DNA of 64,000 bases from positions 26,233,515 to 26,297,514 of the forward strand of contig OZ024748.1 in NCBI GenBank assembly GCA_964016885.1, given 5' to 3'. The position numbers and the translations under genes are program-made. Under the pieces are notes generated by a model that was not told the origin of the DNA, searched no databases, and saw only the letters and a program-made list of their open reading frames with translations. Shown here piece after piece: positions 1 through 64,000 of this stretch (the first letter of the stretch is position 1; each line of letters begins with the position of its first letter). This DNA is from Eledone cirrhosa (taxonomy: Eukaryota; Mollusca; Cephalopoda; Octopoda; Eledonidae).

Positions 1-2400
1 GTTTGTTCTATGCTTCAGCAACTCTGAGCGTGAAAAAATGTTTCCAAAAGTCATGGGAGCTGTGCTGTTTTCTGACTTTGTAGGCATACCCATGGGTGTT
101 AGACACATGGAATTCAAAAAGGTGCTCAGGGTTGTTGTTGGCATGATGGTTAATAATTTTGTGGGTGTTTACCAAGTCTGTTGCCAGACGTTGGAGCTTT
201 AATGTATTCTTGCCCAGGGAAGCAGGGCATTCAGAGTATGGCAGATGCCCGATGGAGGGTATTTGCTTCGTTGCATGTCTCTGAACAGTTTCCAGGAGGT
301 CAATATTCTAAGCAAGATAGAGGTTCCAGACTGGTGATGTGAATTCTAAGTGTGGCTGCACCATATATATACAGCTTTAAATAAATAGCTGGAGTTGTTG
401 ACAAAGGTCTTACTGACTGATGCCAAGACACCTTCAGCCTTCTTGACAATTTTAGAGAGATGCTTTGTCCAACACAAATCACTGCTGACAGTAATGCCCA
501 GGTTACGTTCACAAGAAGACTTCTTGAGATTAGTGTCATGGAGGGAGTATGTGGACGCTGGGTTTTTGCTCTCAAAATGCATGGTGGTACACTTGTCCAC
601 AGCCTGCTTGAGTTGCCAGTCAGTCCGTAATCCATTACTGCATTGTGTCCAAGTCTGATTGCAGGAAAGATCTATAGTGTTCAGGATCTGTCCTTTTTAT
701 CTCAAGGTACAGCTTGGTGTCATCTGCATATTTCAGCATTGTTGCATTCTTTAAGTTGGCATCTATGTCATTAATGTATGCAATAAATAAAAGGAGACCA
801 AGAACAGATCCCTGCGGTACACCGGATGACACTTCATAGGGTGAAGAATGGTGTCTTTGAACCGTGACTACCTCTTTTCGACTGAGAATGAAGGACTCCA
901 ACTAGTTATAAAGAGCATCTCTCACACCCATCGTAGAGAGTTTTGCCAGAAGTCTTTTGTGTGGCACAGATTTAAAAGCTTTAGCAAAATCAAGATAAAC
1001 AACATCCACCCATGAGCCACCATCAGTGATCTGGGTGATGTCTTCAAGAAACTTGATGAGTTGATCACAGTAGCTGGAGTTAGGGATAAATTCAAATTGT
1101 GAGGGGTGGATAAGGCTGTGAGAATTCTAGAACTTCCAGAGTGTTTCTCTGACACAGAATTTCATCAGTTTGGCAATGCAACTAGTAAGACTGACTGGAT
1201 GGTAGTTGATAGGTGATGTGCGATCACCTTTTTTGAATAGAGGAATGACATTGCTAGTTTTCCACTGCTCTGGAGTAACACCATTGTTAAGACAGAATTG
1301 AAAGAAGAGTGAGAGCTGGTGTAGAAGAAAATACCCACCACGTTTGAGAAGCAGGGACGTAACACGTTCAAGACCAGGCGAGGCATAGTTGTGCTTATTC
1401 TTAAGATGACGCATTGCAGGTGTAAATTCCATAGTTGTTATAGAATTTGATGTCAGAGGTGGTGGAGATGATATATTTTGGTTATCAGCAGTAAAAGATC
1501 ATAGCATTCAGCAATTCAGCCTGCATAGCATTCAGCAATGAGTTCTGCGCATTCTTTGGGATTGTCAGTAATCTGGCTTGTGTGAGGATTGCGAAGAGGA
1601 CCAACCGGAGACTGAGGTCTCTGCTTTGAATGTACATATTTCCAGAACACTCTGCTGTCGGGTTGGCTGCTATGCACTGTTCAAATACAAGTGTAGTAAG
1701 ACGCCTCACGCTCCTTGATAGAACAACGCCGGTTGAGAACGCCAGAAAGAAAAGACAGACAGCCACTGGAAAGCCGACGGATCACACGCCACATACCAGC
1801 CTCTGTACAACACCATTGTTTGTGCTACAACAAAAAATAAACGTATATTTCATCTCTAATTTCTGCTGTTATTATGTCACTTGCCTCTCGATAACATCTA
1901 CAACTAATACTGCTAAACAAGCACACTGCCTTTTTTTGTCACCTGTTTGAGATGGTTGGATGATTTATTGCGCATTTTTCTATTGATATCTGATCTATGT
2001 AGTTTGTATTCCCGTTCCACATTACAACATTCTTTCCTGGCAAGTCGGACTGCTGCAGTCTCCCAAATTGTACTTTTGAGATATTTTTTGTGCTTACATG
2101 GTATAGTGTTCACATCTCCAGAGTTGTAAAATTCAAGCCAGTTTGGGCGATGTAGCTCAGTGCAGTAATAGTTCCAGTCTGCTTTCTTTCAGTCAAAGTG
2201 AGCAGTTTGGAGATGGTTGTGGTTTTTGTTACTGCCCATAAGAGACAGATTGGCAATGATCATAGCATGATCAAAGTCACCTAAAGGTTCCTCAGTAGTG
2301 ACACTAATAACTGTTTCAGGAGTAGTGGTAAAGAGCAGATCCAAAGTGTTGTCACTTTTTGTGGGGAGGTGACTACTTGGGACAAGCTCGAGTCCAGCAC
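1..2400 (-). mobile_element. Degenerate Jockey/CR1-like non-LTR retrotransposon (endonuclease end to RT C-terminus)
   Basis: Read on the minus strand, this stretch gives, in order, the end of an AP-type endonuclease (about 2,400-2,200; 'GDFDHAMI', the usual SDH-type end), a linker (about 2,110-1,480; includes 'FWKYVHSKQRPQSPVGPLR', typical between endonuclease and RT), the reverse transcriptase core, and the C-terminal tail that runs to base 1 ('LPYSECPASLGKNTLKLQRL'). The order and motifs match Jockey/CR1-type LINEs. Stops and frameshifts break it into several frames, so it is dead. The 3' end may lie beyond base 1. The clade assignment is inferred from motif style only. Confidence 0.85.
635..1432 (-). 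pseudogene. Reverse transcriptase domain fragment of the LINE
   Basis: This is the polymerase part of the LINE at 1-2,400. On the minus strand I read RT blocks in order: 'NVIPLFKKGDRTSPINYHPV' (fingers), 'VDVVYLDFAKAFKSVPHKRL' (block A with catalytic Asp), 'SSGVPQGSVLGLLLFIAYIN' (block B) and 'KYADDTKLY' (block C; the YADD box is at 719-730). The catalytic Asp residues are preserved, but in-frame stops occur between blocks (for example before 'LESFILSR' near 900) and frame changes lie near 1,130 and 640. It is an inactivated copy with no host role visible. Confidence 0.85.
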
Positions 2401-2409
2401 TAGCTCAAG

Positions 2410-2790
2410 GAAATCATATATTAAGACACAAGTTTATTTCCATATAAGGATGTACATTATTAGAGACCTAGCTATATATTAAGACACATGTTCATTTCTA
2501 AGTCAGGATGTATTTTAATATGACTGAGCTATGTATTAAGACAAAAAGTTTATTTCCATATAAGGATGTACATCATTATATTTATGACATAAGACAATTT
2601 TATTTCTATATAATTGTTCTAGATATGACTGTGCTGTATTTAAGACAAGTGTATTTCTATATAAGAACATTATAGATATAAGAATGTACATTGTAGATAT
2701 GTCCTAGATATGACTGAGCTATATATTAAGACACAACTTTATTTCCATATAAGGATGTATATCATTATAGATATGATATAGAAAACTAAA
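2410..2790. repeat. Degenerate AT-rich tandem repeat
   Basis: The motif 'attaagacac...tttatttccatataaggatgtacat' recurs about five times, at irregular spacing of roughly 75-110 bp, with 'gatatgactgagctatat' between copies. The copies are diverged and non-coding. The following stretch to about 3,300 is AT-rich and I see nothing else in it. Confidence 0.6.
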
Positions 2791-3370
2791 AATAATTTAA
2801 AGATAGATTCAAGACAGGCTCGTGTGAGAAATTCAAAAAACTAAAATCTAAATAAAGGAAATATTCATTACAACGAATTAGTTAAGAATTCAGGGGAGGC
2901 TATTTATTATGTCCTATTTTCACCTAAATGAACTTTTAAATCCATCAATCTTGTAAAGTCATTTGAGATTCAATTTAAAATTATTCCAAGTTCCATCGGG
3001 TTTCTTAAAGTGCTGAAAAATTAAATCTAATTTTATTTTGTGGCTGAGTGAAAATTTTACTATATTTGGGCGTCAGTTTATACAGAATTTCAATCTTGTT
3101 TTCACTTGCCAAATCCATCTTTGACTAACTACGCAGTTGATATGACTAAATCTGAGACAGGGTGTTGGTAAATATCTCTAATATAAGTATAGTGGCTGTT
3201 AAATAATCTAGCTCTATAAGAGAAATACAAAGTAGATATTATGATGTTAAGGAAGTATCTGTAACTAAATGCTGAACAAATACCTCAATGGACTTTGTCT
3301 TTAAAATACTGGAGTGGGATTTTGTTTAATTGGGATTGTTGTTCTAACTCTGATGGCGTGAAGACCTAAT

Positions 3371-3585
3371 GTGCATGTTTGTGTGTGTATATGTGTGTGT
3401 ATACATATATTTGTGTGTGCATGTGTACATTGTGTGTGTGTAGTGTATGTATGGATACATGTGTGTTTGTGTGTGTTTGTGTACATAGTGTGTGTGTGTG
3501 CATATGTATGGTGTATGTGTATATATGTGTATTTGTGTGCACATACATGTACATTGTGTGTATGTGTGTGTATATATGTGTGAAA
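3371..3585. repeat. (TG)n/(TATG)n microsatellite
   Basis: Impure TG repeats interrupted by TATA and CATG steps run for about 215 bp. Open frames on both strands here are low-complexity Cys/Val or His/Thr strings and are not genes. From 3,586 to about 4,000 I see no further feature. Confidence 0.9.
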
Positions 3586-4010
3586 ATCTTGACAGAGAAA
3601 AAAAACTTGTATAGTTGATGTTTTCAAAGTGTCAAGCTAACTTCATTAAGAAAAATGTGAAACCTTTGCTTTACACTATAGATGACACAAGCTACAGAAG
3701 AATTCATAAATTTCTAAAGAACAATATTATCTGAAGTAAAACTGTTCTAACTGGAAATTGAAACTGCTTCACTGTTTTTCAGTCACTGTTAAAAGTTGTA
3801 CAATACTTTCCCAAACATCTTTTCTCATTTCTATTATTTTTTCTCTGATCGAGACCTTTGGCGCTATGCAGTAATACAGAAGACCCACCTTCCCTTATGT
3901 ACAAAGTTAAACCTACAGTCAGTAGACACCTCTTGACCCAACCCACTACCCCTACTCCATCCTCCCACTTCCACCCACACCACCCTTTCTCTGTAATGTT
4001 ATGGTGGTAC

Positions 4011-4600
4011 CACAGAACATCCAGTCCACACTAAAGTGGTTGTGTAGGTGTCACAACAAAAAGCACCCAGTCCACACTGTAAAGTGGTTGTGTAGATGTC
4101 ACAACAAAAAGCACCCAGTCCACACTGTAAAGTGGTCGTGTAGGTGACACAACAAAAAGCACCCAGTCCACACTAAAGTGGTCGTGTAGGTGTCACAACA
4201 AAAAGCACCCAGTCCATACTCTAAAGTGGTTGTGTAGGTGTCACAACAAAAAGCACCCAGTCCACACTAAAGTGGTCGTGTAGGTGTCACAACAAAAAGC
4301 ACCCAGTCCACACTGTAAAGTAGTCGTGTAGGTGTCACAACAAAAAGCACCCAGTCCACACTGTAAAGTGGTCATGTAGGTGTCACAACAAAAAGCACCC
4401 AGTCCACACTGTAAAGTAGTTGTGTAGGAGACACGGTAAAAAGGCCCAAAGTCCACACTGTAAATGTGGTTGGTATTAAGAAGGGCATCCAGCCATAGAA
4501 AACCAGCCAGATATGGTCCTATACGAGTGAGACAATTCCCATCTAACCCGTGCTAGCGTGGAAGATAGACGTTAAAAGATGATGATGATGATGATGATTA
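4011..4600 (+). repeat. SINE with an expanded internal 46-49 bp minisatellite and (ATG)n tail
   Basis: Ten copies of a 46-49 bp unit centred on 'aagcacccagtccacactg' start near 4,021, 4,066, 4,112, 4,161, 4,207, 4,255, 4,301, 4,350, 4,398 and 4,447. They are followed by a SINE 3' body ('gaagggcatccagccatag', 'cccgtgctagcgtggaagat') and a (GATGAT)n tail at about 4,579-4,598. The same module occurs one to three times in other SINE copies in this window (6,405, 14,190, 17,575), so the minisatellite grew out of a SINE. Confidence 0.8.
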
Positions 4601-4696
4601 AATTCTCTTGATTTGTTTCTTTGCTAAATCATATCAATATTTTCAATAGGAGTTTCAATAATTACTTATGATGAAATTATTCGACTCCTGTCAAAT

Positions 4697-4905
4697 AATT
4701 TATCCAAAATAATTGTTTCTACTTTTGGCACAAGACCAGCAATTACCCAGTACATTACTGGTACTTTATTTTATCAACCCCGTAAGGATGAAAGGCAAAG
4801 TGAACCTCAGCGGGATTTGAACTCAGGACCGTAAAGGGACGTAACTCTATGCTGGAAAGCATGGCGTCTGACTCTCTACAGATACTGCCAATCCACCAAT
4901 TTATC
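4697..4905 (-). mobile_element. tRNA-derived SINE
   Basis: In minus orientation this reads from a tRNA-like head ('ggtggattggcagtatc', box-B-like 'gagttcaaatcccgc') through 'ctttgcctttcatccttacg' to a 3' end 'gccaaaagtagaaacaatta'. The same family occurs at 8,827-9,020 (minus) and 10,573-10,754 (plus). Confidence 0.85.
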
Positions 4906-5147
4906 CAAAATAATGAACCAATAACAGAAGAGGGTTTCTAGGCAGTCACTCACCTTGTTACCAATAGCAACAAAATTGTTTTAAGTCTTAAAAAAACAAA
5001 CATAAAGATAGACACTTTAAATAATGTAGATCTGGATATACAAATAGGTAGACTGGCCATCACTGGAATGTCTTTCATACTTGTTTTATTTAATTAGAAC
5101 TAGTCTGGGATTAACAATTTGACCTGAGTATTGTTATAGAAGATGAC

Positions 5148-5455
5148 AAATTTGCAGAGTCGTTAGAACGTTGGATAGAATGTTTTGCAGTATTCATTCT
5201 GGCCCTCTGCCCACTGAGTTCAAATCTCGCCAAGGTCAACTTTGCCTTTCATCCTTTCAAGATCGATAAGTACCAGTCTAATACTGAGGTCGATTCTTCC
5301 TCTGTCTCACTTCCTCTCTCAATCTGGAAGAAATCTGCTGTGTTTAGACTTGGAGAAGGATGGGCTCTGCCAGGCTTAAAATGCCTTAGAAACACTGTAT
5401 ATCACTATTGCATCCCTAACACTCCATCAGGAGTTATGGCACCATGCATGCATTG
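5148..5455 (+). mobile_element. tRNA-derived SINE, second family
   Basis: The tRNA-like head ('gcagagtcgttagaacgttg', then 'gagttcaaatctcgcc') leads into 'tttgcctttcatccttt', then a longer body ('aagaaatctgctgtgtttag', 'catcaggagttatggcacca'). A second copy with the same body is in the vWA gene intron at about 19,871-20,190. Confidence 0.8.
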
Positions 5456-5576
5456 TTACAAAAACTTTACATTACTCTACACACAGTTATATTAGCTAAA
5501 TTAAGTTTTTAATTTAAAACGCTAATTAATCCCATTATCTGACGTTTTTTAATTTCAGATAACAGCTGTCCATCAG

Positions 5577-6299
5577 TCATATGCAGTGGGTAAGTTGTTT
5601 TCTCCTCACCTCCCTTTTTTTTAAATTTAATTTTCTGTCAGAATTGTAGGTTATTAGGTGGTTGGCAGGTTTCTGGAAGTTAGTGTTGCAAATGGTTAGT
5701 GCACTTGCATCACAAAATTCAAGAAGCCTCACTCCTTCTTCATTTCTTGAGCCGTAACCGTGCCCACCATGTACCCCAGTGTAACCATCCTGGAGCTGTC
5801 CAACATGACCATTGAAGTCCCCTGCCAGCATAACGATGTCTCCGTCCTCTGTCACTGTGGTTGTTTGTAAAAGTTGCTCGTAAAAGCAGTCTTTCTCTTC
5901 TTTACCTAGGCCTGCCTGGGGAGCATAGGCAGAGATGATTGTCAGTAGTCTCCTGCCTACAACTAATCTAAGCTTAATTATTCTATTACTAACTTGAACT
6001 ACCTCTATTGTCTTATCGATCCATCTCTCAGGCAGTAAAATGCCTACTCCACCTAACCCATCATCATTACCCACCCAGAAAAACTTATAACTAAGATGTT
6101 TGCCTGCGATTAGTCTTGCAGAGGCACCTCTCCATCTCATCTCTTGCACGCAGCACACATCCACATGCCTTTTCTCCAGCATCTCCACTATTTCACCAGA
6201 TCTACCTGTTAGAGTGCTAACTCTGAGATGCAACGTCTTCATATTCTTGTTCTTTTTCCTATAGTGCGATTGCTTGATGACGGTAGGGGGTTCTCGCAC
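5577..6299 (-). pseudogene. LINE AP-endonuclease fragment
   Basis: A 240-codon open frame encodes the N-terminal two thirds of an exonuclease/endonuclease/phosphatase domain of the kind found in RTE-type LINEs, which nicks target DNA. Visible motifs are 'CCVQEMRW' (catalytic Glu), 'IISAYAPQAG' and 'MLAGDFNGHVG' (catalytic Asp and Asn). The frame then reaches 'NHLITYNS', but the downstream D-H block is missing and the C-terminus is low-complexity Lys/Arg, so the domain is truncated at about 5,640. No RT follows. It may belong to the same family as the RT end at 9,157-9,799, but the two are separated by unrelated sequence. Confidence 0.8.
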
Positions 6300-6404
6300 A
6301 TGGCCTCACCAGCCACCCCACTACTGTGCACAATTCTAACATGGTTAGTGTTATTGCTGTTTACGCAGTTGTTGCAATTCTTATCTGTTGTGCTCATAGT
6401 TTTT

Positions 6405-6567
6405 GGCAGTAGTATATATACTGGTTGGATGCCCTTCCTAACACCAGCACCACTTTACAGCATGGACTGGGTGCTTTTATTCATGCCACCAGCACTAAAG
6501 AGGTTGTCTTACTGGACTCAGGGGCCCTCTCTACCCTTCACACACACACACACACACACACACATAT
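6405..6567 (-). mobile_element. SINE body fragment ending in a (CA)n microsatellite
   Basis: 'ggttggatgcccttcctaac', 'cagcatggactgggtgctt' and 'tgccaccagcactaaagag' are the SINE body modules also seen at 14,160-14,260 and 17,575-17,680. A (CA)n run follows at 6,540-6,563. No tRNA head is present. Confidence 0.65.
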
Positions 6568-6570
6568 AAA

Positions 6571-6745
6571 GATAGTGTGGTAAGAAACCAGGTGGACCAT
6601 AACACACCAGAGTACTCAATACTTAGGGCAGTAGAGTGGGTAATAGGAAAAGAGTCATCACCCGGACGTTCGGTTTAGTTCGGATCTAGCTGTCGAAATG
6701 GCCAGAGCTCAGCCGTCGGGGTCCTGACTCTTTTCCTATATATAT
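6571..6745 (-). repeat. Partial copy of the foldback element seen at 11,170-11,380
   Basis: The stretch matches, inverted, the sequence around 11,230-11,380: 'ccaggtggaccataacacac', 'gtactcaatacttagggcag', 'agctcagccgtcggggtc'. One palindrome arm is diverged, so the hairpin is no longer complete. Confidence 0.7.
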
Positions 6746-7572
6746 ATATATGAGAGAGTTAATTACATTACTAAATCTTTCCAAATTCTTATTTTCAAAA
6801 ATGATTTGAAAAACATTGGGTGTGTTTTTTATTAGAAATATGGTAAGGTTCAAGATTTTAAACTTGTTTTGTGACATTTTAACTTCCAGTTACAAGGATC
6901 TAATTTTATAAATAAAAATGTCTGGGGAAACTTTACATTCCTTGATTTTAAGCTATCAGCTGTGGATATTATTGCAAATATCTAGATTATGAACACATCA
7001 GATTTCCATTGGAATAATGTTTCAGATATAAGATTTTGCCTTTGTAAAAAGAGCCATGCCAACCTTAATCCATTAATTTCAGTTCCTCTGATAAGAAGTT
7101 CTATTATCACTTCATATATCTCTAGCAAGAAAATGTTGTGTATGTGGCCACAGGTGTGAGCTGACATTAACTCTTTTGTTACCACATTTCTAATGAAAGA
7201 TATTACCTATGGTTTTCAAATCATGAAAATAATAATAATAAAGAAAAAACACTGGTGTTTGGAATCTAACTTAACAAGATTCTTACATAAAATTATGATG
7301 GAAGGCTTTTAACTAAATATAAACACCTTGACTTTTTGATTACCATATTTTTAACGAAAGAGACTGTCTATGGTTTTCAAATAATTTTGAAAATAAAAAA
7401 TTAGAGGTATTTTAATTTTAACTAACTTTTTCATCATCAAGCAGGTATTTCGAGCATAACTTAAAAGTTCTTGCATAAAATTATGACAGAGATTTGACTA
7501 TGAGTAATTTTTTTTTTCAAGTTGGAAGAAAGTAGATCAGTTGTCAACATCAACATTATTGGTTGTTTGTGA
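6746..7572. repeat. AT-rich dispersed repeat, partly duplicated; no gene
   Basis: 'ctatggttttcaaat' with neighbouring 'taccacatttctaatgaaag' and 'cataaaattatga' occurs twice, offset by about 160-190 bp (about 7,165-7,325 and 7,330-7,495). Related sequence lies at 6,775-6,845 and 15,000-15,140, so this is a dispersed family. No coding potential is seen. Confidence 0.5.
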
Positions 7573-7695
7573 AGGCATGTGGCTTAGTGGTTGTTGTAGG
7601 GTATTTAACTCACAATCATAAGGTTGTAAGTTCAATTCATAGTGACATAGTGTGTCCTTGAGCAAGACACTTTATTTCATATTGTTCAATCTACC
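7573..7695 (+). mobile_element. tRNA-derived SINE head, 3'-truncated
   Basis: A-box-like 'tggcttagtggttgttg' and B-box-like 'ggttgtaagttcaattc' are followed by 'tgtccttgagcaagacactt'. This is the same head as the near full-length copy at 14,104-14,434 (minus). The body is missing. Confidence 0.75.
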
Positions 7696-7699
7696 AGGA

Positions 7700-8826
7700 T
7701 AGAAAAAAATGATCTGTACATATATATCAAAGGATTAGCTTTGTTACACACTGTGTCATATTGAATTTTCTTGAGAACTACATTAAGACTACATATAACT
7801 GTAGAATGCTCAACCATTTGCACTTTAATTTCACAAGCAGAGTGTTCTGTTGATTGCAACAGCTGAAACACACATTGTTAGAACTGACAGAGGTCCAATA
7901 TATTAGGTAGGTGTTCAATCTATTATAGACGGTTAATATATTATTTTGACATTATGTTGCATTAACATGCAGTTTATTTACTATATATCCTCCTACTTAG
8001 CTGATACCATTGTTTAGGAATTAACCAAGAAGAAAATATTTATTTCTTATGTGCCAAGTGATATCATTAACATTTCAAGAGGATAATTTTTTATATTCCA
8101 TCTGCAGCGAGAGTATGCAATCGGAAAAATATTTACAAAATTAGATAAATACTTACTTCAACTAACATATAAGATTTCATAATTTAATATGCAGTATTAG
8201 ACAATGAAAGGCTTTAATATTTGGCAAAATAATAGGATACAAATGCACATAGTCAAAACATCACTGAAACGCCCAATTCACAAATTCAGTAAATACAAAA
8301 CAATTGCATTTTGTTTCAGATATTGAAACAATATAACAGAACAGCAATTTTTAAACTTTCATTTTGCTAGTATTTTCATTAAGGCCTTTGTTTTTACATT
8401 GTATATGCTACATATTGTCTATATTCAGGATGGCTTATATTGTGCAAAGACAAGGTCCTTGATGGTAGCTGAGACAGTTAAATGTAAATACTTTGTGATC
8501 CTCTCAATTAATTTGTGCAAAATCGCAAGCTAGTTTGGGGGCTGATGAGGTCAGATGTGTACATGATTTTTGTATCATTCATGACGTTATTCTCAACTCT
8601 TATTGTAACATTAATCTCCATTTGCCTTCCTTTCTTTTTTGTCTTGCATGCTGTCAATGATGGCATTTGGCTGTTTTAACAACTATTCTTGCATTTGAGT
8701 TTTCAAATTATTCCTATGAATTTCAAATAAACTCATGCTTTGTCTTGATTTTCAATGTTTATTTGTTTTGTTTTGTTTTATTTGTCATCCTTTGCTCTAT
8801 ATAAAATACATATATATAATATTAAT
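7700..8826. other. AT-rich intergenic stretch, nothing recognised
   Basis: No open frame with protein-like composition, no RNA gene and no structured repeat are visible here. Confidence 0.6.
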
Positions 8827-9022
8827 AATAATTGTTTCTACTTTTTGGCACAAGGCCAGCAATTATCCCAGTGTATTACTGGTACTTTATTTTATCGACC
8901 CAGTAAGGATGAAAGGCAAAGTTAACTTCGGTGGGATTTGAACTCAGTTCGTAAAGGGACGTAACTGTGCTACAAAGCATGGCGTCCGACCCTCTACCGA
9001 TACTGCCAATCCACCGCCCTTA
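8827..9022 (-). mobile_element. tRNA-derived SINE
   Basis: Same family as 4,697-4,905: it reads on the minus strand from 'gggcggtggattggcagtat' to 'gccaaaaagtagaaacaatt'. Box B is degenerate ('gagttcaaatcccacc'). Confidence 0.85.
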
Positions 9023-9119
9023 TAATATTAATAATAATGAAGTATTAATATAACATCAATATGTTTATACACACGTGACACGTGTGAACCAATGGTAACT
9101 AAACATTACACACCAATAC

Positions 9120-9160
9120 ACTATATATATGTGTGTGTATATATATATGTATATATCATC
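9120..9160. repeat. (TA)n/(TG)n microsatellite
   Basis: Short impure TATA/TGTG tract directly next to the (ATG)n tail of the RTE-like LINE. Confidence 0.7.
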
Positions 9161-9799
9161 ATCATCATCATTTTACGTCCGCTTTTCCCTGCTTGCAAGG
9201 GTGGGACAGGTCTTATTCAGCACAGCATCTCTCCACTCGTCACGGTCCCTCGTCATCTCCACCGTGAGCTTCAATGATCTGAGGTCTGTTCTCACCACTT
9301 CCGCCCATGTTTTTCGTGGTCTACCTCTACCACGTCTTCCTTCAACTGGCATTTCCTGGCACTTCTTCACCCATCGGTCATCCTCCATGCGCATCACATG
9401 TCCATACCACCTCAGTCTCCTCTCCCGTACACTACATTCTATCCCTCTCAGACACAGTTTCTCTCTCAACACATTTATGCTGGGTCGTTCACGCACATTT
9501 ACACTGCACATCCAATGGAGCATGCTTGCCTCATTTCTCTCCAGCCGTCGCATATCCTCTGCAGTTGCTGCCCATGTCTCACTACCATGCAGCATCGCGC
9601 TCCTCACACAGGCATCATACAACCGGCCTTTCGTACGCAGGGAGAAACCCTTCTTCGTCAACAGAGGAAGCAGCTCCCTAAACTTCTTCCAACCCGTCCT
9701 TATTCTAGATACTATGGCCTCGGAACACCCTCCTCCCATGCTAATCTGATCTCCTAGGTACCGGAAGCTATCCACCATTTCTATAGCGCCCTCTTGCAT
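9157..9799 (-). mobile_element. 5'-truncated RTE-like LINE 3' end (RT C-terminal domain)
   Basis: A 208-codon frame on the minus strand encodes the C-terminal part of an RTE-type RT polyprotein: 'DSFRYLGDQISMGGGCSEAI', 'RTKGRLYDACVRSAMLHGSE', 'RRLRWYGHVMRMEDDRWVKK' and 'RGRGRPRKTWAEVVRTDLRS'. Upstream RT and endonuclease are absent (5' truncation, usual for LINEs). After the stop the element ends with 'aagcggacgtaaaatgatga' and (ATG)n at 9,157-9,172. This 3' end is shared by the SINEs at 14,104 and 17,403 (see findings). The open frame suggests a fairly young insertion, but it cannot move by itself. Confidence 0.85.
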
Positions 9800-9854
9800 T
9801 TGAAAAATGTGTCTATCAGTGCGACTTCTACTGTCATATACATATATATATATC

Positions 9855-10135
9855 GAAAAAATGAAATTTCATTTCTCACTCTTAGTACGGCTGATACTTA
9901 AATATAAATATATATACGTACATACATATATGTATACAGACGTACAGTAGTATGTATATACATATATATATACGTATGGGTTTACCGAACATTTATTATA
10001 ATGTTCGGTTTGTTTGTAAACAAACAGCCCGAATTTAACCGTACAGTGTTTGGCAACCATCGTTGCCCTTTACGTATACATACTTATATTTAAGTATCAG
10101 CCATACTAAGAGTGAGAAATGAAATTTCATTTTTC
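9855..10135. mobile_element. MITE-like element with about 50 bp terminal inverted repeats
   Basis: Left end 'gaaatttcatttctcactct' with 'tagtacggctgatacttaaa' is mirrored at the right end by 'tttaagtatcagccatacta' and 'agagtgagaaatgaaatttc'. There is no coding capacity. An internal stretch (9,907-10,070) is repeated in inverted orientation at 10,325-10,500. Confidence 0.8.
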
Positions 10136-10324
10136 CATTTATCTTTTCGGTACGCCCGGCCGACTAACTCACTCGATATGCAAATTAGGCTGCTCAGCCG
10201 TTAATATGCATAAGGAAAGTATATACTTTCAAACGTTCAATCGACTGACAGGAAGGTATACGGTGCTGATGACAGCTAATAAGCTAGAAACTAGTTCATC
10301 GTTCCTTTGTCAGTGTTGAAAAAA
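10136..10324. other. Spacer between inverted copies
   Basis: This is unique-looking non-coding sequence between the MITE-like element and its partial inverted copy. No other features are visible. Confidence 0.4.
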
Positions 10325-10500
10325 AGGGCAACGATGGTTGCCAAACACTGTACGGCTTAATTCGGGCTGTTTGTTTACAAACAAACCATACATTATAATA
10401 AATGTTCGGTAAACCCATACGTACATATATATATGTGTGCATGTATGTATATACATACTACTGTACGTCTGTATACATATATGTATGTATGTATACATAT
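10325..10500. repeat. Inverted partial copy of the 9,855-10,135 element interior
   Basis: 'gggcaacgatggttgccaaa', 'gggctgtttgtttacaaaca' and 'tgttcggtaaacccatacgt' are reverse complements of sequences at about 9,960-10,065. With the first copy it forms a large inverted repeat with about 250 bp between the arms. Confidence 0.75.
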
Positions 10501-10522
10501 ATATATATATATATATATATGA

Positions 10523-11031
10523 TATTAATAAATGGAAACTATATCTATAAAACCATATTTACTCTATTATTCGCAGTATCGGTAGAGGGTTGGACGCCAT
10601 GCTTTCTAGCATAGTTACATCCCTTTACGGTTTGAGTTCAAATCCCGCCAAGGTTAACTTTACCTTTCATCCTTACGGGGTCGGTAAAATAAAGTACCAG
10701 TAATGTACTGGATAATTGCTGGCCTTGTGCCTAAAAATAGAAACAATTATATATATTTCAAGGGTACCAAAACTTTGGTACGATCTCATCAGATAAAATA
10801 CAAAGTTTGTTTTACAAATATTGACATATCCAGGAAGGAGATCTTAATGGTTCAAGTTTTTCCTGGATAGTTGAAACTTGAACCGTTAAGATCTCCTTCC
10901 TGGATATGTCAATATTTATAAAACAAACTTTGTATTTTATCTGATGAGATCGTACGAAAGTTTTGGTACCCTTGAAATATATATAATAGAATAAATATGG
11001 TTTTATAAATATAGTTTCCATTTATTAATAC
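10523..11031. mobile_element. Palindromic foldback element, left arm interrupted by a SINE
   Basis: The core 10,749-10,981 is a near-perfect palindrome: 'tttcaagggtaccaaaactt' on the left against 'agttttggtacccttgaaat' on the right, centred near 10,865. The outer arms 10,523-10,570 ('ttaataaatggaaactatat') and 10,985-11,031 ('atagtttccatttattaata') also pair, but only if the SINE at 10,573-10,754 is removed. The arms share a module ('catcagataaaata') with the inner palindrome at 12,532-12,955, so both belong to one family. Confidence 0.85.
10573..10754 (+). mobile_element. tRNA-derived SINE inserted in a foldback arm
   Basis: It is the same family as 4,697 and 8,827, in plus orientation: 'gcagtatcggtagagggttg', box-B-like 'gagttcaaatcccgcc', ending 'aaaaatagaaacaattat'. 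It is 5'-truncated by a few bases. 'attat' occurs on both sides and is a possible short target-site duplication. Confidence 0.85.
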
Positions 11032-11127
11032 CATTGATATTATACTCCAGAAAATCTGTCGAGTGCTTCGAATCAGTTATAAACATATATATTTGTTGAA
11101 TTACCAACAAATTAAATATCCCTTTTG

Positions 11128-11169
<42 letters not shown>
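11128..11169. repeat. (AT)n microsatellite
   Basis: A pure AT dinucleotide run lies directly beside the palindrome that begins at 11,170. Confidence 0.9.
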
Positions 11170-11171
<2 letters not shown>

Positions 11172-11293
11172 AACAAGTAAGACCCCGACGGCTGAGCTCA
11201 AGCCGTTTCGACGGCTAATTCTGTACTCAGAATTGAGTACAGAATTAGCCGTCGAAACGGCTTGAGCTCAGCCATCGGGGTCTTACTTGTTCC
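11170..11293. repeat. 124-bp near-perfect palindrome
   Basis: Two 60-bp arms with a 4-base centre: 'ggaacaagtaagaccccgac' on the left mirrors the end 'ggggtcttacttgttcc' on the right, and I found one mismatch. The flank 11,294-11,375 is shared with 6,571-6,650, which shows this is a dispersed element. (AT)n tracts border it on both sides (to 11,169 and 11,375-11,392). Confidence 0.9.
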
Positions 11294-11390
11294 TATTACC
11301 CACTCTACTACCCTAAGTATTGAGTACTTTGGTGCATTATGGTCCACCTGGTTCCTTACCACATTTCCTTCGTTATATATATATATATAT

Positions 11391-12127
11391 ATCAAAATAA
11401 AGATCTGAAGGCATGGTATAAATTTCCAATCATTTTAATCATGACACCTGTTTCAATAAGAGATAGATCGATCGTGTAGCCATGATCGATTATCACTGTT
11501 CTCGTCAGGTGAAAATGAATTGTCTTCAAATCCTTGATATTTCCAATTTACATCGTCAAATTGAGATTTGACCAATATAACATTTGTTGTTTTGTAAACT
11601 AACTTTCAGTGAATACTATGTTGGTATATTTATATATTTTTTCTTTGACCTCGTGTCAGTGTGTATGTACTCACTCACACTAACTGTGACCGTCTATAGT
11701 TCTACAGATTTTATGCTATGTTGGTATATGTATATATTTATTCTTTGACCTCGCGTCGTGTGTGTGTGAGTGTGTGTGTACCCACTCACATTAACTGTGA
11801 CCGACTGTAATTCTACAGATTTGATTGATGTCCAGCGTCTTTTACAGTTATTGGGAGATAGAGACTTGATAGTTTTATGACCCTAACTGAGGATGATATC
11901 AGTCGTAGTGTTTTGACTGCTTGATCTTCATATGAGGGACTAAACTCTGTGAGTGAACATTGTTAATTTTCTCCCTCATATCAAGGATTTGAAGACAATT
12001 CATTTTCACCTGACGAGATCAGTGATAATCGATCATGGCTACACAATCGATCTATCTCTTATTGAAACATGTGTCGTGATTAAAATGATTGGAAATTTAT
12101 ACCTTGCCTTCGGATCTTTATTTTGAT
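11391..12127. mobile_element. Foldback element with 150-bp terminal inverted repeats
   Basis: Left arm 11,391-11,540 ('atcaaaataaagatctgaag' to 'aaatccttgatat') pairs with right arm 11,978-12,127 ('atatcaaggatttgaagaca' to 'cggatctttattttgat'). Inside are two direct copies of about 100 bp (11,611-11,711 and 11,713-11,822) sharing 'tctttgacctcg' and 'cactaactgtgaccg' or close variants. There is no coding frame, so it must be non-autonomous or of a structural class. Confidence 0.85.
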
Positions 12128-12531
12128 ACAAATACTGTTTTACATCATCTAGCTGTTCCCATAAATGGAATTGGAGATATACAAAAGCGTGGAGAACTTA
12201 ATATTACTAACAAAGATTTATTGGACCGTTTGACACAACCAATAATACACCTTACTATATAACAACTATATATATATATATATGTATATTTCATTACATA
12301 ATAAACAACACAATATAATTATTCCATTACCAAAGGTTTCAAGAAACTAGATGACCTTTACAGAAACGTCTAGCCCATTCATCAGATGAAAGAGTTATGT
12401 TTTGAAATTGATATCTATTAAAAATGAAAGTGAGGCTGAGTTAAAATAACATCCTATAACAGAAATATGTTTTTATATATATATATATATACACACATAT
12501 ATACATACATGCACACACACACACACATATA

Positions 12532-12955
12532 TTTTTATAATTTTTATTCTTTTTATAATTTTTTAAATATATATATTATTCAAAATGTTAATAAATGAAA
12601 AATATTCTCATAATCAAAATATATATTTTATTGTACATATTTCAAAGGTACAATGGTGTTTAAGTACGTTTTCATCAGATAAAATATATGATTTGATATG
12701 TGACATACCGCTACGGTTTTGATTATTCAATTCCAGTATTGGCAGTACTGGAATTGAATAATCAAAACTGTAGCGGTATGTCACATATCAAATCATATAT
12801 TTTATCTGATGAAAACGTACTTAAACACCATTGTACCTTTGAAATATGTACAATAAAATATATATTTTGATTATGAGAATATTTTTCATTTATTAACATT
12901 TTGAATAATATATATATTTAAAAAATTATAAAAATAATAAAAATTATAAAAATTA
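12532..12955. repeat. Inner palindrome, about 212-bp arms
   Basis: It is symmetric about 12,743-12,744: 'attcaattccagtattggca' to the left and 'gtactggaattgaataatca' to the right. Arms remain paired out to 'ataatttttattctttttat' versus its mirror at 12,936-12,955. It is related in module order to the 10,749-10,981 palindrome. Confidence 0.9.
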
Positions 12956-12964
12956 ACAGCGTAT

Positions 12965-12966
<2 letters not shown>

Positions 12967-13042
<76 letters not shown>
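12967..13042. repeat. (AT)n(GT)n microsatellite
   Basis: About 36 bp of AT then about 40 bp of GT dinucleotides, lying between the inner and outer palindrome arms. Confidence 0.9.
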
Positions 13043-13043
<1 letters not shown>

Positions 13044-13406
13044 ATGTATGTATATTTATGTGTGTATATATACAAACATTTTTCTGTTATAGGATGTTAT
13101 TTTAACTCAGCCTCACTTTCATTTTTAATAGATATCAATTTCAAAAGATAACTATTTCATCTGATGAATGGGGCGGACGTTTCTCTAAGGATCGTCAAGT
13201 TTCTTGAAACCTTTGGTAATGGAATAATTATATTGTGTTGTTTATTATGTAATTAAATAGCTCTGTACAATACATAGAGCACTCTTCTTTCCTTTACCTT
13301 TTCTACGGAAATACTTAACATATATATATATATATATATATATATACTCTTTTACCTGTTCCAGTCACCTGACTGAGGCCATACTGGGGCATCACCCTTA
13401 TATATA

Positions 13407-14103
13407 TATATAGATATATTAGGATTGGTGTTCTGAAACAGCGATGTATACATGAATGTATGTATAGTATATTTGGCAATATACCGTGTGTTTAGTTAAA
13501 AACATTTAGAAGACCATACACTATTGGTTTTAAAGTGGTGACTATGTCACTTACTTCTTTTCGGCGAAAGAAGGGAGAGAAGCTAACAGTCTGTTTCACG
13601 CTGGTTGGCGATCACGCTTCTTCCGCCGAAAATGATAGAAGCTAGATTCTTATAGAATTCCAGTAATAATCAGGAGCTTATTATACAGAGCGATTGCCAG
13701 TCCAGAAAATATTAGGTATTAGGATTGGTGCTGTGAAATAGCGATGTATACATGAATGTATACCATACAGTATATTGCCAAATATACTATATATACATTC
13801 ATGTATACATCGCTATTTCAGAGCACCAATACTAATACCTAATTTTTGCTGGACCGGCAATCGCTCTGTATAATCAACTCCTGATTATTACTGGAATTCT
13901 ATAAGAATCCAGCTTCTATAATTTTCGGCGGAAGCAGAGGGTGCGTGGCTCTGATGATTGCCTACCAGCATGAAACAGAGTGTTAGCTTCTCTCCCTTCT
14001 TTCGCTGAAAAGAAGTGACATAGTCACTACTTTAAAACTGATAGCATATGGTCTTCTAAATGTTTTTAACTAAACATACGGGATATTGCCAAATATACTA
14101 TAC
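13407..14103. mobile_element. Large foldback element, about 300-bp arms
   Basis: Left arm from about 13,462 ('gtatagtatatttggcaata', 'cttcttttcggcgaaagaag', 'cagtaataatcaggagctta') mirrors the right arm to 14,103 ('ctcctgattattactggaat', 'ctttcgctgaaaagaagtga', 'tattgccaaatatactatac'), centred near 13,785. The short terminal module 'ggattggtg...gcgatgtatacatgaatgta' also occurs as a direct copy at 13,416-13,460. Arms differ at several positions, so it is older than the 11,170 palindrome. Confidence 0.85.
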
Positions 14104-14434
14104 ATCATCATTTTACGTCCACTTTTCCCTGCTTGCAAGGGTGGGACGGGAACTGATTGTGGCTTGATTTCTACAGCTGGATGCCCTTCCTAACACCAAC
14201 CTCATTTACAGTGAGTGCTGGGTGCTTTTTTGCCGTGGCACCTCCACGACCACTTTGCAGTGGAATGATAGGGATCCCAGTCCCTATCATCTCATTTCTA
14301 CAGCTGAGTAAACTGGAGCAATGTGAAATAAAGTGTCTTGCTCAAGGAAACAACATATCACCCGGTCTGAGAATTGAACTCACAACCTTTCGATTGCAAG
14401 GCCAATGCTCTAACCACTAAGCCATGTGCCTCCA
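14104..14434 (-). mobile_element. Near full-length tRNA-derived SINE with RTE-like 3' tail
   Basis: On the minus strand the element starts with a tRNA-like head ('cacatggcttagtggttaga' with an A box, 'ggttgtgagttcaattctca' with a B box), continues 'ttgagcaagacactttattt', a body with 'gggaactg...actcactg' and the 'cacccagcact' module, then 'ttaggaagggcatccagctg', and ends 'cccttgcaagcagggaaaag' + 'tggacgtaaaatgatg'. That last part matches the 3' end of the RTE-like LINE at 9,157. It is about 330 bp in all. Confidence 0.85.
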
Positions 14435-14760
14435 TACATACATTCATATAGATATATATCAAAAATAGAAGTATTTATATCACAAACAATGTGGATAAGT
14501 TTGTTTTGATTCTCTTTTACAATTTTCTGTTTATATATATATATATACATATATACATATATCTTTACCTAAACGCTGCCACTGTACTCACTGAATAACT
14601 ATAATATGTGCACTCTGAACCTTAGGATGCAGTTTCACAAGTGGAAGCTTATTGTTTCATTGAGTTTGCTGAAATAACTTCGGAGACTTTCATAAACTGT
14701 GTGTATATATATATCTATCTGTTTTTACATTTATTTATCAAACTAACTGTTTATCTTATA
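14435..14760. other. AT-rich stretch with (TA)n tracts, no gene
   Basis: Several short TATA tracts are present; nothing else is recognised. Confidence 0.5.
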
Positions 14761-14972
14761 GTTCCTGCTGTTGAGGGTTGTTCTATCCACAGTGTGTAAA
14801 ACAACCCTGCAGTAACGTTCCCTCCTATTGGGGATTTCAATTGTTATTTTATTATATATAGTTTGTTATTTATTAATGTTAAAGTTATATGATTTTATGT
14901 AAAACCCCTGCCGTCACGTCTTGTAATGTCCCATTTTTGTACGCCCCTGTGGCAAATAAAGAAATATATCTT
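14761..14972 (+). repeat. Possible LINE 3' untranslated remnant
   Basis: 'gtaatgtcccatttttgtac' then 'ctgtggcaaataaagaaata' resembles LINE 3' ends that I know from mollusc genomes, with AATAAA at 14,955-14,960. No coding part precedes it. The assignment rests on this short motif only. Confidence 0.4.
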
Positions 14973-14999
14973 ATAGTGTTTTATATTTATCTAAAAACC

Positions 15000-15440
15000 T
15001 TTCATTATGATTTTATGTAAGAACCGTTGTTAAGTTATGATCCAAACACCAGCTTTGCTAAATATCTCCAAATTCTTGAGTATTTTCAAAATTAATTGAA
15101 AATTTTAGGCAGCACTCTTCCTTAGAAATATGATAATGAAAGGGTTAATTGAATAAATAGAACACTGACATTTGAATAATGTGATAGACATTTATATAAT
15201 CTTATAAATATTAAAATAATTTATTGTAACATTAAAAAAAATATAAGCCTGAAGATTTGAAGGAAAACAAAAATGAAAAGGTTGTGATTAGTAACTGTTA
15301 TTTAACTCTTAACATGCTGTAATGATTTAGAAGAAAATATATAAAAACGTTTTTTTTAATTAAAATGTTTACAGTATCTTTACCAGTGGACAGACTTTCA
15401 TGAAAATCTGCAATATTAGAGTTAAGACTTTAATTTTGAA
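15000..15440. repeat. Dispersed AT-rich repeat copy; no gene
   Basis: Bases 15,000-15,140 resemble the repeat at 6,775-6,845 and 7,165-7,495 (shared 'ccaaattctt', 'tagaaatatg' and cataaaatt-like blocks). The remainder is AT-rich without visible features. Confidence 0.4.
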
Positions 15441-15612
15441 TGTGATGCAGTCATGGTGCAATTTCGTACTTTTCAAGAATGTCTTGCTAATGTGGTTTCA
15501 TGTGGTACAGGATGTTAAGAGTTAATGTGATGCAGTCATAGTGCTGTTTTGTATTTTCCAAGAAGGACTTACTAATGTGGTTTCATACGATATAAGACAT
15601 TAAGAGTTAATG
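15441..15612. repeat. Two-copy tandem duplication, about 85 bp unit
   Basis: 'tgtgatgcagtcatggtgc' at 15,441 and 'tgtgatgcagtcatagtgc' at 15,526 begin two copies that both run to '...gttaagagttaatg' or close to it. The copies differ by about a dozen bases. Confidence 0.8.
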
Positions 15613-16229
15613 AAGGAGCTAGTTGATTAAAACCATTTGATAAAAAAGAGATTGACATATATTCCATTCAATCCAGTTCCATCCATATGCATTCCAATGT
15701 ATTTTGATTGCCAAAGTATTAAGAAAAAAACACAAAAAAAAAACAAAAAAAGAATGTGACTAGCCACAAAAATAAACTTTATAAGAAAGATAAGCTAGTA
15801 TTAGTTTTCACTAAAAAGCTATAACCAGAATGATAACTATATGGTAATAGATATATATAGAAAATATCTTTGATAATTCAAAATATATTTAAATTTGGTG
15901 AGAAAACAAATGAATGTGTAAGTGGCATATGAAAGTAGCTACCAGTGATATATTAGGGTTAGACTGAGTAGATTATTGAGATTATACTGTCATGGAATCA
16001 TTACAGTATATTAATGATGTGATAACATTTGTTCATATTAGTTGATTTACTCAAAAGTTTATATCCTATTATATAAACATTTGGGTGGAAAAACAGGTGA
16101 TGGATAAAATTATGACTAAAACAGGATATGGTTTGTATTTCTCCATTCACTTTAACTAATTGAACTCTAGTCTTTCTTAGTTTGTCTCTAGACCTGGGAT
16201 CCACAGAACTCTAGTCTGCCTCTAGGCCA
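15613..16229. other. AT-rich stretch, no gene seen
   Basis: The only notable element is an A-rich run at 15,721-15,752. No protein-like frame is present. Confidence 0.5.
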
Positions 16230-16800
16230 GGGAACCACAAGTGAGCTTATTTGCAATCCAACTTCTCCATACAATTTAAGATCATCCATAAAAAGTAAAT
16301 GATTAGCTTTCTGTTGTTTCCCCTTAAAATCGTACCAATCCTTCGCTCTTTTCAAGATCTTAGTGAGCAGCCCTATGCATAGTACAGGTAGAAGTGGGGA
16401 CACACTGTCACCTTGGAATATTCCCCTCATGATTTCTATTGTACCCAAATTTTGCCCAAAACAGGTTAACTCAGTCTTTCAGTTATTCATGCTTCTCTTC
16501 AAAAACTGCTCACTGTTTTTTGCAATTCCAAACACTCAAGCATTCTAAGATCCAGGTGTGTGGAATTAGTTCATATGCCATGTGATAATCTATCCATGAT
16601 ATTGCTAAGTTTTTTTTTTGTTTTTTTTTAGAGTCCCTAAGTATTGTTTAGTTTACCAAAAATTGATCCTTAGTACCTTTGCATTGACATCTACTCCCCT
16701 TCTGTTCCTCAGGGAGAATATTATTCTCTTTCAAGTGTCCATACATCGCATCAGCAATGACCCCTATCAACAACTTCCTTTATAAAGGCTGGTTTTGTTT
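16230..16800 (-). pseudogene. Non-LTR reverse transcriptase fragment, R2/R4-like
   Basis: Read on the minus strand across several frames: '[20 protein letters not shown]' and '[10 protein letters not shown]', then 'LAISWIDYHMAYELIPHTWI' (the catalytic 'D' block with 'IDY.MAY'), then 'IMRGIFQGDSVSPLLPVLCI' and 'HLLFMDDLKLYGE' (the xMDD catalytic box). This motif style is that of the R2/R4-like LINE group. Stops, frameshifts and a poly-T insertion (about 16,610-16,630) break it. It is unrelated to the LINEs at 1-2,400 and 9,157-9,799, so at least three LINE lineages are present. Confidence 0.8.
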
Positions 16801-17402
16801 CATAGAACCAAAATGCAAATGGCCACTTGAAAATAGTTATCTCAACTATGATTTTTAAATATTTGTTTGAAAACATGTCTTGCCATATTGCAGTGATTTT
16901 TGGTGGTCTTATTTGTGCCAGTCACTAATCTGGTACTTTCCTCAGCCTCGTGAAACTATGGTCATGAATCTTGGGTAATGACTGAAAGAATATGACTGCT
17001 TGGGGATCCAACTAGATTAATTGGAGATGGTTGCTTCTTACAGGACCTGCTGGAAGGAGTTTGAGGACTCTGCCACCATGACCCTTCCAGGAACAAATGG
17101 GAGAAGAAGGTTTGAAAACATTCACTCAGACATGACATTTGTGAAATATATTTTAAAATTATTAATAATTTATTCTGATAAAATAATAGTTTCCTTTAAA
17201 CTAAAATATTTTCTCCAGCAAATACTGAGTGAGTTTATCATTTGGGAATTTAGCCAGAATATTGAAAATTCCTAGAGAATTTCAATTATTTGTTTGTATT
17301 TCATAAATTTATCTAAAAACTAACCTTTGTCTGCATCTTAACACTTCAAACATGCATAAACAGACACATAAACATGTACATCCATAAATTATGCATAAAA
17401 AT
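16801..17402. other. Intergenic or upstream intronic stretch, no exon recognised
   Basis: An 84-codon plus-strand frame at 17,021-17,275 has no recognisable domain and ends in Ile/Lys-rich AT sequence. I see no splice-bounded exon here. Confidence 0.5.
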
Positions 17403-17680
17403 ATCATCATCATCATCATCATCATCATCATTTAACGTCCCTTTTTCTATGCTAGCATGAGTTAGATGAGTTGTCCTGTTGTGAGACAAGTAAGATTAGG
17501 TGACCTTGTCTTGTTCATACAAAACTGTTTTCAGCTTAGTTACAATGGCAGAATGCCTTTCCCAAAGCCAACCATATTTACAGCATTGACTGGGTGCTTT
17601 TTATCATGGTACCAAAACAACCAACTGACAGGTTGAACTGGGTACTTTTTTATCGTGTCACCAGCACAACCACCTTATAT
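17403..17680 (-). mobile_element. SINE with long (ATG)n tail, head missing
   Basis: (ATC)n at 17,403-17,431 is the tail in minus orientation, followed by 'tttaacgtccctttttctat', 'tgctagcatgagttagatga', then two copies of the 'gactgggtgctttttatcat' module at about 17,585 and 17,640. This is the same module that forms the 4,011-4,450 minisatellite. Confidence 0.75.
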
Positions 17681-17694
17681 ATATACATATATAC

Positions 17695-17790
17695 TCGGAT
17701 GAGATGACAAAGGAACGTGACAAGTGGAGAGATGCTGTCCTGAGAAGGACCCATCCAACACATGCAATCTGTACCTGAATTGAGAAATGA
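17695..17790 (+). pseudogene. RTE-like LINE C-terminal remnant
   Basis: The plus strand encodes 'EMTKERDKWRDAVLRRTHPT' and then 'HAICT' before a stop. This matches the last residues of the LINE polyprotein at 9,173-9,799 ('EMTRDRDEWRDAVLNKTCPT'). It is a fragment of roughly 85 bp in the opposite orientation. Confidence 0.75.
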
Positions 17791-17966
17791 AGATCGATTG
17801 ATAGTGAGGTTTGTCATCATATTATTTAAGTTTATGAAATATGTGATAATTTTTGTGATGAGATATTATAATTACACAACATTGTTATTGTTAACTTGTT
17901 AGATGTTTATTCATTTATTCATTAATTAGAATATCAGATTCTTCTTTTTTGGTTTTTCTTTATCAT

Positions 17967-18000
17967 CCTAACTTGTTCTTCCCATTATATTTCTCCACAG
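17967..18000 (+). other. 3' splice site of the vWA exon
   Basis: Branch-point-like CCTAAC at 17,967-17,972, a pyrimidine tract, and 'ttctccacag' ending at 18,000. The upstream exon must donate one base to the first codon (phase-1 intron). Confidence 0.8.
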
Positions 18001-18552
18001 AATGCTATGGAGATGTAGCAGACTTTGTATTTGTTCTGGATTCCTCTAGCAGTATTTGGCCTCCTGATTATGAAAGACTACGGTCATTTGTTAATAATTT
18101 TGCACAAAATTACGATATTGGTCAAGGACCATGTCAGATAAAAATGAGTGTGATATCGTACAGTGACAAGGCCCACATAGACATACCATTGGATAAATTC
18201 AAAAACAGGCAGGCTGTCTCAGATGCAATAAAAAAAGTCCCTTATAGAATGGGACAGACAAACACAGCTGCTGCTCTGGCTCTTACAAAGAAAGTTTTTG
18301 AACGCCCTTACCCACAACCTGAAAGACCTCAAGTTGCCATTATTGTCACTGATGGAGTATCAGACAATCCTCTACAAACAAGAAGAAATGCACAGAAACT
18401 AAAGGATGCTGGCATCCATACTTATTCTGTCGGAGTTGGAAACAATGTTGATTTAAATGAATTAGTGGACATTACCAGTGAGTATCCACAAGGAGTTGTT
18501 CGTGTACCCAGCTACAGAGCTCTTGAGAAAATTGCTATCAGCTTTAACGTCA
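18001..18552 (+). CDS. Exon encoding a von Willebrand factor A domain (giant mucin-like gene)
   Basis: This 552-bp exon encodes one complete vWA domain of about 184 residues, a fold used for metal-dependent binding of matrix proteins outside the cell. Counting the Cys codon at 18,003 as residue 1, I see beta-strand 'DFVFVLDSSSSIW' with MIDAS Asp13, Ser15 and Ser17, 'GQTNTAAAL' with MIDAS Thr86, and 'VAIIVTDGVSD' with MIDAS Asp117. All metal ligands are present, so the site should be functional. Cys1 and Cys44 are the only cysteines noticed. Both borders are phase 1, the usual symmetric arrangement for shuffled vWA exons in matrilins, collagens and similar proteins. The donor is GTGAGT at 18,553. 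Joining base 18,552 to 20,621 keeps the frame and leads into the giant Thr-rich exon. No signal peptide is visible; it must lie in earlier exons outside the window or unrecognised upstream. Domain identity is confident; the ligand is unknown. Confidence 0.93.
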
Positions 18553-18656
18553 GTGAGTAGCCATTTTTTACTATATTCAAAATTATAATTCCTATTATTC
18601 TATTTTCAAAATATATTTTCAAGATTATAATTAACATTTTGTTTGGCTGAAGCATT

Positions 18657-18755
18657 TATTGAAGAAGGGTTTATAGTTAAGGGTACTTAACTATTTTAAT
18701 TATTATTCTATTAAGAAGGGTTTATAATTAAGGGTACTTAACTATTTTGTTTTAA
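18657..18755. repeat. Two-copy tandem duplication in the intron
   Basis: 'aagaagggtttatagttaag' plus 'ggtacttaactatttt' occurs near 18,662 and again near 18,714, with a single substitution in the shared core. Confidence 0.8.
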
Positions 18756-18793
18756 CTACCATTTTTCTTTGAACCATCCACAATTAACATAAC

Positions 18794-18966
18794 TAATTAC
18801 CATATTTCCCAGCACCGAAGATGCTTTTCCTAAATTTTTGACAACCAAAAATTTGAAAAAAACTAATAAACAACCTTCGGCCTCCAGGGCGCATGGTAGA
18901 TTTTTGAGACTTATTTTAGGGAAAAAAAAGTAGCGTTTTCGACGCCGGGAAATACGGTAATTAATT
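18794..18966. mobile_element. MITE with about 35 bp terminal inverted repeats
   Basis: Left end 'taattaccatatttcccagc' + 'accgaagatgc' pairs with right end 'gcgttttcgacgccgggaaa' + 'tacggtaatta'. The length is about 170 bp and it is non-coding. TAATTA at both ends may be part of the repeats or a target duplication. Confidence 0.75.
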
Positions 18967-19131
18967 AATCCATTAATTGTGAACCTACCCAAAACATACC
19001 CAAAACTGGTTCTATTACAGTGTTCAAATGTCAATTGAAATCTTAGACTGAAATCTCATCACAGATAATATTGAATTTCAATAGTTAAATATTTGTATTT
19101 TATTATTGAGATAGAAGTTGGAGGGAGGTGT

Positions 19132-19335
19132 ATTGGCAGTATTAGTAGAGCATTGGACATGCTTTGTGACACATAGTTATGGCCCTTTATGTTTGGAATT
19201 CAAATCCAGCCGAGGTTAACTTTGGCTTTCATCCTTCTAGGGTTGATAAAATAAACCACCTCTGGGGTTTATTTAATCAACTTTTCCAGATCGACTTCCA
19301 AATTGCAGACCATGAAAACCATGTGTGGTGCACCA
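19132..19335 (+). mobile_element. SINE remnant in the intron
   Basis: 'attggcagtattagtagagc', a degenerate box B ('gaattcaaatccagccg') and 'tggctttcatccttctaggg' place it with the tRNA-derived SINEs at 4,697 and 5,148. The 3' part is diverged ('ggttgataaaataaaccacc'). Confidence 0.75.
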
Positions 19336-19870
19336 CAGCCATTTGCCGTTCCTCTACCCCTCCTGCCACATATAGTATCTGTTAAGTTTGCCTGCCATAT
19401 CTGTCAATATCTGGCAACTCTGGGTCCCTGTTCACCCTGCTCCTTCTTTATATGAGTCCCGAATCCTACACACTCTTGACATTCTGTAGCTGTGGGCCCC
19501 TGTTTACCCTGCTCCTTCTCTACATAGGATCCCCAAATCCTGCACATACTGATAAACAATTCTGCCAGTGTCCTATGGTGGCAGTTACCTGTTTAACTCA
19601 TACCACCTCTAATCAAGCGAAATACACAAGTCAGATAGATTTTATTATCACCAGGCAACTAGAATAGAGAATAGAGTGACGGTTGTAAATACAAAGTCTG
19701 TCTCTGGTGAAGAAGAATCTACCACCTGACATAGCTAAGTAATGAGTGACTTCAGAGTGAAAGTTGCATAGACTCGGAGACAGAAGATAGTTTGAAGAAG
19801 GAAGACATTGAAACTGAAAGAGATCTCAACTTGTGATAAATTCACACATGTCCTACATAAGGAAGGCAGT
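19336..19870. other. Intronic stretch, nothing recognised
   Basis: It contains an imperfect internal duplication ('gccctgctccttcttt'-like text near 19,435 and 19,508) but no gene or known element. Confidence 0.4.
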
Positions 19871-20190
19871 AACTTGGCAGAATCATTACAACATCAGATA
19901 GAATGCTTTGAGGCATTTGTTCCAGCTCTCTGCTGTATCAGTTCAAATCATTCCGAGGACAACTTTGCCTTTCATCAATTAAAAGTCAATAAAAAAGTAC
20001 CAGTCTAGTACTGGGGTCGATTCTTCCGCTATATCTTTTTCTGACTTTGTTTCGCTAACTTTCTATCTTTCTCTGGAAGAAATCTGCTATATTCAGACCT
20101 GAAAAGATGGGCACTATCCAAGAAATGCTGTATGTCACTACAGCACCTCTACAACCCCATCAGGAGTTATGAGACTTCTCCTCCTACCTA
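19871..20190 (+). mobile_element. tRNA-derived SINE, second family, in the intron
   Basis: Same body as 5,148-5,455: 'cttggcagaatcattac', 'caactttgcctttcatcaat', 'gtaccagtctagtactgggg', 'ggaagaaatctgctatattc', 'catcaggagttatgagactt'. Confidence 0.8.
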
Positions 20191-20591
20191 TGGAAGAAGA
20201 GATTTACAATACAGAGAAGACTTACAAGATAGAGGAAAAACGGGTGGTGTGGGGGTTCTACAAGGTTTGCAGACTATAGAGTAGAAAGAAACCAATATTA
20301 TGCAGAATTATGTAAATAGAATAAAATTGATCCTTTTAACTCATTTGAAACCAAACTGGCTGAAACCAGCCGTGGTTTTAAGATACAAAGCTGTCTATTT
20401 TTAAGTATTTCTGTATTTATGTAGGAACATTCGTTAAGTTATGTTCCAAACACTTGCTTAATGAAAAAGTTATTTATATTACAAAATCCCTTTATAGTGG
20501 AGAGCTGACAAATTAGATTTGGAGTAAAATGGAGAGGGATAAAACAAAATAATGCAAAAGACTACCTACTATATAACATTATGTTGAAATA

Positions 20592-20620
20592 TACTAACAT
20601 ACTTCTTAATTTTTCTATAG
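20592..20620 (+). other. 3' splice site of the giant exon
   Basis: Exact TACTAAC branch site at 20,592-20,598 followed by a T-rich tract and AG at 20,619-20,620. The phase matches the vWA exon donor. Confidence 0.85.
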
Positions 20621-23600
20621 AGAAGATGACAACATCCGCGTATGGACCAACCACAGAAGGGATACATAAGGTAACGTCAAATATATTTTATCAACTTTCA
20701 TCAAAAAAAAATATTGAAATCACAACACCATCACAAAAGCCTGCTATTACATTAACATTCGAAAAGAAAAAAAAAGGTGGGGAAAAAGAAGACAAAACAC
20801 AAACACTGACGACAGGGGAACCAATCATAACATCACCAATGGTTAAACGAACAACAATTCTATTTAAGACCACAGCTTTCATGACAACTAGTGAAAGACC
20901 TACCATAACCGCTATAGCTAAAACACCTACCACAAAAACTGCTACTAGAGAAAAAACAAATACCACAACAACTACAGGTACAACACCTACCATGATAGTT
21001 ACAGGTACAACACGTACCACAACAGTTACAAGTACAACACCTACCACAACAGTTACAGGTAAAAAACCTACCACAACAGTTACAGGTACAACATCTACCA
21101 CGACAACTACAGGTTTAACACCTACCATGACAACTATAGGTACAACACCTACCACAAAAACTACTGGTACAACACCTACCATGACAGCTACAGGTACAAT
21201 ACCTACCATAACAACTACAGGTAGAACACCTATCATAACAACTACTGGTAAAACACCTACCATAACAACTACAGGTACAACACCTACCACAACAACAACA
21301 GATACAACATCTACCACGACAACTACAGGTACAACACCTACCACAACAACTACAGGTACAACACCTACCACAACAGGTACAACACCTAACATGACAGTTA
21401 CAGGTACAACACCTACCATCACAACTACAGGTGCAACACCTACCATAACAGCTACAGGTACAATGGCTACCACAATATTTACAGTTACAACAGCTACCGC
21501 AACAACTACAGGTACGACACCTACCATAAATACTACAGGTACAACACCTACCACGACAACTACAGGTACACCAGCTACCACAACAGTTACAGGTACAACA
21601 CCTACCACAACAACAGGTACAACACCTACCACAACAACAACAGGTACACCACCTGCAACAACAACAACAGGTACAACACCTAACACAACAACTACAGGCA
21701 CAACACCTACAGGCACAACAACTACAGGCACAACACCTACCACAATAACTACAGGTACAACACCTACCATAACAACTACAGGTACAACACCTACCACAAC
21801 AACTACAGGTACAACACCTACCATAAAAACTACAGGTACAACACCTACCATAACAACTACAGGTACAACACCTACGACAACAACTACAGGTACAACATCT
21901 ACCAAAACAACAAGTACAACACCTATCACGAAAACTACAGGTACAACACCTACCACAACAACTACAGGTACAACACCTAACATGACAGTTACAGGTACAA
22001 CATCTACCAACACAACTACAGGTACAACACCTACCACAACAACTAGAGGTGCAACACCTACCATGACAGCTACAGGTACAACGGCTACCATAAAATCTAC
22101 AGGTACACCACCTACCACAACAGTTACAGGTACAACACCTACCACAACAACAACAACAGGTACAACACCTACCACAACCACTACAGGTACAACACCTACC
22201 ACAAAAACTACAGGTACAACACCTAACATGACAGTTACAGGTACAACACCTATCGCAACAGTTACAGGTAAAACACCAACCACAAAAACTACAAGTAAAA
22301 CAGGTACCATAACAACTACAGGTACAACACCTACCACAAAAGCTACAGGTACAACACACACCATAAAACCTACAGGTACAACACATACCATAAAACCTAC
22401 AGGTACAACACATACCATAACAACTACAAGTACAACACCTACCATAACAATTACAGGTACAACACCTACCACAACAACTACAGGTATAACACCTACCAAA
22501 ACAAGTACAGTTACAACACCTAGCACAAAAACTACAGGTACAACACCTACCACAACAGTTACAGGTACAACTACCATGACAACTACAGGTGCAACACCTA
22601 CCACAATAGTTACAGATAAAAGACCAACCACAACAAAAAGTACAACACCTACCACAAGTACAGGTACAACACCTACCACAACAGATACAGGTACCACACC
22701 TGCAGTTACAACATCTACAACAACAGCTACAGGTACAACACCTACCATGCCAACAACAGGTACAGCACCTACCACAACAACTACAGGTACAGCACCTACA
22801 ACAACAACTACAAGTAAAGCACCTATCATAACAACTACAGGTACAACACCTACTTTGAAAGTTACTACACCAACCATGAAAACTACAGGTACAACACCTA
22901 CCATGACAGTTACTGGTACAACACCTACCACAACAACTGCAGGTACAACAACTACCAAAACAACACCTACAGGTACAGCAACTACTATGATTGTTACAGG
23001 TACAGCACCTACCATGACAATTACAGGTGCAACACCTACCACAATCGTTACAGGTGCAACACCTACCATGACAACTACAGGTACAACACCTACCACAACA
23101 AGTACAGTTACAACATCTACCACAACAAGTCCAACACCTATCACAACAACTACAGATACAAAACCAACAACAACAAGTACAACACCTACTACAACAACTA
23201 CAGGTACAACACCTACCACAACAACAAGTAAAACACCTACCACAACTACAGGTACAACCGCTACAAAAACGCCTACCATGTCAACTACAGGTAGAGCACC
23301 TATCATAACAACTACAGGTACAACACCTACAACAACAACTACAGGTACAACACCTACCATAACAACTACAGGTACAACACCTACCATAACAACTACAGGT
23401 ACAACACCTACCATAACAACTACAGGTACAACACCTACCACAACAACTACAAGTACAACATCTACCACAACAGTTACAGGTACACCACCTATTACGACAA
23501 CTACAGGTACAAGACCTACCGTAACAACTACAGGTACAACACGTACCACAACAACAGGTACAAAACGTACCACAACAACAAGTACAACACCTACCACAAC

Positions 23601-26600
23601 AACAACAACAGGTACAACACCTGCCACTCCAACTACAGTTACGACACCTACCATAACTACAAAACCTACCACAACAAATACAACACCTAACACAACAGTT
23701 ACAGGTACAAAACCTACCACAACAACTACAATTACAACACCTACCACAACAACTACAGGTAGACCACCTACCAGAACAACTACAGGTACAACACCTACCA
23801 CAACAGCTACAGGTCCAACACCTACCATGAGAGCTACAGGTACAACGGCTACCACAACCACTACAGGTACAACACCTACCACAACAGTTATAGATACAAT
23901 ACCTACCACAACAACTACCAAAACTACAGTTACAACACCTACCATGACAGTTACAGGTACAACACCTTCCATGACAGTTACAGGTACAACACCTACCACA
24001 ACAACAACAGATACAACATCTACCACGACAACTACAGGTACAACACCTACCACAACAACTACAGGTACAACACCTACCACAACTACAGGTACAACACCTA
24101 ACATGACAGTTACAGGTACAACACCTACCATCACAACTACAGGTGCAACACCTACCATGACAGCTACAGGTACAACGGCTACCACAATATTTACAGTTAC
24201 AACAGCTACCGCAACAACTACAGGTACGACACCTACCATAAATACTACAGGTACAACACCTACCACGACAACTACAGGTACACCAGCTACCACAACAGTT
24301 ACAGGTACAACACCTACCAGAACAACAGGTACAACACCTACCACAACAACAACAGGTACAACACCTGCAACAACAACAACAGGTACAACACCTGCAACAA
24401 CAACAACAGGTACAACACCTACCATAACAACTACAGGTACAACACCTATCACGACAACTACAGGTACAACACCTACCACAACAACTACAAGTACAACACC
24501 TAACACAACAACAGGTACAACACCAACAACAAAAACTACAAGTAAAACACGTACAATAACTACAGGTACAACGCCTACAACAAAAACTACAGGTACAACA
24601 CCTACAGGAACAACACCTACCACAACAACTACCATAACAACTACAAGTAAAACACCTACCACAACAACTACAACACCTACCAAAACAACTACAGTTACAC
24701 CAGCTACAGGTACAACACCTACCACAACAACTACAGGCACAACACCTACCACAACAACTACAGGCACAACACCTACCACAATAACTACAGGTACAACACC
24801 TACCATAACAACTACAGGTACAACACCTATCACAACAACTACAGGTACAACACCTACCACAACAACTACAGGTACAACACCTACCATAAAAACTACAGGT
24901 ACAACACCTACCATAACAACTACAGGTACAACACCTACGACAACAACTACAGGTACAACACCTACGACAACAACTACAGGTACATCTACCACAACTACAG
25001 GTACAACATCTACCAAATCAACAAGTACAACACCTATCACGACAACTACAGGTACAACACCTACCACAACAACTACAGGTACAACACCTAACATGACAGT
25101 TACAGGTACAACATCTACCAACACAACTACAGGTACAACAACTACCACAACAACTAGAGGTGCAACACCTACCATGACAGCTACAGGTACAACAGCTACC
25201 ATAAAATCTACAGGTATAACACCTACCACGACAACTACAGGTACACCACCTACCACAACAGTTACAGGTACAACACCTACCACAACAACAACAGGTACAA
25301 CACCTGCAACAACAACAACAGGTACAACACCTGCAACAACAACAACAGGTACAACACCTACCACAACAACTACAGTTACAACACCTACCACAACAACTAC
25401 AGTTACAACACCTACCACAACAACTACAGGTAGACCACCTACCACAACAACTACAGGTACAACACCTACCACAACAGCTAGAGGTCCAACACCTACCATG
25501 AGAGCTACAGGTACAACGGCTACCACAACCACTACAGGTACAACACCTACCACAACAGTTACAGGTACAACACCTACCACAACAACAGGTACAACACCTA
25601 CCACGACAACAACAGGTAGAGCACCTATCACAACAACTACAGGTACAACACCTACCACAACAGTTATAGGTACAATACCTACCACAACAACTACCACATC
25701 TACAGTTACAACACCTACCATGACAGTTACAGGTACAAAACCAACCACGAAAACTACAGGTACAACTCCTATCATGACAGTTACAGGTACAACACCTACC
25801 ACAAGAACTACAGGTACAACACCTACCATAACAGCTACAGGTACAAAACCTACCACAACAACAACAGGGACAACACGTAACAAAACTACAGGTACAACTA
25901 CCATGACAGTTACAGGTACAACGGCTACCACAATATTTACAGTTACAACACCCACCGCAACAACTACAGTTACAACACCTGCCATAACAACTACAAGTAC
26001 AACACCTAGCACAACAACTACAGGTACAACACCTACCACAAAAGTTACAGGTACAACACCTAGCACAACAACAGGTACAACACGTAACACAACAACAGGT
26101 ACAACACTTACCATAACAACTACAGGTACAAAACCTATCACAACTACAGGTACAACATCTACCACTACCACTACAGGTACAACACCTACCACAACAACTA
26201 CAGGTTCAACACCTACCATGAGAGTTACAACATCTACCACAACTACAGGTACAACACCTACCACAACAACAACAGGTACAACACCTACCATGAAAACTAC
26301 AGGTGCAACACCTACCACAATAGTTACAGAGACAACACCTACCATGACAACTACAGGTACAACACCTACCATAACAACTACATGTACAACACCTACCATA
26401 ACAGCTACAGATACAACACATACCACAACAAAAAGTACACCTACCACGACAAGTACAACGCATAGTACCACAACTACAGGTACAACACCTAACACAACTA
26501 CAGGCACAACACTTACCACAACTACAGGTACAACACCTACCACGATCACTACAGATAAAACACCTACCATAACTACAGGTACAGCACCTACCATAACAGT

Positions 26601-29600
26601 TACAGGGACAACACCAAACACAACAACAACAGGTACAACACCTACCATAACAACTACAGATACACCTACAAGAAAAACTACAGCTACAACACCAACCATG
26701 AGAACTACAGATACAACACCTACCACAGCAACTACAGGTACAACACCTACCATGGCAACTACAGGTGCAACAACTACCACAACAGTTACAGGTACAACAC
26801 CTACCACAAAAACTACACGTACAACACCTACCAGGACAACTACAGGTACAACACATACCATAACAATTACAGGTACAACACCTACCACAACAATAGGTAC
26901 AACACCTGACACAACAACTACAGTTATAACACCTACCATAACAACTACTGGTACAACACCTTCCATAACAACTACACGTACAACACCTACCACAACAAGT
27001 ACAACACCTACCACAACTACAGGTACAACACCTACCACAACAACTACAGTTACAACACCTACCACAACAGTTACAGGTACAACACCTGCCACAACAATAA
27101 CAGGTACAACACCTACCACAACAACAGCTACAACACCTACCGTAACAACTGAAGGTACAACACCTACCACAAAAACTACAGTTACAACATTTACCACAAC
27201 AAGTACAACACCTACCACAACAGTCACAGGTATAACACCTTCCATATCACCTACAGTTACAACACCTACCACAACAACAGGTACAACACCTACCATAATA
27301 TCTACAGGTACAACATCTACCATTACAGCTACAGGTACAACACCTAGCACAACAACTACAGGTACAACACCAACCACGAGAACTACAGGATCAACACCTA
27401 CCATGACAACTACAGGTACAACACCTACCATAACAGCTACAGGTACAATAACTACCAGAACAACAGCAGATACAACACCTACCATAACAACTACAGGTAC
27501 AACACCTAGCACAACAACTACAGGCACAACACCTACCATGACAGTTACAGGTACAACACCAGCCATGAGAACTACAGGTACAAAACCTACCATGACAACT
27601 ACAGGTAAAACACCTACCATAACAGCTACAGTTACAACTACTAGGACAGTTACAGGTAGAACACCTAGAACAACAACTACAGGTATAACACCTACCACAA
27701 AAGTTACAGGTACAACACCTACCACAAAAACTACAGGTACAACACCTACAAACACAACTACAGGTGCAACACCTACCACAACAGTTACAGGTACAACACC
27801 TATCTCAACACTTGCAGTTACAACATCTACACCAACTACAGGTACAGCACCTACCACAACAACACGTACAACACCTACCACGAAAACTACAGGTACAACA
27901 CATACCACAACTACAGGTACAACACCTACCATAACAACTACAGGTGCAACACCTACCACAACAACAGGTACAACACCTGCCACAACAACTACAGTTATAA
28001 CAGCTACCAAAACAACTACAGGTACAATACCTACCATAACAACTACAGCTACAACACCTACCACGACAACTACAGTTACAACAACTACCACAACAGTTAC
28101 AGGTACAAAACCGACAGTTACAACAGCTACCACAACAAGAACAGGTACAACACCAACCACAACAAGTACAACACCTACCACAACAACTAGAGGTACAACA
28201 CCTCCCATAACAGCTACAGGTACAACACCTACCAGAACAGTTATAAAACCTACCACATCACTTACAGGTACAACACCTACCATATCACCTACAGTTACAA
28301 CACCTACCACAATAACAGGTACAACACCTAGCACAACTACAGGTACAACGCCAACCAAAATAACTACAGGTACAACACCTACCATGACAACTACAGCTAC
28401 AACACCTACCATAACAGCTACAGGTACAAAACCTACCATGACAGTTACAGGTACAACACCAGCCATGACAACTACAGGTACAACACCTACCATGACGACT
28501 ACAGGTAAAACACCTACCATAACAGCTACAGGTACAATTACTATGACAGTTACAGGTAGAACACCTACAACAACAACTACAGGTACAACTCCTACCATAA
28601 CAACTACAGGTGCAACACCTACCACAACAGTTACAAGTACAACAGCTACCATGACAACTACAGGTGCAACACCTACCACAACAGTTACAGGTACAACACC
28701 TACCACAACACCTGCAGTTAGAACACCTACAGTTACAACACCTACCACAACAACTACAGGTACAACACCTCCCACAACTACAGGTACAACACCTACCACA
28801 AAAACTGGTACAACAGCTGCCACAACAACTACAGTTATAACACCTACCATAACAACTACAGGTACAACACCTACCACGACAACTACAGGTACAACACCTA
28901 CAGTTACAACACCTACCACAACAGTTACAGGTACAAAACCGACAGTTACAACAGCTACCACAACAAGAACAGGTACAATACCAACCACAAGTACAACACC
29001 TACCAAAACAACTACAGGTACAACACGTACCACAACAACTACAGGTACAACACCTACCACGACCATTACAGATACAACACCTACCATAACAACTACAGGT
29101 ACAACACCTACCACAACAACTAGAGGTACAACACCTCCCATAACAGCTACAGGTACAACACCTCCCATAACAGCTACAGGTACAACACCTCACATAACAG
29201 CTACAGGTACAACACCTACCACATCACTTACAGGTACAACACCTACCATATCACCTACAGTTACAACACCTACCACAATAACAGGTACAACACCTAGCAC
29301 AACAACTACAGGTACAACGCCAACCACAAGAACTACAGGTACAACACCTACCATGACAACTACAGCTACAACACCTAGTATAACAGCTACAGGTGCAAAA
29401 CCTACCATGACAGTTACAGGTACAACACCAGCCATGACAACTACAGGTACAACACCTACCATGACGACTATGGGTAAAACACCTACCATAACAGCTACAG
29501 GTACAACACCTAACACAACAACTACAGGTACAACTACTATGACAGTTACAGGTAGAACACCTACAACAACACCTACAGTTACAACACCTACCACAACAAC

Positions 29601-32600
29601 TAGTAGTACAACACCTACCACAAAAACTGGTACAACACCTGCCACAACAACTACAGTTACAACACCTACCATAACAACTACAGGTACAACACCTACCATA
29701 ACAACTACAGGTACAACACCTACCATAACAACTACAGCTACAACACCTACCACGACAACTACAAGTACAACACCTACAGTTACAGGTACAAAACCTACAG
29801 TTACAGGTACAACACCTTCCATATCACCTACAGTTACAACATCTACTACAACAAGAAGAGGTACAACACCTACCATAACATCTACAGGTACAACACCTAC
29901 CACAACTATAAGTACAACACCAACCATGAGAACTACAGGTAAAACACCTACCATAACAGCTACAGTCACAACACCTACCAGAACAACAATAGGTACAACA
30001 CCTGCCATAACAACTACAGCTACAACACCCACATTGACAGTTACAGGTACAAATCCTACCACAACAACTACAGGTACAACACCTACCATAACAACTACAG
30101 GTGCAACACCTTCCAGGACAACTACAAGTGCAACACTTACTACAACAGTTACAGGTACAATACCTATCACAACACTTGCGGTTTCAACACCTAGCACTAC
30201 AATTACAGGCACAGCACCTACCACAACTACACGTACAACACCTACCACGACAACTACAGGTACAACACCTACCATAACAACTACAGCTACAACACCTACC
30301 ACAACAACTACAGGTACAACACCTACAGTTACAACACCTACCACAACAGTTACAGGTACACCGACAGTTACAACACCTACCACAACAAGAACAAGTACAC
30401 CTACCATAACAACTACAGGTACAACACCTACCATAACAGTTACAGGGACAACACCTAACACAACAACTACAGGTACAACACCTATCATAACAACTACAGG
30501 TACAACACCTCCCATAACAGCTACAGGTACAACACCTAGCATGACAACTACAGGTACAACACCTACCAGAACAGTTACAGGTACAACACCTACCATATCA
30601 CTTACAGGTACAACACCTACCACAACAACAGGTACAACACCAACCACGGGAACTACAGGTACAACACCTACCATGATAACTACAGGTACAACACCTACCA
30701 GAACAGCTACAGGTACAACACCTACCAGAATAACAGGTACAACACCTACCATGACAGTTACAGGTACAACACCAGCCATGAGAACTACAGGTACAACACC
30801 TACCATGACAACTACAGGCAAAACACCTACCATAACATTTACAGGTACAACACCTAAAACAACAACTACAGGTACAACTACTATGACAGTTACAGGTAGA
30901 ACACCTACAACAACAACTACAGGTACAACACCTCCCACAACAGTTATAAGTACAATACCTACCATAACAACTACAGGTGCAACACCTACCACAACAGTTA
31001 CAGGTACAACACCTACCACAACACCTGCAGTTAGAACACCTACCACAACAACTACAGGTACAACACCTACCACAACTACAGGTACAACACCTACCATAAC
31101 AACTACAGTTACAACACCTACCACAACACCTGCCACAAAAACTACAGTTATAACACCTACCATAACAACTACAGCTACACCACCTACCACTTCAGCTACA
31201 GGTACAACACCTACCATGACAACTACAGGTAAAACACCTACCATAACAGCTACAGGTACAACACCTAACACAACAACTACAGGTACAACAACTACTAGGA
31301 CAGTTACAGGTAGAACACCTACAACAACAACTACAGGTACAACACCTACCATAACAACTACAGGTGCAACACCTACCACAACAGTTACAAGTACAACACC
31401 TGCAGTTAGAACACCTACCACAACACCTACAGTTACAACACCTACCACAACTACAGGTACAACACCTATCATAACAACTAGAGTTACAACACCTACCATA
31501 ACTACAGTTACAACACTTACCATCACAACTACAGGTGCAACAGCTACAACAACAGTTACAGGTACAACACCTACCACAACAACTACAGGTAGAGCACCTA
31601 CCACAACAACTACACGTACAACACCTACCACGACAACTACAGGTACAACACCAACCACAACTACAGGTACAACACCTACCACAACAGTTATAAGTACAAC
31701 ACCTACCACAACAGTTACAGAAACAACACCTACCACAACATCTGCAGTTAGAACACCTACCACAACACCTACCACAACTACAGGTACAACACCTATCATA
31801 ACAACTAGAGTTACAACACCTACCATAAGAACTACAGTTACAACACCTACCATCACAACTACAGGTGCAACACCTACCACAACAGTTACAGGTACAACAC
31901 CTACCACAACACTTGCAGTTACAACACCTACCACAACTACAGGTACAGCACCTACCACAACAACTACACGTACAACACCTACCGCGACAACTACACGTAC
32001 AACACCTACCACAACTACAGGTAAAACACCTACCATAACTACAGTTACAACACCTACAACAACAAGAACAGGTACAACACCTACCACACCTACCATAAAA
32101 ACTACAGGTACAACACCTACCACGACCACTACAGATACAAAACCTACCACAACAACTACAGGTACAACATCTAACACAACAACTACAGATACAACACCTA
32201 CCACAACAACTACAGATACAACACCTACCATAACAACTACAGGTACAACACCTACCATAACAGCTACAGGTACAACACCTACCAGAACAACAACAGGTAC
32301 AACATCTACCATAACAACTACAGGTACAACACCTAGCACAACAATTACAGGTACAACACCTACAACAACAACTACAGGTATAACACCTACCATAACAACT
32401 ACAGGTGCAACACCTACCACAACAGTTACAAGTACAACACCTACCATAACAACTACAGGTGCAACACCTACCACAGCAGTTACAGGTACAACACCTACCA
32501 CAACACCTGCAGTTAGAACACCTAACACAACAACTACAGGTACAACACCTATCATAACAACTAGAGCTACAACACCTACCATCACAACTACAGGTACAAC

Positions 32601-35600
32601 ACCTACCATAACAACTACAGTTACAACACCTACCACAACCATTACACGTACAACACATACCACGACAACTACAGGTACAACACCTGCCACAACAACTACA
32701 GTTATAACACCTGCCATAACAACTACAGGTACAGCACGTACCATAACAACTACAGCTACAACACCTACCACAACAGTTACAGGTACAACATCGACAGTTA
32801 CAACACCTATCACAACAAGAACAGGTACAACACCTACCACAACAACTACAGGTACAACACCTACCACGACCGCTACAGATACAACACCTACCATAAGAAC
32901 TACGGCTACAACAACTACAGTTACAACACCTGCCATAACAGTTAGAGGGACAACACCTATCATAACTACAGGTACAACACCTCCCATAACAGCTACAGGT
33001 ACAACACCTAGCACGACAACTACAGGTACAACACCTACCAGAACAGTTACAGGTAGAAAACCTACCATATCACATACAGGTACAACACCTACCACAACAG
33101 CTACAACACCTACCACAACAGTTACAGGTACAACATCGACAGTTACAACACCTATCACAACAAGAACAGGTACAACACCTACCACAACAACTACAGGTAC
33201 AACACCTACTACGACCGCTACAGATACAACACCTACCATAAGAACTACGGCTACAACAACTACAGTTACAACACCTGCCATAACAGTTAGAGGGACAACA
33301 CCTATCATAACTACAGGTACAACACCTCCCATAACAGCTACAGGTACAACACCTAGCACGACAACTACAGGTACAACACCTACCAGAACAGTTACAGGTA
33401 GAAAACCTACCATATCACATACAGGTACAACACCTACCACAACAGGTACAACACCTAGCACAACAACTACAGGTACAACACCAACCACAAGAACTACAGG
33501 TACAACACCTACCATGACAACTACAGGTACAACATCTACCATAACAGCTACAGGTACAACACCTAACAGAACAACAACAGATACAACACCTACCATAACA
33601 ACTACAGTTACAACACCTACCACAACAGCAGGTACAACACCTAGTACAACAACTACAGGTACAACACCAGCCATGAGAACCACAGGTACAACACCTACCA
33701 TGACAATTACAGGTAAAACACCTATCATAACAGCTACAGGTACAACACCTAACACAACAACTACTATGACAGTTACAGGTAGAACACCTGCAACAACAAC
33801 TACAGGTACACCTTCCATAACAACTACAGGTGCAACACCTAGCACAACAGTTACAGGTACAACACCTACCACAACACCTGCAGTTAGAACACCTACAGTT
33901 ACAACACCTACCACAACAACTACAGGTACAACACCTCCCACAACTACAGGTACAACAGCTACCACAAAAACTGGTACAACACCTGCCACAACAACTAGAG
34001 TTATAACACCTACCATAACAACTACAGGTACAAAACCTACCATAACAACTACAGCTACAACACCTACCACAACTACAGGTACAACACCTACAGTTACAGG
34101 TACAACACCTTCCATATCACCTACAGTTACAACACCTACTACAACAAGAAGAGGTACAACACCTACCATAACATCTACAGGTACAACACCTACCACAACT
34201 ATAGGTACAACACCAACGATGAGAACTACAGGTAAAACACCTACCATAACAGCTACAGTCACAACACCTCCCAGAACAACAATAGGTACAACACCTACCA
34301 TAACAACTACAGCTACAACACCCACATTGACAGTTACAGGTACAAATCCTACCACAACAACTACAGGTACAACACCTACCATAACAACTACAGGTGCAAC
34401 ACCTACCATGACAACTACAAGTGCAACACCTACCACAACAGTTACAGGTACAACACCTATCACAACACTTGCGGTTTCAACACCTACCACAACAATTACA
34501 GGTACAGCACCTACCACAACTACACGTACAACACCTACCACGAAAACTACAGGTACAACACCTACCACAACTACAGGTACAACACCTACCACAACAACTA
34601 CAGGTACAACGCCTACAGTTACAACACCTACCACAACAGTTACCGGTACAAAACCAGCCATAAGAACTACAGGTACAACACCTACCATGACAACTACAGG
34701 TAAAACACCCACCATAACAGCTACAGATACAACACCTAACACAACAACTACAGGTACAACTACTATGACAGTTACAGGTAGAACACCTGCAACAACAACT
34801 ACAGGTACAACACCTTCCATAACAACTACAGGTGCAACACCTACCACAACAGTTACAAGTACAACACCTACCATGACAACTACAGATGCAACACCTACCA
34901 CAGCAGTTACAGGTACAACACCTACCACAACACCTGCAGTTAGAACACCTAACACAACAACTACAGGTACAACACCTATCATAACAACTAGAGCTACAAC
35001 ACCTACCATCACAACTACAGGTACAACACCTACCATAACAACTACAGTTACAACACCTACCACAACCATTACACGTACAACACATACCACGACAACTACA
35101 GGTACAACACCTGCCACAACAACTACAGTTATAACACCTGCCATAACAACTACAGGTACAGCACGTACCATAACAACTACAGCTACAACACCTACCACAA
35201 CAGTTACAGGTACAACATCGACAGTTACAACACCTATCACAACAAGAACAGGTACAACACCTACCACAACAACTACAGGTACAACACCTACCACGACCGC
35301 TACAGATACAACACCTACCATAAGAACTACGGCTACAACAACTACAGTTACAACACCTGCCATAACAGTTAGAGGGACAACACCTATCATAACTACAGGT
35401 ACAACACCTCCCATAACAGCTACAGGTACAACACCTAGCACGACAACTACAGGTACAACACCTACCAGAACAGTTACAGGTAGAAAACCTACCATATCAC
35501 ATACAGGTACAATACCTACCACAACAGGTACAACACCTAGCACAACAACTACAGGTACAACACCAACCACAAGAACTACAGGTACAACACCTACCATGAC

Positions 35601-38600
35601 AACTACAGGTACAACATCTACCATAACAGCTACAGGTACAACACCTAACAGAACAACAACAGATACAACACCTACCATAACAACTACAGTTACAACACCT
35701 ACCACAACAGCAGGTACAACACCTAGTACAACAACTACAGGTACAACACCAGCCATGAGAACCACAGGTACAACACCTACCATGACAATTACAGGTAAAA
35801 CACCTATCATAACAGCTACAGGTACAACACCTAACACAACAACTACTATGACAGTTACAGGTAGAACACCTGCAACAACAACTACAGGTACACCTTCCAT
35901 AACAACTACAGGTGCAACACCTAGCACAACAGTTACAGGTACAACACCTACCACAACACCTGCAGTTAGAACACCTACAGTTACAACACCTACCACAACA
36001 ACTACAGGTACAACACCTCCCACAACTACAGGTACAACAGCTACCACAAAAACTGGTACAACACCTGCCACAACAACTAGAGTTATAACACCTACCATAA
36101 CAACTACAGGTACAAAACCTACCATAACAACTACAGCTACAACACCTACCACAACTACAGGTACAACACCTACAGTTACAGGTACAACACCTTCCATATC
36201 ACCTACAGTTACAACACCTACTACAACAAGAAGAGGTACAACACCTACCATAACATCTGCAGGTACAACACCTACCACAACTATAGGTACAACACCAACG
36301 ATGAGAACTACAGGTAAAACACCTACCATAACAGCTACAGTCACAACACCTCCCAGAACAACAATAGGTACAACACCTACCATAACAACTACAGCTACAA
36401 CACCCACATTGACAGTTACAGGTACAAATCCTACCACAACAACTACAGGTACAACACCTACCATAACAACTACAGGTGCAACACCTACCATGACAACTAC
36501 AAGTGCAACACCTACCACAACAGTTACAGGTACAACACCTATCACAACACTTGCGGTTTCAACACCTACCACAACAATTACAGGTACAGCACCTACCACA
36601 ACTACACGTACAACACCTACCACGAAAACTACAGGTACAACACCTACCACAACTACAGGTACAACACCTACCACAACAACTACAGGTACAACGCCTACAG
36701 TTACAACACCTACCACAACAGTTACCGGTACAAAACCAGCCATAAGAACTACAGGTACAACACCTACCATGACAACTACAGGTAAAACACCCACCATAAC
36801 AGCTACAGATACAACACCTAACACAACAACTACAGGTACAACTACTATGACAGTTACAGGTAGAACACCTGCAACAACAACTACAGGTACAACACCTTCC
36901 ATAACAACTACAGGTGCAACACCTACCACAACAGTTACAAGTACAACACCTACCATGACAACTACAGATGCAACACCTACCACAACAACTACAGGTAAAA
37001 CACCTACCATAACAACTAGAGTTACAACACCTACCATAAGAACTAGAGTTACAACACCTACCATCACAACTACAGGTGCAACACCTACCACAACACTTGC
37101 AGTTACAACACCTACCAGAACTACAGGTACAGCACCTACCACAACAACTACACGTACAACACCTGCCGCGACAACTACAGGTACAACACCTACCACAACT
37201 ACAGGTACAACACCTGCCACAACAACTACAGTTATAACACCTACCAAGACAACTACAGGTACAACACCTACAGTTACAACACCTACCACAACAGTTACAG
37301 GTACAACACCGACAGTTACAACACCTACCACAACAAGAACAGGGACAACACCTACCACACCTACCATAAAAACTACAGGTACAACACCTACCACAACAAC
37401 TACAGGTACAACACCTACCACGACCACTACAGATACAACACCTACCACAACAACTACAGCTACAACAACTACAGGTACAACATCTAACACAACAACTACA
37501 TATACAACAGCTACCATAACAACTACAGGTACAACACCTACCATAACAACTACAGCTACAACACCTACCACAACTAAAGGTACAACACCTACAGTTACAG
37601 GTACAACACCTTCCATATCACCTACAGTTACAACACCTACTACAACAAGAAGAGGTACAACACCTACCATAACATCTACAGGTACAACACCTACCACAAC
37701 TATAGGTACAACACAAACGATGAGAACAACAGGTAAAACACCTACCATAACAGCTACAGTCACAACACCTCCCAGAACAACAATAGGTACAACACCTACC
37801 ATAACAACTACAGCTACAACACCCACATTGACAGTTACAGCTACAAATCCTACCACAACAACTACAGGTACAACACCTACCATAACAACTACAGGTGCAA
37901 CACCTACCACAACACCTACCATGACAACTACAAGTGCAACACCTACCACAACGGTTACAGGTACAACACCTATCACAACACTTGCGGTTTCAACACCTAC
38001 CACAACAATTACAGGTACAGCACCTACCACAACTACACGTACAACACCTACCACGAAAACTACAGGTACAACACCTACCACAACTACAGGTACAACACCT
38101 ACCATAACAACTACAGCTACAACACCTACCACAACAACTACAGGTACAACACATACAGTTACAACACCTACCACAACAGTTACGGGTACAACACCAGCCA
38201 TGAGAACTACAGGTACAACACCTACCATGACAACTACAGGTAAAACACCTACCATAACAGCTACAGATACAACACCTAACACAACAACTACAGGTACAAC
38301 AACTACTATGACAGTTACAGGTAGAACACCTGCAATAATAACTACAGGTACAACACCTTCCATAACAACTACAGCTGCAACACCTACCACAACAGTTACA
38401 AGTACAACACCTACCATGACAACTACAGATGCAACACCTACCACAACAGTAACAAGTACAACACCTACCACAACACCTGCAGTTAGAACATCTACCACAA
38501 CACCTACAGTTACAACACCTACCACAACTACTACAAGTAAAACACCTATCATAACAACTAGAGTTACAACACCTACCATAAGAACTAGAGTTACAACACC

Positions 38601-41600
38601 TACCATCACAACTACAGGTGCAACACCTACCACAACACTTGCAGTTACAACACCTACCACAACTATAGGTACAGCACCTACCACAACAACTACACGTACA
38701 ACACCTGCCGCGACAACTACAGGTACAACACCTGCCGTGACAACTACAGGTACAACACCTACCACAACTACAGGTACAACACCTGCCACAACAACTACAG
38801 TTATAACACCTACCAAGACAACTACAGGTACGACACCTACAGTTACAACACCTACCACAACAGTTACAGGTACAACACCGACAGTTACAACACCTACCAC
38901 AACAAGAACAGGTACAACACCTACCACACCTACCATAAAAACTACAGGTACAACACCTACCACAACAACTACAGGTACAACACCTACCACGACCACTACA
39001 GATACAACACCTACCACAACAACTACAGCTACAACACCTACCACAACAACTACAGGTACAACATCTAACACAACAACTACATATACAACACCTACCATAA
39101 CAACTACAGGTACAACAACTACGGGTACAACACCTACCACGACCACTACAGATACAACACCTACCATAACAACTACAGGTACAACACCTGCCATAACAGT
39201 TACAGGGACAACACCCAACACAACAACTACAGGTACAACACCTATCATAACAACTAGAGGTACAACACCTCCCATAACAGCTACAGGTACAACACCTAGC
39301 GCAACTACAGGTACAACACCTACCAGAACAGTTAGAGGTAGAACACCTACCATATCACTTACAGGTACAACACCTACCGTATCACCTACAGTTACAACAC
39401 CTACCGCAACAACAGTTACAACACCTAGCACAACTACAGGTACAACACCAACCACGAGAACTACAGGTTCAACACCTACCAGAACAACAGCAGGTACAAC
39501 ACCTACCATAACAACTACAGGTACAACACCTACCATCACAACTACAGGTGCAACACCTACCACAACAATTGCAGTTACAACACCTACCACAACAACTACA
39601 GGTACAGCACCTACCACAACAACTACACGTACAACACCTACGACAACATCTACACGTACAACACCTACCACAACTACAGGTAAAACACCTACCACAACAA
39701 CTACAGGTACAACACCTACCACAACAACAGGTACAACACCTACCATGACAGCTACAGGTACAACAACTACCACAACAACTACAGGTACAGCACCTACCAT
39801 AAAAACAACAGTTACAACACCTACCACAACAACTACAGGTACAACATCTACCATGACAGCTACAGGTACAACACCTACCACAACAACTACAGCTACAACC
39901 CCTACCATAAAAACAACAGTTACAACACCTACCACAACAGCTAGAGGTACAACACCTACCATGACAACTACAGTTACAACACCTACCACAACAATTACAG
40001 ATACAACCCCTACCACAACAACTACAGGTACAATACCTTCCACAACAACAAGTACAACAGCTACAGGTACAACACCTACCACAACAACTACAGGTACAAC
40101 AACTACCATAAAAACAACAGGTACAACACCTACCTCAACAACTACAGGTACAACACCTAACACAACAACTACAGGTACAACACCTACCACAACAACTACA
40201 GGAACAACACCAACCATGAAAACTACAGGTACAACACCTACCATGACAGTTACAGGTACAACACCTACCACAACAACTACAGGTACAACACCTACCATGA
40301 CAGCTACAGGTACAACACCTACCACAAAAACTACAGGTACAACACCTATCATGCAAACTACAGGTACAACACCTACCATGACAGTTACAGGTACAAAACC
40401 TACCACAACAACTACAGGTACAACACCTACCACAACTGCAGGTACAAAACCTACCACAACAATTACAGGTACAACCCCTACCACAACAACTACAGGTACA
40501 ACACCTACCACAACAACTACAGGTAGAACACCTACCACAACAACAAGTACAATACCTACAACAACACCTACCATGACAACTACAGGTACAACACGTACTA
40601 AAACAACTACAGGTACAACACGTACTAAAACAACTACAGGTACAACACCTACCATAACAACTACAGGTACAACACCTACCATGACCGCTACAGGTACAAC
40701 ACCTTCCACAACAACACCTACCATGACAACTACAGGTACAACACCTACCATAACAACTACAGGTGCAACACCTACCGCAACAACTACAGGTACAACACCT
40801 ATCATAACAGCTACAGGTACAACACCTGCTACACGTACAAAACCTACCACAACAACTACAGTTACAACACCTACCTCAACAGTTCCGGGTACAACACCCA
40901 CCATGACAACTGCAGGTACAACAACTACCACGACAGCTACAACACCTACCATAAGAACTACAGGTACAACACCTACCACAACAGCTACAGGTACAACACC
41001 TGCCACAACAGCTACCGGTACAACACCTACCACAACAACAAATACAACGACTACCACAACAACTACAGCTACAACACCTACGATGACAGCTATAGGTAAA
41101 AATCTTACCACAACTCCAATTGTGACACTTTTAGCAACAGCTATAGATGAAATGAGAACAACACACATTAAACAAACTACAACATCTATATTACCAAGCA
41201 ACAATACAACACTGTTTCTAGAAACATTAACACCCAATATAACAACACAATCAACACCAGAAATGGTAACAATAGAATTAACAAGTAAAACAAAGGGACT
41301 GAATATGACTGAATCTATATTGAAACCATTTCATAATGAAACAACCAAATGGATAGAGGAGGACGAAATTAATAAAATATTATTAAATGAAACTACTACA
41401 GAAGGAATAACCAGAAATCCATTATTAACAAAACTAATAACACAGCCCATACATGAAACAACAGAAATAAAAGGTTTAAACATAACAGAAGCTACAAAAC
41501 TATATAAAGAAATAACAGGGAGGACAGGAACAGAAGCCTCATATAATAAAACAATAACAAAAGATAAAACATATGATGGCACAACAAAAGCGGCAGTAAT

Positions 41601-44600
41601 TACAGAGGGAATATTAAAAAGCTCTGCAGACACAATTGTAGGGGGAAAAGAATCTACAGACCAAATAGCCACTAAAACAACATTGACGAAAATACGTACT
41701 GGAGAATTTACACCTAAAATAGAGATAGTCTCCAAAGCTACAATATCGGACCACTTTCAAGTCACGACACCAATCAGTAAAAACGTAACCCACACAGAAA
41801 TTACAAAAAAAGCAAAAATAACAATAAGAAACCAGACAGCAGAGGAGGAATTGTTTATACCAACAGCGACAACTCTAGAGAAAAAAGCTCAAATGACTAC
41901 GGAAACGACAACTAAAGAACAACAGAGAACTAGTATAGAATATAGGAATAAAACATCCACAGAAAAAACACACAAATTTACAACGCAGGCAAGGAAAACA
42001 GAAATCCTCAATAAAACATTCATAGAAAATACAACAACAACAGCAACAGCAAAGTTTACATCAACGAGTCAAATTCAAAGAAATACTGCTAAATATATAG
42101 CACTGAGTAGCACATCTGAAACGACCAGTGTTTCATCTACTGAACACACCTATATAACACCATCTACAGACAAAACTACTAGCATTAAGTATACAACTGA
42201 GACATCAACTGAAAAACCACTACCTATCAAGACACCTACAAGCACAGCTGAAAAGATCACTGAAACAGCAACAACATCACAGCTTCCTTCAACAAGTGAA
42301 ATCCATATAGAAACTCCTAAATCTACTTCTGAACTACCTCATATAACTGACATTGAAACAAGTACAGTCGAAAGAACAACACAAATGACAGATATTGAAA
42401 CTGAACGCACAACTCAGACAGAAATTACACCACAACTAACAACATCTCCTGAAGAAACAACTCTGTCTACTCAGGTAGAGGACATCGTAAAGGTGACACC
42501 AACACAAGTTGCTAGCACAATGCATACATCACCTGAAACAACAGTTGTTTCATCTCCTGAACAAACCTCTATAACACCTACAGATGAACTTACTAGTGTT
42601 GAATATACAACTGAGACATCAACTGAAAAACCACTACCTATCAACACACCTACAAGCACAGCAGAAAAGATCACTGAAACTATAACAGACACAACAGCAA
42701 CAACATCACAGCTTCCTTCAACAAGTGAAATCCATATAGAAACTCCTAAATCTACTTCTGAACTGCCTCATATAAGTGAGATTGAAACAAGTACAGTGGA
42801 AAGAACAACACAAATGACAGATATTGAAACTGAACGCACAACTCAGACAGAAATTACACCACAACTAACAACATCTCCTGAAGAAACAACTCTGTCTACT
42901 CAGGTAGAGGACATCGTAAAGGTGAGACCAACACAAGTTGCTAGCACAATGCATACATCACCTGAAACAACAGTTGTTTCATCTCCTGAACACACCTCTA
43001 TAACACCATCTACACACAAACTTACTAGTATTGAATATACAACTGAGATAACAACTGAAAAATCACTACCTATGACAACACCAACAAGCACAGCAGAAAA
43101 GATCACTGAAATTAGAACAGACACAACAGCAACGACATCACAGCTTCCTTCAACAAGTGAAATCCATATAGAAACTCCTAAATCTACTTCTGAACTGCCT
43201 CATATAACTGACATTGAAACAAGTACAGTGGAAAGAACAACACAACTTACAGATATTGAAACTGAGCGCACAACTCAGACAGAACTTACACCACAACAAA
43301 CAAGATCTCCTGAAGAAACCACTCTGTCTACTCAGGTAGAGGACATCAAAAGAGTGACAGCAACACAAGTTGCTAGCACAATGCATACATCACCTGAAAC
43401 AACAGTTGTTTCATCTCCTGAACACACTTCTATAACACCTACAGATGAACTCACTATTAAAGAATACACAACTGAAACATCAACTGAAAAATCACTACCT
43501 ATGACAACACCTACAAGCACAACAGAAAAGATCACTGAAACTATAACAGACACAACAGCAACAACATCACAGCTTCCTTCAACAAGTGAAATCCATATAG
43601 AAACTCCTAAATCTACTTCTGAACTGCCTCATATAACAGACATTGAAACAAGTACAGTGGAAAGAACAACACAAGTTACAGATATTGAAACTGAGCGCAC
43701 AACTCAGAAAGAAATTACACCACAACAAACAACATCTCCTGAAGAAACAACACTGTCTACTCAGGTAGAGGACATCGTAAAGGTGACACCAACACAAGTT
43801 GCTAGCACAATGCATACATCACCTGAAACAAAAGTTGTTTCATCTCCTGAACACACTTCTATAACACCTACAGATGAACTCACTATTAAAGAATACACAA
43901 CTGAGACATCAACTGAAAAATCACTACCTATGACAACACCTACAAGCACAGCAGAAAAGATCCCTGAAACTATAACAGACACAACAGCAACAACATCACA
44001 GCTTCCTTCAACAAGTGAAATCCATATAGAAACTCCTAAATCTACTTCTGAACTGCCTCATATAACAGACATTGAAACAAGTACAGTGGAAAGAACAACA
44101 CAAGTTACAGATATTGAAACTGAGCGCACAACTCAGACAGAAATTACACCACAACAAACAACATCTCCTGAAGAAACAACTCTGTCTACTCAGGTAGAGG
44201 AAATCGAAAAGGTGACACCAACACAAGTTGCTAGCACAATGCATACATCACCTGAAACAACAGTTGTTTCATCTCCAGAACACACCTCTATAACACCTAC
44301 ATATGAACTTACTAGTATTGAATATACAACTGAGACATCAACTGAAAAACCACTACCTATGACAACACCTACAAGCACAGCTGAAAAGATCACTGAAACT
44401 ATACCAGACACAACAGCAACAACATCACAGCTTCCTTCAACAAGTGAAATCCATATAGAAACTCCTAAATCTACTTCTGAACTGCCTCATATAACACACA
44501 TTGAAACAAGTACAGTGGAAAGAACAACACAAGTTACAGATATTGAAACTGAGCGCACAACTCAGACAGAAATTACACCACAACAAACAACATCTCCTGA

Positions 44601-47600
44601 AGAAACAACACTGTCTACTCAGGTAGAGGACATCGTAAAGGTGACACCAACACAAGTTGCTAGCACAATGCATACATCACCTGAAACAACAGTTGTTTCA
44701 TCTCCTGAACACACTTCTATAACACCTACAGATGAACTCACTATTAAAGAATACACAACTGAGACATCAACTGAAAAATCACTACCTATGACAACACCTA
44801 CAAGCACAGCAGAAAAGATCACTGAAACTATAACAGACACAACAGCAACAACATCACAGCTTCCTTCAACAAGTGAAATCCATATAGAAACTCCTAAATC
44901 TACTTCTGAACTGCCTCATATAACAGACATTGAAACAAGTACAGTGGAAAGAACAACACAAGTTACAGATATTGAAACTGAGCGCACAACTCAGACAGAA
45001 ATTACACCACAACAAACAACATCTCCTGAAGAAACAACTCTGTCTACTCAGGTAGAGGAAATCGAAAAGGTGACACCAACACAAGTTGCTAGCACAATGC
45101 ATACATCACCTGAAACAACAGTTGTTTCATCTCCTGAACAAACCTCTATAACACCTACAGATGAACTTACTAGTGTTGAATATACAACTGAGACATCAAC
45201 TGAAAAACCACTACCTATCAAGACACCTACAAGCACAGCAGAAAAGATCACTGAAACTATAACAGACACAACAGCAACAACATCACAGCTTCCTTCAACA
45301 AGTGAAATCCATATAGAAACTCCTAAATCTACTTCTGAACTGCCTCATATAACAGACATTGAAACAAGTACAGTGGAAAGAACAACACAAGTTACAGATA
45401 TTGAAACTGAGCGCACAACTCAGACAGAAATTACACCACAACAAACAACATCTCCTGAAGAAACAACACTGTCTACTCAGGTAGAGGACATCGTAAAGGT
45501 GACACCAACACAAGTTGCTAGCACAATGCATACATCACCTGAAACAACAGTTGTTTCATCTCCTGAACACACTTCTATAACACCTACAGATGAACTCACT
45601 ATTAAAGAATACACAACTGAGACATCAACTGAAAAATCACTACCTATGACAACACCTACAAGCACAGCAGAAAAGATCACTGAAACTATAACAGACACAA
45701 CAGCAACAACATCACAGCTTCCTTCAACAAGTGAAATCCATATAGAAACTCCTAAATCTACTTCTGAACTGCCTCATATAACAGACATTGAAACAAGTAC
45801 AGTGGAAAGAACAACACAAGTTACAGATATTGAAACTGAGCGCACAACTCAGACAGAAATTACACCACAACAAACAACATCTCCTGAAGAAACAACTCTG
45901 TCTACTCAGGTAGAGGAAATCGAAAAGGTGACACCAACACAAGTTGCTAGCACAATGCATACATCACCTGAAACAACAGTTGTTTCATCTCCTGAACACA
46001 CCTCTATAACACCATCTACACACAAACTTACTAGTATTGAATATACAACTGAGATAACAACTGAAAAATCACTACCTATGACAACACCAACAAGCACAGC
46101 AGAAAAGATCACTGAAATTAGAACAGACACAACAGCAACGACATCACAGCTTCCTTCAACAAGTGAAATCCATATAGAAACTCCTAAATCTACTTCTGAA
46201 CTGCCTCATATAACAGACATTGAAACAAGTACAGTGGAAAGAACAACACAAGTTACAGATATTGAAACTGAGCGCACAACTCAGACAGAAATTACACCAC
46301 AACAAACAACATCTCCTGAAGAAACAACTCTGTCTACTCAGGTAGAGGAAATCGAAAAGGTGACACCAACACAAGTTGCTAGCACAATGCATACATCACC
46401 TGAAACAACAGTTGTTTCATCTCCTGAACACACCTCTATAACACCATCTACACACAAACTTACTAGTATTGAATATACAACTGAGATAACAACTGAAAAA
46501 TCACTACCTATGACAACACCAACAAGCACAGCAGAAAAGATCACTGAAATTAGAACAGACACAACAGCAACGACATCACAGCTTCCTTCAACAAGTGAAA
46601 TCCATATAGAAACTCCTAAATCTACTTCTGAACTGCCTCATATAACAGACATTGAAACAAGTACAGTGGAAAGAACAACACAATTTACAGATATTGAAAC
46701 TGAACGCACAACTCAGACAGAAATTACACCACAACTAACAACATCTCCTGAAGAAACAACACTGTCTACTCAGGTAGAGGACATCGTAAAGGTGACACCA
46801 ACACAAGTTGCTAGCACAATGCATACAACAACTGAAACAACAGTTGTTTCATCTATTGAACAAACCTCTGTAGCACCATCTTCAGAGGAACTCACTAGTA
46901 TAAAATATACAACTGAGACATCAACTGAAAAATCACTACCTACAATAACACCGACAAGCACAGCAGAAAAGATCACTGAAACTATAACAGACACAACAAC
47001 AACAACATCACAGCTTCCTTCAACAAGTGAAATCCATATAGAAACTCCTAAATCTACTTCTGAACAGCCTCATATAAGTGAGATTGAAACAAGTACAGTG
47101 GAAAGAACAACACAATTTACAGATATTGAAACTGAACGCACAACTCAGACAGAACTTACACCACAACAAACAAGATCTCCTGAAGAAACAACTCTGTCTA
47201 CTCAGGTAGAGGACATCGAAAAGGTGAAACCAACACAAGTTGCTAGCACAATGCATACATCACCTGAAACAACAGTTGTTTCATCTCCAAAACACACCTC
47301 TATAACACCTACAGATGAACTTATTAGTATTGAATATACAACTGAGACATCAACTGAAAAACCACTACCTATCAAGACACCTACAAGCACAGCAGAAAAG
47401 ATCACTGAAACTAGAACAGACACAACAGCAACAACATCACAGGTTCCTTCAACAAGTGAAATCCATATAGAAACTCCTAAATCTACTTCTGAACTGCCTC
47501 ATATAACTGACATTGAAACAAGTACAGTGGAAAGAACAACACAACTTACAGATATTGAAACTGAGCGCACAACTCAGACAGAACTTACACCACAACAAAC

Positions 47601-50600
47601 AAGATCTCCTGAAGAAACAACTCTGTCTACTCAGGTAGAGGACATCAAAAGAGTGACAGCAACACAAGTTGCTAGCACAATGCATACATCACCTGAAACA
47701 ACAGTTGTTTCATCTCCTGAACACACTTCTATAACACCTACAGATGAACTCACTATTAAAGAATACACAACTGAAACATCAACTGAAAAATCACTACCTA
47801 TGACAACACCTACAAGCACAGCAGAAAAGATCACTGAAACTAGAACAGACACAACAGCAACAACATCACAGCTTCCTTCAACAAGTGAAATCCATATAGA
47901 AACTCCTAAATCTACTTCTGAACTGCCTCATATAACTGACATTGAAACAAGTACAGAGGAAAGAACAACACAAGTTACAGATATTGAAACTGAGCACACA
48001 ACTCAGACAGAAATTACACCACAACAAACAACATCTCCTGAAGAAACAACTCTGTCTACTCAGGTAGAGGAAATCGAAAAGGTGACACCAACACAAGTTG
48101 CTAGCACAATGCATACATCACCTGAAACAACAGTTGTTTCATCTCCTGAACACACTTCTATAACACCTACAGATGAACTCACTATTAAAGAATACACAAC
48201 TGAGACATCAACTGAAAAATCACTACCTATGACAACACCTACAAGCACAGCAGAAAAGATCACTGAAACTATAACAGACACAACAGCAACAACATCACAG
48301 CTTCCTTCAACAAGTGAAATCCATATAGAAACTCCTAAATCTACTTCTGAACTGCCTCATATAACAAACATTGAAACAAGTACAGTGGAAAGAACAACAC
48401 AAGTTACAGATATTGAAACTGAGCGCACAACTCAGACAGAAATTACACCACAACAAACAACATCTCCTGAAGAAACAACTCTGTCTACTCAGGTAGAGGA
48501 AATCGAAAAGGTGACACCAACACAAGTTGCTAGCACAATGCATACATCACCTGAAACAACAGTTGTTTCATCTCCTGAACAAACCTCTATAACACCTACA
48601 GATGAACTTACTAGTGTTGAATATACAACTGAGACATCAACTGAAAAACCACTACCTATCAAGACACCTACAAGCACAGCAGAAAAGATCACTGAAACTA
48701 TAACAGACACAACAGCAACAACATCACAGCTTCCTTCAACAAGTGAAATCCATATAGAAACTCCTAAATCTACTTCTGAACTGCCTCATATAACAGACAT
48801 TGAAACAAGTACAGTGGAAAGAACAACACAAGTTACAGATATTGAAACTGAGCGCACAACTCAGACAGAAATTACACCACAACAAACAACATCTCCTGAA
48901 GAAACAACACTGTCTACTCAGGTAGAGGACATCGTAAAGGTGACACCAACACAAGTTGCTAGCACAATGCATACATCACCTGAAACAACAGTTGTTTCAT
49001 CTCCTGAACACACTTCTATAACACCTACAGATGAACTCACTATTAAAGAATACACAACTGAGACATCAACTGAAAAATCACTACCTATGACAACACCTAC
49101 AAGCACAGCAGAAAAGATCACTGAAACTATAACAGACACAACAGCAACAACATCACAGCTTCCTTCAACAAGTGAAATCCATATAGAAACTCCTAAATCT
49201 ACTTCTGAACTGCCTCATATAACAGACATTGAAACAAGTACAGTGGAAAGAACAACACAAGTTACAGATATTGAAACTGAGCGCACAACTCAGACAGAAA
49301 TTACACCACAACAAACAACATCTCCTGAAGAAACAACTCTGTCTACTCAGGTAGAGGAAATCGAAAAGGTGACACCAACACAAGTTGCTAGCACAATGCA
49401 TACATCACCTGAAACAACAGTTGTTTCATCTCCTGAACACACCTCTATAACACCATCTACACACAAACTTACTAGTATTGAATATACAACTGAGATAACA
49501 ACTGAAAAATCACTACCTATGACAACACCAACAAGCACAGCAGAAAAGATCACTGAAATTAGAACAGACACAACAGCAACGACATCACAGCTTCCTTCAA
49601 CAAGTGAAATCCATATAGAAACTCCTAAATCTACTTCTGAACTGCCTCATATAACAGACATTGAAACAAGTACAGTGGAAAGAACAACACAAGTTACAGA
49701 TATTGAAACTGAGCGCACAACTCAGACAGAAATTACACCACAACAAACAACATCTCCTGAAGAAACAACTCTGTCTACTCAGGTAGAGGAAATCGAAAAG
49801 GTGACACCAACACAAGTTGCTAGCACAATGCATACATCACCTGAAACAACAGTTGTTTCATCTCCTGAACACACCTCTATAACACCATCTACACACAAAC
49901 TTACTAGTATTGAATATACAACTGAGATAACAACTGAAAAATCACTACCTATGACAACACCAACAAGCACAGCAGAAAAGATCACTGAAATTAGAACAGA
50001 CACAACAGCAACGACATCACAGCTTCCTTCAACAAGTGAAATCCATATAGAAACTCCTAAATCTACTTCTGAACTGCCTCATATAACAGACATTGAAACA
50101 AGTACAGTGGAAAGAACAACACAATTTACAGATATTGAAACTGAACGCACAACTCAGACAGAAATTACACCACAACTAACAACATCTCCTGAAGAAACAA
50201 CACTGTCTACTCAGGTAGAGGACATCGTAAAGGTGACACCAACACAAGTTGCTAGCACAATGCATACAACAACTGAAACAACAGTTGTTTCATCTATTGA
50301 ACAAACCTCTGTAGCACCATCTTCAGAGGAACTCACTAGTATAAAATATACAACTGAGACATCAACTGAAAAATCACTACCTACAATAACACCGACAAGC
50401 ACAGCAGAAAAGATCACTGAAACTATAACAGACACAACAACAACAACATCACAGCTTCCTTCAACAAGTGAAATCCATATAGAAACTCCTAAATCTACTT
50501 CTGAACAGCCTCATATAAGTGAGATTGAAACAAGTACAGTGGAAAGAACAACACAATTTACAGATATTGAAACTGAACGCACAACTCAGACAGAACTTAC

Positions 50601-53600
50601 ACCACAACAAACAAGATCTCCTGAAGAAACAACTCTGTCTACTCAGGTAGAGGACATCGAAAAGGTGAAACCAACACAAGTTGCTAGCACAATGCATACA
50701 TCACCTGAAACAACAGTTGTTTCATCTCCAAAACACACCTCTATAACACCTACAGATGAACTTATTAGTATTGAATATACAACTGAGACATCAACTGAAA
50801 AACCACTACCTATCAAGACACCTACAAGCACAGCAGAAAAGATCACTGAAACTAGAACAGACACAACAGCAACAACATCACAGGTTCCTTCAACAAGTGA
50901 AATCCATATAGAAACTCCTAAATCTACTTCTGAACTGCCTCATATAACTGACATTGAAACAAGTACAGTGGAAAGAACAACACAACTTACAGATATTGAA
51001 ACTGAGCGCACAACTCAGACAGAACTTACACCACAACAAACAAGATCTCCTGAAGAAACAACTCTGTCTACTCAGGTAGAGGACATCAAAAGAGTGACAG
51101 CAACACAAGTTGCTAGCACAATGCATACATCACCTGAAACAACAGTTGTTTCATCTCCTGAACACACTTCTATAACACCTACAGATGAACTCACTATTAA
51201 AGAATACACAACTGAAACATCAACTGAAAAATCACTACCTATGACAACACCTACAAGCACAGCAGAAAAGATCACTGAAACTAGAACAGACACAACAGCA
51301 ACAACATCACAGCTTCCTTCAACAAGTGAAATCCATATAGAAACTCCTAAATCTACTTCTGAACTGCCTCATATAACTGACATTGAAACAAGTACAGAGG
51401 AAAGAACAACACAAGTTACAGATATTGAAACTGAGCACACAACTCAGACAGAAATTACACCACAACAAACAACATCTCCTGAAGAAACAACAGTGTCTAC
51501 TCAGGTAGAGGACATCGTAAAGGTGACACCAACACAAGTTGCTAGCACAATGCATACAACAACTGAAACAACAGTTGTTTCATCTATTGAACAAACCTCT
51601 GTAGCACCATCTTCAGAGGAACTCACTAGTATAAAATATACAACTGAGACATCAACTGAAAAATCACTACCTACAATAACACCAACAAGCACAGCAGAAA
51701 AGATCACTGAAACTATAACAGACACAACAACAACAACATCACAGCTTCCTTCAACAAGTGAAATCCATATAGAAACTCCTAAATCTACTTCTGAACTGCC
51801 TCATATAAGTGAGATTGAAACAAGTACAGTGGAAAGAACAACACAATTTACAGATATTGAAACTGAACGCACAACTCAGACAGAAATTACACCACAACTA
51901 ACAACATCTCCTGAAGAAACCACTCTGTCTACTCAGTTAGAGGACATCAAAAGAGTGACAGCAACACAAGTTGCTAGCACGATGCATACATCACCTGAAA
52001 CAACAGTTGTTTCATCTCCTGAACACACCTCTATAACACCTACAGATGAACTCACTAGTATTGAATATACAACTGAGACATCAACTGAAAAATCACTACC
52101 TATGACAACACCTACAAGCACAGTAGAAAAAATCACTGAAACTAGAACAGACACAACAGCAACAACATCACAGCTTCCTTCAACAAGTGAAATCCATATA
52201 GAAACTCCTAAATCTACTTCTGAACTGCCTCATATAAGTGACATTGAAACAAGTACAGTGGAAAGAACAACACAAATTACAGATATTGAAACTGAGCGCA
52301 CAACTCAGATAGAAATTACACCACAGCAAACAACATCTCCTGAAGAAACAACACTGTCTACTCAGGTAGAGGACATCGTAAAGGTGACACCAACACAAGT
52401 TGCTAGCACAATGCATACATCACCTGAAACAACAGTTGTTTCATCTCCTGAACACACCTCTATAACACCTACAGATGAACTTACTAGTATTGAATATACA
52501 ACTGAGACATCAACTGAAAAACCACTACCTATCAAGACACCTACAAGCACAGCAGAACTGATCACTGAAACTAGAACAGACACAACAGCAACAACATCAC
52601 AGCTTCCTTCAACAAGTGATATCCATATAGAAACTCCTAAATCTACTTCTGAACTGCCTCATATAACTGACGTTGAAACAAGTACAGTGGAAAGAACAAC
52701 ACAAGTTACAGATATTGAAACTGAACGCACAACTCAGACAGAACTTACACCACAACAAACAAGATCTCCTGAAGAAACCACTCTGCCTACTCAGGTAGAG
52801 GACATCGAAAGAGTGACAGCAACACAAGTTGCTAGCACAAGGCATACATCACCTGAAACAACAGTTGTTTCATCTCCTGAACACACTTCTATGACACCTA
52901 CACATGAACTCACTATTAAAGAATACAAAACCGAGACATCAACTGAAAAATCACTACCTATGACAACACCTACAAGCACATCAGAAAAGATCACTGAAAC
53001 TAGAACAGACACAACAGCAACAACATCACAGCTTCCTTCAACAAGTGAAATTCATATTGAAACTCCTAAATCTACTTCTGAACTGCCTCATATAACTGAC
53101 ATTGAAACAAGTACAGTGGAAAGAACAACACAAGTTACAGATATTGAAACTGAGCGCACAACTCAGACAGAACTTACACCACAACAAACAAGATCTCCTG
53201 AAGAAACCACTCTGTCTACTCAGGTAGAGGACATCGTAAAGGTGACACCAACACAAGTTGCTAGCACAATGCATACATCACCTGAAACAACAGTTGTTTC
53301 ATCTCCTGAACACACCTCTATAACACCTACAGATGAACTTACTAGTATTGAATATACAACTGAGAGATCAACTGAAAAATCACTACCTATGACAACACCT
53401 ACAAGCACAGCAGAAAAGATCACTGAAACTAGAACAGACACAACAGCAACAACATCACAGCTTCCTTCAACAAGTGAAATCCATATAGAGACTCATAAAT
53501 CTACTTCTGAACTGCCTCATATAAGTGACATTGAAACAAGTACAGTGGAAAGAACAACACATATTACAGATATTGAAACTGAGCGCACAACTCAGACAGA

Positions 53601-56600
53601 ACTTACACCACAACAAACAACACCTCCTGAAGAAACCACTCTGTCTACTCAGGTAGAGGACATCGAAAGGGTGACAGCAACACAAGTTGCTAGCACAATG
53701 CATACATCACCTGAAACAACAGTTGTTTCATCTCCTGAACACACTTCTATGACACCTACACATGAACTCACTATTAAAGAATACAAAACTGAGACATCAA
53801 CTGAAAAATCACTACCTATGACGACACCTACAAGCACATCAGAAAAGATCAATGAAACTAGAACAGACACAACAGCAACAACATCACAGCTTCCTTCAAC
53901 AAGTGAAATCCATATAGAAACTCCTAAATCTACTTCTGAAATGCCTCATATAACTGACATTGAAACAAGTACAGTGGAAAGAACAACACAAGTTACAGAT
54001 ATTGAAACTGAGCGCACAACTCAGATAGAAATTACACCACAGCAAACAACATCTGCTGAAGAAAAAACACTGTATACTCAGGTAGAGGACTTCGTAAAGG
54101 TGACACCAACACAAGTTGCTAGCACAATGCATACATCACCTGAAACAACAGTTGTTTCATCTCCAGAACACACCTCTATAACACCTACAGATGAACTTAC
54201 TAGTATTGAATATACAACTGAGAGATCAACTGAAAAATCACTACCTATGACAACACCTACAAGCACAGCAGAAAAGATCACTGAAACTAGAACAGACACA
54301 GCAGCAACAACATCACAGCTTCCTTCAACAAGTGAAATCCATATAGAAACTCATAAATCTACTTCTGAACTGCCTCATATAATTGACATTGAAACAAGTA
54401 CAGTGGAAAGAACAAGACAAATTACAGATATTGAAACTGAACGCACAACTCAGACAGAAATTACACCACAACAAACAACATCTCCTGAAGAAACAACTCT
54501 GTCTACTCAGGTAGAGGACATCGAAAAGGTGACACCAACACAAGTTGCTAGCACAATGCATACATCACCTGAAACAACAGTTGTTTCATCTCCTGAACAC
54601 ACCTCTATAACAATTACAGATGAACTTACTAGTATTGAATATACAACTGAGACATCAACTGAAAAACCACTACCTATCAAGACACCTACAAGCACAGCAG
54701 AAAAGATCACTGAAACTAGAACAGACACAACAGCAACAACATCACAGCTTCCTTCAACAAGTGAAATCCATATAGAAACTCCTAAATCTACTTCTGAACT
54801 GCCTCATATAACTGACATTGAAACAAGTACAGTGGAAAGAACAACACAAATTACAGATATTGAAACTGAACGCACAACTCAGACAGAAATTACACCACAA
54901 CAAACAACATCTCCTGAAGAAACAACTCTGTCTACTCAGGTAGAGGACATCGAAAAGGTGACACCAACACAAGTTGCTAGCACAATGCATACATCACCTG
55001 AAACAACAGTTGTTTCATCTCCTGAACACACCTCTATAACAATTACAGATGAACTTACTAGTATTGAATATACAACTGAGACATCCACTGAAAAACCACT
55101 ACCTATAAAGACACCTACAAGCACAGCTGAAAAGATCACTGAAACTATAACAGACACAACAGCAACAACATCACAGCTTCCTTCAACAAGTGAAATCCAT
55201 ATAGAAACTCCTAAATCTACTTCTGAACTGCCTCATATAACTGACATTGAAACAAGTACAGTGGAAAGAACAACACAAGTTACAGATATTGAAACTGAAC
55301 GCACAACTCAGACAGAAATTACACCACAACTAACAACATCTCCTGAAGAAACAACTCTGTCTACTCAGGTAGAGGACATCGAAAAGGTGACACCAACAAC
55401 AGTTGTTTCATCTCCTGAACACACCTCTATAACACCTACAGATGAACTTACTAGTATTGAATATACAACTGAGACATCAACTGAAAAACCACTACCTATC
55501 AAGACACATACAAGCACAGCAGAAAAGATCACTGAAACTAGAACAGACACAACAGCAACAACATCACAGGTTCCTTCAACAAGTGAAATCCATATAGAAA
55601 CTCATAAATCTACTTCTGAACTGCCTCATATAACTGACATTGAAACAAGTACAGTGGAAAGAACAACACAAGTTACAGATATTGAAACTGAGCACACAAC
55701 TCAGACAGAAATTACACCACAACAAACAACATCTCCTGAAGAAACAACACTGTCTACTCAGGTAGAGGACATCGTAAAGGTGACACCAACACAAGTTGCT
55801 AGCACAATGCATACATCACCTGAAACAACAGTTTTTTCATCTCCAGAACACACCTCTATAACACCTACAGATGAACTTATTAGTATTGAATATACAACTG
55901 AGACATCAACTGAAAAACCACTACCTATCAAGACACCTACAAGCACAGCAGAAAAGATCACTGAAACTAGAACAGACACAACAGCAACAACATCACAGCT
56001 TCCTTCAACAAGTGAAATCCATATAGAAACTCCTAAATCTACTTCTGAACTGCCTCATATAACTGACGTTGAAACGAGTACAGTGGAAAGAACAACACAA
56101 GTTACAGATATTGAAACTGAACGCACAACTCAGACAGAAATTACACCACAACTAACAACATCACCTGAAGAAACAACTCTGTCTACTCAGGTAGAGGACA
56201 TCGAAAAGGTGACACCAACAACAGTTGTTTTATCTCCTGAACACACCTCTATAACACCTACAGATGAACTTACTAGTATGGAATATACAACTGAGACATC
56301 AACTGAAAAACCACTACCTATAAAGACACCTACAAGCACAGCTGAAAAGATCACTGAAACTATAACAGACACAACAGCAACAACATCACAGCTTCCTTCA
56401 ACAACTGAAATCCATATAGAAACTCCTAAATCTACTTCTGAACTGCCTCATATAACTGACATTGAAACAAGTACAGTGGAAAGAACAACACACGTTACAG
56501 ATATTGAAACTGAACGCACAACTCAGACAGAAATTACACCACAACTAACAACATCTCCTGAAGAAACAACTCTGTCTACTCAGGTAGAGGACATCGAAAA

Positions 56601-59600
56601 GGTGACACCAACAACAGTTGTTTCATCTCCTGAACACACCTCTATAACACCTACAGATGAACTTACTAGTATTGAATATACAACTGAGACATCAACTGAA
56701 AAACCACTACCTATCAAGACACCTACAAGCACAGCTGAAAAGATCACTGAAACTATAACAGACACAACAGCAACAACATCACAGCTTCCTTCAACAAGTG
56801 AAATCCATATAGAAACTCATAAATCTACTTCTGAACTGCCTCATATAACAGACATTGAAACAAGTACAATGGAAAGAACAACACAAATTACAGATATTGA
56901 AACTGAACGCACAACTCAGACAGAAATTACACCACAACTAACAACATCTCCTGAAGAAACAACTCTGTCTACTCAGGTAGAGGACATCGAAAAGGTGCCA
57001 CCAACACAAGTTGCTAGTACAATGCATACATCACCTGAAAGGACAGTTGTTTCATCTCCAGAACACACCTCTATAACACCTACAGATGAACTTACTAGTA
57101 TTGAATATAGAACTGAGACATCAACTGAAAAATCACTACCTACGATAACACCTAGAAGCACAGCAGAAAAGACCACTGAAACTATAACAGACACAACAGC
57201 AACAACATCACAGCTTCCTTCAACAAGTGAAATCCATATAGAAACTCCTAAATCTACTTCTGAACTGCCTCATATAACTGACATTGAAACAAGTACAGCG
57301 GAAAGGACAACACAAATTACAGATATTGAAACTGAACGCACAACTCAGACAGAAATTAGACCACAACTAACAACATCTCCTGAAGAAACAACTCTGTCTA
57401 CTCAGGTAGAGGACATCGTAAAGGTGACACCAACACAAATTGCTAGCACAATGCATACATCACCTGAAACAACAGTTGTTTCATCTCCAGAACACACCTC
57501 TATAACACCTACAGATGAACTTAGTAGTATTGAATATACAACTGTGACATCAACTGAAACACCACTACCTATAAAGACACCTACAAGCACAGCTGAAAAG
57601 ATCACTGAAACTATAACAGACACAACAGCAACAACATCACAGCTTCCTTCAACAAGTGAAATCCATATAGAAACTCCTAAATCTAGTTCTGAACTGCCTC
57701 ATATAACTGACATTGAAACAAGTACAGTGGAAAGAAAAACACAAGTTACAGATATTGAAACTGAGCGCACAACTCGGACAGAAATTACATCACAACAAAC
57801 AACATCTCCTGAAGAAACAACACTGTCTACTCAGGTAGAGGACATCGTAAAGGTGACACCAACACAAGTTGCTAGCACAATGCATACATCACCTGAAACA
57901 ACAGTTGTTTCATCTCCAGAACACACCTCTATAACACCTACAGATGAAATTACTAGTATTGAATATAGAACTGAGACATCAACTGAAAAATCACTACCTA
58001 CGATAACACCTACAAACACAGCAGAAAAGATCACTGAAACTATAATAGACACAACAGCAACAACATCACAGCTTCCTTCAACAAGTGAAATCCATATAGA
58101 AACTCCTAAATCTACTTCTGAACTGCCTCATATAACTGACATTGAAACAAGTACAGTGGAAAGAACAACACAAGTTACAGATATTGAAACTGAGCGCACA
58201 ACTCAGACAGAAATTACACCACAACAAACAACATCTCCTGAAGAAACATCACTGTCTACTCAGGTAGAGGACATCGTAAAGGTGACACCAACACAAGTTG
58301 CTAGCACAATGCATACATCACCTGAAACGACAGTTGTTTCATCTCCAGAACACACCTCTATAACACCTACAGATGAACTTACTAGTATTGAATATACAAC
58401 TGAGACATCAACTGAAAAACCACTACCTATAAAGACACCTACAAGCACAGCAGAAAAGATCACTGAAACTAGAACAGACACAACAGCAACAACATCACAG
58501 CTTCCTTCAACAAGTGAAATCCATATAGAAACTCCTAAATCTACTTCTGAACTGCCTCATATAACAGACATTGAAACAAGTACAGTGGAAAGAACAACAC
58601 AAGTTACAGATATTGAAACTGAGCGCACAACTCAGACAGAAATTACACCACAACAAACAACATCTCCTGAAGAAACAACTCTGTCTACTCAGGTAGAGGA
58701 AATCGAAAAGGTGACACCAACACAAGTTGCTAGCACAATGCATACATCACCTGAAACAACAGTTGTTTCATCTCCTGAACACACCTCTATAACACCATCT
58801 ACACACAAACTTACTAGTATTGAATATACAACTGAGATAACAACTGAAAAATCACTACCTATGACAACACCAACAAGCACAGCAGAAAAGATCACTGAAA
58901 TTAGAACAGACACAACAGCAACGACATCACAGCTTCCTTCAACAAGTGAAATCCATATAGAAACTCCTAAATCTACTTCTGAACTGCCTCATATAACAGA
59001 CATTGAAACAAGTACAGTGGAAAGAACAACACAAGTTACAGATATTGAAACTGAGCGCACAACTCAGACAGAAATTACACCACAACAAACAACATCTCCT
59101 GAAGAAACAACTCTGTCTACTCAGGTAGAGGAAATCGAAAAGGTGACACCAACACAAGTTGCTAGCACAATGCATACATCACCTGAAACAACAGTTGTTT
59201 CATCTCCTGAACACACCTCTATAACACCATCTACACACAAACTTACTAGTATTGAATATACAACTGAGATAACAACTGAAAAATCACTACCTATGACAAC
59301 ACCAACAAGCACAGCAGAAAAGATCACTGAAATTAGAACAGACACAACAGCAACGACATCACAGCTTCCTTCAACAAGTGAAATCCATATAGAAACTCCT
59401 AAATCTACTTCTGAACTGCCTCATATAACAGACATTGAAACAAGTACAGTGGAAAGAACAACACAATTTACAGATATTGAAACTGAACGCACAACTCAGA
59501 CAGAAATTACACCACAACTAACAACATCTCCTGAAGAAACAACACTGTCTACTCAGGTAGAGGACATCGTAAAGGTGACACCAACACAAGTTGCTAGCAC

Positions 59601-62600
59601 AATGCATACAACAACTGAAACAACAGTTGTTTCATCTATTGAACAAACCTCTGTAGCACCATCTTCAGAGGAACTCACTAGTATAAAATATACAACTGAG
59701 ACATCAACTGAAAAATCACTACCTACAATAACACCGACAAGCACAGCAGAAAAGATCACTGAAACTATAACAGACACAACAACAACAACATCACAGCTTC
59801 CTTCAACAAGTGAAATCCATATAGAAACTCCTAAATCTACTTCTGAACAGCCTCATATAAGTGAGATTGAAACAAGTACAGTGGAAAGAACAACACAATT
59901 TACAGATATTGAAACTGAACGCACAACTCAGACAGAACTTACACCACAACAAACAAGATCTCCTGAAGAAACAACTCTGTCTACTCAGGTAGAGGACATC
60001 GAAAAGGTGAAACCAACACAAGTTGCTAGCACAATGCATACATCACCTGAAACAACAGTTGTTTCATCTCCAAAACACACCTCTATAACACCTACAGATG
60101 AACTTATTAGTATTGAATATACAACTGAGACATCAACTGAAAAACCACTACCTATCAAGACACCTACAAGCACAGCAGAAAAGATCACTGAAACTAGAAC
60201 AGACACAACAGCAACAACATCACAGGTTCCTTCAACAAGTGAAATCCATATAGAAACTCCTAAATCTACTTCTGAACTGCCTCATATAACTGACATTGAA
60301 ACAAGTACAGTGGAAAGAACAACACAACTTACAGATATTGAAACTGAGCGCACAACTCAGACAGAACTTACACCACAACAAACAAGATCTCCTGAAGAAA
60401 CAACTCTGTCTACTCAGGTAGAGGACATCAAAAGAGTGACAGCAACACAAGTTGCTAGCACAATGCATACATCACCTGAAACAACAGTTGTTTCATCTCC
60501 TGAACACACTTCTATAACACCTACAGATGAACTCACTATTAAAGAATACACAACTGAAACATCAACTGAAAAATCACTACCTATGACAACACCTACAAGC
60601 ACAGCAGAAAAGATCACTGAAACTAGAACAGACACAACAGCAACAACATCACAGCTTCCTTCAACAAGTGAAATCCATATAGAAACTCCTAAATCTACTT
60701 CTGAACTGCCTCATATAACTGACATTGAAACAAGTACAGAGGAAAGAACAACACAAGTTACAGATATTGAAACTGAGCACACAACTCAGACAGAAATTAC
60801 ACCACAACAAACAACATCTCCTGAAGAAACAACTCTGTCTACTCAGGTAGAGGAAATCGAAAAGGTGACACCAACACAAGTTGCTAGCACAATGCATACA
60901 TCACCTGAAACAACAGTTGTTTCATCTCCTGAACACACTTCTATAACACCTACAGATGAACTCACTATTAAAGAATACACAACTGAGACATCAACTGAAA
61001 AATCACTACCTATGACAACACCTACAAGCACAGCAGAAAAGATCACTGAAACTATAACAGACACAACAGCAACAACATCACAGCTTCCTTCAACAAGTGA
61101 AATCCATATAGAAACTCCTAAATCTACTTCTGAACTGCCTCATATAACAGACATTGAAACAAGTACAGTGGAAAGAACAACACAAGTTACAGATATTGAA
61201 ACTGAGCGCACAACTCAGACAGAAATTACACCACAACAAACAACATCTCCTGAAGAAACAACTCTGTCTACTCAGGTAGAGGAAATCGAAAAGGTGACAC
61301 CAACACAAGTTGCTAGCACAATGCATACATCACCTGAAACAACAGTTGTTTCATCTCCTGAACAAACCTCTATAACACCTACAGATGAACTTACTAGTGT
61401 TGAATATACAACTGAGACATCAACTGAAAAACCACTACCTATCAAGACACCTACAAGCACAGCAGAAAAGATCACTGAAACTATAACAGACACAACAGCA
61501 ACAACATCACAGCTTCCTTCAACAAGTGAAATCCATATAGAAACTCCTAAATCTACTTCTGAACTGCCTCATATAACAGACATTGAAACAAGTACAGTGG
61601 AAAGAACAACACAAGTTACAGATATTGAAACTGAGCGCACAACTCAGACAGAAATTACACCACAACAAACAACATCTCCTGAAGAAACAACACTGTCTAC
61701 TCAGGTAGAGGACATCGTAAAGGTGACACCAACACAAGTTGCTAGCACAATGCATACATCACCTGAAACAACAGTTGTTTCATCTCCTGAACACACTTCT
61801 ATAACACCTACAGATGAACTCACTATTAAAGAATACACAACTGAGACATCAACTGAAAAATCACTACCTATGACAACACCTACAAGCACAGCAGAAAAGA
61901 TCACTGAAACTATAACAGACACAACAGCAACAACATCACAGCTTCCTTCAACAAGTGAAATCCATATAGAAACTCCTAAATCTACTTCTGAACTGCCTCA
62001 TATAACAGACATTGAAACAAGTACAGTGGAAAGAACAACACAAGTTACAGATATTGAAACTGAGCGCACAACTCAGACAGAAATTACACCACAACAAACA
62101 ACATCTCCTGAAGAAACAACTCTGTCTACTCAGGTAGAGGAAATCGAAAAGGTGACACCAACACAAGTTGCTAGCACAATGCATACATCACCTGAAACAA
62201 CAGTTGTTTCATCTCCTGAACACACCTCTATAACACCATCTACACACAAACTTACTAGTATTGAATATACAACTGAGATAACAACTGAAAAATCACTACC
62301 TATGACAACACCAACAAGCACAGCAGAAAAGATCACTGAAATTAGAACAGACACAACAGCAACGACATCACAGCTTCCTTCAACAAGTGAAATCCATATA
62401 GAAACTCCTAAATCTACTTCTGAACTGCCTCATATAACAGACATTGAAACAAGTACAGTGGAAAGAACAACACAAGTTACAGATATTGAAACTGAGCGCA
62501 CAACTCAGACAGAAATTACACCACAACAAACAACATCTCCTGAAGAAACAACTCTGTCTACTCAGGTAGAGGAAATCGAAAAGGTGACACCAACACAAGT

Positions 62601-64000
62601 TGCTAGCACAATGCATACATCACCTGAAACAACAGTTGTTTCATCTCCTGAACACACCTCTATAACACCATCTACACACAAACTTACTAGTATTGAATAT
62701 ACAACTGAGATAACAACTGAAAAATCACTACCTATGACAACACCAACAAGCACAGCAGAAAAGATCACTGAAATTAGAACAGACACAACAGCAACGACAT
62801 CACAGCTTCCTTCAACAAGTGAAATCCATATAGAAACTCCTAAATCTACTTCTGAACTGCCTCATATAACAGACATTGAAACAAGTACAGTGGAAAGAAC
62901 AACACAATTTACAGATATTGAAACTGAACGCACAACTCAGACAGAAATTACACCACAACTAACAACATCTCCTGAAGAAACAACACTGTCTACTCAGGTA
63001 GAGGACATCGTAAAGGTGACACCAACACAAGTTGCTAGCACAATGCATACAACAACTGAAACAACAGTTGTTTCATCTATTGAACAAACCTCTGTAGCAC
63101 CATCTTCAGAGGAACTCACTAGTATAAAATATACAACTGAGACATCAACTGAAAAATCACTACCTACAATAACACCGACAAGCACAGCAGAAAAGATCAC
63201 TGAAACTATAACAGACACAACAACAACAACATCACAGCTTCCTTCAACAAGTGAAATCCATATAGAAACTCCTAAATCTACTTCTGAACAGCCTCATATA
63301 AGTGAGATTGAAACAAGTACAGTGGAAAGAACAACACAATTTACAGATATTGAAACTGAACGCACAACTCAGACAGAACTTACACCACAACAAACAAGAT
63401 CTCCTGAAGAAACAACTCTGTCTACTCAGGTAGAGGACATCGAAAAGGTGAAACCAACACAAGTTGCTAGCACAATGCATACATCACCTGAAACAACAGT
63501 TGTTTCATCTCCAAAACACACCTCTATAACACCTACAGATGAACTTATTAGTATTGAATATACAACTGAGACATCAACTGAAAAACCACTACCTATCAAG
63601 ACACCTACAAGCACAGCAGAAAAGATCACTGAAACTAGAACAGACACAACAGCAACAACATCACAGGTTCCTTCAACAAGTGAAATCCATATAGAAACTC
63701 CTAAATCTACTTCTGAACTGCCTCATATAACTGACATTGAAACAAGTACAGTGGAAAGAACAACACAACTTACAGATATTGAAACTGAGCGCACAACTCA
63801 GACAGAACTTACACCACAACAAACAAGATCTCCTGAAGAAACAACTCTGTCTACTCAGGTAGAGGACATCAAAAGAGTGACAGCAACACAAGTTGCTAGC
63901 ACAATGCATACATCACCTGAAACAACAGTTGTTTCATCTCCTGAACACACTTCTATAACACCTACAGATGAACTCACTATTAAAGAATACACAACTGAAA
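20621..64000 (+). CDS. Giant mucin-like exon following the vWA exon, 3' end outside the window
   Basis: One exon, open in a single frame from the splice acceptor at 20,620 to the right edge, giving at least 43,380 bp and about 14,460 codons. I found no in-frame stop. Order of parts: a Lys/Thr/Ser-rich stem (20,621 to about 20,935); a degenerate 9-residue TGTTPTTTT-type repeat block (about 20,940-41,080); a linker with many N-glycosylation sequons (about 41,081-42,090); and an array of acidic 143-144-residue Thr/Ser/Glu-rich units (about 42,091 to beyond 64,000). Dense Thr/Ser/Pro predicts heavy O-glycosylation, as in mucins. With the vWA domain upstream, the protein is probably a secreted or surface extracellular mucin; this role is inferred. 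Joining exon base 18,552 to 20,621 gives an AAG codon and a continuous frame. Indels between repeat units are multiples of three, which supports coding use. A possible alternative donor (AAG|GTAACG) is at 20,671. C-terminal domains, membrane anchor or further vWA domains cannot be judged. Long minus-strand frames opposite are shadows. Confidence 0.88.
21301..25160 (+). repeat. Long-range duplications inside the 9-residue array (left part)
   Basis: Diagnostic runs recur in order: 'gatacaacatctaccacgac' at 21,301 and 24,010, and 'acagttacaacagctaccgc' at 21,481 and 24,193 (shift about 2.71 kb). 'actacaggcacaacacctac' followed by 'cacaataact' recurs near 21,721 and 24,758 (shift about 3.04 kb). 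The copies differ by small in-frame indels, so these are older duplications than those near 33-37 kb. Confidence 0.7.
32461..36976 (+). repeat. Nested recent duplications in the 9-residue array (345, 2,082 and 2,427 bp shifts)
   Basis: The marker 'tcgacagttacaacacctat' occurs at 32,791, 33,136 and 35,218. Sequence 33,097 to about 34,893 matches 35,179 to about 36,975 almost exactly; I noticed only three substitutions (for example 'acatctaca' versus 'acatctgca' near 34,170/36,252). Sequence 32,461 to about 33,090 matches 34,888 to about 35,517, and 32,752-33,090 matches 33,097-33,435. Parts recur again at about 37,580-38,460. Confidence 0.85.
41081..42090 (+). other. Unique linker between the two repeat arrays, rich in N-glycosylation sequons
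   Basis: About 335 residues without tandem order. By eye I count about 13 N-X-S/T sequons (for example NLT at 41,101, NNT near 41,203, NIT near 41,236, NMT near 41,302, NET, NKT, NVT near 41,782, NQT near 41,830). Lys, Glu, Ile and Leu are commoner than in the arrays and one Trp is present (41,350). No known domain is recognised. The right part grades into a diverged first copy of the 143-residue unit. Confidence 0.8.
45717..51217 (+). repeat. Higher-order repeat block of the 143-residue array, copied again at 58,500-64,000
   Basis: Unit variants recur in a fixed order of eight (five of 429 bp and three of 432 bp, 3,441 bp). The first copy is 45,906-49,346, and the second starts at 49,347 and diverges after about 51,480. 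The same order starts at 58,689 and again at 62,130. Positions 45,717-51,217 and 58,500-64,000 (shift 12,783 bp) are nearly identical; one substitution noticed is A at 48,366 versus G at 61,149. Confidence 0.88.
55365..56972 (+). repeat. Cluster of 393-bp short units
   Basis: Three units (from about 55,365, 56,187 and 56,580) lack 36 bp, so that 'acaccaaca' runs directly into 'acagttgttt'. This removes 12 residues, including the 'VASTMHTSP' segment, in frame. A full 429-bp unit lies between the first and second short units. Confidence 0.85.
58500..64000 (+). repeat. Second long copy of the higher-order block
   Basis: Counterpart of 45,717-51,217. The copy begins inside a unit, just left of 58,507, and is still matching at the window edge, so its true length is unknown. 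Confidence 0.85.

Follow-up and report, generated by a model that had tools for sequence, protein, structure and literature searches.

A 64,000-nucleotide window of Eledone cirrhosa DNA (the whole stretch analyzed, from contig OZ024748.1) contains an exon with a full-length vWA domain, followed on the same strand by a repetitive reading frame that is open to the window edge. We consider it likely, with a probability of roughly three in four, that these belong to a functional animal gene that has a repeat exon of at least 43.4 kb and encodes a giant mucin-like matrix protein, secreted or surface-located, with a vWA module. This reading is based on a stop-free frame that far exceeds simulated ones, with alignment gaps mostly in multiples of three and repeat lags that are all 0 mod 3; on a vWA domain whose phase 1-1 exon joins the giant frame without a stop; and on a Thr plus Ser content of 51%, for which canonical mucins and the VWA proteins of mollusc mucus offer precedent. 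Counted against it are the unconstrained residues, the susceptibility of the gap pattern to slippage, a long open frame on the minus strand, and the moderate acceptor at 20621. The features of the window are as follows.

633–901, 5578–6305 and 16189–16478, minus strand: LINE-type remnants with Pfam reverse transcriptase and endonuclease matches, the third below the cut-off
18001–18552, plus strand: vWA exon of 183 full codons (18003–18551), with both borders in phase 1
18553–20620, plus strand: putative intron of 2,068 bp, with a GTGAGT donor, TACTAAC at 20592–20598, and an AG acceptor at 20619–20620
20621–64000, plus strand: giant exon, its frame still open where the window stops and its 3′ end beyond it; 43,380 bp, with 14,459 whole codons counted from 20623
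20621–20960, plus strand: head of the giant exon, short, nonrepetitive and basic; 113 residues, net charge +10
20961–41114, plus strand: block A, 27-bp units (nine residues; Thr-rich, ...GTTP...); 6,717 residues, 60% Thr
41115–42115, plus strand: transition, nonrepetitive; 334 residues, 13 N-glycosylation sequons, and the sole Trp of the exon
42116–64000 (to the window edge), plus strand: block B, 429-bp (143-residue) units; 7,295 residues, net charge −805

The translated vWA exon matches the Pfam VWA profile (PF00092) essentially end to end (residues 7–177 on profile positions 1–171 of 174; E = 4.1e-33), and its score of 115.5 bits against a curated cut-off of 23.8 places it in the family. 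The translation contains a MIDAS-like set, D13-S-S15-S-S17, T86, and D117, which we take to fit the MIDAS pattern (D13-x-S15-x-S17, T86, D117). Its PDB sequence matches are led by COL6A3 (9han), followed by mussel PTMP1, and include integrin I domains. A single-sequence structure model was poor (pLDDT 48), and Foldseek with this weak model, for which the best 50 matches listed were chains with vWA/I domains, adds little on the question of a Rossmann-like fold. A tblastn search for a second vWA copy within the window returned only chance-level matches (E 4.2 and 5.7). Given the profile match, the module can fairly be called an adhesion domain, with its ligand a matter of prediction.

Elsewhere in the window, searches with Rfam (gathering scores) and ARAGORN returned 0 matches. 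The 130 open reading frames of at least 50 aa that overlap 1–18600 were inspected by eye, and Pfam searches of five of these yielded transposon-type matches in three (one below the cut-off) and none in two. A noncoding 48-bp tandem array of about 9.5 copies occupies 4021–4470; its 10 gaps are 1–2 nt long, and it was the noncoding comparison in the test of frame maintenance.

Splicing would combine the single base left over at the end of the vWA exon with the first two of the giant exon (from 20621), so the joined frame is open, encoding 14,643 residues with 0 stops. Ranked with consensus frequencies, the donor at 18552 places 63rd among 1241 GTs, the acceptor of the vWA exon at 18001 is 14th among 1155 AGs, and that of the giant exon at 20621 is 78th among 1155, which is only moderate; these appear to be good, not exceptional, splice sites. 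The TACTAAC is one of three such heptamers in 1–20620, and its branch A (20597) lies 22 bases upstream of the acceptor AG. The intervening sequence is, on these signals, a credible intron. Within it, at 19100–20040, are SINE-like repeats that we take to resemble cephalopod tRNA-derived SINEs; a literature text search on sequence of this type gave no match.

The giant exon encodes 14,459 residues with a polypeptide mass of 1.51 MDa, among which Thr and Ser account for 51% and Cys and Trp occur once each. Thr plus Ser reaches 63% in block A and 41% in block B, with Pro at 11% and 8%, respectively, constituting the long Thr/Ser/Pro array typical of a mucin; the repeats also share a single large exon in the manner of mucins (43,380 bp of open frame, with predicted splice ends). 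Block A additionally has about 8% Gly, a net charge of +233, and the one Cys, while the acidic block B is composed of 30% Thr, about 13.5% Glu, and 12% Ser. Alignment of block B resolved 50 whole units of 143, 144, or 131 residues. Three of these (u31, u33, and u34, at about 55200–56830) lack the same 12 residues (36 bp), which is an in-frame deletion common to a subfamily. With one Cys among 14,459 residues, the part of the exon seen could not accommodate vWD domains or a cysteine knot, the features of a gel-forming mucin. Inspection of the exon by eye revealed neither a signal peptide nor a transmembrane segment, nor any further domain. Pfam was run on two pieces totaling 1,458 of the 14,459 residues: 20623–22998 (792 residues) had no match, and 41002–42999 (666 residues) gave only DUF7109 below its cut-off (17.9 versus 27), which we took as composition noise.

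Over the 43,380 bp from 20621, the exon frame contains 0 stops, compared with 717 and 1009 in the other two plus-strand frames; measured from the preceding stop to the window edge, the frame (20509..63999, plus strand) comprises 14,497 codons. On the minus strand over this interval, stops lie as much as 12,141 bp apart, so composition alone can open long frames here. We compared the longest plus-strand open reading frames with those in Markov simulations (200 sequences per setting, orders 1 and 2), in which the maximum was 1518 nt for block A (20,151 seen), 393 nt for the transition (999 seen), 891 nt for block B (21,882 seen), and 1008 nt for the whole stretch (43,377 seen); these nulls overstate the contrast because they do not keep the tandem units. 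Under a null based on codon-position composition, 3.2 stops were expected in the head, 7.4 in block A, 10.6 in the transition, and 135.6 in block B, with 0 seen in each. A spectrum-matched test on the 50 block B units likewise predicted 5.9 nonsense changes among 144 variant alleles, and 0 were seen.

Length variation among the repeats is largely in frame. Distinct self-alignment gaps (HSPs of at least 200 columns and at most 99.5% identity) were multiples of three in 5545 of 6206 cases in block A and 130 of 163 in block B, versus 0 of 10 in the noncoding array; the remainder (661 of 6206 and 33 of 163) may represent alignment noise or compensated shifts. Triplet (ACN-like) slippage could itself favor such gaps in block A, and the control is small (10 gaps), which weakens this test. 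All ungapped self-pairs, counted within the identity bands used for pN/pS below, had a lag of 0 mod 3 (8142 + 138 in A, 405 + 246 in B), these being overlapping pairs that are not independent. Together, these results bear out the architecture given in a preliminary description of this DNA: a complete vWA exon with phase-1 borders, a consensus donor, TACTAAC and acceptor that would join it in frame to a frame open for at least 43,380 bp, at least about 14,600 residues in the window, and a 143-residue unit.

At the level of individual residues, selection left no trace that we could detect. Variant alleles in the 50 block B units comprise 109 nonsynonymous and 35 synonymous changes versus 105.8 and 32.4 expected, and variable columns are spread evenly over the three codon positions (41, 44, and 40). 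Naive pN/pS, computed from ungapped HSPs, was 1.85 and 1.47 in block A (identity bands of 80–90% and 90–98%, at least 150 bp) and 0.85 and 0.77 in block B (85–95% and 95–99%, at least 300 bp). Among block A units (457, loosely anchored), A-to-G changes occur at similar rates at codon position 1 (170/2285) and position 3 (111/1371), and C-to-T changes occur at a higher rate at position 2 (341/2285) than at position 3 (12/457); a Thr/Ile variant at unit codon 2 has T at the second base in 47.5% of these units. We rejected positive selection as an explanation for the block A ratios above 1, as the changes cluster at unit codons 2 and 4 and resemble subfamily variants. The allele split, pN/pS, and codon-position tests thus detected no constraint on residues in A or B, and the usual dN/dS proof of coding is removed. 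What is maintained is the frame and the bulk composition, not the individual residues, a pattern that would suit a glycan scaffold.

Block B is organized in 3441-bp higher-order blocks of eight 143-residue units each. Exact copies, sought from 300 bp up, extend to 3140 bp within 44637–64000, at lags of 3.4, 9.3, 12.8, and 16.2 kb; they include 3140 bp shared by 44637–47776 and 60861–64000 and 3124 bp shared by 44927–48050 and 48368–51491. At lag 12783, the exact stretches 45690–48366 and 48368–51217 leave one mismatch in about 5.5 kb, reaching the window edge. The full pair at this lag (43827–51217 and 56610–64000) is 98.7% identical, and 92 of its 93 mismatches fall, by subtraction, in the first 1.9 kb. 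In block A, too, neighboring sequences repeat exactly, over 745 and 725 bp at a lag of 2082. The block B pattern fits unequal exchange with gene conversion.

Near-identical blocks of several kilobases make the copy number in the assembly uncertain, and tandem repeats are a recognized source of assembly error (PMC6868369, as excerpted). The gene could therefore be real and the length of its exon an assembly product, with blocks duplicated or misjoined and true alleles shorter or longer. The exact copies in both arrays, and above all the 5.5 kb with one mismatch up to the window edge, are what this explanation would predict. However, the 92 mismatches at the start of the lag-12783 pair show that it is not one uniform duplicate, with the caveat that so sharp a switch could mark a bad join, and about 21.5 kb of open frame (20621–42115) precedes block B altogether. 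We regard an artifactual length as somewhat unlikely, but as a prospect to be taken seriously. Splicing within the exon, which would cut the long frame into shorter isoforms, is suggested by 443 CAGGTA motifs in block A (20961–41114), which resemble splice-site cores and lie in one codon phase, such that removal between any two would keep the frame. Yet T is scarce on the plus strand of block A (roughly 14%, from skews), and the consensus of its units lacks a long pyrimidine run, making such isoforms improbable.

The vWA and giant exons might also not be directly joined, with small exons between them or with each belonging to one of two neighboring genes. The junction is itself read from splice signals, and phase-compatible acceptors exist at 20657, 20660, and 20561; all three, however, score below 20621, the 18 open reading frames of at least 40 aa in 18600–20500 include no domain recognized by eye, and the head of the giant exon has no signal peptide by eye. 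An indirect connection is hence also doubtful, if marginally less so than internal splicing. Far less probable, to the point that we would be surprised by it, is that the arrays are noncoding satellite DNA, open by accident because their units are stop-poor and multiples of three. The absence of residue-level constraint, the 12-kb minus-strand frame, and the low number of block A codons within a single change of a stop (284 of 6717) are compatible with a satellite. Against this, the nonrepetitive transition is open despite the 10.6 stops expected, block B has no stop among 7295 codons of which 2054 are one step from one, and the vWA exon feeds exactly the frame of the giant exon.

The open part of the exon exceeds both the titin exon (about 17 kb) and the MUC16 exon (about 21 kb) against which the preliminary description measured it. 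Human membrane mucins have SEA, EGF, or transmembrane parts; those of MUC12, MUC16, and MUC4 have no counterpart seen in this window, where, unlike in human membrane mucins, a vWA domain leads into the repeats and a single exon holds two arrays of different chemistry. In collagen VI, whose COL6A3 (9han) provides the best PDB sequence match, vWA modules accompany a collagen helix, whereas here the vWA precedes a mucin-like array. On the part seen, the exon, which the window cuts, holds no size record: human MUC12 alleles run to 23,080 residues and span a size range of 55,233 bp (PMC13345508, a 2026 preprint, as excerpted), from which we conclude that some human exons probably exceed 55 kb. The same excerpt names a large VNTR exon as a common feature of canonical mucins and indicates that MUC12, MUC16, and MUC4, like the gene here, carry their PTS-rich tandem repeats within a single exon of very large size (PMC13345508). 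The spider aggregate glue spidroins AgSp1 and AgSp2 likewise attain extreme repetitive coding length, in a secreted glue, but they have a spidroin N-terminal domain, the 42,270-bp coding sequence of Argiope AgSp1 is divided between two similarly sized exons, and the excerpted text makes no reference to a vWA domain (PMC6553539). An AgSp1 exon length was not found in the excerpt of the Trichonephila silk paper PMC8022711.

Precedents for vWA domains in mollusc secretions come from excerpts of three studies, one reporting a VWA protein in snail mucus (PMC10475054), one giving a count of 11 for the type A domain in an octopus skin mucus proteome (PMC10138644), and a second octopus mucus study naming VWFA-domain proteins (PMC11431876). 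As would be the case here, the snail CAMP-related mucus VWA protein, Pif/BMSP, and mussel PTMP1 place a vWA in mollusc extracellular material, according to the excerpted texts. These passages describe lectin or fibrinogen C-termini in the snail CAMP proteins and, for CAMP, Pif/BMSP, and PTMP1, make no mention of an array of thousands of residues; the PDB chain of PTMP1 has 454 residues, versus an array of thousands here. Among the literature matches listed, as excerpted, we came across no vWA mucin whose exon is of comparable size, and PKZILLA is not mentioned in the best 20 of 2,198 literature matches. The gene looks like a strong candidate for a giant mucin, an extreme example of the mucin kind and not something wholly new. 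As far as the excerpted sources extend, what sets it apart from MUC12 and AgSp1 is a vWA immediately ahead of the repeats and an exon that combines two arrays of distinct chemistry.

Our working model retains the earlier proposal of a giant extracellular mucin with an adhesion domain as the best reading, in view of the composition, the phase-matched exons, the mostly 3n indels, and the absent stops; its extracellular destination and the partner of its adhesion domain stay at the level of prediction. Exons upstream of the window would be expected to supply a signal peptide, followed by the vWA domain and then by the single exon of at least 43.4 kb. The Thr-rich block A would be densely O-glycosylated, forming a stiff, hydrated bottle brush, and the acidic Thr/Glu/Ser block B would provide negative charge and bind water or cations. 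The vWA domain, with its intact-looking site for a divalent metal, may anchor the polypeptide to a component of the matrix, for instance collagen or a different glycoprotein. Selection would maintain frame and bulk composition, not individual residues, and length would change through unequal exchange of whole in-frame units. A more speculative extension, which we put forward tentatively and think unlikely to hold in full, is that one exon encodes a disulfide-poor block copolymer of about 6,700 Thr-rich residues (+233) and then at least 7,300 acidic ones (−805), tipped by a metal-dependent vWA, in which opposite-charge blocks and the vWA, and not cysteine cross-links, assemble the gel of a mollusc slime, glue, or egg coat. 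On this reading, with more array beyond the window, the exon may be among the longest coding exons of any animal.

If expressed, this gene would yield, mostly from one exon as far as seen, an invertebrate protein whose unglycosylated mass is at least 1.5 MDa. Such an exon, with its unusual two-block make-up, tests the limits to which translation, splicing, and repeat homogenization can extend one exon; it also appears to be under selection on frame and composition, not on sequence. Its product is a candidate polymer of mollusc mucus, glue, or egg coats.
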